Assembly: GCF_009467825.1 (NCBI RefSeq)
Contig: NZ_WIOK01000001.1
Span: forward strand, 186,001 to 250,000
Direction: 5' to 3'
From: Cyclobacterium xiamenense
GTDB lineage: Bacteria; Bacteroidota; Bacteroidia; Cytophagales; Cyclobacteriaceae
Length of the DNA: 64,000 nucleotides
Shown here: in pieces, positions 1 through 64,000 of the stretch
Layout of the letters: every line of letters begins with the position of its first letter
How positions within the stretch are numbered: the stretch's first letter is position 1
Notes under the pieces: generated by a model
Databases searched by the model: none
The model's input: the letters and a program-made list of their open reading frames with translations, nothing else
Told to the model about the DNA's origin: nothing
Position numbers and translations under genes: made by a program

Positions 1-639
1 GAGCGGTTTGGCAGAACGAGGAAGTATGCACTAGGAAAGACCTCGGGCAAGGCCAATATCTTAAAAAACCTGGTGGAGTTGGGAATCTCGCTGGAGCCGG
101 ATGAATTGGCCAAGGTGACCCAAAAGATCATCGAACTGGGTGACAAAAAAGAGCGGGTGACTACGGAGGATTTGCCGTACATCATATCAGATGTGTTGCA
201 AAACAACTCCATACACCGGGACATTGTCATCGACGGGTACCACATGGTTCATTCCAAGGGCCTGAAACCTTCGGTTCAGTTGCGGGTAAAAATATTCCAC
301 GAGTTTTACGAGCAGAATGCTTCCGGGGACGGGCAATACGATTCCTTTATGAAGGCCCTGAAGAAGATTTACAAATCTTTAAACAAAGAACTCCCCAAGC
401 TGACGGATTTCCAAATCAGTATTCCTCCCGGAGGAAAGACGGATGCCTTTGTCGAATGCGTGATTACCTGGGACCTTGATGGACGAATCTTTAAGACGAA
501 AGGTCTGGATAGCGACCAAACGATCGCCGCGATGAAAGCCACCGAGAAAATGCTAAACATCATCGAACAAATAAAAAACAGTAACAAAACAGAAAAAAAG
601 AATCCCTATGGAAATGAATATAGCCCTATTGCCTGGTGA
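1..639 (+). CDS. leuA: 2-isopropylmalate synthase, C-terminal part (truncated by window start)
   Basis: The reading frame is open from base 1, so only the last 212 residues are visible. The enzyme condenses acetyl-CoA with 2-oxoisovalerate in leucine synthesis. The visible part starts in the linker after the TIM barrel (GKTSGKANIL near residue 14) and continues into the regulatory dimer domain. The segment around VQLRVKIF and the later FVECVITWDLDGR stretch fit a LeuA allosteric domain. It overlaps leuB by 32 bases, which suggests translational coupling. Homocitrate or citramalate synthase share this architecture; the leuB neighbour favours leuA. Some Bacteroidota carry a second leuA copy, so this may be that copy. 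Confidence 0.85.
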   Translation, partial: ERFGRTRKYALGKTSGKANILKNLVELGISLEPDELAKVTQKIIELGDKKERVTTEDLPYIISDVLQNNSIHRDIVIDGYHMVHSKGLKPSVQLRVKIFHEFYEQNASGDGQYDSFMKALKKIYKSLNKELPKLTDFQISIPPGGKTDAFVECVITWDLDGRIFKTKGLDSDQTIAAMKATEKMLNIIEQIKNSNKTEKKNPYGNEYSPIAW

Positions 640-1678
640 CGGTATTGGACCGGAAGTAATCGCACAGGCGGTAAAAGTAGTACAGGCAATCGGGAAAAAA
701 TTTGGACATACCATCACTTTTAAAGAGGCAATTACTGGAGCTGCGGCCATTGATGCCGTCGGCCATCCGTATCCGGAAGAGACGCATCAGGTCTGTCTGC
801 AGGCAGATGCAGTACTCTTTGGAGCCATAGGTGATCCTCGGTTTGACAATGACCCCAGTGCGAAGGTTCGTCCGGAGCAGGGCTTGTTGGAGATGAGAAA
901 ACGACTGGGATTGTTTTCGAACGTACGCCCCACGTTTACTTTTCCGTCCCTGGTTCATAAATCGCCCCTCAAGCGTGACCGCATTGAGGGAACGGATTTG
1001 GTTTTTCTTCGGGAGCTTACCGGAGGTATCTATTTTGGAGAGCCAAGAGGTCGAAACGAGCAGGGGACCAAGGCATTTGATACTTGCGTGTATTCGGTAG
1101 AAGAGATCGAGCGACTTGCCCGAATGGGATTTGAATTTGCCCAAAAGCGTAGAAAACATCTCACCTGTGTGGATAAGGCCAATGTGTTGGCTACTTCCAG
1201 GTTGTGGAGGGAAACGGTCCAGCGATTGGCTCCCGAATATCCGGATGTGACCGTGGAATACGAATTTGTAGATGCCGTGGCCATGCGGCTGATTCAATGG
1301 CCCAAGGCCTATGATGTGCTGATTACGGAAAATCTTTTTGGAGATATTCTGACAGATGAAGCTTCGGTAATTAGTGGGTCCATGGGGCTGATGCCGTCGG
1401 CCTCCCTGGGAGTCAATACGAAGTTATTTGAGCCGATCCACGGCTCCTATCCCCAGGCAGCAGGCAAAGACATCGCCAATCCCCTGGCAACCGTACTTTC
1501 GGCGGCCATGATGTTTGAGTATGCGTTTGAACTAATGGATGAAGCAAAAGCCATATCCGATGCGGTGAACCTTTCTCTGGAAAAGGGAATAGTTACGGAA
1601 GACCTGGCCGAGGGTGAGGTTGCTTACAAGACCTCGGAGGTAGGGGACTGGCTGGCCGAACAAATCGAAAAATCATAA
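608..1678 (+). CDS. leuB: 3-isopropylmalate dehydrogenase
   Basis: This NAD-dependent oxidative decarboxylase converts 3-isopropylmalate to 2-oxoisocaproate in leucine synthesis. At 356 residues it has full family length. The N-terminus reads LLPGDGIGPEV, and the substrate-binding RELTGGIYFGEPRG stretch lies near residue 136. The metal-binding region NLFGDILTDEAS and the NAD-binding EPIHGSYPQAAGKDIANP follow. The first ATG (608) lies inside the leuA end; a second in-frame ATG two codons later (614) is equally possible. A strong hairpin terminator follows. Confidence 0.96.
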   Translation: MEMNIALLPGDGIGPEVIAQAVKVVQAIGKKFGHTITFKEAITGAAAIDAVGHPYPEETHQVCLQADAVLFGAIGDPRFDNDPSAKVRPEQGLLEMRKRLGLFSNVRPTFTFPSLVHKSPLKRDRIEGTDLVFLRELTGGIYFGEPRGRNEQGTKAFDTCVYSVEEIERLARMGFEFAQKRRKHLTCVDKANVLATSRLWRETVQRLAPEYPDVTVEYEFVDAVAMRLIQWPKAYDVLITENLFGDILTDEASVISGSMGLMPSASLGVNTKLFEPIHGSYPQAAGKDIANPLATVLSAAMMFEYAFELMDEAKAISDAVNLSLEKGIVTEDLAEGEVAYKTSEVGDWLAEQIEKS

Positions 1679-1697
1679 GACCCAAATCTCGTTAAAT

Positions 1698-1736
1698 AAA
1701 AAAGCCACCCTTCGATTGGTCGTAGGGCGGCTTTTT
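1698..1736. terminator. Bidirectional terminator between leuB and fabI
   Basis: An A-run and the arm AAAAAAGCCACCCT (1698-1711) pair with AGGGCGGCTTTTT (1724-1736) across a 12-base loop, with one mismatch. The T-run follows the stem on both strands. It sits between two convergent genes, so it can end both leuB and fabI transcripts. Confidence 0.85.
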
Positions 1737-1744
1737 ACTTTGGA

Positions 1745-2563
1745 CTATTTTTTTTCCATGAAAACATCGATTAACTCCTGGGTAATGCCACTGGAGGAAT
1801 AGCCTCCGTCGTGGAAGAGGTTTTGCATGGTGACCATCCGTGTGAAGTCAGAAAACAGGGTCACGATGTATTCAGCGCAGGATGCGGCCGAGGCATTTCC
1901 CAGAGGGGAAGCAATGTCCGCAAAATCGTAAAAATCGTTGAATCCTCCGATTCCGGATCCAGCCGTTGTTTTGGTCGGCGATTGGGAAATGGTATTGACG
2001 CGGACTTTCTTGAGCTTTCCGTACCTTAATCCATAATTTCTAGCGATGCTTTCCAGAATCGCTTTGGCTTCCGACATATCGGAATAAAAGGGGAACGCCC
2101 GCTGAGCAGCAATGTAGCTCAACCCCACCACAGAAGCCCACTCGTTTAATATATCTTTTTTCTCGGCTACTTGTAGCATTTTATGAAAGGATATAGCGGA
2201 CACGTCGTAGGATTTCTGAACCCATTCGTAGTTCAGGTCGCCATAAGGCTTGCCTTTTCTCACGTTGGGCGACATGCCGATGGAATGCAAAAGGAAATCA
2301 AAATTCCCTCCCAGATATTCTTTCGCTTCGTCGTAAAGTTTTTCGATATCCTCCACGGAAGTGGCATCTGCTGGGATGATTATGGTATCGCAATGCTCGG
2401 CCAGTTCTTTGATGGCACCCATTCTCATGGCGATGGGCGCATTTGTAAGTACAAATTTCGCTCCTTGCTCTTTGGCTTTCAGCGCCGCTTGCCAGGCGAT
2501 TGAATTCTCATCCAGGGCTCCGGTAATAATTCCTTTCTTTCCTTTTAATAAGTTCTCAGGCAT
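1745..2563 (-). CDS. fabI: Enoyl-[acyl-carrier-protein] reductase (NADH)
   Basis: This enzyme reduces the enoyl-ACP double bond in the last step of each type II fatty acid synthesis cycle in the cytoplasm. The 272-residue protein opens with the divergent SDR nucleotide site GIITGALDENSIAW of FabI. The FabI catalytic pattern is present: Tyr150 and Tyr160 with Lys167 (Y-x6-K in YSDMSEAK), a spacing that separates FabI from ordinary SDRs. SQSPTKTTAGSGI near 193-205 fits the substrate-binding loop. A match to the -7 promoter element lies 43 bases upstream. Confidence 0.95.
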   Translation of the reverse strand: MPENLLKGKKGIITGALDENSIAWQAALKAKEQGAKFVLTNAPIAMRMGAIKELAEHCDTIIIPADATSVEDIEKLYDEAKEYLGGNFDFLLHSIGMSPNVRKGKPYGDLNYEWVQKSYDVSAISFHKMLQVAEKKDILNEWASVVGLSYIAAQRAFPFYSDMSEAKAILESIARNYGLRYGKLKKVRVNTISQSPTKTTAGSGIGGFNDFYDFADIASPLGNASAASCAEYIVTLFSDFTRMVTMQNLFHDGGYSSSGITQELIDVFMEKK

Positions 2564-2605
2564 ATTTTAGTTTTGATTTTCTTTCTTGGATTAAATAATA
2601 TTTTA

Positions 2606-2613
2606 CAAATTTA
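2606..2613 (-). promoter_or_regulatory. Candidate fabI promoter -7 element
   Basis: On the minus strand the bases read TAAATTTG, an exact match to the Bacteroidota consensus TAnnTTTG, in the AT-rich gap upstream of fabI. No clear -33 TTG was found at the usual distance, so support is from one element only. Confidence 0.45.
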
Positions 2614-2666
2614 ACTAATTCTAGTGTAAACTTTCTAGTTTTTGAAAATTACGATCAAGGGGGGCT

Positions 2667-4319
2667 TTATTTGCCAAGCAATTCCCTGGCATTTTCGTAA
2701 GCGGTAGTGGATGGATTGGACCCGGAAATCATCGTGGCAATTTCAAGGAGCCGTTCCTCCTCGTTCAGCAATTTTATCTTGCTGACGGTTTTTTTGGCAC
2801 TGTTGTCCTTGTAGACGAAGTAGTGCTTTTCGCCTTTTGCCGCTACCTGAGGCAAATGGCTGATGCAGATAACCTGGTGTTTTTCTGCTATCTTTTGCAT
2901 CATGCGTACCATCTGAAGGGCTACCTCTCCGGAGATACCCGAATCGATTTCGTCAAAGATCAATGTGGGCAAGGCCATCTTATCGGCCATCACGTATTTG
3001 ATGGCAAACATTAAACGTGAAAACTCACCCCCGGACGCGACCTGCCCAATGGGTTGTGGAGATATGCCCTTGTTTGCCGAAAACAGAACCTCGATTTCGT
3101 CGATTCCAGACTCATTGGCAGGGATTTCCTTGCGTTGGATTTCGATTCTGGCATTTTCCATTCCTAGTTGAGCCAACAATGCTTGTAGTTCCTCGCTGAA
3201 GCTGCTGAAAACACCCAGGCGCTTTTCAGAAAGGCGCTGTCCCGCGGCCATGAGTGCGTTTCGGGCCTCTTCCAGTGCCGCTTTTTCTCGATCGAGGGCT
3301 TCTTCCAGGTGATCGGCCCGAAACACCTTGTCTGCAAGTGTGGCAGCCAGGTCGACTAGTTCGGCATCCGTCTGTAGCCCGTGCTTTTTTTGTAGTTGGT
3401 AAATTTTACTTAGGCGCTCACGGATCCATTCGGATCGTTCCGTATCCACCTCCATCCGTTGTTCTTCCGTTGATAGGCTTTCCGCGATGTCCTTCAACTC
3501 AATCAGCAGGCTGGTAAAGCGTTGGTTTAAATCCTCAAACTCCTTTCCAAATCTGCTCAGAAAGTGAAAATGGGGTTTGGCAGAACCCAGCATTTGGAGG
3601 GCGCCCATTTCATCGTGATCCAGGTATCCCAGGGCTTCCATGGCCTGGGATTTTATTTCTTCGGCGTGGTTTAGGAGTTCTTCCTCCGATTCAAGCCGGG
3701 CTTGTTCCCCTTTTTCCAGATTGAGGGCGGATAGTTCTTCCAACTGAAATTGGTTGTAGTCGGCTTCCTGTTGCAAGCCCAGCCTCTCCTGTTCCAATGC
3801 CCGCACCTTTTTTTTCAGGGTCTGGAAATGCCTGTACTGTTCGCTGTAAAGCGCCTTTTCGACCTTGGTGGTAGCAAAGGCGTCTACCAGGGACAATTGG
3901 TACACGGAAGCTCCCAGGAGTAGGTTTTCGTGCTGGGAATGAATGTCCATAAGGGTTTTTCCCAGCTCTTTCAAGACATCCAGCTTTACCGGCGTATCGT
4001 TTATAAAGGCCCGGGATTTGCCCGAAGGGGCAATTTCTCTGCGAATGATGCAAGTGGTCTCGTAATCCAATTCTTCCCGATCAAAAAAGGACTTCAACCC
4101 GTAACTTTGTATGGCGACTACGCCTTCGATGATGCATTTTTTGCTTTCGTCAAACAGGGCTTTAGTATCGGCCCTGTTGCCCAGCAATAAGCCAACGGCC
4201 CCTAACATGATAGACTTACCCGCGCCCGTTTCTCCGGTAATCATGTTCAGTCCCGGGCAGGGGTTCATCTCCAATTTTTCTATCAAAGCATAATTCGTTA
4301 TGCTAAGGTTGGTTAACAT
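2667..4319 (-). CDS. recN: DNA repair protein RecN
   Basis: RecN is an SMC-like ATPase that acts in double-strand break repair. The 550-residue protein has Walker A GETGAGKS at about residues 29-36. A long coiled-coil middle follows (about 150-350, rich in Glu, Lys and Leu). The C-terminal half holds the ABC signature SGGEFSRLMFA and Walker B LPTLIFDEIDSGISG, then the H-loop ISHLPQVAA. Length and order are typical. It is the first gene of a minus-strand block that in many Bacteroidota runs next to DUF4835 and coaBC. Confidence 0.96.
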   Translation of the reverse strand: MLTNLSITNYALIEKLEMNPCPGLNMITGETGAGKSIMLGAVGLLLGNRADTKALFDESKKCIIEGVVAIQSYGLKSFFDREELDYETTCIIRREIAPSGKSRAFINDTPVKLDVLKELGKTLMDIHSQHENLLLGASVYQLSLVDAFATTKVEKALYSEQYRHFQTLKKKVRALEQERLGLQQEADYNQFQLEELSALNLEKGEQARLESEEELLNHAEEIKSQAMEALGYLDHDEMGALQMLGSAKPHFHFLSRFGKEFEDLNQRFTSLLIELKDIAESLSTEEQRMEVDTERSEWIRERLSKIYQLQKKHGLQTDAELVDLAATLADKVFRADHLEEALDREKAALEEARNALMAAGQRLSEKRLGVFSSFSEELQALLAQLGMENARIEIQRKEIPANESGIDEIEVLFSANKGISPQPIGQVASGGEFSRLMFAIKYVMADKMALPTLIFDEIDSGISGEVALQMVRMMQKIAEKHQVICISHLPQVAAKGEKHYFVYKDNSAKKTVSKIKLLNEEERLLEIATMISGSNPSTTAYENARELLGK

Positions 4320-4344
4320 GCTGTTTTGGTTTCGTTTAAGGAGT

Positions 4345-4352
4345 CAAAATTA
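4345..4352 (-). promoter_or_regulatory. Candidate recN promoter -7 element
   Basis: The minus strand reads TAATTTTG, matching TAnnTTTG, 25 bases before the recN start in a short gap. This suggests recN has its own promoter as well as any read-through from DUF4835. Confidence 0.4.
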
Positions 4353-4366
4353 ACCAAAATTGAGGA

Positions 4367-5278
4367 TTATCCTTTTAAAATATCATTGTATTTTCGAGCG
4401 TTGTTGGGATCTACTTTCAACAACACCTCAACGGCTTCCTCTTTGATCTTATCCGGAGCGGACTTTAGGAGTTTACTAATTTCATCTGATTTTGCATCCA
4501 TGAAGCTGATCGTGAGGATGCTATTGGGCTGAACCTGATTGGCTTCTTCCACCATTTTTATCGCTTGGAGGATGTTTTCGAAACCTTCCTCTGGTTTGGA
4601 GGTCAGCAAGTCGAGCCCTTTTCGGTGATAAAGGTAGTACGCATCCCTTACTGGTACCATTACCTGCGAATTGTACAACTCATTGGCTAGCCAGTAGCGG
4701 TTTCGTTTATCGGACGGGTTTTGGTTCCAGCCCGGTCTGGAGGACTGCTGGGCATTGGCGACGATGTTATTGGCAGTTTCAAAATACGGATCCCCTCCCC
4801 TTGGAGCAAAGGAATCGTAGTCCAACCCTATGGCGATGTAGGCATAGTAGGCCAGCAGTGAAGTAATGTTGTTCAGGAAGGAAAACTGATTGAATTCCAG
4901 CGGCTGGGACTCTACGTATTCGAAGGTCCAGTTGCGATCGGCAAAATTCAACATCAGGCTCTCGTAGTTGGATCCGTAAATGGGTCGTACCGTCTGGATC
5001 TGGACGGTGGCAGAAAAAAGGCCCACCTGCGGCATGTCATTGATGGTAATCAGTAAATTTCCCTTGATGCGTTCTTCGGGTTTGTACTCATCGTCGGTCC
5101 AGGTTCGCCCGTTTAAAAATTGTTCGAACGAGGACTTCATCTGTTCAAAAATGTCCCGGTCCTGGGTCCTTGCTCGTTCGCTGTTGATGGTGACAGTAAA
5201 ATTAAGTTGCTGGCACTGGCTCGCACCGGGCAAAAATCCCATCGCAAGGAATCCGAAAAGTACCAGGTAGCGCGTCAT
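4367..5278 (-). CDS. DUF4835 family exported protein
   Basis: This 303-residue protein has a cleavable signal peptide (hydrophobic residues 4-18, then SQCQQLNF). Length, N-terminus and position between coaBC and recN match the DUF4835 family, conserved in Bacteroidota and of unknown molecular function. The mature part is predicted to be periplasmic or outer-membrane associated: it has many aromatic residues and a Tyr-rich segment (LLAYYAYIAIGLDYDSF, about 148-164). The conserved tie with coaBC and bamD hints at a cell-envelope housekeeping role, but this is inference. Confidence 0.8.
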   Translation of the reverse strand: MTRYLVLFGFLAMGFLPGASQCQQLNFTVTINSERARTQDRDIFEQMKSSFEQFLNGRTWTDDEYKPEERIKGNLLITINDMPQVGLFSATVQIQTVRPIYGSNYESLMLNFADRNWTFEYVESQPLEFNQFSFLNNITSLLAYYAYIAIGLDYDSFAPRGGDPYFETANNIVANAQQSSRPGWNQNPSDKRNRYWLANELYNSQVMVPVRDAYYLYHRKGLDLLTSKPEEGFENILQAIKMVEEANQVQPNSILTISFMDAKSDEISKLLKSAPDKIKEEAVEVLLKVDPNNARKYNDILKG

Positions 5279-5300
5279 CGGTTTGGGCTTGTTTGTTTGT

Positions 5301-6539
5301 CTAAGCGTTTAAACGTTTTGTATCGGCTTCGGTTTCCCGAATGCGAGCTTCAACTTTATCCAGGATGAGGGATGCCAATTCATCTTTTTTTAGCACCGGT
5401 GTCTTTTCACTTTTTTCGTTGCCACTGAAAAAAGTGACCTGGTTGGTGTCTTTCTGAAATCCAGCTTCCGGATCAAGCAAGGAATTCAATACGATGAAGT
5501 CAAAGTTTTTGGAGGCCAGTTTGCCTTCGGCACTGCGGTACCCTTCGTCCGTTTCCAGTGCAAAACCGACGTGTATTTGCCGGGTTGTTTTTTGCTTTCC
5601 CAAGGCACCCGCGATATCCGGGTTTTTGATTAAGGAAAGGTGTAAGTGTGCCTCCTTTTTTTTAATCTTTGCTAGCGATGGGTTCTCCGGTCGGTAGTCA
5701 GCGACCGCTGCGGTAAAGATCGCTACATCCGATTGTGCGTGCGCGGTTTCGGCTGCTTCGTACATCTCCAGCGCCGTTGTGACAGGCATTACTTGCACAG
5801 CTGGATCGCTGGGCCGCAGGTTGGTCGGACCTAATACCAAGGTAACGCGGGCACCTCTCGCAGCGGCTATATCGGCAAGCGCAATTCCCATTTTACCACT
5901 GGAATGGTTGCTGATGTAGCGGACCGGATCAATGGCTTCACGGGTTGGTCCGGCTGTAATCAATACCGATTTTTCGTTGAGCAAGGAGGAGGGGGAAAGC
6001 AGCTGGTATATGCGGGATACGATTTCTTCCGGTTCAGGCATTCGGCCTTGTCCATTCAGCCCACTGGCCAGCTCCCCACTAGCTGCTTCCATCACGTGGG
6101 CACCGTATGCCGCTAAGGTACGGAGGTTTTGACGAACAGCGGGATGCCGATACATATCCAGGTCCATGGCAGGTGCTGCCAGTATGGGGCAGGTACAGGA
6201 CAAGTAGGTGCACAAGAGCAAGTTATCACTCTGACCACTCACCAGCTTGCTCAGCGTATTCGCAGACAGCGGTGCAATCACCAGTAGATCGGCCCAATTT
6301 CCCAACTCCACGTGGTTGTTCCATGCTCCTGTGTTTTTATCAAAAAAATCCCGGTACACCGGATTTTTCGACAAGGTAGCCAAGGTTAGTGGCGTGATAA
6401 AGTCGAGGGCAGAAGCAGTGACAATGACCTGCACTTCTGCCCCCTCTTTGACAAGCAATCGAATCAAGTGTGCCGCCTTGTAGGCAGCAATTCCTCCGGT
6501 AACCCCGAGTAAGATGCGTTTGCCGGAAAGTGACGACAT
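5301..6539 (-). CDS. coaBC: Bifunctional phosphopantothenoylcysteine decarboxylase / phosphopantothenate-cysteine ligase
   Basis: CoaBC carries out two successive steps of coenzyme A synthesis. The N-terminal flavoprotein decarboxylase half starts GVTGGIAAYKAA and has the catalytic His in NNHVELGNWAD and the PAMDLDMYRHP substrate loop. The C-terminal ligase half starts VLITAGPTREAIDPVRYISN near 190, followed by SSGKMG and the KIKKKEA region near 290. At 412 residues it is a complete fused protein. It lies one base from the omega-subunit gene, so the two are probably co-transcribed. Confidence 0.96.
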   Translation of the reverse strand: MSSLSGKRILLGVTGGIAAYKAAHLIRLLVKEGAEVQVIVTASALDFITPLTLATLSKNPVYRDFFDKNTGAWNNHVELGNWADLLVIAPLSANTLSKLVSGQSDNLLLCTYLSCTCPILAAPAMDLDMYRHPAVRQNLRTLAAYGAHVMEAASGELASGLNGQGRMPEPEEIVSRIYQLLSPSSLLNEKSVLITAGPTREAIDPVRYISNHSSGKMGIALADIAAARGARVTLVLGPTNLRPSDPAVQVMPVTTALEMYEAAETAHAQSDVAIFTAAVADYRPENPSLAKIKKKEAHLHLSLIKNPDIAGALGKQKTTRQIHVGFALETDEGYRSAEGKLASKNFDFIVLNSLLDPEAGFQKDTNQVTFFSGNEKSEKTPVLKKDELASLILDKVEARIRETEADTKRLNA

Positions 6540-6540
6540 G

Positions 6541-6855
6541 CTAGGATTCGGTTTCCTCTTCCGGGTACCTGAACATTACTTTGTCTTCCATGAACTCTTC
6601 CATCGCCAGGGTGCTGGGTTTGGGCATCCGTTCGTAGAACTTTGAAATCTCAATCTGCTCTTTGTTCTCGAATACTTCCTCCAAGTTGTCCACAGTGGAA
6701 GCAAATTCGGATAGCTTGTTGTTCAATTCCTCCTTCATGGAAGAAGAAATCTGCTTTGCCCGTTGTGAAATCACAAAGATGGATTCGTATAGGTTGCCTG
6801 ATTTTTCGGCCACTTTATCCAGGTCTCTGGTTACTATTGATGGATTAACCGCCAT
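6541..6855 (-). CDS. rpoZ: RNA polymerase omega/Rpb6-family subunit
   Basis: The 104-residue protein fits the Bacteroidota form of the omega (Rpb6-like) subunit that helps assemble RNA polymerase. The core NLYESIFVISQRAKQIS (about 22-38) matches the omega helix region that contacts the beta-prime subunit. Its position between bamD and coaBC is the usual one in this phylum. It is more divergent than proteobacterial RpoZ, so the call rests on this segment, size and context. Confidence 0.8.
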   Translation of the reverse strand: MAVNPSIVTRDLDKVAEKSGNLYESIFVISQRAKQISSSMKEELNNKLSEFASTVDNLEEVFENKEQIEISKFYERMPKPSTLAMEEFMEDKVMFRYPEEETES

Positions 6856-6867
6856 GATTGTTTATTT

Positions 6868-7794
6868 TTAGTTTTCTGTGTTTCGCAATGCTTCCGTAGC
6901 TGCCTGATTTCTCTCTTCCTCCTCACGAAGCTTTCGCGCTTCCGCAGAACGGGCTTCGTATTGTTCTTTCAACCGGTAGTGAGACTCCAGCTCGGTAGTG
7001 GTTTTACTTTTGATGTTTTCTACTTTTTTAACAAAGTTACTCTCAGGATATTTTTGGGAAAAGTCCTGTGCAAATTCGATGGATTGTTTCAAACGCTCTT
7101 CTTTCTTATCAAAAATGCTTCGTTCCGCATAAGCAGCACTGACTTCCACTAGCTTAAACGCCAGCTCTTCGTTGTAATCGCTATCGGGATAGGATTTGGC
7201 AAAGTTTTGAAAGTTAATGATGCATGCTCTGTAAAATTCTCCCGGGAATAGCCCTTCCGTAAGGCGGTAGTACATTTTGGATTCTTCAAAGGCTTTTTCT
7301 TCAAACCTTTTCTGTAGGTCATCGATCATGGAAATGGCCCGCTCGTAGGAGTCGGATTCCGGGTACCGATTCATAAATAACTGTATGGAATTTACCGCTT
7401 CCCGTGAACTACGCTGGTCGAGGTTGTAATCGGGAGAATCCAGGTAGAGCGAGTACGCATGCATAAAAAGCGCCTCTTCGGCCATGGGAGATCGGTTGTA
7501 CGTATCAAAAAAGGTTTTGAAATAACCGGCAGATTCGATGTACCGTTTTGTACGGAAATGCGCATAGGCATAATTAAATTCTGCCAATTCCGCCTTTCCA
7601 CTGCCTTTGATTACGGGCAGCACCCGATCGTATAGAATGATGGACTTGTTGTAATCGCCCTGGTCGTAGTACCGGTTTGCCGCTTCGTACAGCTCATCCC
7701 AATTGGTACTCTTCTCTAACTTGTAAAACTCTCCACAGCCGGAAAGTAGAAGTGCCAGTAGTAATACAAGAACGTATGGTGTTGATTTTATCAT
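6868..7794 (-). CDS. bamD: Outer membrane assembly lipoprotein BamD
   Basis: BamD is the essential TPR lipoprotein of the BAM complex that inserts beta-barrel proteins in the outer membrane. The signal LLLALLLSGCGEF gives a lipidated Cys20. Several TPR-like repeats follow (AANRYYDQGDYNKSIILYDR, then FNYAYAHFRTKRYIESAGYF). The C-terminus (about 255-308) is a charged coiled coil rich in Glu and Arg, an extension seen in Bacteroidota homologues. At 308 residues it is longer than the E. coli protein. It is followed by the omega-subunit gene. Confidence 0.92.
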   Translation of the reverse strand: MIKSTPYVLVLLLALLLSGCGEFYKLEKSTNWDELYEAANRYYDQGDYNKSIILYDRVLPVIKGSGKAELAEFNYAYAHFRTKRYIESAGYFKTFFDTYNRSPMAEEALFMHAYSLYLDSPDYNLDQRSSREAVNSIQLFMNRYPESDSYERAISMIDDLQKRFEEKAFEESKMYYRLTEGLFPGEFYRACIINFQNFAKSYPDSDYNEELAFKLVEVSAAYAERSIFDKKEERLKQSIEFAQDFSQKYPESNFVKKVENIKSKTTTELESHYRLKEQYEARSAEARKLREEEERNQAATEALRNTEN

Positions 7795-7802
7795 GTAGCC
7801 TG

Positions 7803-7833
7803 CAAATATAAGGGATTAATAATTGGTTTTCAA
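7803..7833 (-). promoter_or_regulatory. Candidate bamD promoter (-33 and -7 elements)
   Basis: On the minus strand TTG (7833-7831) is followed after 20 bases by TATATTTG (7810-7803), matching the Bacteroidota TTG / TAnnTTTG pair. The last G is only 8 bases from the bamD ATG, so the transcript would have almost no 5-prime leader. Confidence 0.5.
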
Positions 7834-7859
7834 GGGAACGCCTACTGCAGCAGTTTCGC

Positions 7860-8573
7860 TTACCTTTTAACGTAGAGTTTTTTGGTGACAATATTTTTAT
7901 TGTCGACAATGAGTGTGTAAAAATAGGTGCCTGGATTTAAATCCGTGACCGGAATGACCAGTGTCTCTTGAACCGGATCCAAACTGAAGTCATAAATGGG
8001 GTTGCCGATGAAGCTATTGATGACCACCCGTACGTTGGCAGCAGGGTTTTTAATTTTGTAATCAAGTTGTGCGGACCGGACACTGGGGTTTGGGTAGATG
8101 CTTCCCATATCCACATCTTTATGACTCACTTCTTCCAAGGGATTTTCACCGGAGACGCTATACACACTTTCGATAATGAACGAATCCCGGGTGGTAGCGC
8201 TGTTAAAAAAATGCAGATCAAATGTACCCTTGGTCGGAATGATTCCCAATTCAAATTCGATGTACAAGTCCGTGTAAATTTCTCCCGGTTTCAACGTAAG
8301 TTTGATCTGGGAAAGGTCCTTTCTGGGGTCATAGCAATTGTCCCCCAGGCAAACCTGGATATTCTGGGAAGAGCCAATATTTCCACGTAAATAACGCAGG
8401 TAATATACCGACAATTCTTCGGATTCGTTTTGGAGAATAAGGGATTTTCGTTGCGTAGTATTTACCTTCCCGTTGAACTCTACCCTCTCGCTAAGCACAC
8501 GCACCTGCCTCGCTTCAGCATGTTGCTGAATAAACAGGGTTAGGGTGAAGACAAGTGCGAGCAAAAATTTCAT
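7860..8573 (-). CDS. Secreted protein with type IX secretion sorting domain
   Basis: The 237-residue protein has a signal peptide (residues 1-21, ending AEA) and a C-terminal type A T9SS sorting domain: IYPNPSV near 159, DLNPGTYFYTLIVDN near 211 and the basic end KKLYVKR. The middle (about 25-150) looks like a beta-sandwich with a CLGDNCYD pair of cysteines and is not assigned. The protein is predicted to cross the outer membrane through T9SS. It is small for a T9SS cargo, so it may be a surface adhesin-like or matrix protein rather than an enzyme. The 197-base AT-rich gap upstream should hold its promoter; no clear element was identified. Confidence 0.8.
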   Translation of the reverse strand: MKFLLALVFTLTLFIQQHAEARQVRVLSERVEFNGKVNTTQRKSLILQNESEELSVYYLRYLRGNIGSSQNIQVCLGDNCYDPRKDLSQIKLTLKPGEIYTDLYIEFELGIIPTKGTFDLHFFNSATTRDSFIIESVYSVSGENPLEEVSHKDVDMGSIYPNPSVRSAQLDYKIKNPAANVRVVINSFIGNPIYDFSLDPVQETLVIPVTDLNPGTYFYTLIVDNKNIVTKKLYVKR

Positions 8574-8770
8574 GTAAAGTTTAAATCAATAGGATTCGGT
8601 TTTTTCTATTCTCTGTTAGTATATACGTATAAAAATACTTAATTGGTTCCACATTTTACGCACAAAGGGGTTAAAAAATGTTAACCCTTATAAAATTTTT
8701 TTTCTGGACAACCGTTAAAAAATGGTTTTTAGGCTGCCCCTTTTTCAAAAAAATGTCATTTAACAGATAA

Positions 8771-10390
8771 TTAATAGAAATTATCTATACGTTTTTGCAG
8801 TTCATCCTCATCCGGAAGGGGCAGGGTGACGTCGGGTTCGTCAAAGTAACTATAAGGTTTTTTTTCCCTTCTTTTGGGTGTCCTCCAATCATCAATGCGT
8901 TGCCGGTCGGGTCTTTCCTCGGATCGCCAGGTAAATCCTTTCAGTTGTTTCTGGTCGACCTCGATCAGGTGAGGAGGTGTAAACGAGGCTTCGGGTTTGA
9001 TCGAATGACTAATTCGGGAAACGGTTCCTTCCTGAAACTCCATGATTATTCTGCCGCAAAGCAGTTTATTAAGACCCTTAAATGTGGTGTCATTTTCCAG
9101 GGCAAAGTACAACGATTCGCCGTTTCCTTCCACGTCCAGTAACTCGATGTCTCCCTCAGCAAAATAGCTGGTCATTTTTCTACCCTTGATTTGATTGAAG
9201 TTAGCTACAGTATCCCGGGTAATGGCAAAGGCATTGTCCACCAATAAAGCCCGGTCAATTTCCTCGTTAGCCAGTAAAAAGCGGATGCTGTCTGCCGTGA
9301 TTTGACTCTTATTGTTCCATAATACCGGATCGGAAAATAGGTACACGGTAGAATCTGCATAGGTGTAGGCCATGGAATCTGCCCTACCCGCGAGCGTTGA
9401 CTTGATCATCCGCATATCCGGATAAGCCAGCATGTAGCGCTCCTCGGGAACATCGCTGTCCTGGGTAACGAGGGTGTCGGCGATCATAAACAGGGTATCG
9501 GCTTCAAAGTACTTGCGGACCAGCGCCCTGCCGTACACCCTGGAGTATTGCAGGTCTTCCCAGTACTTCCCTTCCTCACCAAACACTTCCACGTTCTGCT
9601 CCTTGTTGAAGATGCTCACGTTTTCTCTGGCCTCAAAATACTGGGCATTTTCATCGTAATAGAGGATTTCTCCCGAAACAACACTGTTTTCCGATTCCAC
9701 ATTTCCATCGTAAAACCGAAAAATTTTGTTTTCGGTATCGTAAACGCTCCCCCGTTGCGCGTTGAGTTTGTCGCCTTCCTTGGAAAGGATGTTTGTCAAT
9801 TTTTCTGTTTCGGCGATTTTGGTCAGGGTGTAGTAGTAGAGTATTTTTGACTTCATGGTGTAGTCGGGGTTCTCCAAAACTACTTTATCCCTGAAGGTGA
9901 TTTTTTCGTCCCGGGTTTCGTATACGCCCCGTTGGCTTGTAAGGGTATTGATACTGTCCTTTACCATGCCGGTGTTGTAGTAGTTGGCCACACCTGTTTC
10001 CCGGTTGTAATCCAAAAAGTCCGTATAAAGAGTGGTTCCTTCGTTGACCAATACCACATTGGTTCGCAGTTTGGCAAGTTGTGTTTCCCCGTCGTATTCG
10101 GCATAGCGGCTGGTGACAGTGACCGAGTCTTCCTGGTTTTCGATTTTTACGTTTCCAAACAGTTTGGCCAGTTGATCTTGTCCGTAAAAATGCGCCGAGT
10201 CACAATAGATAAGGGAGTTTTTGTGCTTCATCACCACGCTGTCCAGCAGCCGGTCATAACCTTTTCCTTTCCGAAGCGCGTCGGCATGAAGGATTTCTAA
10301 CCGGCTTTGTTCGGTTTGACTTTGGGCCGATTGCCAGCCCAGCAGGAAGCAAATGCCCAGTAAAAATAAGTTGTTTTGTGTCATTCGCAT
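8771..10390 (-). CDS. OstA-like protein (LptA/LptD N-terminal domain family)
   Basis: The frame stays open to 10585, but that would run into tilS and add an unlikely N-terminus. The start used is the ATG at 10390 (or 10384), which gives a good signal peptide (NNLFLLGICFLLGWQSAQSQ). The 539-residue protein consists of repeated OstA-type beta-jelly-roll segments (YCDSAHFYGQDQLAKLFGNV, then similar repeats with KLRTNVVLVN and DKVVLEN). This family forms the LPS-carrying groove of the Lpt transport bridge. In Bacteroidota this long exported form is common and probably takes the LptA or LptC place. The C-terminus is charged (RREKKPYSYFDEPDV). Confidence 0.82.
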   Translation of the reverse strand: MRMTQNNLFLLGICFLLGWQSAQSQTEQSRLEILHADALRKGKGYDRLLDSVVMKHKNSLIYCDSAHFYGQDQLAKLFGNVKIENQEDSVTVTSRYAEYDGETQLAKLRTNVVLVNEGTTLYTDFLDYNRETGVANYYNTGMVKDSINTLTSQRGVYETRDEKITFRDKVVLENPDYTMKSKILYYYTLTKIAETEKLTNILSKEGDKLNAQRGSVYDTENKIFRFYDGNVESENSVVSGEILYYDENAQYFEARENVSIFNKEQNVEVFGEEGKYWEDLQYSRVYGRALVRKYFEADTLFMIADTLVTQDSDVPEERYMLAYPDMRMIKSTLAGRADSMAYTYADSTVYLFSDPVLWNNKSQITADSIRFLLANEEIDRALLVDNAFAITRDTVANFNQIKGRKMTSYFAEGDIELLDVEGNGESLYFALENDTTFKGLNKLLCGRIIMEFQEGTVSRISHSIKPEASFTPPHLIEVDQKQLKGFTWRSEERPDRQRIDDWRTPKRREKKPYSYFDEPDVTLPLPDEDELQKRIDNFY

Positions 10391-10402
10391 GTATTTCCGG
10401 AT

Positions 10403-10429
10403 CAAAATTAATATAAAATGGTATTTTTG
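10403..10429. promoter_or_regulatory. Divergent promoters for ostA-like gene and tilS
   Basis: The 43-base gap between two divergent genes holds TAATTTTG on the minus strand (10410-10403) and TATTTTTG on the plus strand (10422-10429). Both match TAnnTTTG exactly. The tilS element ends 4 bases before its ATG, which predicts a leaderless or near-leaderless tilS transcript. Confidence 0.45.
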
Positions 10430-10433
10430 AGTT

Positions 10434-11774
10434 ATGCTCAGCCGATTTATCCAACATGTACGGGAAAATAACATTTTAGATGTCCACAACAGGTATCTTT
10501 TGGCAATCAGCGGAGGAGCAGACAGTGTGGCTCTTGCGCACCTGATGCATCGGGCTGGCTTTGATTTTGAGTTACTGCATTGCAACTTCCATTTGCGTGG
10601 AAAGGAAAGCGACGGCGATGCAGCATTTGTGCAGAAGCTGGCGGATCGTTTGGGGCTTGTGCTCCATGTCCGTGATTTTGCGCCGGAATCCTACATGCAG
10701 GAGCAGGGACTGTCCCTTCAAATGGCTGCCAGGGAGTTGCGGTATCAGTGGTTCGCTCAGATGCACGCGGCGCGAAACACGCATGGGGTGCTCCTGGCCC
10801 ACCATGCAGACGATCAGCTCGAAACCATTCTGCTTAACCTCATGCGGGGAACAGGCATCGAAGGACTGTACGGGATGTCAGAGCGCCGGGACTATATTTT
10901 CCGGCCACTGTTACCATTTAAGCGAGCTGAAATCGTAGCCTTTTTGGAGGAAAATGCACTGGATTGGCGGGAAGACAGTAGCAATAGTCAGACCATTTAC
11001 AAAAGGAATTACCTGCGCCATGAATTGATTCCGGTAGTGGAAAAAAGGGATCCCGGTGGACCGGAGTCCATGCGCGCTAGTTTCGAGCGAATAAAAGATA
11101 CAGGAAAAGCTTTTTTTTATTTTTTTGATCAATGGCGGAAAAAAAACGTGGTGCAGGAATTCCCCATTGAATACCTCCCTTTTTCCAGCCTGCAGGGCGT
11201 CCCGGGGAAGGCCTCGCTTCTTTTCTATTGGTTGAGAAATAAGGGGTTTGTCTATGGGCAGGTGCTGGAAATAGTGCAAGCCATGGAGGGAAATGCTTCC
11301 GGGAAGTGTTTTTTTTCAGGCGAATGGATGCTTAACGTCGACCGGGAAAACTTAATTTTGGGGAAGGAAAGCAGTAGGGCGGAATCTATCGAACTCGAAC
11401 AGCATGCCATCTCGTTCAGGGCGGATGAACGGCGTACCTACGAAATCATCCAGTTGAAAGGAGATTGGCAGCTGGACCGGTCTCCGGAAAATGCCCAGTT
11501 GGACAAGCAGTTGCTTGAATTCCCCCTCCTTCTGAGAAATTGGCAGCAAGGAGATCGCTTCAGGCCTTTGGGCATGCGGCAGTTTAAAAAGGTGAGCGAC
11601 TTTCTGATCGATTTGAAAGTTCCCCTGATTACGAAAAATCAGGTAAAAGTGCTATGTTCCGGAGGAGAAATAGCGTGGGTAGTAGGATATCGGATAGACG
11701 ATCGGTTTAAATTGACCGGTGCGACACGTGAGGTAGTATATTTTAAAAAGAAACAAAATGGTGAATCCGTTTAA
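10434..11774 (+). CDS. tilS: tRNA(Ile)-lysidine synthase
   Basis: TilS attaches lysine to C34 of the CAU-anticodon isoleucine tRNA so that it reads AUA; the gene is essential in most bacteria. The 446-residue protein has the PP-loop ATP site ISGGADSVALAHLM at about residues 23-36, and LAHHADDQLET and RGTGIEGLYGM downstream. The C-terminal TilS domain is recognisable at WQQGDRFRPLGM and KKVSDFLIDLKVP. It overlaps the next gene by 17 bases. Confidence 0.96.
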   Translation: MLSRFIQHVRENNILDVHNRYLLAISGGADSVALAHLMHRAGFDFELLHCNFHLRGKESDGDAAFVQKLADRLGLVLHVRDFAPESYMQEQGLSLQMAARELRYQWFAQMHAARNTHGVLLAHHADDQLETILLNLMRGTGIEGLYGMSERRDYIFRPLLPFKRAEIVAFLEENALDWREDSSNSQTIYKRNYLRHELIPVVEKRDPGGPESMRASFERIKDTGKAFFYFFDQWRKKNVVQEFPIEYLPFSSLQGVPGKASLLFYWLRNKGFVYGQVLEIVQAMEGNASGKCFFSGEWMLNVDRENLILGKESSRAESIELEQHAISFRADERRTYEIIQLKGDWQLDRSPENAQLDKQLLEFPLLLRNWQQGDRFRPLGMRQFKKVSDFLIDLKVPLITKNQVKVLCSGGEIAWVVGYRIDDRFKLTGATREVVYFKKKQNGESV

Positions 11775-12273
11775 AAAGAAATACAGCGCAACGGAGTTGA
11801 AGCAGTTTGCGTTTTTGGAAAAGGCCAGATTTTTTCGGGACCTGAGCTACGAAGAGCTGTCCCGATTCTTACCAGCCATTCACCAACGAAAATACGCGCG
11901 AGACGAGGTGGTTTTTTTTCGAAACGATCCCAGTCAGGCGCTGTATATTTTAGAAAAAGGAGAAGTCACGCTGAACATCGACATTCGCGGAACCTTTGAA
12001 ACCATCATTAAACTAAAGGAAGGCAATCCTTTTGGAGAGAACTCGATGCTGGCCGATTCCAAACGAATTTACACCGCGATCGTCAGTACCGAGGAGGCGA
12101 TTTTATGGGTGATTCCCAACTATGCGATACTGGATATTTTTCAAAACAATCAAAAAATACGCGCGAAAATGATGACGGCGCTTGCGGCCTTTTACAACCA
12201 AACGAACCAGCAATTATTCTCCTCCTACAGAAACTCCTATGGGTTTTTTAACCTGGGGCAGATGTTCGAATAA
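11758..12273 (+). CDS. Cyclic nucleotide-binding domain protein without DNA-binding domain
   Basis: The 171-residue protein is essentially one CRP-type cyclic-nucleotide-binding beta-roll (about residues 20-150), with LYILEKGEVTLNI and EGNPFGENSMLADSKR at the expected places. The helix-turn-helix of CRP/FNR regulators is missing, because the protein ends soon after the C-helix. No signal peptide is seen. Overlap with tilS suggests co-transcription. In the phosphate-binding segment Arg is not in the classical position, so cAMP binding is not assured. Molecular role unknown. Confidence 0.75.
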   Translation: MVNPFKKKYSATELKQFAFLEKARFFRDLSYEELSRFLPAIHQRKYARDEVVFFRNDPSQALYILEKGEVTLNIDIRGTFETIIKLKEGNPFGENSMLADSKRIYTAIVSTEEAILWVIPNYAILDIFQNNQKIRAKMMTALAAFYNQTNQQLFSSYRNSYGFFNLGQMFE

Positions 12274-12359
12274 TTCGGGATATTCCTTCGTATAAAGCGC
12301 ATTCTTTAATATCTTAGCGCAAATTTTGAAAAAATAACAATCTAAACCGATTATAAAAA

Positions 12360-13298
12360 ATGACAAAAGTAACCGTAGTCGGAGCCGGGAATGTAGGCGC
12401 AACATGTGCAGATGTTTTGGCTTACCGAGAAATAGCCGAGGAAATCGTTTTGGTGGACATCAAAGAAGGGGTGGCCGAAGGGAAAGCCCTGGATATTTGG
12501 CAAAAAGCACCCATTAATGTGTACGATAGCCGGACCATTGGTAGCACCAATGATTACTCAAAAACCGCGGGTTCTGACGTAGTGGTCATCACTTCCGGTT
12601 TGCCGCGAAAGCCTGGCATGACCCGGGATGACCTGATCGAAACCAATGCGGGAATCGTGAAAATGGTTACCGAAAACGTGATTAAACACTCTCCAGATGC
12701 CATTATCATCATCGTTTCCAACCCCTTGGACGTGATGACTTATCAGGCACATATTACCTCCAAAAAGCCAAAAACACAGGTCATGGGCATGGCGGGTATC
12801 CTGGATACGGCGCGATACCGGGCTTTTTTGGCTGAAGAACTCAATATTTCTCCGAAAGAGATTCAAGCAATTCTCATGGGTGGACACGGGGATACCATGG
12901 TTCCCCTTCCCCGATACACGACCGTTGCTGGGATCCCGGTGACAGAACTGATCGCCAAGGACAAATTGGACGCCATCATCGAGCGTACCAAGTTTGGCGG
13001 GGGCGAGTTAGTCAAGCTGATGGGCACCTCTGCATGGTATGCGCCAGGTTCTGCCGCCGCACAAATGGTGGAATCGATCGTAAAAAATCAAAAACGCGTT
13101 TTTCCGGTTTGTATCAAGTTGGATGGGGAATATGGGATCGATGACTGCTACCTTGGAGTGCCTGTGATTTTGGGTAAAAACGGCATTGAAAAGGTTATTG
13201 AGTTGGATTTGAATAACGAGGAGAAAGCACTTTTGGAAGTATCCCGTACACACGTGAAGGAAGTAATGGCCGTACTTGATAAATTATCTGCCAACTAA
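12360..13298 (+). CDS. mdh: Malate dehydrogenase (LDH-like type)
   Basis: The enzyme interconverts malate and oxaloacetate with NAD in the TCA cycle. The 312-residue protein opens VTVVGAGNVGATCAD (Rossmann). Asp34 in LVDIKEG at the end of beta-2 fits NAD. The substrate loop is GLPRKPGMTRDDL, where the Arg of the RKPGM motif distinguishes malate from lactate dehydrogenases. IVSNPLDVMTY and the catalytic His in MGGHGDTMVPL follow. Full length. A hairpin terminator follows the stop. Confidence 0.96.
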   Translation: MTKVTVVGAGNVGATCADVLAYREIAEEIVLVDIKEGVAEGKALDIWQKAPINVYDSRTIGSTNDYSKTAGSDVVVITSGLPRKPGMTRDDLIETNAGIVKMVTENVIKHSPDAIIIIVSNPLDVMTYQAHITSKKPKTQVMGMAGILDTARYRAFLAEELNISPKEIQAILMGGHGDTMVPLPRYTTVAGIPVTELIAKDKLDAIIERTKFGGGELVKLMGTSAWYAPGSAAAQMVESIVKNQKRVFPVCIKLDGEYGIDDCYLGVPVILGKNGIEKVIELDLNNEEKALLEVSRTHVKEVMAVLDKLSAN

Positions 13299-13321
13299 TC
13301 CTTTCTCTTAGTATACTTATG

Positions 13322-13353
13322 AAATCCCAACTTTCACACGTTGGGATTTTTTT
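13322..13353 (+). terminator. Rho-independent terminator after mdh
   Basis: AAATCCCAAC (13322-13331) pairs perfectly with GTTGGGATTT (13340-13349) across an 8-base loop, and a run of seven T follows. It ends the mdh transcript before the GTG-start gene downstream. Confidence 0.9.
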
Positions 13354-13385
13354 GTTGTTTTGGGTGAGGTTTAACCGTAGATAAC

Positions 13386-16112
13386 GTGAGCCAATTAAAA
13401 AACTTACTGGTAATTTTATTGATCCTGGTTTTGGGAGTTGCAGCGTTTCTAATGCTGAAAACAGGCTATTTTGACGATCAATGGGAAGGTACCGAGATGA
13501 TACCCCCCAATGCGGTATTTGTCTTTGAAACAGATGATCCCGTGGGGTTTTGGAATTCCCTCGTGCAACAGCCGGTATGGGAAAAATTGCATCAATTCGC
13601 CGGTTTGCAACAACTCGAATCCCAATTGGTATTTCTGGATAATATCACCGGAAATCAAGGTAACCTACACCAGTTTTTGAAGGGGCAGCGGTTTCGACTT
13701 TCCCTCCATCCGTTGGGAAAGCAATCATTCGGCTTCCTCGCTGCCACAGCCTTTACAAACCGGGAATTCCTTCCTTTCATAAAAAACCTGGAACAGAAAT
13801 TCAAAAACCAGGGGGGGGAGGTCAAAAGACGGAGTTACAGTGGCATCTCCCTCTTTGAAATCTCCCTAGAAAATGGAGAGAAGCGGTTTACTTATGCGAT
13901 AGTTGACAACGTATTGCTAGGTAGCTACCATTCTTTTCTGGTAGAAGATGCGATTCGTTATGCACAGTCGGAGGGTCTGAAAAACTTCAAAGAAACCTTC
14001 CCCCACTTATTTTCGAAGGATTCCGAACTGCCACCTCAGGGGCTGGTGCACTTTTCCGGGAAAAATTTTGCTAATTTTATTCAGGAATTAACCCTTGGCA
14101 GTTCCAATAAACTTGTAGAAGACCTGCGCGCAGGCGATTTTTCTGCAAACCTCATCCCAGGATTTTCCGATGCCGCTATAGAATTCAGGGGAGACGTTTT
14201 TGTAGCAGGAACGTTACAAGAATTGGGTTCGGAAGCGGCGATTTCGGAGGTGTCTCAGGAAATGAATTCCCTGATTAGCAACCGATCAATGCTCGTCAGT
14301 AGCTATTGGATGTCAGATTTGACAGATTTCGAAAGGATTACGAATCCATCCTTCTCAGCAAAACCCGTGGTACAGGCGGAGTTGGAAAACAGTCTGGAAA
14401 TCCAAAATTTTCGAAGGACGATCACCGGACAGACCGTACTTGTCATCGAAGAGGGATTGCTGGAGGAATCGCCGAGACAATTGTTGATCCTTGGCACAAA
14501 TGATCCATTTGGATCCCTTGAGCACCTAAATTCCTTTTCCCTGGCGGTAAACCAAAACGATTCAACAACGGTCTTTAGAGATTACTACCGGGGTACTGAG
14601 GTGGTTTTGCTGGATCTCGAAGAATTTCCAGCACACCTATTTAGCGGAAATTTCACCGGATTTTCAAAGACTTACTTCGCCGCTGTAAACGGACAGCTGG
14701 TCTTCGCCAATAGCTTGCGTACCCTCAGAAATCTGCTAGATGATGTGTATCAGGATAATACCTGGGGCAAATCCATCTGGCAACAGGAACACTTAAAGCA
14801 GCACGCCAGGGCTCCCATTCGCTTTTTTTTAAACAATGACCGGTTTTTTCCGGCATTGACTGGCAACAGCGATCCGTCCTGGGCGGCTTTGTTTCAAAAA
14901 TATGCCGAGGTCTTTGGATCGTTTGATTGGTTGTCTGTTTCCTTTTTGGAAAGTGGTAAACTAGCGATAGATCTAGCCATAAATTTGGAAGAAAAGGCAG
15001 CAAGTCGCTCACTCATTCTCACAGAAAGCAGGAGTTCAGCATTTGACAAACCGCTGATTTACGGGCCGGCGGGCTTACAAAACTACAATGATAGGAGTAC
15101 GGATTTTTTGGTTCAGGATGAAGATTATTTTGTTCATTTACTCACGAACGAAGGGGAGTTGGTTTTTACTCAGCGGATTCCGGGTGAAATTATCTCGGAC
15201 GTATTTCAGATCGATTTCTATGAAAATGGGAAGTTGCAATTGGTTTTCGCCACCCAAAACCTCGTGTATGCATTGGATCGGTACGGTAACCTGCTTCCGG
15301 GCTTTCCCATTCATTTCGAAGCAGGCGTGAATATCGCGCACCTGAACGTACTGGATTACGACAATAGCCGGGATTACCGGTTTTTTGTGGCCGATCAGCA
15401 GGGCAATCTCTACCTGTATTCCAGAACCGGAGAGCTGTTGGATGACTGGGCCCCCAAGCAGACCAATCGGGGAGTGCTGGCGAGCCCACCTGCGCATCAC
15501 CGGGTACCCGGGCTTGGCGACTTCATGGTGGCGCTCCACGCAAACGGAAGTCTCGGCTTGTACAGTCGTAGGGGCGAATCGAAGACCGGTGGGCCTATAG
15601 TCCTGGGAGAGGGTATCTCCACTGCATACGGTATCGAAGAAGGTATCGTGGAAGGCCAGGCAAGGTTGGTAACAATAAACGATGCCGGAGAAGTAGTAAA
15701 AGTGAACTTTAAAGGCGAACTTACTTACAGAAATCAATTGCTGCGGCCGGATCGGGATACCCGATTTTCCCTTGTAAACGACCAAAACGATTCTGATTTT
15801 GTGTGGGTGATCAAGGAATACAATCAATTGAAAGTGCTTTCTCCAGACGAAAGACTCTTGTTTGGCCTGGATATTCTATCCGAAGAGCTGGATTACCGGT
15901 ATTTCTCCTTCGGTCCGGAAAATAAGATCTTTGCTGTGTTGGATCGGGTGCAGGATTTTGCCTACTTGTACAACCGCGATGGGACGTTGATTAACCAAAA
16001 GCCCGTAAATGTCAGCGGAGACCTATGGGTGGAATTTTCGGGAAGTACCAATGAATACAGCCTGGTCACCGTTTACATGAATCGGCTAAACGAATACAAA
16101 ATACCCTTATAA
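13386..16112 (+). CDS. Large membrane-anchored protein with C-terminal beta-propeller-like region
   Basis: The 908-residue protein starts at a GTG. It has one N-terminal membrane anchor (LLVILLILVLGVAAFLML, about 6-23) and no other obvious membrane segment, so the bulk should be periplasmic. Residues about 40-540 resemble DUF3352-type proteins (PPNAVFVFETDDP, then VDNVLLGSYHSFLVEDAIR), but I cannot confirm this. Residues about 575-905 carry repeated blades of the form VYALDRYGNLLPGFPIHFE, LYLYSRTGELLDDW and LYSRRGESKTGG, which suggests a PQQ/WD40-like propeller. It lies just upstream of an MscS channel, 10 bases apart, so a joint envelope role is possible. Function unknown. Confidence 0.65.
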   Translation: MSQLKNLLVILLILVLGVAAFLMLKTGYFDDQWEGTEMIPPNAVFVFETDDPVGFWNSLVQQPVWEKLHQFAGLQQLESQLVFLDNITGNQGNLHQFLKGQRFRLSLHPLGKQSFGFLAATAFTNREFLPFIKNLEQKFKNQGGEVKRRSYSGISLFEISLENGEKRFTYAIVDNVLLGSYHSFLVEDAIRYAQSEGLKNFKETFPHLFSKDSELPPQGLVHFSGKNFANFIQELTLGSSNKLVEDLRAGDFSANLIPGFSDAAIEFRGDVFVAGTLQELGSEAAISEVSQEMNSLISNRSMLVSSYWMSDLTDFERITNPSFSAKPVVQAELENSLEIQNFRRTITGQTVLVIEEGLLEESPRQLLILGTNDPFGSLEHLNSFSLAVNQNDSTTVFRDYYRGTEVVLLDLEEFPAHLFSGNFTGFSKTYFAAVNGQLVFANSLRTLRNLLDDVYQDNTWGKSIWQQEHLKQHARAPIRFFLNNDRFFPALTGNSDPSWAALFQKYAEVFGSFDWLSVSFLESGKLAIDLAINLEEKAASRSLILTESRSSAFDKPLIYGPAGLQNYNDRSTDFLVQDEDYFVHLLTNEGELVFTQRIPGEIISDVFQIDFYENGKLQLVFATQNLVYALDRYGNLLPGFPIHFEAGVNIAHLNVLDYDNSRDYRFFVADQQGNLYLYSRTGELLDDWAPKQTNRGVLASPPAHHRVPGLGDFMVALHANGSLGLYSRRGESKTGGPIVLGEGISTAYGIEEGIVEGQARLVTINDAGEVVKVNFKGELTYRNQLLRPDRDTRFSLVNDQNDSDFVWVIKEYNQLKVLSPDERLLFGLDILSEELDYRYFSFGPENKIFAVLDRVQDFAYLYNRDGTLINQKPVNVSGDLWVEFSGSTNEYSLVTVYMNRLNEYKIPL

Positions 16113-16122
16113 CGCGATTTTT

Positions 16123-17835
16123 ATGACGACGACTCCAATGAAAAAAAATCGATCAGTATCCAGGTGCAGTTTTTTTCTGGCACTTTTGGTTTGGGTAGGT
16201 TCTACGGCCACCCACGCTTTCCAAACCGGGGTGAATTACCTCCCAGATACCACCGATCATACTAATTTCAGCACGCCTTATCACAGCACCTATACTTTTT
16301 TTTACCACCTGAACGAAGGCAACTATGATCCGGACATTTCAGCGGGAGCGCTGAACATGGTCGGTAGCGAAGGACAGAATGCCGCCGCATTGGCCGTGAT
16401 GCTCAAGCAGATTTTTGATGGAAATGGCGTGTACGTGCGCATGAACGAAATTCCGAATGCTCCGAATTACCGGGATTCGGTGCGGAATAGTCAGCAGATT
16501 TATGTGTTTGATGAAATTATCCTTCCTTCTGTGTATTTAGAAAAGGTGGGGAATCAATGGAAATTTTCATCGACTACGGTACAAAACATCAAAGCCTTGC
16601 ACAAGGAAACCTATCCGTATGGAACGGATAAGTTGTTGACACTTCTTCCCAAACTGGGCAGTCAGGTGTATTTCGGGCTTCACCTATGGCAGCTTTTTGG
16701 TCTCTTTTTTCTCCTGCTGCTGGTTTTTGCCAGCCATCGGTTGTTTACCTTTTTGGTAGATAGGGGGCTGTACTACGTGCTGGTCCGTTCGGGTTACGGT
16801 ACCATTGCAAAAAAATACCTGCTGCCCGTAGCTCGGATTGTAAGCATCTACCTGATCGTATTGCTACTGGCTATTTTTGTCCGGGTACTTCAATTGCCCA
16901 TTTCCATTGTTTCCTGGGTAACAATATTTCTAAATGCCGTAAAGCCGTTTATCGTCACCATCATCTTTTACAAATTGGTGAATGTCTTTTCTGGCTACAT
17001 GGAGCGGATGGCGGAAAAAACTGCCTCTACGCTGGATGATCAACTGGTGCCCCTGGTGCGAAAGACACTTAAGGCCTTTGTGATCATTGTAGGCTCGCTT
17101 TTTGTCTTGAAATATGGGTTGCGAATTGATATCGTTCCGTTTTTGACCGGTCTTTCGATTGGCGGTCTGGCCTTTGCCCTGGCGGCACAGGACACCATCA
17201 AAAACTTTTTCGGGTCGGTAATGATCTTTATCGATAAACCGTTTCAGGTGGGAGACTGGATCACGAGTGGGGACGTAGACGGCACCGTGGAAGAGGTAGG
17301 GTTCCGGTCTACCCGGGTCCGCACGTTCAGAAATTCACTCATGTACATTCCAAATGGAAAAATCGCCGATGCTACCGTCGATAACCATGGTCTTCGGAAA
17401 TACAGACGCTTTTACAGCACCATTACCATCACTTACGATACGCCGCCGGAACTGATCGAAGTGTTTGTGGAAGGCCTGCGCCGGATCGTACAAAACCACC
17501 CCAAAACGCGAAAGGATTATTACAATATTTACCTGAATAACCTTTCGGCATACAGCCTGGATATCATGTTTTACGTGTTTTTTGAAGTACCCTCCTGGCC
17601 CGAGGAGTTAAAGGCACGAGAAGACCTGATTTTGGCGGCGATTCGGCTGGCCAACAAGCTGGAGGTTCGCTTTGCGTTTCCTACCCAAACCTTACACATG
17701 GAGACATTCCCTGAAAAACAGGGGTTTACCCCCATTTACGAAGACGGCAGGGCAGGGTACCAGCAGAAACTGGAGCAGTTTATCAAATCCGAAACGGGGG
17801 CGGGGAGCAGCCCTCCTGACAAAACAACCAGTTAA
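16123..17835 (+). CDS. Mechanosensitive ion channel family protein (MscS type)
   Basis: The 570-residue protein has an N-terminal signal or anchor (SFFLALLVWVGSTATHAF) and a periplasmic domain of about 150 residues. Several membrane helices follow (about 185-360). The MscS pore helix and beta domain are seen at LSIGGLAFALAAQDTIKNFF, then IFIDKPFQVGDWI and VEEVGFRSTRVRTF with NGKIADATVDN. These channels open under membrane tension and release solutes during osmotic down-shock. The extended N-terminus puts it in the larger, MscK/YnaI-like subclass rather than minimal MscS. It ends 4 bases inside the convergent deoR-type gene. Confidence 0.9.
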   Translation: MTTTPMKKNRSVSRCSFFLALLVWVGSTATHAFQTGVNYLPDTTDHTNFSTPYHSTYTFFYHLNEGNYDPDISAGALNMVGSEGQNAAALAVMLKQIFDGNGVYVRMNEIPNAPNYRDSVRNSQQIYVFDEIILPSVYLEKVGNQWKFSSTTVQNIKALHKETYPYGTDKLLTLLPKLGSQVYFGLHLWQLFGLFFLLLLVFASHRLFTFLVDRGLYYVLVRSGYGTIAKKYLLPVARIVSIYLIVLLLAIFVRVLQLPISIVSWVTIFLNAVKPFIVTIIFYKLVNVFSGYMERMAEKTASTLDDQLVPLVRKTLKAFVIIVGSLFVLKYGLRIDIVPFLTGLSIGGLAFALAAQDTIKNFFGSVMIFIDKPFQVGDWITSGDVDGTVEEVGFRSTRVRTFRNSLMYIPNGKIADATVDNHGLRKYRRFYSTITITYDTPPELIEVFVEGLRRIVQNHPKTRKDYYNIYLNNLSAYSLDIMFYVFFEVPSWPEELKAREDLILAAIRLANKLEVRFAFPTQTLHMETFPEKQGFTPIYEDGRAGYQQKLEQFIKSETGAGSSPPDKTTS

Positions 17836-18593
17836 ACCAATAAGACCTCTACCCCTTTGTCTTCCAATACCTGCACGTAATGCCTGGGAAGTGCCTGGTC
17901 GACAATGATGGTATCGATGTCTTCAAGTGCGGCGATCTTACCGAAACTCTTTTTTCCAAACTTGCTGCTATCGGCAAGTACGATGGTTTTTTGTACCGCT
18001 TGGATCATCACATGATTCAGGTGCGCTTCCATCATGTTTGAGGTAGTGAGACCAAACTCCGGGTCGATGCCATCCACACTGATAAAAAGTTTGCTACAGG
18101 CAAAATCCTCGATCATGGAGGCAGCATAATGACCAACCACCGAGCTGCTGCTTTTTCGTACCACACCTCCCAGTTGCACAATTTCCACCTCCGGAAAATC
18201 CAGAAGTGCCATGCTGACATTCATGGCTCCGGTGAGTACCGTGAGGGGCAGGTCCCGCGGAAGGGCCCGGGCAAAGGCCAATACGGTGGTGCCGGAACCG
18301 ATGATGATGGCGTCCTTTGCGTTTACCAGACTACTTGCTTTCCGCGCAATCGCCCGTTTTTCTTCTACCTGCACCAGCTGCTTTTCATTTACAGGTTTAT
18401 CGTTGACGTAAGGGGCTACTGGGGTGGCACTTCCGTGGGAGCGAAAAAGTAACCCCTTGTCTTCGAGTATTTTAAGGTCCTTTCGGACCGTTACCATGGT
18501 TACGTTCATCTCCCTGCTCAGTGCCGCTACACTAACATAACCGGCCTGTTCCAGCTTGTCCAGTATAAACTTATGTCTTTCTGCAATTACCAT
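17832..18593 (-). CDS. DeoR/GlpR-family transcription regulator
   Basis: The 253-residue protein has the DeoR winged helix at residues about 3-57 (VSVAALSREMNVTMVTVRKD). A sugar-phosphate sensor domain follows, with GSGTTVLAFARAL and ISVDGIDPEFGLTT. It is divergent from glpD-glpK-glpF, so it is predicted to repress that operon, with glycerol 3-phosphate as the likely inducer by analogy with E. coli GlpR. Three 10-bp direct repeats in the shared gap fit DeoR-type operators. It could also control its own transcription from the same gap. Confidence 0.9.
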   Translation of the reverse strand: MVIAERHKFILDKLEQAGYVSVAALSREMNVTMVTVRKDLKILEDKGLLFRSHGSATPVAPYVNDKPVNEKQLVQVEEKRAIARKASSLVNAKDAIIIGSGTTVLAFARALPRDLPLTVLTGAMNVSMALLDFPEVEIVQLGGVVRKSSSSVVGHYAASMIEDFACSKLFISVDGIDPEFGLTTSNMMEAHLNHVMIQAVQKTIVLADSSKFGKKSFGKIAALEDIDTIIVDQALPRHYVQVLEDKGVEVLLV

Positions 18594-18628
18594 AGGCGCA
18601 CTACTTTTCCAATAAAGGTAAGAAAAAA

Positions 18629-18658
18629 TTTCTTTTTATTTCTTTTTGTTTCCTTTTA
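18629..18658 (+). promoter_or_regulatory. Three tandem 10-bp repeats, candidate GlpR operator
   Basis: The repeats are TTTCTTTTTA (18629-18638), TTTCTTTTTG (18639-18648) and TTTCCTTTTA (18649-18658). Phased TTTC repeats one helical turn apart are characteristic of DeoR-family operators such as AgaR. They lie between the regulator and glpD, centred about 45 bases before the glpD start. Confidence 0.5.
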
Positions 18659-18687
18659 TACTACTTTAGCGAGGTAAAAATGATGAA

Positions 18688-20262
18688 ATGAATAGAAAAG
18701 AGAATTTATCCCGGGTAGAAAAGGTAGAAGAATCAGGAGATAATTGGGATTTGGTGGTGATCGGAGGAGGTTCTTCAGGGCTGGGTGTGGCCCTGGATGC
18801 GCTGTCCCGCGGCCTTCGCGTATTGCTTTTAGAAAAATCTGATTTTGCAAAGGGCACCTCTAGCAGGAGTACCAAGCTCGTGCATGGGGGCGTGCGCTAC
18901 CTGGCTCAGGGAGAGGTGGGATTGGTGTTCGAGGCGTTGAAAGAACGGGGGAGGTTATTGAAAAATGCACCACACCTCACGGAAAATCAGCCCTTCGTCA
19001 TTCCCTTGTATACCTTGTTCGATCGGTTAAAATATGGTATCGGCTTAAAGATTTACGATTGGATGGCGGGGGGGCTACGTTTGGGAAAATCCCGTTTTAT
19101 TTCTCCGGAAGAGACGCAACGTCGCCTGCCCAAAATCCGAATGGAAAAGCTTCGTGGGGGCATCGTCTACCACGATGGGCAGTTTGATGATGCGCGACTA
19201 GCTTTAATGTTGGCCCGCACCTGCGACGATATGGGTGGCTGCATGCTCAACTATGCCAAAGTCACCGAACTCAGTAAGGATGCGTCGGGAAGGATCAATG
19301 GGCTTCGATTTCGGGACCGGATAGGCAAGAAAAGCTATCGGGTGAAGGCAAAAACAGTAGTGAATGCCACCGGCGTGTTTGCCGATAAAATTCTCCGAAT
19401 GGATGAACCCGATGCACCCAAGATGATTCAACCTAGTCAAGGTGTGCATTTGGTATTGGAGGGGTCGTTCCTTGGAGGGAACGATGCATTGATGATTCCG
19501 GAGACGTCCGATGGACGGGTTCTTTTTGCGGTCCCCTGGCAGGGAAAACTCGTGGTAGGTACCACGGATACCTTGCGGAAAAAGCCGAAAATGGAGCCCC
19601 AGCCACTCTCATCAGAGATTACTTTTATTTTGGAGACTGCCGGTGAGTACCTGGAAAAAGCACCCCGTAGAGAAGATGTGCTTTCCGTCTTTGCGGGCTT
19701 AAGGCCTCTGGCTGCACCAAAGGAGGGCAGTACCAAGACCAAGGAAATTTCCAGAAGCCACAAGGTGATCGTTTCCGATAGCCAGTTGATTACCATTACG
19801 GGGGGGAAGTGGACCACCTTCCGAAAAATGGGGGAAGACACGGTGGATGCGCATTACAAAATGCATGGGATCAATCCCGTGGAAAGTAAGTCGGCCGGCC
19901 GGCGTCTACATGGTTACCAGGAGTTTCCGGAAGCGGGTCCCCTGCAGTTGTATGGTTCGGATGCGGCAACCATTCGGAAGTTACAGGAATCCCATCCCGA
20001 ATGGGCACAACCGATCCATCCGGATTATCCCTATACAGGAGCAGAGGTAGTGTGGGCGGTACGGGAGGAGATGGCCCAAACCGTGGAGGATTTCCTCTCC
20101 AGAAGGTGCCGGATTTTGCTATTGGATGCGAAAGCTGCCTTGCACATGGCGCCAAAGGTAGCGGAGCTTATGGCGGCCGAACTTGGAAAAGATGCGGACT
20201 GGATCATGTCAGAACTCGAAGAATTTTATAAATTAGCCAAGAAATATTTAATTCAGATATAA
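18688..20262 (+). CDS. glpD: Glycerol-3-phosphate dehydrogenase (FAD, aerobic type)
   Basis: The enzyme oxidises glycerol 3-phosphate to dihydroxyacetone phosphate and passes electrons to quinone at the membrane. The 524-residue protein has the FAD dinucleotide fold [18 protein letters not shown] at about 22-39. The GlpD signature [17 protein letters not shown] lies near 57-73, and the C-terminal domain has [20 protein letters not shown]. First gene of the glp operon, 4 bases from glpK. The ATG at 18688 is the start that keeps the short charged N-terminus before the FAD fold. Confidence 0.96.
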
Positions 20263-20266
20263 ACCC

Positions 20267-21769
20267 ATGGACCAGAATAACCAGTACCTGATGGCATTGG
20301 ATCAGGGCACGACCAGTTCCAGAGCTATAATTTTTGACAAAAAGGGGCAGCCGGTAGCTACCGCTCAAAAGGATTTTGAACAGCTGTTTCCTCAATCGGG
20401 CTGGGTGGAGCACGATCCCAGGGAGATCTGGACGTCCCAGGCTTCGGTAGCGACAGAGGCCATCACCCGTGCGAATATCAGTGCACACCAACTCGCCGGT
20501 ATCGGCATTACCAACCAACGCGAAACCACGATATTATGGGATCGAAATTCCGGAGAGCCAATTTTCAATGCCATCGTTTGGCAGGATCGCCGTACCGCAG
20601 CCTTCTGCAATTCCCTCAAGGAGAAGGGGTATTCGGAGATGGTGCGTGACAAAACCGGTTTGATCATTGATGCCTATTTTTCGGGAACCAAGATCAAATG
20701 GATACTGGACCATGTGGAGGGGGCCAGAGCACGGGCCGAAAAAGGAGAGATTTGTTTTGGTACAGTGGATAGTTGGCTGGTTTGGAAAATGACTGGTGGT
20801 AAAGCGCACATCACGGACATTACCAATGCCAGCAGAACCATGATTTTTAATATTCACGAAAAGGCCTGGGACGAGGAATTACTGGAATTGTTGGACATCC
20901 CCCGGGCCATTTTGCCGGTCGTAAAATCGAGCAGTGAAGTATATGGCACCACCTCCGGTGACTTGTTGTCGGCCAGGATTCCCATTGCGGGTATAGCTGG
21001 CGATCAGCAGGCGGCGTTGTTTGGGCAGTTATGCACCGAACCCGGTATGGCCAAAACCACCTATGGGACCGGGTGTTTTTTGGTAATGAACACGGGGGAA
21101 AAACCGGTAAAATCCAACAACCAACTGCTTACTACCATTGCCTGGCAAATAGGGGATCAGGTACAGTACGCCCTGGAGGGGAGCGTTTTTATTGGCGGTG
21201 CCGCCATTCAATGGCTTCGTGATGGAATCTCCGTAGTAAACGATGCAAGGGATAGTGAAAAAATGGCCAATAGTCTTCCGGACAATGGCGGTGTGTATTT
21301 TGTTCCGGCGCTTACCGGGCTCGGTGCACCCTATTGGGATCAGGATGCCAGGGGTTCTTTTTTTGGGATTACCCGGGGAACCAGCCGGGCACATTTGGTG
21401 CGGGCTGGGTTGGAGGCCATTGCCTATCAAGTCTACGATGTGCTCAAGGCCATGGAAAAGGATGCTGGGGAAGTCACGAAGGAAATGCGTGTGGATGGGG
21501 GCGCTACGGCCAACGATTTTTTGATGCAATTTCAGGCAGACCTTACCCAATGCGCAATCAAAAGACCGGAAATCATCGAAACGACAGCTCTTGGTGCTGC
21601 CTACCTGGCAGGGTTAGCGGTAGGGTATTGGAAAGATCTGGATGAAATCAGGACCCTTTGGAAAGCAGACGAATCCTTCACTCCTAAAAAAGACAACGTT
21701 GCCATGGAAAAGAACCTGAAATATTGGCACAGAGCTGTAAAAAGAACCCTTAACTGGTTAACCGACTGA
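20267..21769 (+). CDS. glpK: Glycerol kinase
   Basis: GlpK phosphorylates glycerol to glycerol 3-phosphate with ATP, which traps glycerol inside the cell. The 500-residue FGGY-family protein has [16 protein letters not shown] at the N-terminus. [13 protein letters not shown] and AIVWQDRRT follow, then the ATP site with [14 protein letters not shown], and [11 protein letters not shown] and [17 protein letters not shown] near the C-terminus. Full length. It sits 4 bases after glpD and 4 before glpF. Confidence 0.97.
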
Positions 21770-21773
21770 TTGT

Positions 21774-22520
21774 ATGAACGTATTTGTAGCCGAATTCGTC
21801 GGGACATCCTTGCTGCTGGCCATGGGCTCGGGTGTTGTGGCCAACGTGGTCCTGAACAAGACAAAGGGTTTCAATTCTGGTTGGATTGTTATCACGACTG
21901 CCTGGGCATTGGGTGTTTTTATTGGCGTGGTAGTGGCTGGTCCTTACAGTGGGGCACACTTAAATCCTGCGGTAAGTATTGGTTTGGCGCTTGCCGGAGA
22001 TTTTGAGTGGATGCTGGTGCCCAAGTACGTGCTGGCCCAGGTACTCGGCGCCATGTTTGGCTCTGGGATTGCCTGGCTGGTGTACAAAGACCATTTTGAT
22101 GCAACGGATGACCCAGGATTAAAATTTGCCCCGTTTGGGACGGTACCTGCGATACGAAACCTACCTTCCAATTTGCTTTCGGAAATGGTAGGTACCTCGG
22201 TGTTGATCATTGTGATTTTGTATTCTACCGGACCGGTTTTGGAAGACGGCCGGAATACACCCATCGGCCTGGGTTCGCTTGGCGCACTCCCTGTAGCGTT
22301 TTTGGTTTGGGTGATTGGTCTTTCCCTGGGAGGCACTACGGGGTACGCCATCAATCCGGCCAGAGATCTAGGTCCCAGAATTATGCACCAACTGTTGCCC
22401 ATAAAAGGCAAGGGCAGTTCCGATTGGGGGTATAGTTGGGTGCCAATCCTTGGTCCAATATTGGGTGCGGCGGTAGCGGCTGGAATTTACTTGCTCTTGG
22501 GTGTCGGGGGCATGGTATAA
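21774..22520 (+). CDS. glpF: Glycerol uptake facilitator (MIP family aquaglyceroporin)
   Basis: This inner-membrane channel lets glycerol diffuse into the cell. The 248-residue protein has six hydrophobic spans and the two NPA pore motifs: AHLNPAVSIG near residue 61 and YAINPARDLGPR near 195. The Asp directly after the second NPA-Arg is the feature of glycerol facilitators rather than water-only aquaporins. Last gene of the operon; only 8 bases separate its stop from the convergent rodA stop, with no hairpin seen. Confidence 0.95.
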   Translation: MNVFVAEFVGTSLLLAMGSGVVANVVLNKTKGFNSGWIVITTAWALGVFIGVVVAGPYSGAHLNPAVSIGLALAGDFEWMLVPKYVLAQVLGAMFGSGIAWLVYKDHFDATDDPGLKFAPFGTVPAIRNLPSNLLSEMVGTSVLIIVILYSTGPVLEDGRNTPIGLGSLGALPVAFLVWVIGLSLGGTTGYAINPARDLGPRIMHQLLPIKGKGSSDWGYSWVPILGPILGAAVAAGIYLLLGVGGMV

Positions 22521-22528
22521 ATCCTGTA

Positions 22529-23803
22529 TTAATAGCTTCTGCCGAGAATTTGAATGCGATGGGAGTCCAGTTTAACGAAGATGAATAAAAGCAAGGTAAA
22601 CGACCACAAGGACGAACCGCCGTAACTAAAAAAGGGCAAGGGAATGCCGACCACCGGAAACAAGCCGATGGTCATCGCGATGTTGATGGCAAAATGAAAA
22701 AAGAGCAAACTCACCACGCAGTAGCCGTAGATTCGGGAAAAGCGTGTCTTTTGTCGCTCCGCGAGGAAAATAAGCCGCAGTAACAAGGCGACAAAAAGCG
22801 AAATCATCACGAGGCTTCCAGTCCATCCAAATTCCTCTCCCAGTGTACAGAAGATAAAATCGGTGTGCTGTTCCGGCACAAAATCGAATTTGGTCTGGGT
22901 TCCCTCCAAATAGCCTTTTCCCAGAAGTCCTCCGGAGCCGATGGCGATCTTGGACTGGGTTACGTTCCAGCCGACACCCAATGGGTCCACGTCGGGATCA
23001 AAAAGAACCATGATTCTGTTTTGCTGGTGTGGGGGGAGTTTTTCTACCACCTTGTCCAGGCTGTAGGAGTAGCCTGCCATCAGCAGCCCCAGAAGAACTA
23101 TTCCCAGCATATTTTTCCAGGATTTTTTGCTCGCCAGTACCAATAATAGCACCAAAAAGCCCAATCCTCCGAATACGTACCAGGAATTCTCCACAGCAAG
23201 GGTGACTACCGACAGGCCGATCAAGCCAAGGGAAAACACGTAGTACTTTTGTGGCATTCCTTCCCGGTAAAGCATGATAAAAAAGGAGCTGTATACCATG
23301 GCCGTACCCGTGTCCGGCTGGAGCATGATCAAGGAAACAGGAAGCAAGACGATGCCTATTGCCTTCAGCTGATAGCTCAGTTTGCTCAAGTCAAAGGTGG
23401 GGTTTTCCATGAGTTTTGCCAGGGCCAAAGCGGTGGCAAATTTTGCAAACTCTGCGGGCTGGAGCCGGAAAACACCCAGTTCAAACCAGGCTCGCTGTCC
23501 ATTGATTTCCTTTCCGATAAATGGGGTTAAGAACAAAATGACGACAAAAAAGAGGTACAGTACCAAACTCAGATTCTGAAAGAGCCTGTAATCGGCAACC
23601 ATGATCAATACAATTAACAGGATGGCGGTTCCAATCCACACCAGCTGTTTCCCGGAATTGATGGAAAAGTCAAAAATCGACGTGGCATTTTGCTCGTCGT
23701 AGACGGCCGCATAAATGTTGAGCCATCCCACTAAAACCAGTGCAAAATACAACGCGATGGTTACCCAGTCGATCCGATCGAAATATGTTTCTTTCTGTCT
23801 CAA
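22529..23803 (-). CDS. rodA: Rod shape-determining protein RodA (SEDS glycosyltransferase)
   Basis: RodA polymerises peptidoglycan glycan strands during cell elongation together with PBP2. The 424-residue protein has about ten membrane spans. Recognisable SEDS segments include NGQRAWFELGVFRLQPAEFAK near 102, MLQPDTGTAMVYSSFF near 157, and VPEQHTDFIFCTLGEEFGW and PLPFFSYGGSSLW near the C-terminus. It directly follows mrdA with adjoining stop and start codons, the common arrangement for this complex. Confidence 0.95.
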   Translation of the reverse strand: MRQKETYFDRIDWVTIALYFALVLVGWLNIYAAVYDEQNATSIFDFSINSGKQLVWIGTAILLIVLIMVADYRLFQNLSLVLYLFFVVILFLTPFIGKEINGQRAWFELGVFRLQPAEFAKFATALALAKLMENPTFDLSKLSYQLKAIGIVLLPVSLIMLQPDTGTAMVYSSFFIMLYREGMPQKYYVFSLGLIGLSVVTLAVENSWYVFGGLGFLVLLLVLASKKSWKNMLGIVLLGLLMAGYSYSLDKVVEKLPPHQQNRIMVLFDPDVDPLGVGWNVTQSKIAIGSGGLLGKGYLEGTQTKFDFVPEQHTDFIFCTLGEEFGWTGSLVMISLFVALLLRLIFLAERQKTRFSRIYGYCVVSLLFFHFAINIAMTIGLFPVVGIPLPFFSYGGSSLWSFTLLLFIFVKLDSHRIQILGRSY

Positions 23804-25606
23804 TTAATAAATAAAATCACCGGCCAATACATACTCTTCCAACAGGGGCCTACTAATTTCTCCGGTCAGGTATTTTTCGATCAAAAGGCTCGCCGTACTT
23901 GCAGCGGCCCGGCCTCCCCATCCCGCATTCTCTACGTATACCGCAATGGCGATTTTGGGATCTTCTTTCGGGGCAAATGCGATAAAAACCGAATGGTCTT
24001 CACCTGCCGGATTTTGTGCCGTACCGGTTTTTCCAGCGATGGCTATGTCCTTCATGATTGCCCGGGAAGCAGTACCGGATAAGGCCGCTTCCATGGCATC
24101 TTGAATCAAATCAAAATGAACCGAATCAATCCCTGTGTACCGCTTGGTTTTGAACTTTTCGGGAATTCGGGACGGATCCCCACCGATGGCCTTGATCAAA
24201 TGCGGGGTGTAGTAGTATCCTTTATTGGCAAATATTGCCGCCAGGTTGGCCATTTGAAGGGGGGTCACCAGCATTTCACCCTGCCCAATGGAAAGGGAAT
24301 AAATGGTCGAATACTTCCAGCGTCCCTCCCCGTAAATGCGGTCATACAGCTGGCTGGAAGGGATGGACCCTCCTTTTTCACCATGGATATCGATACCCAG
24401 GCGCTCACCCAATCCGAATTTCCTAACCGATTCTCCCCATTGATCCAGGCCGATTTGGGTGTCTTTGTAGGTGTTCGGGGAAATTTCCCGGTTGATTATC
24501 TGTCGAAATGCCTGATGGTAATAGGGATTGCAGGAGTTTCGAATGGCTCCAAACAGGTTGGTGGGGCTGGCGTGTTCGTGGCAGTTTACCAGGGCTTTGT
24601 TGCAGGCAAAGGTCGTATTAGGGGTTAATATACCCTCCTGCAGCCCGATTAGCGATTGAACAATTTTAAATATGGACCCCGGGGGATACATGGCCATAAT
24701 GGGCCGGTTGAAAAGGGGTTTCTCCGGATCGAGGTTGAGGGATTGGTAATTTTGGCCAAATTTAGCTCCGGTAAGAATGTTGGGATCGTATACAGGGGCA
24801 GAAATCATGGTCAGGATTTCTCCCGATTTTGGCTCAATAGCGACTACGGAACCCCGCTTTCCTTCCATTAGCTTTTCCCCATAAACTTGTAAATCCAGGT
24901 CCAGGGTGGACTGCAGGTTTTCTCCGGGGAGGGACAGTGTATCCAGGTCGCCATTTTTAAATGCACCTTTTTCTATCCCCCGCACATTTACCAGCTTGTA
25001 TTTGGCTCCTTTTTTTCCCCGCAAGTCGGGCTCGTAATAGGATTCGATTCCACTCAAACCTACGTAATCCCCCTGGGAATAATACTGCGAACTGTCGCGG
25101 TTAAGTTGAGAAGCATTGATTTCTCCGATATACCCAAGTGCGCTGGAAGCTGCCGATTGGGGATAGGACCGAACGGAGCGGGTCATGACAAACAGTCCTT
25201 TGTAATCGATGAGGAAATCCTGAATTCCCGCAAATTCCTCTTTGGAAATCTGTTTGATCAGTGGCGAGGGCTTTACCCAGGAATACTTTTTTGCCGCGTT
25301 GAAATTGGTAACCAGAAGCTCCTTTTCCACACCGAAAAGCTCACAAAACCTGGCCGTATCTTCCAGGTGAAATTCCCGTGGGATCACCATCAGGTCAAAA
25401 ACCGGGTCGTTAAAAACAAGAAGCGAATTGTTTCGGTCGTATACCAGTCCACGGTAGGGATGATCCACGACACGTTGGATGGCGTTTTTTTCCGCCTTCC
25501 TCAAATAGCTGTCATCCGTAACCTGAATTAAAAATAATTTTCCCAACAGCACAAATGCTATCAACCCAATGCTGACTGCAACAACCAACGACCTACCTGT
25601 ATACAT
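23804..25606 (-). CDS. mrdA: Penicillin-binding protein 2
   Basis: PBP2 is the class B transpeptidase that cross-links peptidoglycan for elongation with RodA. The 600-residue protein has one N-terminal membrane anchor (residues about 6-27). A PBP dimerisation domain and the transpeptidase domain follow. The three active-site motifs are present: S-x-x-K in PGSIFKIVQS, S-x-N in RNSCNPYYH and K-T-G in AGKTGTAQNP. Part of the mre/mrd cell-shape operon. Confidence 0.95.
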   Translation of the reverse strand: MYTGRSLVVAVSIGLIAFVLLGKLFLIQVTDDSYLRKAEKNAIQRVVDHPYRGLVYDRNNSLLVFNDPVFDLMVIPREFHLEDTARFCELFGVEKELLVTNFNAAKKYSWVKPSPLIKQISKEEFAGIQDFLIDYKGLFVMTRSVRSYPQSAASSALGYIGEINASQLNRDSSQYYSQGDYVGLSGIESYYEPDLRGKKGAKYKLVNVRGIEKGAFKNGDLDTLSLPGENLQSTLDLDLQVYGEKLMEGKRGSVVAIEPKSGEILTMISAPVYDPNILTGAKFGQNYQSLNLDPEKPLFNRPIMAMYPPGSIFKIVQSLIGLQEGILTPNTTFACNKALVNCHEHASPTNLFGAIRNSCNPYYHQAFRQIINREISPNTYKDTQIGLDQWGESVRKFGLGERLGIDIHGEKGGSIPSSQLYDRIYGEGRWKYSTIYSLSIGQGEMLVTPLQMANLAAIFANKGYYYTPHLIKAIGGDPSRIPEKFKTKRYTGIDSVHFDLIQDAMEAALSGTASRAIMKDIAIAGKTGTAQNPAGEDHSVFIAFAPKEDPKIAIAVYVENAGWGGRAAASTASLLIEKYLTGEISRPLLEEYVLAGDFIY

Positions 25607-26128
25607 TTATAGTACCCTTTCTTTTCGATAAAATATTGCTTGCACGATACTTCCAAGAATAAACGTGAAAGCGGTGCTACTTACTACACGTATAACGAGT
25701 GGCAGGTATACTTCTGTTCCTAAACTGTCGATATAAAAAAACAGCAAGTGGTGAAGCAGTAACAATGGCAGGCTATAAAACGAAAACCAACCAATGCCCA
25801 TGTTTAGTAACGTAGGTGGTACATTGTCGTCATAGCCCCCAGTGGGCGTATTTACCTTGATCCAGGAGTTTCTGATAAACCCCACCAACACGCCACTGGC
25901 CGCATGCATGCCCAGGCTGTCGTAAAACAAATCGATGAGCAGCCCCATGAAAAAACCAATAAGCATGAGCGGAATGGTCGGCATTTCGTGCGGAAGGCTT
26001 AAAATAAAAAACACATAGAGAAAACAAAAGGCATAGCCAAACAAGACCAAATCCTTGAGAATAAATACCTGAATCAGGAAATAGACCAAAAAACTACCAC
26101 TGTATTTTAAAATTTTACCTGAGCTCAT
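25607..26128 (-). CDS. mreD: Rod shape-determining protein MreD
   Basis: The 173-residue inner-membrane protein has about five hydrophobic spans. It contains the MreD-like segments IPLMLIGFFMGLLIDLFYDS (about 52-71) and GMHAASGVLVGFIR. MreD is part of the elongasome scaffold with MreC and RodA. It sits between mreC (4-base overlap) and mrdA, the standard order. Sequence is poorly conserved in this family, so the call leans on topology and context. Confidence 0.88.
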   Translation of the reverse strand: MSSGKILKYSGSFLVYFLIQVFILKDLVLFGYAFCFLYVFFILSLPHEMPTIPLMLIGFFMGLLIDLFYDSLGMHAASGVLVGFIRNSWIKVNTPTGGYDDNVPPTLLNMGIGWFSFYSLPLLLLHHLLFFYIDSLGTEVYLPLVIRVVSSTAFTFILGSIVQAIFYRKERVL

Positions 26129-26958
26129 AGTCCTGGGGCGCTGTTTTCTATCTCCAAACTATCCAATTCCTCCCGAAGGTAGTTTTCTACCAAATAGACG
26201 TAATTCAACCGGCTGTAATCGGCACTTAAAGTCAGGGTGATGTCCAGGTAATTCCCATCAACCCCCGGTCTGACCTCTTTTACTTTTCCTATGGATATTC
26301 CTTCCGGAAAGACGGCGTTGTATCCCGAGGTGACGATTTCCTGCCCAGGGACTACCTCTACATGGCGGGGTACATACAGCAATTTGGCCTCATCCGATTT
26401 GAGTCCGTCCCATTTGGTGGACCCGATGACTTCCGTATCCTTGATTTTGGAGGAGATCAATAGGTCGGTATGTAATACGGAAATGACCGAAGAAAAATGA
26501 GTGCTTGTCCCCTTCACCCGGCCGATTACCCCTTGTTCATTAAAAACCCCCATTCCCTCTTTTATTCCGTGAATGATTCCCTTATTGAGTGTCAGGTAAT
26601 TTTGGCTGAGGTGAATGGAGTTATTGATCACTCTGGCCGACCAGAATTCGAAGGAATTGGCCAGGACGCTATCCAGCGTAAACTCCACCGAATCCCGAAC
26701 GGGGGTGAGTTGGTCTAGCCGGTTGAGCAGAGAGGCATTTTTTTCTGCCAGCGATTGGTTGACGGTGTAGAGCGAAAAATAAGACATGAAATTGGTTTTC
26801 ACTGCAAGCAGGTTTCCGGTCAGTTTGTTGCTACTATTGAAAAAAACGGCACCCTGTGGTGAATTATGTGTGAAAACGATCCCTACGGCCAACATCTCCA
26901 GGACTAGAAAAAGAATAAGTGCCCTCAGACGGTATAAAAATAAAACTATTTGTTGCAT
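26125..26958 (-). CDS. mreC: Rod shape-determining protein MreC
   Basis: MreC is a bitopic membrane protein that forms the periplasmic scaffold for PBP2. The 277-residue protein has one N-terminal membrane span (ALILFLVLEMLAVGIVF). A short coiled coil follows (about 55-90), then the paired beta-barrel domain. Family segments include NYLTLNKGIIHGIKEGMGV and GVIGRVKGTSTHFSSVISV, and VVPGQEIVTSGYNAVFPEGI lies further on. It lies 7 bases after mreB. Confidence 0.93.
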   Translation of the reverse strand: MQQIVLFLYRLRALILFLVLEMLAVGIVFTHNSPQGAVFFNSSNKLTGNLLAVKTNFMSYFSLYTVNQSLAEKNASLLNRLDQLTPVRDSVEFTLDSVLANSFEFWSARVINNSIHLSQNYLTLNKGIIHGIKEGMGVFNEQGVIGRVKGTSTHFSSVISVLHTDLLISSKIKDTEVIGSTKWDGLKSDEAKLLYVPRHVEVVPGQEIVTSGYNAVFPEGISIGKVKEVRPGVDGNYLDITLTLSADYSRLNYVYLVENYLREELDSLEIENSAPGL

Positions 26959-26965
26959 TCTGCTT

Positions 26966-27994
26966 TTACGTCATGAGTACGGTTCTAAAATTATTGATAT
27001 TTTTCAATGCATTTCCGGTGCCTCTGACCACTGCGCGTAGCGGGTCTTCTGCAATATGGATCGGTAATTTGGTTTTTTGGTGCAACCGCCGGTCCAGGCC
27101 TTTGAGTAATGCGCCGCCTCCCGTCAGGTGAATGCCATTATCGTAGATATCCGCAGAGAGCTCCGGCGGTGCAATCTCCAATGCCTTTAAAACGGCTTCT
27201 TCGATTTTCGAAACCGATTTGTCCAATGCAAAGGCAATCTCGGAATACGAGACTTTGATGACTTTCGGAATACCTGTCATCAAGTCCCTACCCCGGATTT
27301 CGTAATCCTCCGGCGCATCGTCCAATTCGGTCAGGGCAGAACCAATCGCAATTTTGACCTTTTCTGCAGAGCGTTCGCCGATCAGCAGGTTATGCTGCCG
27401 GCGCATGTAGTCCAAAATGTCTTTGGTAAACGTGTCGCCGGCCACCCGGATGGATTGATCCGCCACAATCCCAGATAAGGCGATCAAGGCGATCTCTGTG
27501 GTACCTCCTCCAATATCAACGATCATGGAACCCATCGGTTTTTCGATGTCAATCCCGATACCTATAGCAGCGGCAATTGGTTCGTAGATCATGTAGACTT
27601 CTTTTCCACCCGCATGTTCGGCCGAATCCCGTACGGCTCTTTTTTCTACTTCCGTAATGCCAGACGGAATACAGATCACCATCCGGTGGGATTGGGGAAA
27701 CATGCCCTTGTTGTGTCCAGGAATCATCTTAATGAGGCCCCGGATCATTTGTTCCGCCGCGTAAAAATCGGCGATAACACCGTCTTTTAAGGGACGGATG
27801 GTTTTGATGTTTTCATGCGTTTTCTCGTGCATGTTCATGGCTTCCCTGCCCACGGCGAGCACTTTATTATTGGTCTTATCGATCGCAATGATCGATGGCT
27901 CGTCCACCACTATTTTCTCTTTATGAATTATAAGTGTATTGGCTGTACCCAAATCAATGGCAATGTCACTGGAAAAAAAGTCAAATAATCCCAT
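26966..27994 (-). CDS. mreB: Rod shape-determining protein MreB
   Basis: MreB is the bacterial actin homologue that positions the cell-wall elongation machinery. The 342-residue protein has the actin-fold phosphate loop IAIDLGTANTLI near 11. The second phosphate site VDIGGGTTEIALI lies near 165, and the C-terminal adenosine site GIHLTGGGALLKGLDRRL near 288. An N-terminal amphipathic stretch (GLFDFFSSD) fits membrane attachment. It heads the minus-strand shape operon and has a candidate -7 element (TATTTTTG, minus strand, 28080-28073) 78 bases upstream. Confidence 0.96.
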   Translation of the reverse strand: MGLFDFFSSDIAIDLGTANTLIIHKEKIVVDEPSIIAIDKTNNKVLAVGREAMNMHEKTHENIKTIRPLKDGVIADFYAAEQMIRGLIKMIPGHNKGMFPQSHRMVICIPSGITEVEKRAVRDSAEHAGGKEVYMIYEPIAAAIGIGIDIEKPMGSMIVDIGGGTTEIALIALSGIVADQSIRVAGDTFTKDILDYMRRQHNLLIGERSAEKVKIAIGSALTELDDAPEDYEIRGRDLMTGIPKVIKVSYSEIAFALDKSVSKIEEAVLKALEIAPPELSADIYDNGIHLTGGGALLKGLDRRLHQKTKLPIHIAEDPLRAVVRGTGNALKNINNFRTVLMT

Positions 27995-28146
27995 CTTGGT
28001 CCTTTCTAAATTAAATGATTATTGGTTCTTTAAAGTTAGCACATTTCGGCCCTTTAAAAGAACGGGTGCTCACAAAAATAGTACCTTATTTCGGATTTAT
28101 TCCGTTAAGCATTCCCCTATTTATTCGTAATTATTTGGAAACCAGG

Positions 28147-28187
28147 AAAAATTCGGCGAAGGGGAAAACCTTCGCTGAATTTTTTTT
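28147..28187 (-). terminator. Terminator after purH
   Basis: AATTCGGCGAAGG (28150-28162) pairs with CCTTCGCTGAATT (28169-28181) as a 13-bp stem with one wobble pair and a 6-base loop. T-runs flank the stem on both strands, so it works in either direction. It separates purH from the mreB operon, both on the minus strand. Confidence 0.88.
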
Positions 28188-28230
28188 CAGCCTGTGCCAC
28201 AGGTTGCAGCTGGCAAAAGGATACGGCGTA

Positions 28231-29757
28231 TCAATGCTTGAAATGACGGACTCCTGTCATTACCATACTCATACCGTGTGCATCGCAGTAGTCGATACTT
28301 TCTTTGTCTTTTATAGAGCCCCCTGGCTGAACGACTGCCCGAATTCCCGCCTGATCGGCTATTTCTACACAATCTGGAAAAGGGAAAAAGGCGTCGGAGG
28401 CCATCACTGCACCTTGCAGATCAAAGCCAAATTCCCGTGCTTTTTCAATGGCTTGTTTCAGGGCATCCACTCGGCTGGTTTGACCCACCCCGCTGGAAAA
28501 CAACTGATCTTTATTACTCAGTACGATCGTATTGGACTTGGTATGTTTGCAAATTTTCAGCGAAAATACCAGGGCGTCCATCTCGTCGGCCGTAGGCGCT
28601 TTCTTGGTTGCCACCTCAAAATCAGCCTTGCTTTCCGTTTTCAGGTCTTTGTCTTGCTGAACAAAGCCGTTCAGAAGTGTTTTTACCTGATGTGTCCCAG
28701 TGAGTTTGATTTTTTGCTTCAGCAGAATTCGGTTTTTCTTCCCTTTCAAGAGATCCAATGCAGCTTCCTCATAGTCCGGTGCTATCAACACCTCAAAGAA
28801 CAGGCCATGCATGGCCTCTGCTGCCGGTAGGTCTACGGGCTTGTTGGTAATCAATACCCCTCCAAAAGCAGAAATCGTATCCGCAGCAAAGGCCTTTTCG
28901 TAGGCTTCCTTCACCGTTTGCCCCAATGCTACCCCACAGGCGTTGGTATGTTTGAGAATGGCAAATGCGGTTTCGTCTGGAAATTCATCGATTAGTGCCA
29001 CAGCAGCATCTACATCAACCAGGTTGTTGTAAGAGAGCTCTTTTCCATTTAATTGGTCGAACAACTCGCTCAAATCACCGAAAAAGTGAGCGCTCTGATG
29101 GGGGTTTTCTCCGTATCGAAGCTGTTTGGCCTTGTTTTCGCTGACCTTCAATGCCGGAATCTTTTCTTCCCGGTTGAAATAGGTAAAGATCTGGCTATCG
29201 TAATGCGAAGAAACCTGAAAAGCCCGGGCAGCAAAGTACCTTCGGTCTCCTAAGGAAAGGCTTCCATTTTGGGAACGGAGCTTTTCTTCCAATTCTCCGT
29301 ATTGTTCCCGGGAGGCTACGATCGTCACATCCTGAAAATTTTTTGCAGCAGCACGAATAAGGGCAATTCCGCCGATATCGATTTTTTCAATGATGGCCTC
29401 TTCCGGTGCACCCGATGCCACGGTCTCTTCAAACGGATACAGGTCCACGATGACCAAATCGATCGCTGGAATGGCATATTCTGTTGCCTGGTTCACATCC
29501 GCGTCGTTTGCCCTTCGGTGGAGGATTCCTCCAAATACCTTCGGGTGGAGGGTTTTTACCCTTCCTCCAAAAATGGAGGGATAGCCGGTAAGATCCTCTA
29601 CAGGAGTGACGTCGGCACCTTGCTCTTCGATAAACTTCTGGGTGCCTCCGGTAGAATATATTTTCACGCCCTGTTGTTTGAGAAGGGCAATAATGGGCTC
29701 AAGGTTGTCTTTATAAAAGACAGAAATTAGTGCAGATTGTATTTTCTTTTCAGCCAT
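28231..29757 (-). CDS. purH: Bifunctional AICAR formyltransferase / IMP cyclohydrolase
   Basis: PurH performs the last two steps of IMP synthesis. The frame is open to 29817, but the ATG at 29757 (AEKKIQSALISVFYKDNLEP) matches the normal N-terminus, giving 508 residues. The IMP cyclohydrolase domain shows IYSTGGTQKFIEEQG and TLHPKVFGGILHRR. The AICAR formyltransferase domain shows LRYGENPHQSAHFFGD, AFAILKHTNACGVA and the C-terminal SDAFFPFPD with VQPGGSIKD. It is probably co-expressed with purN upstream, though it also has its own candidate promoter. Confidence 0.96.
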   Translation of the reverse strand: MAEKKIQSALISVFYKDNLEPIIALLKQQGVKIYSTGGTQKFIEEQGADVTPVEDLTGYPSIFGGRVKTLHPKVFGGILHRRANDADVNQATEYAIPAIDLVIVDLYPFEETVASGAPEEAIIEKIDIGGIALIRAAAKNFQDVTIVASREQYGELEEKLRSQNGSLSLGDRRYFAARAFQVSSHYDSQIFTYFNREEKIPALKVSENKAKQLRYGENPHQSAHFFGDLSELFDQLNGKELSYNNLVDVDAAVALIDEFPDETAFAILKHTNACGVALGQTVKEAYEKAFAADTISAFGGVLITNKPVDLPAAEAMHGLFFEVLIAPDYEEAALDLLKGKKNRILLKQKIKLTGTHQVKTLLNGFVQQDKDLKTESKADFEVATKKAPTADEMDALVFSLKICKHTKSNTIVLSNKDQLFSSGVGQTSRVDALKQAIEKAREFGFDLQGAVMASDAFFPFPDCVEIADQAGIRAVVQPGGSIKDKESIDYCDAHGMSMVMTGVRHFKH

Positions 29758-29868
29758 TAGGTTCGTTATTTTTTTCTTTTTCCGAAGCAGGCAATAGATC
29801 CAACTCTTTACCGCCAATAGTTCGGAAAATTCATCGGTAAGTAAACTAGTTTGATTCGTTTAAGAGGG

Positions 29869-29876
29869 CAAAGTTA
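29869..29876 (-). promoter_or_regulatory. Candidate purH promoter -7 element
   Basis: The minus strand reads TAACTTTG, matching TAnnTTTG, in the 133-base gap between purN and purH and 111 bases before the purH ATG. No good -33 match was found. Confidence 0.35.
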
Positions 29877-29890
29877 GAAAAATCAGGGCA

Positions 29891-30448
29891 TTAAATCAGG
29901 CTTTCGATCACATTTGGGTAGTATTTGTGTTCGAGTTCGTGTACTTTTTCGGCGATTTGCTCGGGACTGTCCGCCTCGGCAATCGGAACGGCTGCCTGAA
30001 AAACGATTTTTCCTTCATCGTAATTCTCGTTGACTAAATGAATCGTGATACCGGTTTCCCTGTCTCCTGCTTGCTTCACAGCCTGATGAACGTTCATCCC
30101 GTACATGCCTTTCCCACCATAATTGGGGAGTAGGGCAGGATGGATGTTGACGATTTTGTCCGGGAATTGCTGTATCAGCGCAGGTGGGATTTGCAGCAAA
30201 AACCCGGCAAGAACGAGCAAATCCACCTGGTGGTGTCGAAGTGTTTCTGCCAAGCCTCCGTTTTTCAGGTCGGCTTTAGAAAAAACAACGGTAGGAACGT
30301 CAAACATTTTTGCTCGTTCCAGTGCGTAGGCCTCTTTTTTATTGGAGGCGAGCAAGACAATTTTTCCCTTGGGAGATTGGCGGAAGTATTCCATGATTTT
30401 TTGGGCGTTGGTCCCACTTCCGGAGGCTAGAATGGCAATGTTTTTCAA
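29891..30448 (-). CDS. purN: Phosphoribosylglycinamide formyltransferase
   Basis: PurN transfers a formyl group from 10-formyl-tetrahydrofolate to GAR in purine synthesis. The 185-residue protein has the N-terminal nucleotide motif ILASGSGTNAQKIMEYF. The catalytic segment is NIHPALLPNYGGKGMYG (Asn-x-His) near 97-113, and the late Asp lies in HLVNENYDEGKIV. Length is typical. A -7-like element (TAATTTTG, minus strand, 30482-30475) lies 26 bases before the start. Confidence 0.95.
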   Translation of the reverse strand: MKNIAILASGSGTNAQKIMEYFRQSPKGKIVLLASNKKEAYALERAKMFDVPTVVFSKADLKNGGLAETLRHHQVDLLVLAGFLLQIPPALIQQFPDKIVNIHPALLPNYGGKGMYGMNVHQAVKQAGDRETGITIHLVNENYDEGKIVFQAAVPIAEADSPEQIAEKVHELEHKYYPNVIESLI

Positions 30449-30530
30449 GATAAGCGGTGGTTTTGGTTCAGCTACAAAATTACAAAGGAAAATGAATGGC
30501 GTTTAGGTCACGTGTGGAAAAAACCAGCGG

Positions 30531-31472
30531 CTACTCCGAAGGGAAATGAACCACTACCTCAGGGTGCATGGTGTAAAACCGAAACCGGGCGCCGTCGTGG
30601 ACCAATATGCCACTTGATTTGTTGTCCCCAGTGATGGGATTTTGAGGATATTTTGTCCAGTGAATCAAATCGCTGGACACGGCAACATTCATCGTCCAGT
30701 CACTCCAGTCTTCCAGTGAGGTACCGTGGTAGTAGGCGTAATAGTAGCCTTGGTAGCGAATTACCTGATTTACTGCCAACCCGTACTGATCGTAGGTTTC
30801 CGGCCCCATACGGATCACCGGATCGTCCTGTACGTTGGTCCATACCTTACGATCGGTGGAGGTGGCCAACCAGATGCCCTGGTCGTTTCGTTCGTAAAAC
30901 AGGTGCCAGGTTCCGTCTTCCACCCAAACACTGGGCGTACCATAGGGACCTTCGTCCAAGGGTGACCCGTCGGTTTTTCGGATATCCAGGCTACCCTGGT
31001 TTTCCCAATGGATTTTATCGGTAGAGGTCAGCATTTTCGCAATGTCGTCTTTTCCTTCAGCAAACATGTAGTACGTTTCTCCCTCTTTCCAAACCATCAT
31101 GTCTTCTACCCAGCTTTCTTCGAAAATGGGATTGGCGTCGGAACGCTCCCAATGAAAGCCGTCTTCCGAAAAGGCATAGCCCAGTTTGAGGATGGTGCCC
31201 GGATCGTATCCTTCAAAACCCGTATACCACAGGTGATACCCGTCTTCCTCTTTTAGGATAAACCCCCTTTCCCGGATCTTTCGGTCCCAGGTATCTTCAC
31301 CTGTACCGCTAAATATGGGGTTGTCAGGCAGAGGAGAAAAGGAGATGATTTCTTTGGGGAATGGATTGGTGGCTGCAGGGTCACCATTTTCTGTGTCGCC
31401 GGATTCGGATCGGCAAGCAAAGAAAAGGAAACCAAGACCAAAGAAGGCGAATTGTATCAAAACGTGTTTCAT
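30531..31472 (-). CDS. GH43-like five-bladed propeller lipoprotein
   Basis: The 313-residue protein has a lipoprotein signal (FFGLGFLFFACRSES, lipid Cys20). The mature part has repeated segments of the type YHLWYTGF, YYMFAEGK, WHLFYERN and YYAYYHGT, followed by turns such as STDKIHWENQG and SSDLIHWTKYPQNP. This repeat pattern is that of the five-bladed propeller shared by GH43, GH32 and GH130 enzymes. The acidic catalytic residues cannot be assigned with confidence by eye, and a GH130-like or non-catalytic role is possible. It is isolated between purN and a prenyltransferase, away from other carbohydrate genes. Confidence 0.65.
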   Translation of the reverse strand: MKHVLIQFAFFGLGFLFFACRSESGDTENGDPAATNPFPKEIISFSPLPDNPIFSGTGEDTWDRKIRERGFILKEEDGYHLWYTGFEGYDPGTILKLGYAFSEDGFHWERSDANPIFEESWVEDMMVWKEGETYYMFAEGKDDIAKMLTSTDKIHWENQGSLDIRKTDGSPLDEGPYGTPSVWVEDGTWHLFYERNDQGIWLATSTDRKVWTNVQDDPVIRMGPETYDQYGLAVNQVIRYQGYYYAYYHGTSLEDWSDWTMNVAVSSDLIHWTKYPQNPITGDNKSSGILVHDGARFRFYTMHPEVVVHFPSE

Positions 31473-31501
31473 CCTCCAATATACAGTAATGTGCGAAAAG
31501 A

Positions 31502-32374
31502 TTAAAGAAAGCTCATGCTTAGAATACCAGTTAGCATGAGTAGTTTAGACAGTTTACTCAATTCTGTAAAATGAGACCTGCGGTCGGCTTTGTAAATTTT
31601 AAACATGAACAAGCAGAAAAATATGCTTAGAATGCCAAAATAAAAGAATAAAAGCGGTTCGTTAAGCCGGAAGGTCACGATGAGAATGGCTGCGACGAAA
31701 AAGAAAGCGATGATGAAAATAACTTGTTTCGTCTTTCTGAAGCCCAATACAATGGGGAGGGTCCGGCAGCCGTGTTTTCGGTCCCCATTTCGGTCTTCGA
31801 TGTCTTTCAGAATTTCCCGGATTAGATTAATAAAGAAGGCAAACAAGGCGTAGGTAAGGATCAGTAGCTCTGATTTTTGGTAATAGAGTCCTACAATCCA
31901 AATGGCCAGGCCGGTAAGTGACGCGACGGTAAGGTTGCCAATAAAGGGGAGGCGCTTGAGTGAATTGCTGTACAGCCAAAGCAGGAAAGCAGCAATAAAG
32001 GTAATGGCACCGATCTTTGGGTGCACCAGCACCCCTAGTAAAATACCCACCAGATTCATTACGGTGTGTAGAATCATGACCATTCTCCGCTTCATTCCTC
32101 TCCCAATGACCACGGCTTTGGGTCGGTTTACGTAGTCGATCTTCACATCGTAGTAATCGTTGATCATGTATCCCGAGGCAGTCAGAATCACCGTGGAAGT
32201 GACCAGGAGGTATAGGTGATAATCCAGCAAAACCGGCTGCCCCGAGCGGCTGGTTTCGATCAGGAAAAAAGCGGTCATGATCTGGGCAAATGCCACCAAG
32301 AGCAGGTTTCCCGGGCGAATAATCTTCACAAAGGCACTAAACGTAAAGACCGGGGATGCCTGCAATTTTCTCAT
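31502..32374 (-). CDS. UbiA-family prenyltransferase
   Basis: The 290-residue membrane protein has about eight or nine spans. Both Asp-rich metal and diphosphate motifs of UbiA enzymes are present: NDYYDVKIDYVNRPKAV near 94 and KDIEDRNGDRKHG near 189. The frame extends to 32401, but the ATG at 32374 gives a more usual N-terminus (RKLQASPVFTFSAFVKIIRPGN). Bacteroidota homologues of this type are often annotated as geranylgeranylglycerol-phosphate geranylgeranyltransferase; a menaquinone or heme role is not excluded. Substrate is not decidable from sequence alone. Confidence 0.85.
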   Translation of the reverse strand: MRKLQASPVFTFSAFVKIIRPGNLLLVAFAQIMTAFFLIETSRSGQPVLLDYHLYLLVTSTVILTASGYMINDYYDVKIDYVNRPKAVVIGRGMKRRMVMILHTVMNLVGILLGVLVHPKIGAITFIAAFLLWLYSNSLKRLPFIGNLTVASLTGLAIWIVGLYYQKSELLILTYALFAFFINLIREILKDIEDRNGDRKHGCRTLPIVLGFRKTKQVIFIIAFFFVAAILIVTFRLNEPLLFFYFGILSIFFCLFMFKIYKADRRSHFTELSKLSKLLMLTGILSMSFL

Positions 32375-32472
32375 GGTACAAAATAACGACAAAAGGACCA
32401 ATGAGGATACTATTTCCCGGAAAAAATCCCCATCATTTGTGATTAAATAAAATGGCTACCGCTGACGGAATA

Positions 32473-33249
32473 TCAATAACTGTCAATGATGTTTTGAGAG
32501 ATCACTTGGTAAATTTCTGCCAGTTTTTCGTCAGAGGAAAGGTAGTGGAGGTGGTTTTCCAGGGTGTCGAAGTCGCCTCGTACCGCCGGACCTGTCTGGG
32601 CAGCGCGCGCCCCCATCTGCAGGCTTTTGTTGATTTGTTCCACCACCAGTGGTTTCAGCATGTTGAAATCGAGACCTTGCTTCCTCATCAGAGATTCTGC
32701 CAGTAGCAACATATGGTTTGTGAAATTTGCGGCAAAAACAGCGGCGATATGAATGGACCGGCGCTTGGCGGAAGAGACCAGATAACTGGGGGAAGAAAGG
32801 CTTTTACAGATGTTTTTGAGCATTTTCAGGGTTTCTGGCTCTTCGGATTCCAATAAAAAGGGGACTTCTTCAAAACCAATTTCTCTTCCTTTGCTTAGAC
32901 TTTGCAGGGGGTAGAGGATCCCCGTATAGTCGGCCGAACTGTAGGCCAGAATATCCAGGGGAAGTGTTCCGCTGGTGTGCAGCAGGGTACTCCTCTCCGG
33001 GAGCAGAATGGCTTCGGCGATGTCCGGGATGGCGGCATCGCTGACAGCAAGGATGTAGATGCGTGCGGCACTTTCGGTGAAATCCAGGCTGTCACATGCC
33101 TCGGTCCCGTAAAGCCGGGAGGCAAGTTGCCCGGCAGCAGCGAGGTTTCTTCCGTAGACTTCGGTCACGACGTGCCCTGCGCTTTCCAGGGCTGCTGAAA
33201 GGTGGTAGGCCACGTTTCCGGTCCCGATAATTGCTAGCTTGTATTTCAT
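32473..33249 (-). CDS. Rossmann-fold / DUF2520 domain protein
   Basis: The 258-residue protein begins with an NADP-type Rossmann fold (KLAIIGTGNVAYHLSAALE), with YGRN after beta-2. A C-terminal all-helical DUF2520-type domain contains SIHIAAVFAANFTNHMLLLAE near 167. The family resembles ketopantoate or pyrroline-carboxylate reductases, but substrates are unknown in Bacteroidota. The upstream gap holds several inverted repeats and the ccmF terminator. Confidence 0.8.
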   Translation of the reverse strand: MKYKLAIIGTGNVAYHLSAALESAGHVVTEVYGRNLAAAGQLASRLYGTEACDSLDFTESAARIYILAVSDAAIPDIAEAILLPERSTLLHTSGTLPLDILAYSSADYTGILYPLQSLSKGREIGFEEVPFLLESEEPETLKMLKNICKSLSSPSYLVSSAKRRSIHIAAVFAANFTNHMLLLAESLMRKQGLDFNMLKPLVVEQINKSLQMGARAAQTGPAVRGDFDTLENHLHYLSSDEKLAEIYQVISQNIIDSY

Positions 33250-33374
33250 GGGGTTTATTATTGTCGTTAAGCGGTACTATGCCTGTCCCTACCTTCGGTT
33301 GCATCTCGCATGCGGCATAAATTCCCTTAAGGGTATGCCATGCGGTCGGCCGGCTTGATTTCATGCCGGCAAAT
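33250..33374. repeat. Structured intergenic segment with inverted repeats
   Basis: Between the DUF2520 gene and the ccmF terminator are nested inverted repeats. GGCATA (33313-33318) pairs with TATGCC (33334-33339) around the palindrome CCCTTAAGGG. Two GCCGGC copies near 33352 and 33365 flank a 10-base spacer. The segment could be a mobile intergenic repeat or a 5-prime leader structure of the DUF2520 gene. No ORF fits it. Confidence 0.4.
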
Positions 33375-33375
33375 T

Positions 33376-33408
33376 AAAAAAAATAACCCCCAAAATTAAT
33401 TGGGGGTT
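33376..33408 (-). terminator. Terminator after ccmF
   Basis: On the minus strand AACCCCCAA pairs perfectly with TTGGGGGTT (33408-33400 with 33393-33385) around a 6-base loop, followed by a T-rich run (33383-33376). It ends the ccm operon. Confidence 0.9.
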
Positions 33409-33438
33409 GGGATAATCGTTCAAGTAAAGCGCCGACAT

Positions 33439-35967
33439 TTATTCCAGTCCCTTCTTTTTCATTTTCTGAAATTCGTCAAACCTACGGAAAATCGCAACCG
33501 AAAACCCAATGAGCATCACGATGGTGCCCAACCAGAGCACATTGATCATGGGCTTCACCGCCGCTTTCATGACCACGTAGTCCTTTTGGTAGGTGTCTAC
33601 CTTGAAGACAAACTTGTTTTCCTCGGGGACAATGTTTTCCACCTCTACCCGAATTCCCAGGTCATTGTCGATGTCCGGAATTTTGCCTACCTGATTTCCT
33701 CGAATCAGGAAAATGGGCGCCAGCTTTTTCTCCACGTCGTAGTCTAGGATGGTAAGGTTGGCCTTCACCGCCACGTCTCCTTCTTCCAGCGGCAGGCCAT
33801 CCAACTCATTGACCACCTCGGCTCCCTCAAAGCGGGTAACAAAATCGTTGATGAAAAACTGTTCCCCGGGAGCTGCATTTACCCGATCGCCTTCTTTCCA
33901 TTCCGGTTCTTCGTAGTCGTTGATTGCGGAAACGTGCGTGTAGAGGTCCCGGGTGAGGTATCGTTTGGAATCCGGCGAAGAGATCAACCCCATGGTGGGG
34001 TTTGGCTGAGACATGGGAAACAGGGTGAATTTCAGATCGTCTTCCTGGTAATACTCCACCTTGAAATAGGAGTTTTCTTCCAGTACCAACTTCACCGTAT
34101 CTCCTTTCTGGTGGTACAGTTGGTCATTTACAGCGATGTCTCGTACGGCTATGGATTGGTTAATTTCGCCGGTGGCTTCCAGCGCATCCGCTTTGACATA
34201 TCCAGGGACGCCTACTACCTTCTTGTACCTGCCTCGGTAGATGACCTCATATTCTTTCATCTGCAGGGGCTTGTTGATCCAGAGAAGTACATTTTCTTTG
34301 TTCAACTCGTCCTCCCAGTCTTTTTTATAGGTCAAGCCGGACATGTTGATGGAAATGGTGTCCGAATACCCGGAAGAAAACATCACCCCAATTAGCACCA
34401 TGCCCAGTCCAATGTGTGCGAGGGAGCCTCCGGAGAGTTTGAATGTTTTCTTTTTAAGAAGCTTGATGAGTATGGTGCTATTGGCTACGATGGTAAAAGC
34501 CCCTGCCAAAACGATCACGATATAGGTGATATCGTAAACTTTTCCAATGGTAATGATCAGGGCGGCCAGTACCATGGATACGATATAGGGCGTAACCAGG
34601 GCATTTTTCAAATCCTGTTTATCCATTTTATTCCACCAGAAAAACTGCCCGATACCGGTAAGCAAGGCCAAAGCCACGGCAAACCAGAGTTGGAACTTGG
34701 TGTAAAAACCAATCTGATCGGCTGGAGGCGCCAAATTAGAGAGCCCACCAAAGCTCTCCACCAGGGCGTTGTAAACCGGGATGGAGGTAGGTACGATGAC
34801 CTGAAAAGCCATTAAACCCAAGGTAGTTGCACCGATAAAAATCCAAAATTCCCGGGAATACACAGAAGCTTCTTTTTCCGAAGTCGGGATGTGTTTCCAT
34901 TCCCTGACCGCCAGGAAGATTGCCACGGCTAAAAAGAAGAGCATGTAAATCAATAACTGCCCGGAGAGGCCCAAATCGGTAAAGGAATGCACCGAAGAGT
35001 CACCCAATACCCCACTTCGGACCAAAAACGTGGCGTACAATACCAGAATAAAGGAGCTGATCACCAGTACCATGGAGGTTTTCAAAGCAGTGGAACTCTT
35101 TTTAAACGTGATCATGGTGTGAATAGCTGCTACCATGATTAGCCAGGGAACATACACGGCATTCTCAACAGGGTCCCAATTCCAGTATCCGCCGAAATTG
35201 AGCGTAACATAGGCCCAGTAAGCCCCCATGATGATGCCCATCCCCAGAATCATCGCGGAAAAAATGGCCCATGGCAACGCTGGACGGATCCACTCGGCGT
35301 ATTTTTTTAGCCCAAGACCGGCCATCAGGAAGGCAAAGGGGATCAGGGTGGAAGCGTAGCCTAAGAAAAGCGTGGGAGGGTGTATGACCATCCAAATATT
35401 TTGCAAAAGCGGATTTAATCCCGTGCCGTCCTCGGGGACAAATTCCGGATTGATCTGAAAGATCGGGGCTTCGGATACGTCCCGTAGCAACATAAACGGG
35501 GAACTTCCGATTTTTAGGTCGCCGATGACCACACCCAGAATCATGGAAACGAGAAATGCCTGTACCAGCATAAATACCAGCATGACAGGGCCTTCCCAAA
35601 ATTTATTGGTGTGAATAACGACCAGGCCCAATACCACGTTCCAGAAAATCCAGAGGATAAATGCTCCTTCCTGCCCTTCCCAGAAACTCGAGATCATGTA
35701 ATGAACCGGCAATCCCATGGAGGAATGCGAATAGGCATAAAAATATTCAAACCGGTGATTGTATATGATTTCGAACAAGGAAAACGCGATGGCTACCGAT
35801 GCAATTCCGTGGATGTAGAACGTGATCCTGCTGAAATTTCGCCAGGATGCCTTTTCCAATTCGCCTGCACGGGTATAATAATAGTAAGAAACAGCCGATA
35901 CCAAGGCACTGACAAAAGCCAGAATTACCATGAAATGGCCCAGGTTACCCATAAAGGTATTCATCAT
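33439..35967 (-). CDS. ccmF: Cytochrome c maturation heme lyase CcmF
   Basis: CcmF is the membrane subunit that attaches heme to apocytochrome c in System I maturation. The 842-residue protein has many spans and the tryptophan-rich heme-handling segment GGYWNWDPVENAVYVPW near 256-272. Conserved stretches such as MIHPPTLFLGYAST lie upstream. A large periplasmic domain (about 560-800) is followed by one last span and a basic tail. It is longer than proteobacterial CcmF (about 650 residues), the extra length being in the periplasmic domain. Last gene of the operon. Confidence 0.93.
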   Translation of the reverse strand: MMNTFMGNLGHFMVILAFVSALVSAVSYYYYTRAGELEKASWRNFSRITFYIHGIASVAIAFSLFEIIYNHRFEYFYAYSHSSMGLPVHYMISSFWEGQEGAFILWIFWNVVLGLVVIHTNKFWEGPVMLVFMLVQAFLVSMILGVVIGDLKIGSSPFMLLRDVSEAPIFQINPEFVPEDGTGLNPLLQNIWMVIHPPTLFLGYASTLIPFAFLMAGLGLKKYAEWIRPALPWAIFSAMILGMGIIMGAYWAYVTLNFGGYWNWDPVENAVYVPWLIMVAAIHTMITFKKSSTALKTSMVLVISSFILVLYATFLVRSGVLGDSSVHSFTDLGLSGQLLIYMLFFLAVAIFLAVREWKHIPTSEKEASVYSREFWIFIGATTLGLMAFQVIVPTSIPVYNALVESFGGLSNLAPPADQIGFYTKFQLWFAVALALLTGIGQFFWWNKMDKQDLKNALVTPYIVSMVLAALIITIGKVYDITYIVIVLAGAFTIVANSTILIKLLKKKTFKLSGGSLAHIGLGMVLIGVMFSSGYSDTISINMSGLTYKKDWEDELNKENVLLWINKPLQMKEYEVIYRGRYKKVVGVPGYVKADALEATGEINQSIAVRDIAVNDQLYHQKGDTVKLVLEENSYFKVEYYQEDDLKFTLFPMSQPNPTMGLISSPDSKRYLTRDLYTHVSAINDYEEPEWKEGDRVNAAPGEQFFINDFVTRFEGAEVVNELDGLPLEEGDVAVKANLTILDYDVEKKLAPIFLIRGNQVGKIPDIDNDLGIRVEVENIVPEENKFVFKVDTYQKDYVVMKAAVKPMINVLWLGTIVMLIGFSVAIFRRFDEFQKMKKKGLE

Positions 35968-36007
35968 GTGTTACGTAATTTTAAAGGTGTGCGAAATTTC
36001 GGCAGTC

Positions 36008-36424
36008 TTATGAAGAGGCGGTTTTGACATCCGTTTCCTGGTATTTGGAAGGACATTTCATGAGGATTTTGTCCGCGACAAACATTTCCTCGCTCTTGTA
36101 GGTGCCGATGACTACCACTTGTTCGGATCGGATAAAATCCGCCGGAACCGGTTCGTTGTAGTACACTTGCTGTTCCGTCCCGTCATTGTCAACCATAATG
36201 AAGGTAAAGGAGGTTTTGTCCTGACCAACTTCGATGCCCACTACCTCTCCATTCCGGTCTTTTTTTAACTCGCCCACCACGTGGATAGCCTCGGTTTTGC
36301 CGTTGACTGCCATCGTTTTAGCCGTGGAAAAACTTTCGTAGGTGCTGGCATCTCCGATGGAGGTAATGATGATGATAATGGCCAGCCCAATGATTCCCAG
36401 GCCGATAATATGTCCTCTTTTCAT
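36008..36424 (-). CDS. ccmE: Cytochrome c maturation heme chaperone CcmE, Cys-type
   Basis: CcmE binds heme covalently in the periplasm and hands it to CcmF. The 138-residue protein has an N-terminal anchor (IIGLGIIGLAIIIIITSIG) and an OB-fold domain. At the position where most CcmE proteins have His-x3-Tyr it reads LMKCPSKYQ, so the heme ligand would be Cys124 with Tyr128 (Cys-x3-Tyr). That variant is known from Desulfovibrio and archaeal CcmE. The rest of the fold appears intact (AVNGKTEAIHVVGEL, FIMVDNDGTEQQVYYN). Confidence 0.92.
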   Translation of the reverse strand: MKRGHIIGLGIIGLAIIIIITSIGDASTYESFSTAKTMAVNGKTEAIHVVGELKKDRNGEVVGIEVGQDKTSFTFIMVDNDGTEQQVYYNEPVPADFIRSEQVVVIGTYKSEEMFVADKILMKCPSKYQETDVKTASS

Positions 36425-36427
36425 GGT

Positions 36428-36670
36428 TTATTTGTTAAATCTTTTCTCTAGTCCGCTGATCTTCCGGTCTGTCTGTATGACATAAACCAGAATTCCCCCC
36501 AAAACAATTCCAATTATGGTAACTAAAACGTATATTTTTCCATCCGAGCGCATTCCATCTGCCATTTGAACGGAGGAGTTCTGATAATCTTCCTCAGTGA
36601 TGCCTATTTTGTCCTGCGCTTTCAGACTGATGCTTGCCAGTAAAAGCATTGCAACGATGTATTTTTTCAT
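36428..36670 (-). CDS. ccmD: CcmD family protein
   Basis: The 80-residue protein has a signal-like N-terminus (MLLLASISLKAQDK) and one membrane span (LVTIIGIVLGGILVYVIQ), then a short basic tail. Size, topology and place between ccmC and ccmE fit CcmD, which helps release CcmE-heme from the CcmABC complex. The N-terminal cleavable-looking segment is longer than in proteobacterial CcmD, as in other Bacteroidota. Confidence 0.8.
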   Translation of the reverse strand: MKKYIVAMLLLASISLKAQDKIGITEEDYQNSSVQMADGMRSDGKIYVLVTIIGIVLGGILVYVIQTDRKISGLEKRFNK

Positions 36671-36671
36671 G

Positions 36672-37346
36672 TTATTGATTGATCAAATGGTCTTCTAATT
36701 TTCTTTCCAGACGTCTGTAACGGACGCGAAGGGTGCTGATCCAGGCTCCCAATAGGGTCCACCCGATAATGGCGGGGTAAAATACCGTTCGCAGCTTGCT
36801 ATCCATGTCATAGGCGTTAAACCCTGGATTTCCACCGTTTCCCGGATGGAGACTATCGGTCAGGCGGGGTAAAATGAAAATCAAGGGGATGAATGCGGCA
36901 AATGCAAAAATACTGTATACAGCGCTTATTTTGGCCCGTTGGTACACGTCGGTCAACGAGTTACGTAAGACCAAATAGGCAAAATACATGAGCAAGCCAA
37001 TGGCGGAAGCGTTTAATTTTGGGTCATTGGTCCAATAGTCGCCCCAGGTAAACTTTGCCCAGATCATTCCTGTGCTAATCCCTACCACCCCAAAGAGAAT
37101 GGCCGTGTTTGTAAACTCCACTGCCAGGTCGTCGTACCTTAATTCTCCGGTGCGAAGATGCTTGACGCCGTAATACACCGAAACCATCAGCATTAGCAGC
37201 ATCCCAAACCACATGGTGACGTGAAAAAAAAGCGCGCGAATGGTCTCGTTTAGAATCGGAAGTCGAGGCACCTCTATCAGCAGTCCCGCTACGATGGTGT
37301 AAGCCAGTAAGAGAATAGCCAGAATTTTCCACCAGTAAGTTTTCAT
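36672..37346 (-). CDS. ccmC: Heme exporter protein CcmC
   Basis: CcmC presents heme to CcmE in the inner membrane. The 224-residue protein has six predicted spans and the tryptophan-rich segment KFTWGDYWTNDPKLNASAI near 105-123. His41, in the first periplasmic loop (FFHVTMWFGM), and a later His (LHPGNGGNP) could be the heme ligands. It follows ccmB after a 236-base gap that holds a candidate promoter. Length is typical. Confidence 0.93.
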   Translation of the reverse strand: MKTYWWKILAILLLAYTIVAGLLIEVPRLPILNETIRALFFHVTMWFGMLLMLMVSVYYGVKHLRTGELRYDDLAVEFTNTAILFGVVGISTGMIWAKFTWGDYWTNDPKLNASAIGLLMYFAYLVLRNSLTDVYQRAKISAVYSIFAFAAFIPLIFILPRLTDSLHPGNGGNPGFNAYDMDSKLRTVFYPAIIGWTLLGAWISTLRVRYRRLERKLEDHLINQ

Positions 37347-37479
37347 AGACGATCAAATTTTGAGCAATATTGCCTTTTCTGGAACGCTTACTTCCGGTAA
37401 ACGATCTTCGGGTAAGGAAGAGTTTTCGGAGGGCCGCGCTGCTTGAAAAAAGGAAGGTATTACTTGGTATAACCGCAGG

Positions 37480-37487
37480 CAAAATTA
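37480..37487 (-). promoter_or_regulatory. Candidate ccmC promoter -7 element
   Basis: The minus strand reads TAATTTTG, matching TAnnTTTG, in the gap between ccmB and ccmC. A weak hairpin without a T-run (CCTTTT/AAAAGG, 37561-37578) follows the ccmB stop, so ccmC-F may be transcribed separately from ccmB. Confidence 0.3.
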
Positions 37488-37582
37488 AAGGTTTATACGT
37501 GATTTATTCACATTTGTCTGGTTTATTTGCTTATCGGTCAAAGCATCCGAGAAGGTGGCTCCTTTTGCTGCTAAAAGGCGTA

Positions 37583-38248
37583 CTAACTGCGCCACAAGTA
37601 AGGGAAAAGAATGTACGAAGAAACGGCTACGATGGCGTTGATGGCAAGGAGGGTAAGGATTTTATCCAGATTTATTTCCCTGTCCAAACCATCGATCGCG
37701 TTTTTTGAAACCTGAATGGCCATTAGCAAAATGGGAATCAAGACGGGAAAACTTAAAATTGCCATCAGGGTGCCGTTATTGCTGGCTTTCGAAGCAATGG
37801 CAGATACCATGGTAAGCGAAGCCGAGAAGCCAATGGCTCCCAGGAGTAGGTTGAGCAAAAACAGCGGTTGATCGGCAACCGGGTTGCCAAATACCAGGCC
37901 AAATACCAGGTAACCGAGTAAGGCCAGCACCAGCGTCAGAAGGGTGTTGTAAATGGTTTTGGACAGGATGATCGCTTCCGGGGAAGCAATCATGTAGTAG
38001 TACAATTGCCTTCCCTGGTGTTCCTGTACAAAGCTTTTTGCCACGGCATTCACCGAAGAGAACAGGATAATGATCCAGTACAGCGCATTCCATACGGGAA
38101 CCCCCAGGTTTCCCTTACCCGCTCCCATACTAAGGTAGGCGACGAATATGGTGCTGACCACATACAGGAGGATGCCATTGATGGCGTATTTCTGGCGCCA
38201 CTCCAGTACCGCCTCTTTCTTTACCAATAGGATAATTTCCTTCCACAT
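37583..38248 (-). CDS. ccmB: Heme exporter protein CcmB
   Basis: CcmB is the permease of the CcmAB transporter that drives release of holo-CcmE. The 221-residue protein has six spans and family segments WNALYWIIILFSSVNAVAK, FVQEHQGRQLYYYMIAS and AIGFSASLTMVSAIASKASN. The frame can start at a TTG at 38257, but that codon lies inside a TATATTTG promoter element, so the ATG at 38248 is used. No ccmA ATPase gene is seen in this window; it must be elsewhere if the system is complete. Confidence 0.92.
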   Translation of the reverse strand: MWKEIILLVKKEAVLEWRQKYAINGILLYVVSTIFVAYLSMGAGKGNLGVPVWNALYWIIILFSSVNAVAKSFVQEHQGRQLYYYMIASPEAIILSKTIYNTLLTLVLALLGYLVFGLVFGNPVADQPLFLLNLLLGAIGFSASLTMVSAIASKASNNGTLMAILSFPVLIPILLMAIQVSKNAIDGLDREINLDKILTLLAINAIVAVSSYILFPYLWRS

Positions 38249-38254
38249 ACCGGG

Positions 38255-38262
38255 CAAATATA
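38255..38262 (-). promoter_or_regulatory. Candidate ccmB promoter -7 element
   Basis: The minus strand reads TATATTTG, an exact TAnnTTTG match, ending 6 bases before the ccmB ATG. A transcript from here would be leaderless or nearly so. A GCCCGA/TCGGGC hairpin lies just upstream (38269-38287). Confidence 0.4.
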
Positions 38263-38430
38263 GGGATAGCCCGATATACTTTCGGGCAGATAGGGGATTA
38301 ATTTACGTCATGGCAAGTGAGGATTAGCCCAAATTGCAAAAAAGAAGTATCCTACGTGTACAGCAGAAGTTTCCGCGTTTTTTTCCGGCTGACGCTGAAC
38401 GGAACAAATTTCAAACCTTAGCTAATTGAG

Positions 38431-39474
38431 ATGAACGAAAAGCAGAGCACAGGACTTGCCCAACGGAGAAGATTTCTAAAGCACCTCATCGTAGGAATGG
38501 CCGCAGGTACAGCCCCACTACCCGGGCTGCAGGCGAAGAATGCAACCACCCTTCCAGCCGATCAAAAGTCCTTTGTACCGGTCATGCTGACGCCGTATAA
38601 AATGGACAAATCCATCGACTACAAGGGATTGGAAGCTTTGACCGACCATTACCTGGAAGCGGGAGCAAAGGGCATGTTTGCTAACTGCCTGAGTAGCGAA
38701 ATGTATGAATTAACACCAGAAGAACGCCTGAGGGTCACAAAAACCGTTGTAAAACGGGTCAATGGTCGGTTTCCCGTAGTTTCCACAGGATCCTTTGGCA
38801 GCAATGCCGGGGAAAAAGCTGATTTTACCAAGCGGCTTGCGGACACTGGCGTGGATGCGGTCATTTGCATTACCGCTCATTTTGCAGAGGCCGCCGAGAC
38901 GGACGAGGCAATGATTCGCCGTTTGGAGGATTATCTCGGCCAAACCGAATCCCTGGCCTTGGGAACCTACGAATGTCCAAGGCCCTACAAACGGATCTTG
39001 TCCCGGAAGGTATTGGCGTTTCTTTTGGAAACGGATCGTCTGGTATACCATAAAGATACCACGGAAGATATCGATGCCATTCGTGAAAAATTGGCTGCAT
39101 CCCGGGGTAGTGGATTAGACCTGTACAACGCCCATATGGGAAGTGCCGTGGGGTCGCTTCGCGAAGGAGCGGCCGGTTTGTCTCCAATAGCGGGGAATTA
39201 TTACCCCGAAGTGATCGCCTGGATGTGTCAACATGCCACTGACCCAGAACGAAGGGAAGACGTGGATTGGCTTCAGGAGAAGGTTCGGGAGATGGAGACC
39301 CGGATCACCGCAAATTACCAGCTATCTTCCCGGTATTACCTAAACAAATCGGGTTTGCAAATGGAGTTGACAAGCCGGGGTGCCAACCAACCGCTTACCC
39401 CCGATCAACGGCTTGTCGTCGACCGGGCTTATGCGGAAGTACAGGAGTGGAAAGAAAGGCTGGGAATCAGCTAA
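38431..39474 (+). CDS. DapA-family aldolase/lyase homologue with Tat-like signal
   Basis: The 347-residue protein belongs to the dihydrodipicolinate synthase / N-acetylneuraminate lyase superfamily. The likely Schiff-base Lys208 is in LVYHKDTTEDID, and the N-terminal strand FVPVMLTPYKMDKSIDY is typical. The glycine-rich GTTGE loop is replaced by ANCLSSEMYEL. It starts with a twin-arginine-like signal (QRRRFLKHLIVGMAAG, then LPGLQAKN), which is odd because family members are cytoplasmic. Export as a folded enzyme is therefore predicted. It is unlikely to be the lysine enzyme. Expressed alone, divergent from ccmB. Confidence 0.8.
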   Translation: MNEKQSTGLAQRRRFLKHLIVGMAAGTAPLPGLQAKNATTLPADQKSFVPVMLTPYKMDKSIDYKGLEALTDHYLEAGAKGMFANCLSSEMYELTPEERLRVTKTVVKRVNGRFPVVSTGSFGSNAGEKADFTKRLADTGVDAVICITAHFAEAAETDEAMIRRLEDYLGQTESLALGTYECPRPYKRILSRKVLAFLLETDRLVYHKDTTEDIDAIREKLAASRGSGLDLYNAHMGSAVGSLREGAAGLSPIAGNYYPEVIAWMCQHATDPERREDVDWLQEKVREMETRITANYQLSSRYYLNKSGLQMELTSRGANQPLTPDQRLVVDRAYAEVQEWKERLGIS

Positions 39475-40744
39475 TCCATTCGAAGCCCAGGTAGGGCACC
39501 AACACCTGCGGCATGCGTATGCCCTGATCGCTTTGGTTGTTTTCGAGTAGAGCTGCCACAATTCGAGGCAATGCCAAAGCACTGCCGTTAAGCGTGTGCG
39601 CCAATACGGTCTTTTTGTCCTGATTTTTGAAGCGGAGCTTTAGGCGATTGGATTGGTAGGTTTCAAAATTGCTCACCGAACTCACCTCCAACCAGCGTTC
39701 CTGCGCTGCAGAGAAGACCTCCATGTCATAGGTAAGGGCAGCCGTGAACCCCATGTCTCCTCCGCAAAGGCGCAGCACGCGGTAGGGCAGCTCCAATTTT
39801 TGCAGCAGCCCCTGCACATGTAGGCTCATCTCCTCCAGACTCGGATAGGATTGGTCGGGGTGGGTGATTTGAACAATTTCGACTTTGTCAAATTGATGCA
39901 GCCGGTTTAGCCCCCGCACGTGTGCTCCCCAGTTTCCGGCCTCTCTTCTGAAACAAGGTGTGTACCCGGCATTCTTTTTGGGAAGATCACTTTCACTAAG
40001 CACCTCATTACGGTACATGTTGGTGATGGGTACCTCGGCCGTGGGGATCAGGTAAAGCCCATCCGCGCCAGCCAGGTACATCTGCCCTTCCTTGTCCGGT
40101 AATTGACCTGTGGCATAGCCGCTTTCTTCGTTGATTAAGATTGGGGGTTGTACCTCCTTGTAGCCTGCCTTTTCGGCCTCATCCAGAAAAAAGTTTATCA
40201 ACGCTCGTTGCAATTTGGCTCCTTTGCCTTTGTACACGGGAAACCCAGCGCCGGTTATTTTAACACCCAATTCGAAATCCACGATATCGTATTTTTTGAT
40301 CAACTCCCAATGGGGCATTTTTTGCGTACCTGTTAACGCGGGAATGGTTCCCTTTTGCAAAACTACTTCGTTATCCTCAGCAGATTTTCCCGCCGGGACG
40401 GATGGGTGTGGAACATTGGGGATTGTATAAAGCAGACGGATTAGTGATTCCTCGCAGGTCGCGTAGTCCTCCTCCAGCGCTTTTACCTTTGATTTAATTG
40501 CTGCTGTTTGGCGTTTGGCGGCCTCGGCTTCCTCTTTTTTACCTTCTTTCATCAATTGCCCGATTTGTCTGGCCATGGCGTTGGATTCGGCTTGCAGGCC
40601 GTCCCGCTCTACCTGGGTCTGCTTCCGTTTATCGTCCAGTTTTAGCACTTCCTGAAGTAAAGATTCGGGTTCAGGAAGGTTTCTTTTTTTCAATCCTTCG
40701 CAGGCACGATCGAAATTATCTCTGATTTCATTTACCTGAAGCAT
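39467..40744 (-). CDS. serS: Seryl-tRNA synthetase
   Basis: SerS charges tRNA(Ser) with serine. The frame is open to 40846, but the ATG at 40744 (LQVNEIRDNFDRACEGLKKR) matches the normal start, giving 425 residues. The N-terminal coiled-coil arm spans about 30-105 (VERDGLQAESNAMARQIGQL). Class II motifs follow: PTAEVPITNMYRNEVL, PCFRREAGNWGAHVRGLNR (motif 2) and NGSALALPRIVAALLENNQ (motif 3). It overlaps the convergent DapA-like gene by 8 bases. Confidence 0.96.
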   Translation of the reverse strand: MLQVNEIRDNFDRACEGLKKRNLPEPESLLQEVLKLDDKRKQTQVERDGLQAESNAMARQIGQLMKEGKKEEAEAAKRQTAAIKSKVKALEEDYATCEESLIRLLYTIPNVPHPSVPAGKSAEDNEVVLQKGTIPALTGTQKMPHWELIKKYDIVDFELGVKITGAGFPVYKGKGAKLQRALINFFLDEAEKAGYKEVQPPILINEESGYATGQLPDKEGQMYLAGADGLYLIPTAEVPITNMYRNEVLSESDLPKKNAGYTPCFRREAGNWGAHVRGLNRLHQFDKVEIVQITHPDQSYPSLEEMSLHVQGLLQKLELPYRVLRLCGGDMGFTAALTYDMEVFSAAQERWLEVSSVSNFETYQSNRLKLRFKNQDKKTVLAHTLNGSALALPRIVAALLENNQSDQGIRMPQVLVPYLGFEWIS

Positions 40745-40780
40745 GTGTATGGGGCTTTTTTCGTTGAAAATTTTAGGCTG

Positions 40781-40807
40781 CAAAGATAAGGAATAAGTTC
40801 CGGGCAA
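40781..40807 (-). promoter_or_regulatory. Candidate serS promoter (-33 and -7 elements)
   Basis: On the minus strand TTG (40807-40805) is followed after 16 bases by TATCTTTG (40788-40781). The -7 element matches TAnnTTTG and lies 36 bases before the serS ATG. Confidence 0.45.
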
Positions 40808-40904
40808 GGGGTATATTCCGGATATTTTGGAATTGCGGATTGGCAAAATTGTGCGAATTGACTATCTTCAAACTTTATCTTTTATTTAACCCATTAATCA
40901 GCGT

Positions 40905-41780
40905 ATGAAATTTACTGTTTTTGCATTAGCCGTATTCCTCGTATCGTTTGCTGGGGTTCAGGCCCAGGAAGATCCCCTTCGGATCATCATGATCGGCGCC
41001 CACCCGGACGATTGTGACATTAAAGGTGGCGGTACTGCCGCTTTGTTTGTAGCCATGGGGCACAAGGTCAAATTTGTTTCGGTGACCAATGGCGATGCCG
41101 GACACATGGAAGAGGGAGGAGGCATGCTGGCGAAAAGGCGTATTGCGGAAACCCAGGAAGTAGCCCGGCGGCTGGGCGTGGATTACGACGTACTGGATAA
41201 CCACGACGGTGAATTGCTTCCCACGCTTGAAATCCGTCTTCAGATCATCCGTAAGATTCGCGAATGGGATGCGGATGTAGTCATCGCGCCACGCCCAAAT
41301 GACTACCACCCTGACCACCGCTATACGGGTGTGTTGGTGCAGGATGCCGCCTACATGGTCGGCGTACCCAACGTGGCTCCCGATACGCCTCCCTTGCGAA
41401 AAAACCCGGTCTTTTTGTACTTCCAGGATCATTTCCAAAAGCCCAACCCCTTTGAACCACACGTAGCGATTGATATTACCCAGGTGATCGATAAAAAGAT
41501 TGACGGCATGGACGCACACGTGTCCCAGTTTTATGAATGGCTGCCCTGGATTGGTGGCTATGCAGACGAAGTTCCCGAAGGGAAAGAGGAGCGAAAAGAA
41601 TGGCTCAAGGGAAAACGATTTGGAAGCATTACACCTGCGGTCAGAAGCAACCTGGAAAAGTGGTACGGGTCTGCCCGGGCGGAGCAGGTTGGGTACGCGG
41701 AAGCATTTGAAGTGTGTGAATACGGGTCACAGCCAACCGAGGAGGACCTAAAGCGGCTATTTCCCATGCTTGGGAAATAG
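40905..41780 (+). CDS. Exported PIG-L family deacetylase
   Basis: The 291-residue protein has a signal peptide (residues 1-20, VFLVSFAGVQA). A PIG-L/LmbE zinc deacetylase domain follows. The metal motif is GAHPDDCDIKGGGTAALF near 32-49, and a downstream His pair lies in PRPNDYHPDHRYTG. These enzymes remove N-acetyl groups from amino sugars such as GlcNAc conjugates. Its exported state suggests an outside or periplasmic glycan substrate. It lies 40 bases before an SDR gene and may belong with the following sugar-acid genes. Confidence 0.88.
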   Translation: MKFTVFALAVFLVSFAGVQAQEDPLRIIMIGAHPDDCDIKGGGTAALFVAMGHKVKFVSVTNGDAGHMEEGGGMLAKRRIAETQEVARRLGVDYDVLDNHDGELLPTLEIRLQIIRKIREWDADVVIAPRPNDYHPDHRYTGVLVQDAAYMVGVPNVAPDTPPLRKNPVFLYFQDHFQKPNPFEPHVAIDITQVIDKKIDGMDAHVSQFYEWLPWIGGYADEVPEGKEERKEWLKGKRFGSITPAVRSNLEKWYGSARAEQVGYAEAFEVCEYGSQPTEEDLKRLFPMLGK

Positions 41781-41820
41781 GATTTTAACTCATCCGTAAC
41801 TAGATAATTGAAAATACTTT

Positions 41821-42579
41821 ATGAACGAAAAAACGATCGTCGTCACCGGCGGGGCCAGTGGCATTGGACTTGCTATCGTTAAAAAATTTGCTGGCGCAGG
41901 TGCAAGGGTGTACCTGCTGGATTTCAATGAGGCCAGCGGGCAAAAAGTCAGTAGGGAATTACAAGAAGCGGGGTTGGAGGTAGAATTCCGGCAGGCAGAT
42001 GTATCCGTGGGGGCACAGGTGCAGGCGGTAATGGATAGCATTCCAGGGAACATCGATGTTCTGGTAAACAATGCCGGCATTTCCCATATTGGAAACCTGG
42101 AAAGCACGGGGGAGGCAGACCTGGATCGCTTGTATGCCGTAAATATCAAGGGGGTGTTTCATTGCTCCAAAGCGGTTATTGGACGGATGAAATCCCAGGG
42201 AGGGGGTGTCATTATCAACATGGCTTCGGTATCTGCAACCATGGGTATACCCGACCGGTTTGCCTATTCCATGTCCAAGGGAGCCGTATTGAATATGACC
42301 TTGACCATTGCCCGGGATTATGTAACCGACAATATCCGGTGCAACGCCATTTCTCCCGCACGGATTCATACGCCCTTTGTGGACGACTACCTGGCCAAAA
42401 CCTATCCCGGAAAGGAAAAGGAGGTTTTCGATCAACTGGCGGCCACACAACCGGTAGGAAGAATGGGTAGCCCGGAGGAAGTGGCCAATATGGCCTTTTT
42501 CCTGGCATCCGACGAAGCCGCATTTCTGACGGGAGCAGATTACCTGGTAGACGGCGGCTTTTGTAAACTAAAAATGTAA
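41821..42579 (+). CDS. SDR oxidoreductase, sugar or sugar-acid dehydrogenase type
   Basis: The 252-residue short-chain dehydrogenase has the glycine motif TGGASGIGLAI at residues 9-19. Asp34 (LLDFN) at the end of beta-2 indicates NAD, NNAG is at 83-86, and the catalytic Ser136, Tyr149 and Lys153 (YSMSK) are present. With the FAH-family hydrolase 29 bases downstream it resembles the 2-keto-3-deoxy-L-fuconate or -rhamnonate dehydrogenase plus diketo-acid hydrolase pair of non-phosphorylative deoxy-sugar pathways. The substrate is inferred from this pairing only. Confidence 0.88.
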   Translation: MNEKTIVVTGGASGIGLAIVKKFAGAGARVYLLDFNEASGQKVSRELQEAGLEVEFRQADVSVGAQVQAVMDSIPGNIDVLVNNAGISHIGNLESTGEADLDRLYAVNIKGVFHCSKAVIGRMKSQGGGVIINMASVSATMGIPDRFAYSMSKGAVLNMTLTIARDYVTDNIRCNAISPARIHTPFVDDYLAKTYPGKEKEVFDQLAATQPVGRMGSPEEVANMAFFLASDEAAFLTGADYLVDGGFCKLKM

Positions 42580-42608
42580 ATATTAAAACTATAAAACTAA
42601 AATAACCC

Positions 42609-43463
42609 ATGAAACTGATTCGTTTTGGAAAAGCGGGGAATGAAAAACCCGGAATTGTTACTGACTCGGGAAAATTGCTGGATTGTTCGGCTTTCGGTGC
42701 CGATTGGACGGCTGAATTTTTGGGCGATCCGAATCGCCTGGAGGCACTTAAGCAGTGGCTTGCAGCCAACGCTTCTTCCTGCCCGGAGATCGCTCCGTCC
42801 GAGCGGCTGGGATCTCCGGTGCCCTACCCCTCGAAAATTATGTGCGTGGGATTGAATTATTCCCTGCACGCCAAAGAAAGCGGGATGGAGGTTCCCAAGC
42901 AGCCAGTATTGTTTATGAAAGCTACCTCCGCGCTGACCGGTCCCTTTGATCCCATCAGGCTTCCCAGAAATTCCAAAGCCACGGATTGGGAAGTAGAGTT
43001 GGCAATTGTTATCGGTAAGAAGGCGAGTTATGTTTCAGAGGAAGACGCCATGGATCATGTATTTGGCTACGTGCTGCACAACGACGTCAGCGAGCGGGAT
43101 TTTCAATTGCACCATGGCGGGCAATGGGTAAAAGGAAAGAGCTGCGACACCTTCGCCCCCTTGGGTCCGTACCTGGTGAGTAGGGATGAAATAGCGGATC
43201 CCCACCAATTACGCCTGTGGTTGAAGGTAAATGGCGAGACCATGCAGGACAGTACGACCTCTGATTTGGTGTTCAACGTACCGCAGCTGGTAAGTTACAT
43301 TAGCCAATACATGAGCCTGTTACCGGGAGACATCATCAGCACCGGAACACCCGCCGGGGTAGGAATGGGGCTCAAGCCACCGAGGTATTTGAAGGCAGGC
43401 GACGAAGTAGAATTGGGCATAGATGGTCTGGGGGTTTCCAGGCAGCGTGTAGAGGCACCGTAG
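42609..43463 (+). CDS. Fumarylacetoacetate hydrolase family protein
   Basis: The 284-residue protein has the FAH fold. MCVGLNYSLHAKESG lies near 78, the metal-binding acidic cluster DWEVELAIVIGKKA near 120, and YVLHNDVSERDFQ follows. The late loop is SLLPGDIISTGTPAGVGMG. The family cleaves C-C bonds of 2,4-diketo acids. Following an SDR, the likely role is hydrolysis of a 2,4-diketo-3-deoxy sugar acid to pyruvate and a hydroxy acid. Other FAH roles (oxaloacetate decarboxylase, acylpyruvase) cannot be excluded. A hairpin follows. Confidence 0.9.
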   Translation: MKLIRFGKAGNEKPGIVTDSGKLLDCSAFGADWTAEFLGDPNRLEALKQWLAANASSCPEIAPSERLGSPVPYPSKIMCVGLNYSLHAKESGMEVPKQPVLFMKATSALTGPFDPIRLPRNSKATDWEVELAIVIGKKASYVSEEDAMDHVFGYVLHNDVSERDFQLHHGGQWVKGKSCDTFAPLGPYLVSRDEIADPHQLRLWLKVNGETMQDSTTSDLVFNVPQLVSYISQYMSLLPGDIISTGTPAGVGMGLKPPRYLKAGDEVELGIDGLGVSRQRVEAP

Positions 43464-43497
43464 GCAAACGCGTGATCGCCCGAAGAAATACAGGAAC

Positions 43498-43525
43498 GAG
43501 AAGGCAACACCATGTTTGCCTTCTC
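43498..43525. terminator. Hairpin between convergent FAH and GntR genes
   Basis: GAGAAGGCAA (43498-43507) pairs perfectly with TTGCCTTCTC (43516-43525) across an 8-base loop. There is no strong T-run, so termination is likely but less certain. Its place between two convergent genes fits a shared terminator. Confidence 0.6.
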
Positions 43526-43526
43526 A

Positions 43527-44228
43527 TTATTCGTCTACGTTATCAAAATAGACTTTTAAATGCACACTCATTTTTTCCCGAAAGCTGGAGGGCGTGCCTA
43601 CTTTTAGGTCCTGCAGTAAATCCCGGTGCGAAACGGCATTCCTAACGGCCGTTTTGCCAATGATTTGCCCGCTGTGAACCAGATTAAAAATGGGGTACAA
43701 CATTTTCTGAAAGCGTAGTAGGGTTTGGTTACCGGATATTTCGTACAACATGGAATGAAATTCGGCATCAAATCGATTTTTTAGAAACCGATCTTTGGTG
43801 TTCTCCTCTTTTTCTACGAGTATTTCCAGTTTTTGGATGCTTTCCTTCGTTTTTCGAATGTAGAGCAAATCGGCGATTCCCATTTCCAGGACCAGGCGCA
43901 GTTCAAAAATATCCTGGAGGGTTGTGCTGTCCAAAAGCATGGGATTCAGTACTCGCTCAAAACTCCCCAGAATGTCTGGCTGGGTCAGGATTATCCCCCG
44001 ATTTCGTTTGGATTCAATCAAACCCAGGGTCCGAAGTCTGGACAACGCTTCCCGTAAGGCGGTTCTGCTCACCCCCATGGAAGCGGCTAATTCCGCCTCC
44101 TTTGGGATGGAATCACCCGGCTGAAGGTTGGCTTCTGTAAAATATTCCCGAAGATTAAGTTCCACCTTATCTACCAATGAGAGTGATTGATCGACTATTG
44201 GTTTGGGTTTGACATTGAATGCTTTCAC
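43527..44228 (-). CDS. FadR/GntR-family transcription regulator
   Basis: The 233-residue protein has a GntR winged helix at about 29-90 (PKEAELAASMGVSRTALREA, then LRTLGLIESKRNRGIIL). The C-terminal helical FCD sensor domain (about 100-225) shows candidate metal ligands: DAEFHSMLYEI, VHSGQI and SHRDLL. FCD regulators bind sugar acids, 2-oxo acids or similar ligands. The divergent sialidase-like gene and the island downstream, or the SDR-FAH pair, are the likely targets. Perfect inverted repeats lie just upstream. Confidence 0.9.
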   Translation of the reverse strand: MKAFNVKPKPIVDQSLSLVDKVELNLREYFTEANLQPGDSIPKEAELAASMGVSRTALREALSRLRTLGLIESKRNRGIILTQPDILGSFERVLNPMLLDSTTLQDIFELRLVLEMGIADLLYIRKTKESIQKLEILVEKEENTKDRFLKNRFDAEFHSMLYEISGNQTLLRFQKMLYPIFNLVHSGQIIGKTAVRNAVSHRDLLQDLKVGTPSSFREKMSVHLKVYFDNVDE

Positions 44229-44293
44229 AAAGGATAGATTTAGCTTAAATTCGGGGCAAATATAATAAGTAATAATAAATATTTTTTTTTGCT

Positions 44294-44332
44294 AGCGGAT
44301 ATTATCCGCTCTCTAGACGGTGATAAGCCGTC
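44294..44332. promoter_or_regulatory. Two inverted repeats upstream of the GntR gene, candidate operator
   Basis: AGCGGATA (44294-44301) and TATCCGCT (44303-44310) form a perfect 8-bp palindrome around one T. GACGG (44316-44320) and CCGTC (44328-44332) form a second repeat with a 7-base spacer. They lie between the regulator and the divergent sialidase-like gene. Inference: binding site of that regulator. Confidence 0.45.
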
Positions 44333-44452
44333 AAAAATACCTTTTCATTGACAAATTGAGGGGACGATTATCCAGGGCAGGTCGATTTTGATGTTTTGTA
44401 ATTTGCGAATTTATTTCGAAATTAGAATAAGTACTACATATTCTCCTAATCC

Positions 44453-46150
44453 ATGTGTCTGTTTCGAAAAATGGTTTTCGGCGTTTCTTTACTGGTGTTG
44501 GCACTGTTCATCCCGGAAGCGACCACCTCAGTTGGTTACGTGCGAACGTTGGCAGAGCCACCTACCGGGTCATTGCCGATTTTCTTATGGGAAAAACAGC
44601 TTGAATCATTCCCAAAAAAAGTTAGGGAATCGCCCGGAAATGAGGCCATTTTGGTAGATGACCAGGGGGTTTGTACGATTTTTTTCATCAATCGACCGGG
44701 AGATGCTGATCGGGTGATGTATCGCCAATACACTGGTGAGAGCTGGAGTGAACCGAAAATGGCTTTTTCCTTGTCCGGTAAGGCCTACCATGCATTACAG
44801 GTCCAGCCTGTTAAAAACGGTGGCTTGGTTTGTGTCTTTCATCAATTTGGTGAAGGGAACGGGGGGTACAGGGGTCGACACCTAGACCTTTGGGTAAGCC
44901 GGCGGGTGGGCGGTATCTGGAGTGCTCCCGTTAAAATTCTTGAGGGGTACGTGGGGGCACTCCGCGGGTTCAAGAAGCTGGAGTCAGGAAGACTGCTGCT
45001 TGCATTTGGAAAAGCAGTTCCCGACCGGGAGGAGCCGCCGGCAGACGAGGCTCCGGATTATGGATGGAATGTAGTCCGGATTATGTATTCAGACGATGAA
45101 GGAAAAAGCTGGCATTCCTCCGGTAAGGAGTTGGAAGTCAAAATAGATAACCGAAAAGTGACCCGATATGGGGCAATCGAACCGGATTTAATCGAAAAGA
45201 AGGACGGGTCTCTTTGGATGCTGATTCGGACTTCGCACGGCCGCCTGTACCAAGCGATGTCCCTGGATAAGGGAGAATCCTGGACAAACCCGGTGGCCTC
45301 GCAATTTATTTCCAGCGATTCTCCGGCTTGCCTGTACCGGCTGAAAAACGGTTCGATCCTGCTGTTTTGGAACAGTTGTCAACGCTGGGATACGGTGCGT
45401 TCCTACGCGTTGGGGGGACGGGAAGTACTGCACGCAGCTGTGAGTTGGGATGAGGGAGCCAGTTGGCAGGGCTTTCGAGAGGTTGCACATTCGGTACAAT
45501 CTCCCTCTGCGGTTGGAGACCGCGGAACGGCCTACCCTTCGGTGGTCGAAACGGAGTCAGGAGACATACTGCTGGCTACGGGACAAGGGGAAGGAAAGGG
45601 GATCTACGCACTACACCCCAGATGGATCTCGGAAACGGCTCTTGATATTATCTTCACTAGGTCGGGCGGTGTCAAAACGATCAATGGCATTTCCACGCAC
45701 GGAGCGGATAACCGAGTGACTGGGGTTCATATTCCCGAAATCGACTCCTGTGGAGAATACGTAGTGAATTTCCCCATGGCAAAAAAAGGCAGCTTGAAGC
45801 TTTCGATTCCGATATCCCAAAATGGGAAAACGCTATCCCTGGCACTGACGGACCATTTTTCGATTCCTTCAGACCAGCAGGCTTCCCAAAATGCAGTCTA
45901 TTTGGTAGAAATTGAAGCCGAGGTCATTGGGAAGCTGCCGGGAAACGATGCCGCCGCCCTGATTCAGCTGGATTGGAATCTGTCGAACGCTGAGGAGGTA
46001 CTTGAGGTATCGGTAAATGGGACACCGATTGGACGGTATCCTCCAGAAAGAAAGACCGTGCTTGGTTTGAACTACATTCGGCTCGGTACTTCGTCCAGCC
46101 CGCATATGCCAATACTGCTGGAGTCTTTGCAGTTTATTTCCAACGAATGA
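44453..46150 (+). CDS. Sialidase-fold (Asp-box) exported protein with C-terminal beta domain
   Basis: The 565-residue protein has a signal peptide (VFGVSLLVLALFIPEATTS). A six-bladed sialidase-type propeller covers about 50-410. Asp boxes are visible as SDDEGKSWHSS, SLDKGESWTNP and SWDEGASWQGF. Residues about 420-565 form a separate beta-sandwich-like domain (EYVVNFPMAKKGSLKLSIP, then VSVNGTPIGRYPP). It does not show a clear classic GH33 arginine triad by eye. It is transcribed away from the GntR regulator and lies 267 bases before susC. Annotators often call such proteins exo-alpha-sialidase; activity on sialic acid is unproven. Confidence 0.8.
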   Translation: MCLFRKMVFGVSLLVLALFIPEATTSVGYVRTLAEPPTGSLPIFLWEKQLESFPKKVRESPGNEAILVDDQGVCTIFFINRPGDADRVMYRQYTGESWSEPKMAFSLSGKAYHALQVQPVKNGGLVCVFHQFGEGNGGYRGRHLDLWVSRRVGGIWSAPVKILEGYVGALRGFKKLESGRLLLAFGKAVPDREEPPADEAPDYGWNVVRIMYSDDEGKSWHSSGKELEVKIDNRKVTRYGAIEPDLIEKKDGSLWMLIRTSHGRLYQAMSLDKGESWTNPVASQFISSDSPACLYRLKNGSILLFWNSCQRWDTVRSYALGGREVLHAAVSWDEGASWQGFREVAHSVQSPSAVGDRGTAYPSVVETESGDILLATGQGEGKGIYALHPRWISETALDIIFTRSGGVKTINGISTHGADNRVTGVHIPEIDSCGEYVVNFPMAKKGSLKLSIPISQNGKTLSLALTDHFSIPSDQQASQNAVYLVEIEAEVIGKLPGNDAAALIQLDWNLSNAEEVLEVSVNGTPIGRYPPERKTVLGLNYIRLGTSSSPHMPILLESLQFISNE

Positions 46151-46292
46151 TCAGGTTGTATAAATACATCCTATGCTAGAAGCCATACCAATCTTTTTCA
46201 TCTTCTAGTGATAGGAATATTTCCCCATAGGCTACAATCAGGGTTTTGTCAGCGGGGTCCTGACACCAGAATGAAAAAAAATACCCCGTACA

Positions 46293-46323
46293 TTTTGATG
46301 GTGTTGATTAATGTGTATATTTG
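46293..46323 (+). promoter_or_regulatory. Candidate promoter of the susCD operon
   Basis: TTG (46295-46297) is followed after 18 bases by TATATTTG (46316-46323), matching the Bacteroidota TTG / TAnnTTTG pair with good spacing. It lies 94 bases before the susC ATG, so the long AT-rich leader (46324-46417) could carry post-transcriptional control. Confidence 0.6.
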
Positions 46324-46417
46324 AATAAATCATACATATTATTTGTTTTGTAAACACCTATTTAATAATAGTATATGATTTTAGATCCGTTTATTTAAAT
46401 AATAAATACTATAAGAA

Positions 46418-49400
46418 ATGCAGCATTACTACGCGGGTTTTCTGAGACGATTGCTTGGCACCACCGTTCTGGTCGTATTTATTGGACTTGGGACGAGCTT
46501 TGGACAGGCAAGAACAGTAACTGGAACGGTGCTATCCGAAGATGATGGTACCACGATTCCGGGGGTGAATATTATTGTGGTGGGTACGGCAACGGGTGCC
46601 GTTACGGATTTGGAGGGAAATTTTTCCCTGACGCTCACCGGTGAGAACCCTGTTTTGCGGTTTTCTGCGATTGGTTTCAGCCCGGAAGAAATTGCCGTAG
46701 GTAATCAGGCAATCCTCGAAGTTCGGCTTTCAACCGATGTCGGAGCCCTGGAAGAGATAATTGTCGTGGGCTATGGCGAACAATCCAGGGAAAAGCTAAC
46801 AACGTCAGTAAGTACGCTGGATACCAAAGTCCTTGAAAATGTACCGTTGGGGAATGCTGCCTCAGCATTGCAGGGTACTGTCTCTGGGGTGAGGGTTCAA
46901 ACGTTGAGTGGTCAGCCTGGAGCTGCACCTAGAATAATTGTGAGGGGCGGAACATCCATAAATAACCCCAATGGTGCCCAGCCATTGTACGTGGTTGATG
47001 GTGTCATTCGAGACGATATCGAAGGGATTAACCCGATGGATATTGAATCCATGCAGGTATTAAAGGACGCTGCGTCCACTGCGATCTACGGGGCAAGGGC
47101 CTCAAATGGGGTGGTGATTTTAACGACAAAAACAGGCAAATCCGGTGCGACGAAAGTAACCTACCGGTATACCGTCGGCACCTCTCAATTGAGACAAAAA
47201 TACGATCTCCTTTCTGCCAGGGATTATATTTATTATGCAAGATCAGGATTAGCGGCTACAGGCATAAAGTCTCCAACACGGCTTGCGCAGCTAAACGGTG
47301 CATTTGGATATGGCATAGGAAATGACCTTACCAATAATACCGCATATACAACGCAGTATCTGACTCCTGAAAATGAGTACAAGCTGAATGAAGGATGGGA
47401 AAGCATGCCTGATCCGGTTGACCCTACAAAAACGATTATTTTTGACGATGTGGATTGGCAAGATGTATTGTTCAGAACCGCAGTAACTCATGATCATTAC
47501 CTAAATCTTTCAGGCGGATCTGAAGACGCGACGTTTAATATTGGCGTTGGTTATGCCGATATGGATGGAACGGCGATTACCACAAATTACAAACGATTTA
47601 CAGCGAATATGAATGGGAGGTTAAAGGTGAACGATAGATTATTTGTATTTGCGGGCCTGAATTTCACCAGGTCGTCGGATAACCTCGTGTACAGCGAAAA
47701 CAATTTGTTTGAAAGATCTATTGCTACTCCCCCAACGGCCAAATACACCTTCGAAGATGGAACACTGTCTCCTGGGGTAAACCGATCGTTAGGAAACCCG
47801 GCTTACCACCTGAGCAGAAGTAGAAATGACAATACATTAACACTTATGACACTAAGCGGTGGTGCGAATTGGGAGCTTGCACCTGGACTAAGTTTTGAGC
47901 CTTCAGCCTCTCTCTTTTCAAGGACAAATACTGCCAATACGTTTTTAATGTCCTACCTTAATTCACCGATTCAATTAGTGGAAGACCGAAATGCCACAGG
48001 TAGACAGGAGAATTGGGAGCAGATTCAGGTGGATGCGGTTTTTAATTACGAAAAAAGCATCGGAGGGCTACATAATGTGAATGCTACCCTTGGCTATTCC
48101 TTGTATCAGCGAGATAATTATACGCTTTTTGCTCAGGGTAGGGGGGCAGCAACGGACCTAATTCCAACGCTAAATGCCTCAGGAGAACCCGTAGCAGTTT
48201 CGAGTACCAAAGGGAAGCAGCTAATTCTGGGCTATTTTGGAAGAGCCAACTATGATTTTGATAACAAATACCTTGTTTCGGTGAGTGCGCGATACGATGG
48301 TGCTTCTAATTTGGGCTCCGCCTACAAATGGGGCTTCTTTCCAGGTATATCGGCCGGGTGGAATCTCCACAACGAGTCGTTCTGGAACCAACCCGCGGCT
48401 ATTGATAAATTTAAGATACGGGCAAGTTATGGGCTAAATGGTAATCTGGGGAATTTAGGTGATTTCCAATCCCAAGGAGCGTACAGTGTTGGCTCCATTT
48501 ATCAGGGAAATGCGGCGGTAGAGTACACGACTATCGCCAACCCAAACCTTAGATGGGAAGAATCGAGAACGTTTGATATCGGCTTTGATGCAAGTCTTTT
48601 TGATGGCAAAGTCACATTACTATTCGACTATTATCAACGAGTGACCTCCAATCTCATTACCACGTTGGCGATGCCCAAGTTAACCGGGTTTACCAGTATT
48701 TTGACGAATCTGGGTAGTTTGGAGAATAGTGGAGTTGAGCTTGAAGTGAATTTGAACCTGCTCGAAACGAAGGACTGGATGTGGTCTATTGGATTCAATA
48801 CTTCTTTCGTGCAAAACGAGATATTGGAATTGCCGGAAAATGACAACGAAAATAACAGGATTGGAGGTATATTCATATACGATCGGGCTGTAGGAGATTA
48901 TGTCTGGCGCGGTGGACTACAAGAAGGGGGTAGGATTGGAGAATTGTACGGATACCAGTACCAGGGGATATTTCCCACCGATCAAGCAGCGGCGGAAGCG
49001 CCAGCTGATATGATCATGCCCGGTCCGGATCGCAGCCGGTTTGGTGGTGACGTTGACTGGCTGGATGTAGACGATAATGGGGTAATCGATACCCGGGATC
49101 GCGTATACATGGGAAATATTTTCCCTAGATGGACCGGGGGATTTTCCAATAATGTGAACTATAAGGGGATCAACCTGTACCTCCGAATGGACTATACAAC
49201 AGGGCATACCATTTATAATTACGTTCGTGCAAATCTGGATGGTCAGTTTGTCGGCAACACCAACATGAGTTCAAATATTCTGAGATCCTGGGAGAATCAA
49301 GGGGATGTAACGGACGTGCCCAGGTTTTATTGGGCAGACCAGGTCGCACAGAGTAACTATTGGCGGGGAGACCCCAGGAATATCAATAATGGAAGTGGAA

Positions 49401-49639
49401 GTTCTGTAAATTATGAAAGAGGAGATTTTCTGGCCCTGAGAGAGCTAACTTTAAGCTATAATTACATGGCAGATTGGTATAAAAAGATTGGAATTGAGGG
49501 CATCAGAGTTAACCTTACAGGAAATAACCTGTACTACTTTACCGATTTCAGCGGGCTTTCACCGGAAGATGGCGGGATGAACAGAGGACGTTTTCCGGTT
49601 CCGCGAAACATCATGTTAGGTATCAACCTCTCTCTTTAA
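46418..49639 (+). CDS. SusC/RagA-family TonB-linked outer membrane protein
   Basis: The 1073-residue protein is the outer-membrane barrel of a SusCD glycan importer. Order: signal peptide (1-31), carboxypeptidase-D-like domain (ARTVTGTVLSEDDGTTIPGV near 32), TonB box and linker (EEIIVVGYGEQSRE near 113), plug (VYDVDGV-type segment PLYVVDGVIRDD, SMQVLKDAASTAIYGARAS) and a 22-strand barrel from about 250. The C-terminus ends ISLSL-like (GINLSL), as usual. The N-terminal architecture is that of RagA/SusC without an anti-sigma (STN) domain. It lies 28 bases before susD. Confidence 0.96.
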   Translation: MQHYYAGFLRRLLGTTVLVVFIGLGTSFGQARTVTGTVLSEDDGTTIPGVNIIVVGTATGAVTDLEGNFSLTLTGENPVLRFSAIGFSPEEIAVGNQAILEVRLSTDVGALEEIIVVGYGEQSREKLTTSVSTLDTKVLENVPLGNAASALQGTVSGVRVQTLSGQPGAAPRIIVRGGTSINNPNGAQPLYVVDGVIRDDIEGINPMDIESMQVLKDAASTAIYGARASNGVVILTTKTGKSGATKVTYRYTVGTSQLRQKYDLLSARDYIYYARSGLAATGIKSPTRLAQLNGAFGYGIGNDLTNNTAYTTQYLTPENEYKLNEGWESMPDPVDPTKTIIFDDVDWQDVLFRTAVTHDHYLNLSGGSEDATFNIGVGYADMDGTAITTNYKRFTANMNGRLKVNDRLFVFAGLNFTRSSDNLVYSENNLFERSIATPPTAKYTFEDGTLSPGVNRSLGNPAYHLSRSRNDNTLTLMTLSGGANWELAPGLSFEPSASLFSRTNTANTFLMSYLNSPIQLVEDRNATGRQENWEQIQVDAVFNYEKSIGGLHNVNATLGYSLYQRDNYTLFAQGRGAATDLIPTLNASGEPVAVSSTKGKQLILGYFGRANYDFDNKYLVSVSARYDGASNLGSAYKWGFFPGISAGWNLHNESFWNQPAAIDKFKIRASYGLNGNLGNLGDFQSQGAYSVGSIYQGNAAVEYTTIANPNLRWEESRTFDIGFDASLFDGKVTLLFDYYQRVTSNLITTLAMPKLTGFTSILTNLGSLENSGVELEVNLNLLETKDWMWSIGFNTSFVQNEILELPENDNENNRIGGIFIYDRAVGDYVWRGGLQEGGRIGELYGYQYQGIFPTDQAAAEAPADMIMPGPDRSRFGGDVDWLDVDDNGVIDTRDRVYMGNIFPRWTGGFSNNVNYKGINLYLRMDYTTGHTIYNYVRANLDGQFVGNTNMSSNILRSWENQGDVTDVPRFYWADQVAQSNYWRGDPRNINNGSGSSVNYERGDFLALRELTLSYNYMADWYKKIGIEGIRVNLTGNNLYYFTDFSGLSPEDGGMNRGRFPVPRNIMLGINLSL

Positions 49640-49667
49640 TTCAAGCGCTGATCAAACAAAAAATGTC

Positions 49668-51152
49668 ATGAAAAATTTAGTTAATAGTAAGGGTTATCTA
49701 CTTGGCATGGTCGCTTTCATGCTTACTTATTCGTGCACGGAACCACTGGAATTAGCGCCGATCAGTTCGATTGGAGCTAATTCCTTCTGGCAGTCCGAAC
49801 AAGATGCCTCGGGAGGCGTAATTGGGATGTACAACCAGTTTAGAAACATGGCCTCCAGGTCATTATACTACATGGGAGAGGCCAGAAGTGAAGTGATGGG
49901 ATTCGGTCTTCAAAATGCAGATTTCCGGCAGAAATACTTTGAAAATGATATGAATGAGGGTAACGCTGACCTGGAATGGTTGCAAGCCTATCGAATTATC
50001 AATTACGCCAATTTGGTGGTAGAAAACGTACCGGATATTTCGTTTCCCGATGAGAACAAGAAAAACGAGTTACTTGCCCAAGCCTACACCATGAGGGCAT
50101 TTGTCTATTTCGTTTTGGCCAAAACCTGGGGTGATGTTCCGTTGGTGACCGTGCCTGTCGAAGGCTATGACGCAGAGACTACTTTTCAGGAAAGAGCCGC
50201 CGTGGCTATCGTTTTTGACCAGATAAAAAGTGATTTGGAGGAAGCAATTTCATTGTTTCCGACCAATGATTTTCCTCCAGGAAGGGCCGTGTGGTCAAGG
50301 CCCGCTGCCAACGTTCTCAAGGGCGATGTTTATTTGTGGACAGGAAAGACGATGGGTGGAGGAGAAGGAGATATAGCTACCGCATTGACCGCTTTGAATG
50401 AGGCAAGGTCGGCAGATTTAGCCCTTCTCGACGATTTTTCAAGAATATTTGATTTTGACAATAAAGGCAATCAGGAAGTCATTTTTGCTGTGCATTTTAA
50501 CGACTTTGAGTCCTCAAACAATATGTATTCCGATATGTATATCAATGCCTTGGATATCAGAGATACCTATTCGCAACAAACATTGGAAACAATAGGAACT
50601 CCAGGAGGATTCAATTGGTGGGCTCCTTCAGCTACTTTGAGAAATCAATTTACCGAGGAAGATAGCAGAAAGTCCGGAAGTTTTCTAGAAATTTATTCGA
50701 ATGATGATGACAATACCTTTATCACGTCTATTGTGTTAAAAGGCAACGGCTATTCCGAAGGAGGTACACGAAGGTTCCTGGATGATATTGTAATTTACAG
50801 ATATGCAGAATTGTTGCTTCTTATAGCTGAAGCCAAAAATGCGCTCGGGCAGGACCCTTCCGGCGAAATCAATATGGTCAGAAACAGGGCATACGGTGAT
50901 GATTTTTCCATGTATGAGTTTTCCAACGGTTCTCAAGCTGAAAATGATGAATCCATTTTGCAGGAAAGGTTGTTTGAATTGGCCTTTGAGGGTAAAAGGT
51001 GGTGGGATTTGGTCCGTTTTGGAAAAGCCTTCGAGAAAGTTCCCTCCCTTCAGGGCAGAGAAGGCCAAGCGCATTTGCTTCTCTGGCCCATCACACTGGA
51101 AACCATAAGTCTCAATTCTAAGATAACCCAAAACCCGGGATACGAACAATAA
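49668..51152 (+). CDS. SusD/RagB-family glycan-binding lipoprotein
   Basis: SusD proteins cap the SusC barrel on the cell surface and capture glycan. The 494-residue protein has a lipoprotein signal (GMVAFMLTYSCTEP, lipid Cys23). The TPR-like SusD helices include LLAQAYTMRAFVYFVLAKTW near 142, and the C-terminal family segment ERLFELAFEGKRWWDLVRFG lies near 435. The substrate cannot be read from sequence. It pairs with the SusC gene upstream and leads into four sialidase-fold genes. Confidence 0.96.
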   Translation: MKNLVNSKGYLLGMVAFMLTYSCTEPLELAPISSIGANSFWQSEQDASGGVIGMYNQFRNMASRSLYYMGEARSEVMGFGLQNADFRQKYFENDMNEGNADLEWLQAYRIINYANLVVENVPDISFPDENKKNELLAQAYTMRAFVYFVLAKTWGDVPLVTVPVEGYDAETTFQERAAVAIVFDQIKSDLEEAISLFPTNDFPPGRAVWSRPAANVLKGDVYLWTGKTMGGGEGDIATALTALNEARSADLALLDDFSRIFDFDNKGNQEVIFAVHFNDFESSNNMYSDMYINALDIRDTYSQQTLETIGTPGGFNWWAPSATLRNQFTEEDSRKSGSFLEIYSNDDDNTFITSIVLKGNGYSEGGTRRFLDDIVIYRYAELLLLIAEAKNALGQDPSGEINMVRNRAYGDDFSMYEFSNGSQAENDESILQERLFELAFEGKRWWDLVRFGKAFEKVPSLQGREGQAHLLLWPITLETISLNSKITQNPGYEQ

Positions 51153-51186
51153 AAAACTACCGGTACAGTCCTATTACTAATCAGCA

Positions 51187-52356
51187 ATGGTAAAAGCCCA
51201 ACTATTCCTTTCCCTAACAGTGATTGTGGCAGTTCTTTGCCTACCTGTTCGAGCACAAGATAATTTCTTGACCGCTGAAAATGGAAAATCCATCTCTATA
51301 GGTGCTTTGGTTCATCAGGATGTGGAGGAAATAAAAGATTTAATGATGGGGCCATTTGTCAAACTTGACAATGGCAATATCTTATCGGTTGACGGAACCG
51401 ATTGTATCATAAGCGACGACAATGGAAAAACCTGGCAAAGGTGGCCTGTTTTTGAGCATCCTGAAAAATTTCTGATTTCAAATGAGCGGGCGCTATTAAA
51501 GACGAGTAATGGGGTAATAATCCTGGCCTTTATGAATTTGAAGGAAAGAGCCAACTGGGATTGGCAGAGAGACATTTCTGACTCACCGGGAGCCAGGCTA
51601 CCTACCTACACCGTGAGAAGTCTTGATGGAGGAAAAACCTGGCAAGATGTGCAAAAACTCCACAATGAATGGACGGGTGCTATCCGTGATATGATTGAAA
51701 CGGAAAATGGGAATGTCGTATTTACCTCCATGATGATGAGGCACCACCCTGGTCATCACACGGTCATGACCTATAAGTCCGGAAATGAAGGAGACACCTG
51801 GGAACGATCAAATATCATTGACCTTGGAGGCATTGGCCATCACAGTGGGGTGACGGAAGCAACTATTGAAGTACTTCAAAAAGGGAAATTATGGCTTTTA
51901 ATGCGCACTAACTGGGGGACATTCTGGGAAGCATTTTCAATGGATGATGGTAAAACCTGGGAAAATATTCGGTCAACAGACATAGAAGCTAGTTCCGCGC
52001 CGGGTATGCTTAAAAGACTTCAAAGCGGTAGATTGGTATTGGTATGGAACCGAAGATTTCCAGAAGGTACTCAATCATACCCACTTAGCGGAGGCGACAA
52101 TCAATGGTCAGAGGTGGCCGCAAGTAATCACAGGGATGAATTGTCCATAGCCTTTTCTGAAGATGAGGGCTTGACATGGTCTGATCCAAAAGTGATTGCA
52201 AAAATAGACAGCAGTCAAAAAATGGATCCACCACTAAAAAGAATTTCCTACCCGTATGTTTTTGAGTACGCGCCCGGAGAAATATGGATTACCACTATGC
52301 AGGGGGGCTTACGGGTCAAGCTTATGGAAAAGGACTTTAGTAAATCAACAAAATAA
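51187..52356 (+). CDS. Sialidase-fold (Asp-box) exported protein
   Basis: The 389-residue protein has a Sec signal peptide (residues 1-24, ending VRAQ). A sialidase-type propeller follows, with four or five Asp boxes: SDDNGKTWQRW, SLDGGKTWQDV, SMDDGKTWENI and SEDEGLTWSDP. It lacks the RNSEG motif of the three later paralogues and is closer to the 565-residue protein upstream (LLMRTNWGTFWEAFSMDDG compared with LIRTSHGRLYQAMSLDKG). Its stop and the next start overlap as TAATG, so translation is coupled. The substrate is unknown. Confidence 0.82.
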   Translation: MVKAQLFLSLTVIVAVLCLPVRAQDNFLTAENGKSISIGALVHQDVEEIKDLMMGPFVKLDNGNILSVDGTDCIISDDNGKTWQRWPVFEHPEKFLISNERALLKTSNGVIILAFMNLKERANWDWQRDISDSPGARLPTYTVRSLDGGKTWQDVQKLHNEWTGAIRDMIETENGNVVFTSMMMRHHPGHHTVMTYKSGNEGDTWERSNIIDLGGIGHHSGVTEATIEVLQKGKLWLLMRTNWGTFWEAFSMDDGKTWENIRSTDIEASSAPGMLKRLQSGRLVLVWNRRFPEGTQSYPLSGGDNQWSEVAASNHRDELSIAFSEDEGLTWSDPKVIAKIDSSQKMDPPLKRISYPYVFEYAPGEIWITTMQGGLRVKLMEKDFSKSTK

Positions 52357-53513
52357 TGGGTACAAAAATAGGTGTTCTTTTATCAAACCGCTTGTTGTTT
52401 TCTCTGCTACTGGTAGGAGCTGCTCTTTATGCGATAGGCCAATCCCATGCGCAACAGCTGCGAAATCCATCAGAGATTGTGCTGCATGTTGGAAAGGATG
52501 GAAAAACCCCGAGAAACAGCGAGGGTAGCTTTATATCGTTAGCCGGTGGAACCATTTTATTTGCGTATTCCAAGTTTGAAAACGAATCGGGAGACCATGC
52601 CCGGGCGCACATAGCCGGGCGTTTTTCGGAGGATGGTGGGTCAACCTGGACGGAGCATGACGACGTAATTCTTCAAAACGAAGGCGATATGAACGTGATG
52701 TCCGTGTCCTTTCTCAGGTTAAAAGATGGGTCTATTGCCTTGGTTTATGCCCGGAAGAACTCTTTGGACGACTGCATCCCCTACATACGGATTTCTACCG
52801 ATGAGGCAAAGACATGGTCGGATCCGGTACGGATTATACCGGATAGGGAAGGGTATTTTGTAGTGAACAATGACAGGGTCGTTCAATTGGCAAGTGGCCG
52901 ACTGCTCGTTCCGGTATCCCGACACAAAACAAAAGGGGTTGATTTTTCCATGAGAGGTACTATTTTTTGTTATTTTTCGGACGATATGGGGAAAACCTGG
53001 ACGAGTAGTGCGGAGGTTCCAAATCCACAAGATGTTGTCCTTCAGGAACCTGGAGTGGTGCAGCTCGAAGACGGAGACATAGCCATGTGGCTACGGACGG
53101 ATACAGGTGTTCAATACCTGAGCCGGTCACAAGATCAAGGAATAACATGGCAACCTGTGGTGCCTTCGGATATACCTTCGCCAAGAGCACCGGCCTCAAT
53201 AAAACGTATTCCAGCAACCGGAGATCTTTTGCTAGTATGGAATGATAACGATGGTTCAGATGCAGCGCGTGCCGCATTCAGGACTCCCCTAACGGCAGCC
53301 ATTTCTACCGACGAGGGTACCAGCTGGACGCCTGTAAAAGTAATCGAAAATGATCCAGAAGGATTTTTCTGCTATACGGCTATCGCGTTTGTCGGTGACC
53401 AGGTACTCCTGGGTTATATGGCCGCTGAAAGAACAGAATTGGCCAAAAGGATCCCGTTGGTGCTGCGTAAAGTGCCGTTACAAGAGTTTTATACCATGCA
53501 AATTAACCTATGA
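52356..53513 (+). CDS. Sialidase-fold protein, RNSEG paralogue 1
   Basis: The 385-residue protein has a signal peptide (LLFSLLLVGAALYAIGQSHA). A sialidase-type propeller follows with five Asp boxes (SEDGGSTWTEH, STDEAKTWSDP, SDDMGKTWTSS, SQDQGITWQPV, STDEGTSWTPV). Shared signatures with the paralogues at 53510 and 57914 are TPRNSEGSFISL (Arg53-Gly57), NVMSVSFLRLKDGS, YARKNSLDDCIP and EGYFVVNNDRVVQL. The conserved Arg, Glu, Asp and Lys residues are candidate catalytic or binding residues. It overlaps the next gene by 4 bases (ATGA). Confidence 0.82.
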   Translation: MGTKIGVLLSNRLLFSLLLVGAALYAIGQSHAQQLRNPSEIVLHVGKDGKTPRNSEGSFISLAGGTILFAYSKFENESGDHARAHIAGRFSEDGGSTWTEHDDVILQNEGDMNVMSVSFLRLKDGSIALVYARKNSLDDCIPYIRISTDEAKTWSDPVRIIPDREGYFVVNNDRVVQLASGRLLVPVSRHKTKGVDFSMRGTIFCYFSDDMGKTWTSSAEVPNPQDVVLQEPGVVQLEDGDIAMWLRTDTGVQYLSRSQDQGITWQPVVPSDIPSPRAPASIKRIPATGDLLLVWNDNDGSDAARAAFRTPLTAAISTDEGTSWTPVKVIENDPEGFFCYTAIAFVGDQVLLGYMAAERTELAKRIPLVLRKVPLQEFYTMQINL

Positions 53514-54661
53514 AAATGAAAAAATCTGTATTTAACGGAGGGATTCTTTTGCTGATAGCCTCATTGATCCAGGCCTGCGGAGACGGAGCTTCCACACAGG
53601 AAAACCATGGATCCACCTCGGAATGGGAAATTGAGCGGAAATTAGTGCTGAATCCGGGTGAAGATAATCCCCGAAATAGTGAGGGCGACTTCATTGCATT
53701 GAAAGACGGTCGACTCCTTTTTGTGTATTCCCATTACTATGGAGAATCTTCTAGTGACCATGCCACCGCCTTTCTTGCGGGCAGGTATTCCTCCGATCAG
53801 GGGGAGACCTGGACCACCGAGGACGAGGAAATTCTTCCTAACGAAGGAGGGATGAACGTCATGTCGGTATCCCTGCTTCGCCTGCAAAATGGAGATATAG
53901 CGCTTTTTTACCTACGCAAGAACGACACCGATGATTGTATCCCCATGATGCGGATTTCAAAAGACGAAACCAAAACCTGGTCGGAACCCATTCCTTGTAT
54001 TACAGACAAAGAAGGGTATTTTGTCCTAAACAACGACCGGGTGATTCAGCTGGCGGATGGCAGGTTATTGCTCGCTGTGGCCAGGCACGCCGGACCCGGT
54101 ATGGAATGGAGCGGCAAGGGGGACATCTTCTCCTATTACTCGGACGATAACGGACAAACCTGGCAAAGCAGTGAGGAAGTTCCCAATCCGGAGGGCATTG
54201 TACTCCAGGAGCCCGGTGTGGTAGAATTGAAAGATGGCTCCATTTTGATGGTTATCCGCTCCAACGCGGGCGTACAATGCTATTCCTATTCCCGAGATCG
54301 GGGGAAAACCTGGTCCGAGGTAGAAAAGAGCACTCTGGTGTCTCCCGTATCACCAGCCACGATTGAACGAATTCCCGGTACCGGAGACCTTTTGGCCGTC
54401 TGGAACAACAACCTATCGGAGGATCCCGATCGGGCAAAGCTCCGAACGCCGTTAAATGCGGCCATTTCCCGTGACGAAGGTAAAACCTGGGAAAACGTAA
54501 AAACCCTGGAAGACGACCCGGACGGATGGTATTGTTACATCGCCATGGAGTTTGTGGGAGAGGAAGTGATGCTAGGGTATTGTGCCGGAAACCGGCCCGC
54601 TGGAACAGGCCTGTCGGTGACCAACCTAAGTAAAGTGAGCATGGATTGGCTTTACGAATGA
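53510..54661 (+). CDS. Sialidase-fold lipoprotein, RNSEG paralogue 2
   Basis: The 383-residue protein has a lipoprotein signal (LLLIASLIQACGDG, lipid Cys23), so unlike paralogue 1 it is probably membrane-anchored. Five Asp boxes are seen (SSDQGETWTTE, SKDETKTWSEP, SDDNGQTWQSS, SRDRGKTWSEV, SRDEGKTWENV). The family signature NPRNSEGDFIAL has Arg55. LRKNDTDDCIP and VLNNDRVIQLADGR align with the other two paralogues. It overlaps the sulfatase start by 4 bases (ATGA). Confidence 0.82.
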   Translation: MKMKKSVFNGGILLLIASLIQACGDGASTQENHGSTSEWEIERKLVLNPGEDNPRNSEGDFIALKDGRLLFVYSHYYGESSSDHATAFLAGRYSSDQGETWTTEDEEILPNEGGMNVMSVSLLRLQNGDIALFYLRKNDTDDCIPMMRISKDETKTWSEPIPCITDKEGYFVLNNDRVIQLADGRLLLAVARHAGPGMEWSGKGDIFSYYSDDNGQTWQSSEEVPNPEGIVLQEPGVVELKDGSILMVIRSNAGVQCYSYSRDRGKTWSEVEKSTLVSPVSPATIERIPGTGDLLAVWNNNLSEDPDRAKLRTPLNAAISRDEGKTWENVKTLEDDPDGWYCYIAMEFVGEEVMLGYCAGNRPAGTGLSVTNLSKVSMDWLYE

Positions 54662-56232
54662 TGGTGGGTAGCCAGGGAAAATGCAGGTGGTGGGTTGCAC
54701 CCTCCTATTGGTCTATTCAAAAATGGCTGCGGTTTGCGTTTTTGTCGTTGATACCAGTGGTACATGGGGCCTGTACTCCCGATGATCAAAACACCCTACC
54801 CAACATTATTTTGATTGTATCGGAAGACCATGGTCAGGATTTGGGATGTTATGGAAACCAAAACGTACACACGCCCCACATTGATTCCCTGGCAAAATCG
54901 GGTGTAAAATTCATCAATGCCTATACAACCTATTCTGTGTGCAGCCCCTCCAGAAGCTCAATTTTGACCGGGCTTTACCCTCATCAAAATGGTCAGATAG
55001 GACTGGCAACTCATAATTTTGAAATGTATAAAGCATTCGAAAACATCCCATCTTTTCTTAAAGCGAGAGGTTATAGAACGGGATGTTTGGGTAAATTACA
55101 TGTCAATCCGGAATCAGCCTTTCCCTTTGACTTTCATGAAATTGAAAGTTCAAATTTTGCCAAAGAAAGAATGGGAGATTACGCCATAAAAGCTGCTGAG
55201 TTTATCAAAGCAGGAGGAGAACAACCATTTTTTCTGATGGTCAACTTTCCCGATGCCCACTTCCCTTTGTTAAGGAAAGTTGATTGTCTGCCAACGATTG
55301 AAGTTTCCGCAGATAATGTTTTAAGCACACTTCCTTTTGTGGGTGCAGATACAGAAAGGCTAAGGGAGCTTACTGCAGACTACTACAGTCAGATCAATAG
55401 ATTGGATGAATCCATCGGGATGCTGTTAGATTCATTAAAAGCTACAGCAAAAGCTGAAAATGCATTGATCATTTATCTCAGTGATCACGGTGCGCAGTTT
55501 TCACGAGGCAAAACAACAAATTATGAAGCAGGGCTAAAAATACCATTAATAATGACCTGGCCGAAAGGTTTAACAGGAGGAGAGGTGATGAGCGATCAGA
55601 TGGTATCTGTTATCGATGTATTTCCGACTATCGTTGATGCAGTTTCAGCGCTATCAGAAGTAGAGCTGCCGGGAAGATCACTTATAAAAATAGCCAAAGG
55701 ACAACAGGCTGGACACGAGTATATTTATGCAGGAGGGATGATTGGAACAGCAAAATATTTTTATCCTAAAAGAAGTGTCCGGGGTAAAAAGTACAAGCTG
55801 ATCCATACGTTGTTCAGTGGTGAACCTGATCCCTACTTTACGGTGTATACAGATCACATATACCCCACGGTTTTGTCAGGTACCTCAAGGGAAGAAATAG
55901 CATCATTACCGGTTGAACTTAAAGATGTTTATGATAGATGGGAGAATCCGCCGGCTTTTGAGCTATATGATCTGGAACATGATCCATGGGAGTTTACTAA
56001 TTTAGCGGATGATCCCAATCATCAAGAGGAGTTGAAGCGATTAAAGAGTGTGCTTAATGATTGGCGGGCGAACACCAGAGATCCGTTTATGGATTCGCTT
56101 AATTTTAATACGATTAGAGCGGAAGTTGATTCAATAAACAAGTATTACCCGGACCATAGCTATCAAAAAGACACCGCCTTTCGGTGGAGGTATCCCGAAT
56201 ATTTTGGGGATTATGTTTTGAACAGAAAGTAG
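54658..56232 (+). CDS. Sulfatase, N-sulfoglucosamine sulfohydrolase-like
   Basis: The 524-residue type I sulfatase has the formylglycine motif CSPSR with Cys95. The start at 54658 overlaps the previous stop as ATGA. Segments match the human N-sulfoglucosamine sulfohydrolase pattern: SEDHGQDLGCYGN at the metal site, SILTGLYPHQNG, GKLHVNPESAFPFDF, RSVRGKKYKLIHTL and the late YDLEHDPWEFTNL with WRANTRDPF. The likely reaction is release of N-linked sulfate from an amino sugar, by family analogy. A signal peptide (FAFLSLIPVVHGAC) suggests export, possibly as a lipoprotein. From about base 54800 base composition becomes AT-rich. Confidence 0.88.
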   Translation: MMVGSQGKCRWWVAPSYWSIQKWLRFAFLSLIPVVHGACTPDDQNTLPNIILIVSEDHGQDLGCYGNQNVHTPHIDSLAKSGVKFINAYTTYSVCSPSRSSILTGLYPHQNGQIGLATHNFEMYKAFENIPSFLKARGYRTGCLGKLHVNPESAFPFDFHEIESSNFAKERMGDYAIKAAEFIKAGGEQPFFLMVNFPDAHFPLLRKVDCLPTIEVSADNVLSTLPFVGADTERLRELTADYYSQINRLDESIGMLLDSLKATAKAENALIIYLSDHGAQFSRGKTTNYEAGLKIPLIMTWPKGLTGGEVMSDQMVSVIDVFPTIVDAVSALSEVELPGRSLIKIAKGQQAGHEYIYAGGMIGTAKYFYPKRSVRGKKYKLIHTLFSGEPDPYFTVYTDHIYPTVLSGTSREEIASLPVELKDVYDRWENPPAFELYDLEHDPWEFTNLADDPNHQEELKRLKSVLNDWRANTRDPFMDSLNFNTIRAEVDSINKYYPDHSYQKDTAFRWRYPEYFGDYVLNRK

Positions 56233-56447
56233 GAAGTTAATAGCTTCGGTAATGGGTAAACATGGAGTAAAGCAGACTATGAGGATAGGGTGGGGATTGA
56301 AGTCATTATGCTCGGTAAGTAAGGTTTCTAGTTGTGCAGAAGCAAAGGCACGGCAAAGGAGAACTGTTTTGCAGTTGGGTTTGGGTAAAAATTATCTCCA
56401 ATTCAGATTTGGGTAATTGGTGGTAAAAATTAAAGCTTTATTATCGA
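56233..56447. other. AT-rich gap inside the operon, no gene seen
   Basis: This 215-base gap interrupts an otherwise tightly packed gene chain between the two sulfatases. No ORF of note, strong hairpin or promoter match was found. It may be a remnant of the event that brought in the sulfatases. Confidence 0.4.
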
Positions 56448-57917
56448 ATGGCATCACTATTCAAATTGAGAGCTAATTATTTGTTTATCGGCTTACCTGT
56501 AGGGGCTTTATTGATCTTGTATGTATGCTCAGTATCTACCTTTGCCGCTGACAATCAACAACAGCCTAATGTCTTATTTGTATTGGTTGATGACCTGGGG
56601 TGGAGTGATCTGTCCTTTATGGGCAGCCGAGGATATGAAACTCCAAATATTGATAGACTAGCCTCAGAAGGTATGGTATTTACAGATTTCTATTCGGGAG
56701 GACCAGTCTGTTCTCCAACAAGAGCTTCAATTATGACAGGAAAATCAACTGCAAGAACTGGAATTACCACCTATCTTATTACTCCTGAACAGGATGACTA
56801 TTTTGTCACGCACCAGCTGGAATTAGCTGAATATACGATTGCTGAATCGCTAAAAGGCCAGGGGTATGCAACCGGTTTTTTCGGTAAATGGCATTTGGGA
56901 TATGAGCAAAAGCATTGGGCATCCAATCAGGGATTTGACATTGCCATGGGTGGCGTATCTTCTGTAAATGCCTGGAAAGTATTGTTTCCTGACCAGAAAC
57001 CACCTTTGGATTATCTGACGCAAATCAAGTATTTTTCACCATACCATGCCACTCATATTGATGATGGACCGACGGGTGAATATATGACGGATAGATTAAC
57101 CAATGAGGTGATTGATTTTATAGAGGATAAATGTGGTAAAGAGGAATCATTTTTTGCCTTCTTATCATTCCATACCGTACATACACCATTGGAGGCTAAA
57201 GCAGAAACTATCAGGAAATATGAGAAAAAGTTTGACGAAGAAGGAGTACTTGGAATTGAGGAAAAGGCCAATGGTTCACGGGTTTATCAAAATATCCCGG
57301 AATATGCAGCCATGGTAGAGCATTTGGATGAAAATGTTGGGCGTTTGTTGAAAAAATTGGATGAGCTCAACCTACGCGAAAATACGATTGTAATTTTTAC
57401 TTCTGATAATGGGGGTAAAATGAATGTGACTTCAAATGCCCCATTAAGAGGTGGTAAGCACAACCTGTATGAAGGCGGGATACGCGTGCCTCTTATTTTA
57501 CGGTGGCCGGACAAAATCAAGGCTGAAACCATAAATTCAACGCCACTAATAACAGATGATCTGTATCCAACCATTCTGGATCTTCTTGACCTATCTCTGA
57601 TTCCGGAGCAACATCAGGATGGCCGTAGTTTCAAAGATATTTTATTAGGAAAATCAAAATCTATTAACAAAGGCCCTTTGTATTGGCACTATCCGCACGG
57701 GGTATTTCAAGCAGCAGTTAGATCAGGCGATTACAAAATGATATACACGTACAAGACAGGTAACGCTTCGTTATATAACCTGAGGAAAGACATTGGTGAA
57801 AAAGTCGATTTAAGTAAAACACATGAAAGAAAAACGAAGAAAATGAAAGCCTTATTAAGCCAATGGCTTGATGAAACGAAGGCAAGATTTCCAGATGAAG
57901 GAACAATCAAACCATGA
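56448..57917 (+). CDS. Sulfatase, arylsulfatase A type
   Basis: The 489-residue type I sulfatase has a signal peptide (residues 1-34, ending STFAA). The metal site is LVDDLGWSD, and the formylglycine motif is CSPTR with Cys88, in a Cys-type sulfatase needing FGE or anSME maturation. GKWHLGYEQKHWASNQGFD and FTSDNGGKMN follow, with RGGKHNLYEGGIRVP in the substrate region. It differs from the N-sulfatase-like neighbour and fits the broad arylsulfatase A group (O-sulfate ester cleavage). Exact sulfate position is not predictable. It overlaps the next gene by 4 bases and shares the AT-rich composition. Confidence 0.9.
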   Translation: MASLFKLRANYLFIGLPVGALLILYVCSVSTFAADNQQQPNVLFVLVDDLGWSDLSFMGSRGYETPNIDRLASEGMVFTDFYSGGPVCSPTRASIMTGKSTARTGITTYLITPEQDDYFVTHQLELAEYTIAESLKGQGYATGFFGKWHLGYEQKHWASNQGFDIAMGGVSSVNAWKVLFPDQKPPLDYLTQIKYFSPYHATHIDDGPTGEYMTDRLTNEVIDFIEDKCGKEESFFAFLSFHTVHTPLEAKAETIRKYEKKFDEEGVLGIEEKANGSRVYQNIPEYAAMVEHLDENVGRLLKKLDELNLRENTIVIFTSDNGGKMNVTSNAPLRGGKHNLYEGGIRVPLILRWPDKIKAETINSTPLITDDLYPTILDLLDLSLIPEQHQDGRSFKDILLGKSKSINKGPLYWHYPHGVFQAAVRSGDYKMIYTYKTGNASLYNLRKDIGEKVDLSKTHERKTKKMKALLSQWLDETKARFPDEGTIKP

Positions 57918-59053
57918 AAAAAATCAGCTTATTTTATTTAATGGTGTTTGCCACCCAATTTCTGGCTGGCATTGAGAATATGTATGCTCAAAACACTAAA
58001 TATAGCGATGTCCGTATGGTATTAAAACTTAACCCAGGGGAAAACAATCCCAGAAATAGCGAAGGTGACTTTATCAGATTGAAAGATGGCCGGATCATGT
58101 TTGTTTATACCCATTTCACCGGCCGATCGGCCAGTGATTTTGGCTCCGCCTTTTTGGCAGCCAGGTATTCAGAAGATAATGGCCATACCTGGACAAAGGA
58201 AAGCAAGGCTGTCGTTTCCAACGATGGGGGAATGAATGTCATGTCTGTTTCTTTACTCAGGCTAAAGGACGGAAATATTGCGCTGTTTTACGCCCGGAAA
58301 AACAGCCTGATGGACTGTATTCCACTCATGCGGATTTTCACCGATGAAGGAGATACCTGGTCCGATCCCGTAGCTTGTATCACCGATAGGAAAGGATATT
58401 TTGTACTGAATAATAACCGGGTCATACAACTTGAAAATGGGAGGATACTGATGCCGGTGGCCTTGCACGAGACATTGGAAGGAGAAGCATTTAATGAAAA
58501 AGGTCGGCTATTTACCTATTATTCCGACGACAACGGGAAAACCTGGCAGTCAGGAAAGGAGGTTGGGAACCCGAAAAATGCTACGTTACAGGAACCTGGG
58601 CTTGTGGTACTGAATAGTGGGAAAATTATGATGATCATTCGTACCGATGAAGGTGTACAGTTTGCAGCCTATTCTAAAAATGATGGAGAAAAGTGGACTG
58701 GTGCTAAAGCCACTGACATACCCTCTCCACTATCCCCGGCTACTATTTCGAGGATTCCCTCTACTGGGGATCTAATACTGGTTTGGAACAATAATGGGGT
58801 TAAAAATGGGGTTTATGCTGGTAAAAGGACTCCGCTAAATATCGCTATCTCCAAAGATGAAGGCAAAACCTGGCAAAACGAGCGGGTTCTGGAGGACGAT
58901 GCCGATGGATGGTATTGTTATACCGCTATTCATTTTGTCCATGACAACAACGTATTGCTTGGATACTGTGCTGGCAATCGAAGCCAGGGAACGGGTTTAG
59001 CCGTCACAAAAATTACCTTGTTGGACCTGGCCTGGATTTATGGAGATAAATAG
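57914..59053 (+). CDS. Sialidase-fold protein, RNSEG paralogue 3
   Basis: The 379-residue protein has a signal peptide (residues 1-25, ending NMYAQ). Five Asp boxes are seen (SEDNGHTWTKE, FTDEGDTWSDP, SDDNGKTWQSG, a degenerate SKNDGEKWTGA, SKDEGKTWQNE). The signature NPRNSEGDFIRL (Arg47) and YARKNSLMDCIP align with the paralogues at 52356 and 53510. In the third signature Asp is replaced by Met (SLMDC compared with SLDDC). It lies immediately after the second sulfatase, so the two later paralogues flank the sulfatase pair. Confidence 0.82.
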   Translation: MKKISLFYLMVFATQFLAGIENMYAQNTKYSDVRMVLKLNPGENNPRNSEGDFIRLKDGRIMFVYTHFTGRSASDFGSAFLAARYSEDNGHTWTKESKAVVSNDGGMNVMSVSLLRLKDGNIALFYARKNSLMDCIPLMRIFTDEGDTWSDPVACITDRKGYFVLNNNRVIQLENGRILMPVALHETLEGEAFNEKGRLFTYYSDDNGKTWQSGKEVGNPKNATLQEPGLVVLNSGKIMMIIRTDEGVQFAAYSKNDGEKWTGAKATDIPSPLSPATISRIPSTGDLILVWNNNGVKNGVYAGKRTPLNIAISKDEGKTWQNERVLEDDADGWYCYTAIHFVHDNNVLLGYCAGNRSQGTGLAVTKITLLDLAWIYGDK

Positions 59054-59112
59054 GTTTTTTGCTCGACTGATTGGTCCCGAAGTCGGTCCGGCATCCAAAT
59101 AATTATGTACTA

Positions 59113-59874
59113 ATGTATCGTATCGGAGTCCTGTTTTTTTTAAAATTCACACTGCTTTTCGCAACCGGGGGTTGTTTTGCTGCCCATTCCCGAATGCCTG
59201 TACAGACCGAAAATGGGTCAAAGCGGGAAAAAACATATACCGTGGTGGCTTTCGGCAATTCCATTACGGCTACCAGAAGCACCGTTCAACGGGTGTTTGC
59301 ACAGCGGTTGCCAGAACTATTGGCGGTGCGGGGAATAACGGCAGAAGTCATCAATGCCGGTATACCGGGTAGCCATACGGGTAGCATCAGGGATCACTCC
59401 CTGTTCAAAATTAGGCATGCGAAGGACAGATTTGAGTCCGATGTGCTGGCCCATCATCCCGATTTGGTAACCATTGGGTTTGGAACCAACGATGCCTATA
59501 TTGATGGATCCGATCCGAATGGCCCCTCCCGAATTCCATTATCGGATTATGAAAAAAACCTTACATTCATGATTAAGACGCTTCAGGAATGTCGGGTGAA
59601 AGTTGTTTTGATAGCACCCAACATGTTGGGAGGAAAATTTCCTGGCTATCAAAATGAGCGGTTGATGCAGTATGTGGCGACCGTTCGAAGATTATCCAGA
59701 GAGTACCAAACCGGATTGGTTGATAACGTCGAATTATTTATGAAATACCATAAAGACACGGGTTATCCTTTGGAAGCGTTGCTATTGGATGGTATTCATC
59801 CCAATGACCTGGGACATCAATTGATGGCCGAAAAAATGGTGGAGGAGGTGCAACGCCTACTGATATTAATTTAA
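59113..59874 (+). CDS. SGNH/GDSL hydrolase
   Basis: The frame opens at a TTG (59071), but the ATG at 59113 gives a proper signal peptide and possible lipoprotein Cys21 (FTLLFATGGCFAA). The 253-residue enzyme shows the SGNH blocks: FGNSITATRST with Ser50, the oxyanion Gly in INAGIPGSHTG, GFGTNDAYIDG, and DGIHPNDLGH with the catalytic Asp and His. These enzymes are esterases, often removing acetyl or other acyl groups from glycans. Its neighbours point to de-esterification of the same exported substrate. Confidence 0.92.
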   Translation: MYRIGVLFFLKFTLLFATGGCFAAHSRMPVQTENGSKREKTYTVVAFGNSITATRSTVQRVFAQRLPELLAVRGITAEVINAGIPGSHTGSIRDHSLFKIRHAKDRFESDVLAHHPDLVTIGFGTNDAYIDGSDPNGPSRIPLSDYEKNLTFMIKTLQECRVKVVLIAPNMLGGKFPGYQNERLMQYVATVRRLSREYQTGLVDNVELFMKYHKDTGYPLEALLLDGIHPNDLGHQLMAEKMVEEVQRLLILI

Positions 59875-59883
59875 ACTGAAAAT

Positions 59884-60801
59884 ATGTCGGAGTTATTTCC
59901 TATCTACACGTTACGTGGTCCAAAGGATGGTCCCAAGGGGCTGATTATCGCCGGAGTCCACGGAGACGAATACGAGCCCATACTGGCGGTGATGCAACTC
60001 ATCCGAACGCTGGGGGCACGCTTGCTTTGTGGAAGCCTTACATTGGTGCCCATTGCAAACAAAAGCGCCTATCTGGCAGGCGCCCGTGTCGGTGAAGATG
60101 GCCTGGACCTGGCGCGGACCTGCCCCGGAGACAAAGCCGGTAGCATCACCGAACAAGTAGCCTACCAAATCAGCAAACGGATTCAAGCGTCGGATTTTAT
60201 GATTGATATGCATACCGGGGGCAACCTTTTCGATATTCTCCCCTTATCCGGTTACATGATCCATTCCAATTCGAAGGTGTTGGAAACGCAGCGTTCGATG
60301 GCAGCGGCATTTAACTTGCCCGTTATTTGGGGGACCAGTCCGGATTTGCAAGGTAGAACCTTGTCTATAGCCCGAGACGCGGAGATTCCTGCCATATATA
60401 CAGAATTCAGAGGCGGAGGATTTCGTCCGGAAGGAATCGGACGCCTGGTAGCCGGCTGCGAACATGTGCTGTCGTACTTTGAAATGCTGAGCGAAGGAGA
60501 AAGGTCAGCCAAGATTTCCCTTGAAATCGAAGACAAAGAGCCTGGAAGCGGGCAGCTGCAACGGATGTATCCGGCTCCTGGAGCAGGTGTATTTGTACCT
60601 CAGGTTGGATTGGGCGCAGAGGTTCGAAGATACGATCCGATCGGAGAAATCTGGGATTACAGTGGAAAGGTTACCAATCAAGTGTTGGCAGAAAAGGACG
60701 GCACGGTATTTTTGTTGCGCGCGATTCCCCGAGTCGAAAAAGGGGAAGCGCTGGCCGGGATATTACCCAATTCAAAATTGACTAGCAATGGAAGGGATTG
60801 A
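59884..60801 (+). CDS. Succinylglutamate desuccinylase/aspartoacylase-family deacylase
   Basis: The 305-residue protein has the zinc site HGDE with His26 and Glu29, and His110 in DMHTGG. DLARTCPG near 75 corresponds to the family DLNR-FPG segment. The late Glu in TEFRGGG and the C-terminal beta domain (IGEIWDYSGKV) fit. The family hydrolyses N-acyl amides or similar bonds of small acidic molecules. No signal peptide, so it is predicted to be cytoplasmic. It heads the intracellular module and overlaps the SDR gene by 14 bases. Confidence 0.85.
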   Translation: MSELFPIYTLRGPKDGPKGLIIAGVHGDEYEPILAVMQLIRTLGARLLCGSLTLVPIANKSAYLAGARVGEDGLDLARTCPGDKAGSITEQVAYQISKRIQASDFMIDMHTGGNLFDILPLSGYMIHSNSKVLETQRSMAAAFNLPVIWGTSPDLQGRTLSIARDAEIPAIYTEFRGGGFRPEGIGRLVAGCEHVLSYFEMLSEGERSAKISLEIEDKEPGSGQLQRMYPAPGAGVFVPQVGLGAEVRRYDPIGEIWDYSGKVTNQVLAEKDGTVFLLRAIPRVEKGEALAGILPNSKLTSNGRD

Positions 60802-61612
60802 CAAACATGAGGGTCGGGTGGTCATCGTCACCGGTGCATCCAGAGGAATCGGAAAAGCGATCGCCAGGCAATTTATTGAAAATGGCGATCGTGTGGCGAT
60901 GGTAGCGGATGATGTGGAGGAGCTACGCAGCAGTGTGGACGGAATCCGTTGGCGAGCAAACGTCCTGGTATTGCCTGGAGATTTGGCTGACCAGGTCTTT
61001 CTACAGGAGCTTGTGACTGAAACCCTATCCAAATGGGGAAGGGTAGACATTTTAATAAACAATGCGGCTTGGCGCACGCTGGAAACCTTGCGGACCATTT
61101 CCCTGGATACCTGGGAAAAAACCATTCGAATTTGCCTGACTGCTCCTGTTTTTTTGAGCAAACTGGTGTCCGCTAACATGGAAAGCAGGGAATCCACAGG
61201 CGTAATCGTGAACATCAGCAGCATCATGGCGGAAAGGGCCGGTGGCACCAGTCCCGCCTACGTGGCTTCCAAGGGGGCCTTGCTGAGCATGACCTATGAA
61301 ATGGCCGCTTTGTACGGACCCTCGGGAATTCGGGTGGTTGCCGTTTGTCCGGGGAACGTTCATACAGCCTTGAGTACGGATTTCATGGATCGAGCGGGCA
61401 ATAATATCAGTCAACGACTTGTTCAGGATATGGAAAACCAGACGCCCTTGAAACGAAGCGCAACGCCGCAAGAAATCGCAAACGGCGTGTTTTGGCTTTG
61501 CTCGTCCGAGGCCTCGTTTGTCACCGGTACTTCCATTCAGATGGATGGAGGATTTAGTCACAATTTCAGTAGTTACACCAATAAAAAATCACAATTTCCC
61601 AACGAGTTTTGA
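60788..61612 (+). CDS. SDR oxidoreductase
   Basis: The 274-residue short-chain dehydrogenase has GASRGIGKAI near 14-23, NNAA near 92, and the catalytic YVASK with its Ser in NISSIMAERAGG. The residue after beta-2 is VADDVEE, with Asp suggesting NAD. It overlaps the M14-like deacylase upstream and the PLP enzyme downstream (TTGA). The role is probably oxidation of a sugar or amino-sugar hydroxyl; the substrate is unknown. Confidence 0.88.
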   Translation: MEGIDKHEGRVVIVTGASRGIGKAIARQFIENGDRVAMVADDVEELRSSVDGIRWRANVLVLPGDLADQVFLQELVTETLSKWGRVDILINNAAWRTLETLRTISLDTWEKTIRICLTAPVFLSKLVSANMESRESTGVIVNISSIMAERAGGTSPAYVASKGALLSMTYEMAALYGPSGIRVVAVCPGNVHTALSTDFMDRAGNNISQRLVQDMENQTPLKRSATPQEIANGVFWLCSSEASFVTGTSIQMDGGFSHNFSSYTNKKSQFPNEF

Positions 61613-62715
61613 GAGGAATCTGGAAATACCAAAAATGGATGGATTTGCCCCAGGAGCTGCTTCCATTTACCCTGGGAGAAGGGTCCACCCCGCTGATTCG
61701 GTCAAAAACCATCGGCCCGGATCAGGGACAGGGGCACTTGTATTTTAAACTGGAGACAGCCAATCCTTCCGGCTCGTACAAAGACCGGTTTGCTGCCTTT
61801 GCCGTCGCTGACATGCTGCGAACAAAAAGCGAACGTTGCCTGGCTACCTCCAGTGGAAATACCGGGGCAGCGCTTGCCGCCTATGCCGCTGCTGCGGGGC
61901 TCCCTTGTCACATCGTCCTGGTAGAAGGAGCTCCGGAAGGTAAGTTGGCGCAGATGCAAGCCCATGGAGCCCGTTTGGTAACCGTTAAGGGTTTTGGGAT
62001 CAACAAGGAGATTAGCGAAAGCATATTTGGTAAACTAGCAATGCTGGCCTCCGATTACCAGACGCAGATTCAGGTAAGTGCCTATACCTACAGTCCGGTA
62101 GGCATGCAGGGGGTGCAAACCATTGGATTTGAACTGGCAGAAGACTTGCCGGAGGCGGATCATGTGTTTGTACCTGCAGGTGGAGGAGGTCTTGCCCTGG
62201 CTATTTGCAGGGGATATCAACTATGGAAGCATAGGCAACCTGAATTTAAGCTCCCAAAAATCCATTGTGTACAGCCGGAGGGCAACAATACCATTGCCGG
62301 AAATTTACGGGCAGGTTTGGAACATGCCCAGGCCGTGGAAAATGCCTTTACCCGGGTAAGTGGACTGCAAGTGGCCAGCGTCATCGACGGAAACGAAACC
62401 TTGCAGGCCTGCCGGCTCTCCGGAGGAAATGGATACCTGGTGTCTGACGAGGATGTCTTTGACGCGCAGCGAATACTGGCACAGTGTGAGGGCGTTTTTG
62501 CGGAACCAGCCGGTGCTGTTGCGCTGGCAGGATGGAGAAAATCCTTAAAACTCGGAGAAATGTCTGCAGATGAAAAGTCCGTTTGTATTATTACTGGGAA
62601 CGGCTTTAAAGATCCGCCTTCTGTAGCAGCAATGACCGCAGCGAATCCTCTCCATTTTCTGGATAATGTAGGCGAATTAGAAAACTATTTTAAAAGTAAC
62701 GAATCGAATCAGTAA
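61609..62715 (+). CDS. Threonine-synthase-like PLP enzyme (fold type II lyase)
   Basis: The 368-residue protein starts at a TTG in a TTGA overlap; the ATG at 61639 would remove the conserved IWKYQKW start of this family, so the TTG is preferred. Lys58 (SGSYKDRFAAF) is the PLP lysine, SSGNTGAALA binds the cofactor phosphate and VPAGGGGLALAI is the second glycine-rich loop. Family members are threonine synthases, dehydratases and ammonia-lyases. In this operon a beta-elimination of an amino-sugar acid or amino acid is more likely than threonine synthesis, but that is inference. Confidence 0.82.
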   Translation: MRGIWKYQKWMDLPQELLPFTLGEGSTPLIRSKTIGPDQGQGHLYFKLETANPSGSYKDRFAAFAVADMLRTKSERCLATSSGNTGAALAAYAAAAGLPCHIVLVEGAPEGKLAQMQAHGARLVTVKGFGINKEISESIFGKLAMLASDYQTQIQVSAYTYSPVGMQGVQTIGFELAEDLPEADHVFVPAGGGGLALAICRGYQLWKHRQPEFKLPKIHCVQPEGNNTIAGNLRAGLEHAQAVENAFTRVSGLQVASVIDGNETLQACRLSGGNGYLVSDEDVFDAQRILAQCEGVFAEPAGAVALAGWRKSLKLGEMSADEKSVCIITGNGFKDPPSVAAMTAANPLHFLDNVGELENYFKSNESNQ

Positions 62716-62724
62716 CAAATCACC

Positions 62725-63651
62725 ATGGATGAACGACTAAAAGGGGTGTGGCCGGCGTTATTGACCCCCATGAATGAAGCAGGTAGACCGGATATCGCTG
62801 AGCTAGAAAAATGGCTGGATGTACTCATCTCGCAAGGCATGGATGGACTCTATTTGCTGGGATCCACCGGACAAGGATTCCTATTAGGGGAGGCGGAAAG
62901 AAAGAAGGTTACGGAGGTGGCTGCTTCGGTGAACGGAGGCCAGGTGCCCCTGATCATACAGGTTGGTTCCATGACTACCGGCGAATCGGTTCGCCTGGCG
63001 CAGCATGCGGCTGGCTGCAACGTAGATGGGATTTCGTCCGTCGCACCGGTATATTACGGATCCTCCGATGGGAGTTCCGCCATGGCTTTGAAGCACTACG
63101 AATCGATTGCAAGTGCTACCGATCTGCCATTTTTTCCGTACCAATTGGGAACAAGCGGTTTTTCTGATGGATTGGTTGGATTTGTCAATAAATTGCTTCA
63201 ACTCCCCAACATGGCAGGCATGAAGCTAACAACCAACAATCTGCTGGAAATAAGTACCATTTCTTACAGTTCCCGGGGAAAGCTGACGCTTTTCAGTGGA
63301 GCGGATGAGCTCATGTGCCATGCGGCCCTTTGCGGGACATCCGGGGCGATTGGTTCTTTTTACAATGTATTTGGACCCGAGTGCCAGTTTGTTCGTAACT
63401 CCTTTATGGAAGGAAATGTGGCCCTGGCAACCGATTTTATGTTGATTTTTCAGGAAATGATCGCGGAGGTCTTGCCGAATGTCTGGACGTTTTTTCGTCA
63501 GGCCATCCGGCTCCGGTATGAGGTGGACATCGGCCCGGCGATCCCGCCGGTTGGCAATACCAACCGTCCCTGGAAAGAAGAAAAAGTGGTCGCCCTGCTG
63601 GAGCGGATCATCAATGCAGCAAAAGTCAACGAACCCAACGAATCAAAATGA
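62725..63651 (+). CDS. DapA-family pyruvate-dependent aldolase
   Basis: The 308-residue protein has the Schiff-base Lys167 (GMKLTTNN), the Tyr139 catalytic position (PYQLG) and GSTGQG at 46-51. This matches N-acetylneuraminate lyase and KDG-type aldolases rather than lysine biosynthesis, given the operon. The likely reaction is retro-aldol cleavage of a 2-keto-3-deoxy sugar acid, or of a sialic-type acid, to pyruvate and an aldehyde. It overlaps the RraA-like gene by 4 bases (ATGA). Confidence 0.88.
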   Translation: MDERLKGVWPALLTPMNEAGRPDIAELEKWLDVLISQGMDGLYLLGSTGQGFLLGEAERKKVTEVAASVNGGQVPLIIQVGSMTTGESVRLAQHAAGCNVDGISSVAPVYYGSSDGSSAMALKHYESIASATDLPFFPYQLGTSGFSDGLVGFVNKLLQLPNMAGMKLTTNNLLEISTISYSSRGKLTLFSGADELMCHAALCGTSGAIGSFYNVFGPECQFVRNSFMEGNVALATDFMLIFQEMIAEVLPNVWTFFRQAIRLRYEVDIGPAIPPVGNTNRPWKEEKVVALLERIINAAKVNEPNESK

Positions 63652-64000
63652 AAGAAGTAAGCTATTCCCTGAAAGAAATCGAAGAAAACCTCTACGTCGC
63701 AGTTATTTCGGATGCACTGGACGCATTGGGGTACCCCAATCAGTCGCCCGAGGGGGAATTTTCCATTCAGGTTGGAAAAACCCGGTTGGCAGGTAGGTGT
63801 AAAACCACGCTATGGTCGGACATGTACCACACGGACCCAAACCCCTACGAATTGGAGTTAAAGGCCGTAGACGATTGCATGCCAGGTGACGTTTTCATTG
63901 CAGCAGCAGCAGGTTCCAGCCGATCGGGCATCTGGGGAGAACTGCTTTCCACGGCGGCAAAAAACCGGGGATGTGTTGGAGCTCTGGTGGACGGTTGCAT
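63648..64000 (+). CDS. RraA-like protein (truncated by window end)
   Basis: The first 117 residues are visible. They resemble RraA / 4-hydroxy-4-methyl-2-oxoglutarate aldolase proteins (AVISDALDALGYPN, then AVDDCMPGDVFIAAAAG and GELLSTAAKNRGCVGALVDG). This family includes pyruvate aldolases and oxaloacetate decarboxylases, and also the RNase E inhibitor in Enterobacteria. In a sugar-acid operon an aldolase-like or decarboxylase role is likely. Complete gene not seen. Confidence 0.8.
   Translation, partial: MKEVSYSLKEIEENLYVAVISDALDALGYPNQSPEGEFSIQVGKTRLAGRCKTTLWSDMYHTDPNPYELELKAVDDCMPGDVFIAAAAGSSRSGIWGELLSTAAKNRGCVGALVDGC

Follow-up and report, generated by a model that had tools for sequence, protein, structure and literature searches.

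A SusCD island of Cyclobacterium xiamenense that may serve sialic-acid utilisation through an oxidative catabolic tail

Described pathways and the content of the island

Two routes onward from ManNAc are described, one through NanK/NanE and the other through NanE-II/RokA (excerpts of PMC10017367 and PMC2693436). The E. coli NanA-NanK-NanE and B. fragilis NanL-NanE-II-RokA systems resemble the island analysed here in bringing sialidases, a transporter and mutarotase-like and NAL-like genes together in one locus, but where those pathways have a kinase and an epimerase, the island instead encodes an SDR, an SGL domain, a deacylase, a PALP protein and RidA. N-acyl-D-mannosamine dehydrogenase (EC 1.1.1.233) oxidises ManNAc to a lactone, as stated in excerpts of PMC4016182, and this is the activity that we postulate for the island SDR; by their titles, none of the open-licence PMC matches listed describes an oxidative sialic-acid route. 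The Pseudoalteromonas ong pathway for GlcNAc1A, as excerpted from PMC9537276, comprises a deacetylase, a PLP deaminase yielding 2-keto-3-deoxygluconate (KDG), a RidA protein and an SSS symporter, all of which, together with TonB-linked uptake, have likenesses in the island. The enzyme families differ, however: OngB is D-aminoacylase-like and OngC is a fold III enzyme acting on D-Ser/D-Thr, whereas the island has AspA/AstE and PALP proteins, places a lyase, an SDR and an SGL domain ahead of the shared steps and lacks the GH20 enzyme OngA (same excerpts).

We analysed a window of 64,000 nucleotides (C. xiamenense contig NZ_WIOK01000001.1, positions 186,001 to 250,000) containing an island of about 20 genes with SusC/SusD. 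The genes that an earlier sequence-only reading had named up to 64000 all proved to be present and in place; the window end cuts the island, which runs on to window-equivalent 70668. Extending past 64000, as that reading had advised, recovered the rest of the RraA-like gene followed by RidA, an MlrC-SGL fusion, a Gfo/Idh/MocA oxidoreductase (MocA) and a fusion of a NanM-type mutarotase with an SSF symporter (NanM-SSF), and these genes explain the gene content of the island. Gene content, order, families, conserved residues and a conserved operon are seen directly; the reactions, their order and the sulfation of the substrate we infer, and on this footing we lean, with modest confidence, towards a sialic-acid utilisation locus whose catabolic tail works oxidatively. 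The regulatory and extracytoplasmic part is as follows.

43527 to 44228, minus strand: regulator of GntR/FCD type, with NanR and LldR as the closest NCBIfam models, both below cut-offs
44294 to 44310, no strand: perfect palindrome AGCGGATA-T-TATCCGCT, possible operator
44453 to 46150, plus strand: BNR1, remote sialidase-fold propeller
46418 to 49639, plus strand: SusC-type TonB-linked outer membrane protein (TIGR04056, 813 bits against a cut-off of 368)
49668 to 51152, plus strand: SusD-type lipoprotein, closest to NanU (308 bits against a cut-off of 425)
51187 to 52356, plus strand: BNR2, propeller near GH181/GH33 sialidases
52356 to 53513, plus strand: BNR3, GH33-like propeller
53510 to 54661, plus strand: BNR4, GH33-like propeller
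54646 to 56232, plus strand: sulfatase 1 (S1 family), with N-sulphoglucosamine sulphohydrolase and an S1_8A sulfatase as its nearest entries
56448 to 57917, plus strand: sulfatase 2 (S1 family), with S1_16 and entries named GalNAc-6-sulfatase nearest to it
57914 to 59053, plus strand: BNR5, GH33-like propeller
59071 to 59874, plus strand: SGNH/GDSL esterase

PIG-L, SDR and FAH genes lying upstream (40905-43463) were not counted as part of the island because, in 22 compared loci, FAH found no match and PIG-L was matched in L036-L038 only. The 15-base core of the palindrome has one exact occurrence in the genome and three further ones that differ at a single base, against 1 for the reversed pattern used as a control; the palindrome was not found in L030 or G350, and its standing as a conserved operator is unsupported outside the window.

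Propellers, sulfatases and the likely glycan

SusC adjoins SusD and secreted glycan-active enzymes lie alongside, the arrangement of a SusCD polysaccharide utilisation locus (PUL). All five propellers of the earlier reading exceeded the Pfam BNR_2 cut-off, but they do not form one set, because BNR3, BNR4 and BNR5 share 51-59% identity, and BNR1 and BNR2 each stand far from these three and from one another. In GH33 the catalytic roles are filled by an Arg triad, an Asp, a Glu and a Tyr. This complete set was aligned in 16/16 BNR3/4/5-type rows; Glu, two Arg and Tyr were aligned in 24/24 propeller rows, with Arg1 and Asp additionally in the BNR3/4/5-type rows. BNR1 and BNR2 differ from GH33 in having no aligned catalytic Asp, and hence not the full set; the Arg1 position holds Arg in BNR1 and Lys in BNR2. 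Assignment of BNR2 to GH181 was rejected, since Gln replaces the GH33 Tyr in that family (excerpts of PMC10067855) whereas BNR2 aligns Y355 there. The BNR4 model gave sialidase matches in Foldseek, and the island propellers share the sialidase propeller fold with GH33/GH181 enzymes at 12-23% identity to the solved sialidases among the Foldseek matches listed. BNR3, BNR4 and BNR5 thus appear, from alignment and modelling, to combine a GH33 fold with the full residue set.

Propellers aside, Pfam assigned no locus gene to a glycoside hydrolase or polysaccharide lyase family, which bears out the earlier statement that no endo-acting enzyme is present. This is no puzzle for a sialic-acid PUL, because removal of a terminal cap requires none; its target is probably sulfated or O-acylated sialoglycans.

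Both sulfatases carry the C-x-P-S/T-R motif, and the nearest entries of sulfatase 1 leave its reading as an N-sulfatase some basis. Sulfated sialic acid was among the test substrates proposed in the earlier reading, and in excerpts of a 2023 review (PMC10017367) the authors state that, to their knowledge, no microbial sulfatase for sulfated sialic acid has been reported. The earlier substrate proposal, a sulfated, N-acylated amino sugar handled by an exo-acting SusCD island, survives, but not with an N-sulfated (heparan-like) target as its leading idea, as the NanA-like lyase, NanM-SSF and the NanU-like SusD favour sialic acid instead. Were the locus a PUL for trimmed glycosaminoglycan-type fragments carrying N- or O-sulfate, its two S1 sulfatases would have a use, one of them being closest to N-sulphoglucosamine sulphohydrolase and S1_8A; we nevertheless find this reading highly improbable, since Pfam assigned none of the locus genes to a family of glycosaminoglycan lyases, unsaturated uronyl hydrolases or hexosaminidases, sulfatase 2 found at best a 27% match across the compared loci, and the lyase, NanM and GH33-type genes would have no place.

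The lyase-like gene and the cytoplasmic tail

Downstream of the esterase lie the cytoplasmic tail genes and the NanM-SSF fusion.

59884 to 60801, plus strand: AspA/AstE-type N-deacylase, proposed N-acetylmannosaminate deacetylase
60788 to 61612, plus strand: SDR, proposed ManNAc 1-dehydrogenase
61609 to 62715, plus strand: PALP, proposed mannosaminate ammonia-lyase
62725 to 63651, plus strand: N-acetylneuraminate-lyase-like aldolase (DHDPS family)
63648 to 64000 in the window, ending at window-equivalent 64307, plus strand: RraA-like gene
After the RraA-like gene, outside the window, to window-equivalent 70668: RidA, MlrC-SGL, MocA, NanM-SSF

The best 34 PDB sequences matched by the lyase-like protein were all named N-acetylneuraminate lyase (NAL), with YagE (6e-21) and DHDPS far weaker. 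Residues S47, T48, Y139, K167, T169, D194 and E195 were invariant in 7/7 rows and agree with the NAL motifs given in excerpts of PMC4016182, so that the Schiff-base Lys, the Tyr and the carboxylate and sugar-binding motifs are all represented, except that the carboxylate motif has Gln50 in place of Glu. Because the protein falls short of the NCBIfam NanA equivalog cut-offs (156 against 281 bits and 140 against 382 bits), we call the gene NAL-like only. The kelch domain of NanM-SSF scored 145 bits against the Pfam NANM cut-off of 45; the NanM domain and SusD lay below NCBIfam equivalog cut-offs. Sequence comparison suggests that the DHDPS-family gene of the island is a putative NAL.

Conservation of the tail was compared in nine Bacteroidota loci including the window, counted only where assessable, and in four planctomycete loci. 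The SDR was present in 9/9 Bacteroidota loci, and the AspA deacylase, RidA, MlrC, SGL and NanM each in 8/8. The lyase-like gene followed PALP in 7/8, the Pedobacter locus having PALP without a lyase beside it, and it occurs with a close PALP in the same two of 395 phylum genomes. Gene order is kept in divergent Bacteroidota, and this ordered recurrence indicates that the set is more than chance. RraA and MocA, each in 3/8 assessable loci, were demoted from essential steps for that reason, and no KDG aldolase was conserved across the tail loci, RraA reaching only this 3/8. No planctomycete locus (0/4) has the lyase-like gene beside PALP; one has PALP together with an SDR, an SSF protein and an HpcH/HpaI aldolase.

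These data bear on a quite unlikely alternative, in which the tail oxidises a GlcNAc- or GalNAc-type amino sugar, the NanA-like enzyme is a KDG aldolase and NanM acts on the same sugar. It would supply the KDG aldolase absent from the conserved core, and is consistent with KDG aldolases within the DHDPS family, with the YagE match and with planctomycete PALP occurring without the lyase. On the other side, NALs outscore YagE by far, the NAL sugar-binding motif G-x-D-E is kept (compared with NAL motifs only), L-type deacylase and PALP families mismatch a D-configured glucosaminate, and the NanU-like SusD and GH33-type propellers would go unexplained.

The tail proteins have the Pfam families AstE_AspA and PALP, not the D-aminoacylase-fold deacetylase and fold-III deaminase that mark ong; PALP we take to be a fold-type-II PLP enzyme. 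The deacylase resembles N-acetyl-L-amino-acid deacetylases, and the four PDB matches of PALP at 1e-25 are all threonine synthases. Both resemblances, and the M81/MlrC metallopeptidase-family domain in the operon, would suit a role on N-acyl-L-amino acids or L-Ser/L-Thr of sialylated glycopeptides beside ordinary sialic-acid use. We regard this as very improbable: it leaves the conserved SDR and SGL lactonase domain without a role, and Pfam found no peptidase family in the locus besides M81/MlrC. The SDR matched generic SDRs only, with no specific assignment from sequence; no protein named ManNAc dehydrogenase appeared in the best 60 of its 242 PDB matches, or in the 11 PDB matches at 1e-45 of a profile of seven SDR orthologues.

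The cytoplasmic tail has no NanK, NanE or AGE epimerase gene, and none of the locus genes was assigned by Pfam to a sugar kinase family. Elsewhere in the genome, an AGE epimerase (641 bits against a cut-off of 600) lies on a different contig from the island, and NagA is also encoded; the genome has two KDPG aldolases, and its best NanE match reaches 24.1 bits, below the 27-bit cut-off. The AGE epimerase would allow a B. fragilis-type route, known in Bacteroidetes (excerpts of PMC10017367), in which ManNAc would become GlcNAc through AGE and pass to a kinase, NagA and NagB while the tail serves another part of the substrate; G350 likewise has AGE-family and NagA matches. We judge this unlikely, since the AGE-type gene is not paired with a lyase as in B. 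fragilis: it is on another contig, on which no other DHDPS-family match of the genome was found, and the lyase belongs to the tail operon in 7/8 assessable Bacteroidota loci.

A proposed oxidative route

For an oxidative sialic-acid locus we propose the following scheme. Outside the cytoplasm, the sulfatases would strip sulfate and the SGNH esterase O-acyl groups, the GH33-like propellers would free sialic acid, and SusCD would take up sialic acid or short sialosides. NanM would set the anomer and its fused SSF symporter import sialic acid, which the NAL-like lyase would split into pyruvate and ManNAc. The SDR would then oxidise C1 of ManNAc to a lactone, the SGL domain open it and the AspA-type enzyme remove the N-acetyl group, after which PALP would eliminate ammonia from D-mannosaminate to give KDG, with RidA helping the enamine/imine onward. 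KDG could leave through a KDPG-aldolase route or through aldolases encoded nearby, RraA in this island and HpcH/HpaI in a relative. Because mannosaminate is an L-configured amino acid, L-type deacylase and PALP families would fit these steps. The MlrC domain, though kept in 8/8 loci, and MocA have no part in the scheme.

Such a route looks different from both described sialic-acid routes. That it constitutes a third, oxidative and non-phosphorylated one (ManNAc to N-acetylmannosaminate to mannosaminate to KDG), joined by a sulfatase acting on sulfated sialic acid, is a tentative proposal that we hold with more doubt than conviction. If true, it would place ManNAc 1-dehydrogenase activity in a physiological context and account for the L-amino-acid-family origin of the deacylase and the PLP enzyme, and it proposes a stereochemical rule of D-type enzymes for gluco acids and L-type enzymes for manno acids. 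Sulfatase 1 would be a concrete candidate for activity on sulfated sialic acid, and genome searches based on NanK or NanE would miss such a third route in free-living Bacteroidota.

Extent and layout of the locus

Every gene named in the sequence-only reading, which had described a SusCD island at 44453-64000, was confirmed in the window, but the window end falls inside the tail of cytoplasmic genes and the locus runs further. Past this end we found, in order, RraA, RidA, a fused MlrC (M81)-SGL, a Gfo/Idh/MocA oxidoreductase, and a NanM-type kelch propeller fused to an SSF symporter; at window-equivalent 70672 (the same numbering run past 64000) the series meets an MscS gene that reads towards it. 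From SusC to NanM-SSF, neighbouring genes overlap or lie ≤50 bases apart, with the sole exception of 215 bases before sulfatase 2 (56448..57917), and BNR1, the first of the five sialidase-fold propellers (BNR1-BNR5), lies 267 bases upstream of SusC. A GntR/FCD regulator, whose closest models are NanR and LldR with scores below their cut-offs, is divergent from BNR1. The 224-base gap between them contains a 17-base palindrome, the 15-base core of which occurs in the genome at one exact place and three with one mismatch, compared with one for a reversed-pattern control. Just upstream of the regulator, at 40905-43463, three genes possibly form a separate deoxy-sugar-acid module: one of the PIG-L deacetylase family, whose product seems to carry a signal peptide, an SDR gene, and one of the FAH family that comes closest to the model for 2,4-didehydro-3-deoxy-L-rhamnonate hydrolase, with a score below the cut-off.

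Probable sialic-acid markers, propellers and sulfatases

Several gene features point to sialic acid as the sugar of the locus. The SusD protein scored 308 bits against the NanU model versus 44 against the SusD model, and because this remains under the NanU cut-off of 425, the protein is, by its sequence, NanU-like. The kelch domain of NanM-SSF passed the Pfam NANM cut-off (145 versus 45 bits) and missed every NCBIfam mutarotase cut-off. For the DHDPS-family gene, the best 34 PDB sequences were all N-acetylneuraminate lyases (NAL; from 7.7e-36), many being variants of one enzyme, while the first DHDPS appeared at 9e-22 and YagE at 6e-21. Its product retained Ser47, Thr48, Tyr139, Lys167, Thr169, Asp194 and Glu195 in 7/7 alignment rows, positions matching those at which an excerpt of PMC4016182 names the carboxylate, aldol-cleavage and sugar motifs of NAL. 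The carboxylate-motif Glu was replaced by Gln50 in all seven rows, and the protein fell under both NCBIfam NanA cut-offs (156 versus 281 bits and 140 versus 382). We consider the locus quite probably a sialic-acid polysaccharide utilisation locus (PUL).

Among the propellers, BNR3, BNR4 and BNR5 are mutually 51-59% identical, and BNR1 and BNR2 are remote. A 24-row alignment held Glu, two Arg and Tyr in 24/24 rows, the first Arg in 17/24 and Asp in 16/24; this set, which we take to be the GH33 catalytic residues, was complete (Glu, Arg triad, Tyr, Asp) in all 16 rows of the BNR3/4/5 group. The predicted BNR4 model (mean pLDDT 84) matched GH33 sialidases such as 1eus (TM-scores 0.71 and 0.75, 23% identity). 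That of BNR2 (pLDDT 81) matched GH181 Am1547 and GH33 enzymes, which were also found by sequence, whereas GH181 sialidases have Gln where BNR2 has Tyr. For both models, however, the structural match ranking first was the uncharacterised protein 5hx0, a point for caution. In Membranihabitans marinus, a pair of overlapping ORFs that match the propellers in part (L020:2381-3719) may be a single interrupted BNR gene.

Both sulfatases carry a Cys-type motif. The nearest entries to sulfatase 1 (54646..56232) were N-sulphoglucosamine sulphohydrolase and an S1_8A sulfatase, and its relatives in the two Cyclobacterium loci both reached 82%, with one of 62% in M. marinus. The closest entries to sulfatase 2 were an S1_16 kappa-carrageenan sulfatase and sequences annotated as GalNAc-6-sulfatase, and its best match among the compared loci was 27%. 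The sulfate may be located on sialic acid itself, or instead on the underlying sugar. Sulfated sialic acid as the substrate of the locus is a tentative reading that we lean against.

Distribution of the tail

The gene for the PLP enzyme (PALP) is rare, occurring in 1/194 order genomes at 1e-40 (its own), in 2/395 class genomes at 1e-55 (its own and G350), and in 14/395 phylum genomes at 1e-35, 12 of these just 30-34% identical. At 1e-30 the lyase-like gene was found in the same two genomes (2/395). A scan with one genome per species yielded 22 loci: 8 from Bacteroidota, 4 from planctomycetes, 3 from Paenibacillus and 7 others. G350 is the contig of the M. marinus locus L024 and was entered once; including the window gives 9 Bacteroidota loci, and since L028 begins within the SDR and L040 stops after PALP, counts cover assessable loci only.

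In the Bacteroidota loci, the AspA/AstE-type deacylase (8/8), SDR (9/9), RidA, MlrC, SGL and NanM (each 8/8) were constant, RraA and MocA were each present in 3/8, and NanM was joined to SSF in 6/8, the L023 junction spanning two overlapping ORFs. The lyase followed PALP in 7/8; in the remaining locus, from a Pedobacter MAG, no lyase followed PALP and a different DHDPS-family gene adjoined the BNR1 homologue and an MFS transporter. The MlrC (M81)-SGL fusion at window-equivalent 64715-67075 (L003:2715-5075) recurs in L028, with two genes in the remaining Bacteroidota loci where seen. An HpcH/HpaI-family aldolase within the Membranihabitans island (L020:14302-15120; closest model 2-keto-3-deoxy-L-rhamnonate aldolase, score below cut-off) is a candidate aldolase for 2-keto-3-deoxygluconate (KDG).

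The lyase was found in 0/4 planctomycete loci, of which one had AspA, one had SSF, an HpcH/HpaI aldolase and SDR, and two, including a 3.3-kb contig, had no tail genes. The three Paenibacillus loci (L032-L034, about 9000-14000) carry PALP (37-39% identical), MocA and AspA, with a DHDPS-family gene in 2/3, and are a possible Gram-positive counterpart; the other seven had no tail genes within the stretch examined. In a midpoint-rooted PALP tree of 31 rows, with some very long branches, the window grouped with Cyclobacterium and next with Membranihabitans, and the Bacteroidota loci and planctomycetes formed a group of 13 (support 100/99) separate from the remaining rows.

A proposed oxidative route

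Two routes of sialic-acid breakdown are described in the excerpts of PMC10017367 and PMC2693436, and among the matches listed, we found no description of an oxidative one in the open-licence literature. The lyase step would yield ManNAc, yet the locus holds no genes for the known steps after it and has instead an SDR, a gluconolactonase-type SGL domain, an N-deacylase, a PLP enzyme and RidA. Oxidation of ManNAc to a lactone is recorded as EC 1.1.1.233 (excerpt of PMC4016182). KDG would then arise from either acid, mannosaminate or glucosaminate, because the configuration at C2 and C3 is lost, and two KDPG aldolases encoded in the genome could complete the route after a putative kinase step.

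This gene set resembles the Pseudoalteromonas GlcNAc1A cluster, for which part of PMC9537276 describes, besides a RidA protein and an SSS symporter, a deacetylase and a PLP-dependent deaminase that produces KDG, although the enzyme families differ. There the deacetylase is D-aminoacylase-like (excerpt of PMC12017989) and the deaminase also accepts D-Ser and D-Thr (PMC9537276, same part). Glucosaminate is 2R, a D-amino acid, and mannosaminate 2S, an L-amino acid, the latter configuration being derived by hand. Among six matches to the tail deacylase, N-acetyl-L-2,4-diaminobutyrate deacetylases ranked third and fourth, the nearest with a named activity behind two unassigned entries, and all four matches to PALP were threonine synthases. 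The difference between D-type families in the GlcNAc1A route and L-type families here would be telling for the manno acid, but the argument is not strict because D-serine dehydratase, too, is a PLP enzyme of fold type II.

Several observations count against the oxidative route: an AGE epimerase of the B. fragilis-type route (over its cut-off) and NagA are encoded elsewhere in the genome; the SDR was not assignable by sequence among the matches listed; MlrC (8/8 loci) and MocA have no place in the scheme; planctomycete PALP relatives occur without the lyase; and no conserved KDG aldolase was found in the operon across the compared loci. On balance, judging from gene content, we slightly favour the tail as an oxidative sialic-acid route, and file the whole locus as a variant of the sialic-acid PUL, new in its proposed oxidative tail.
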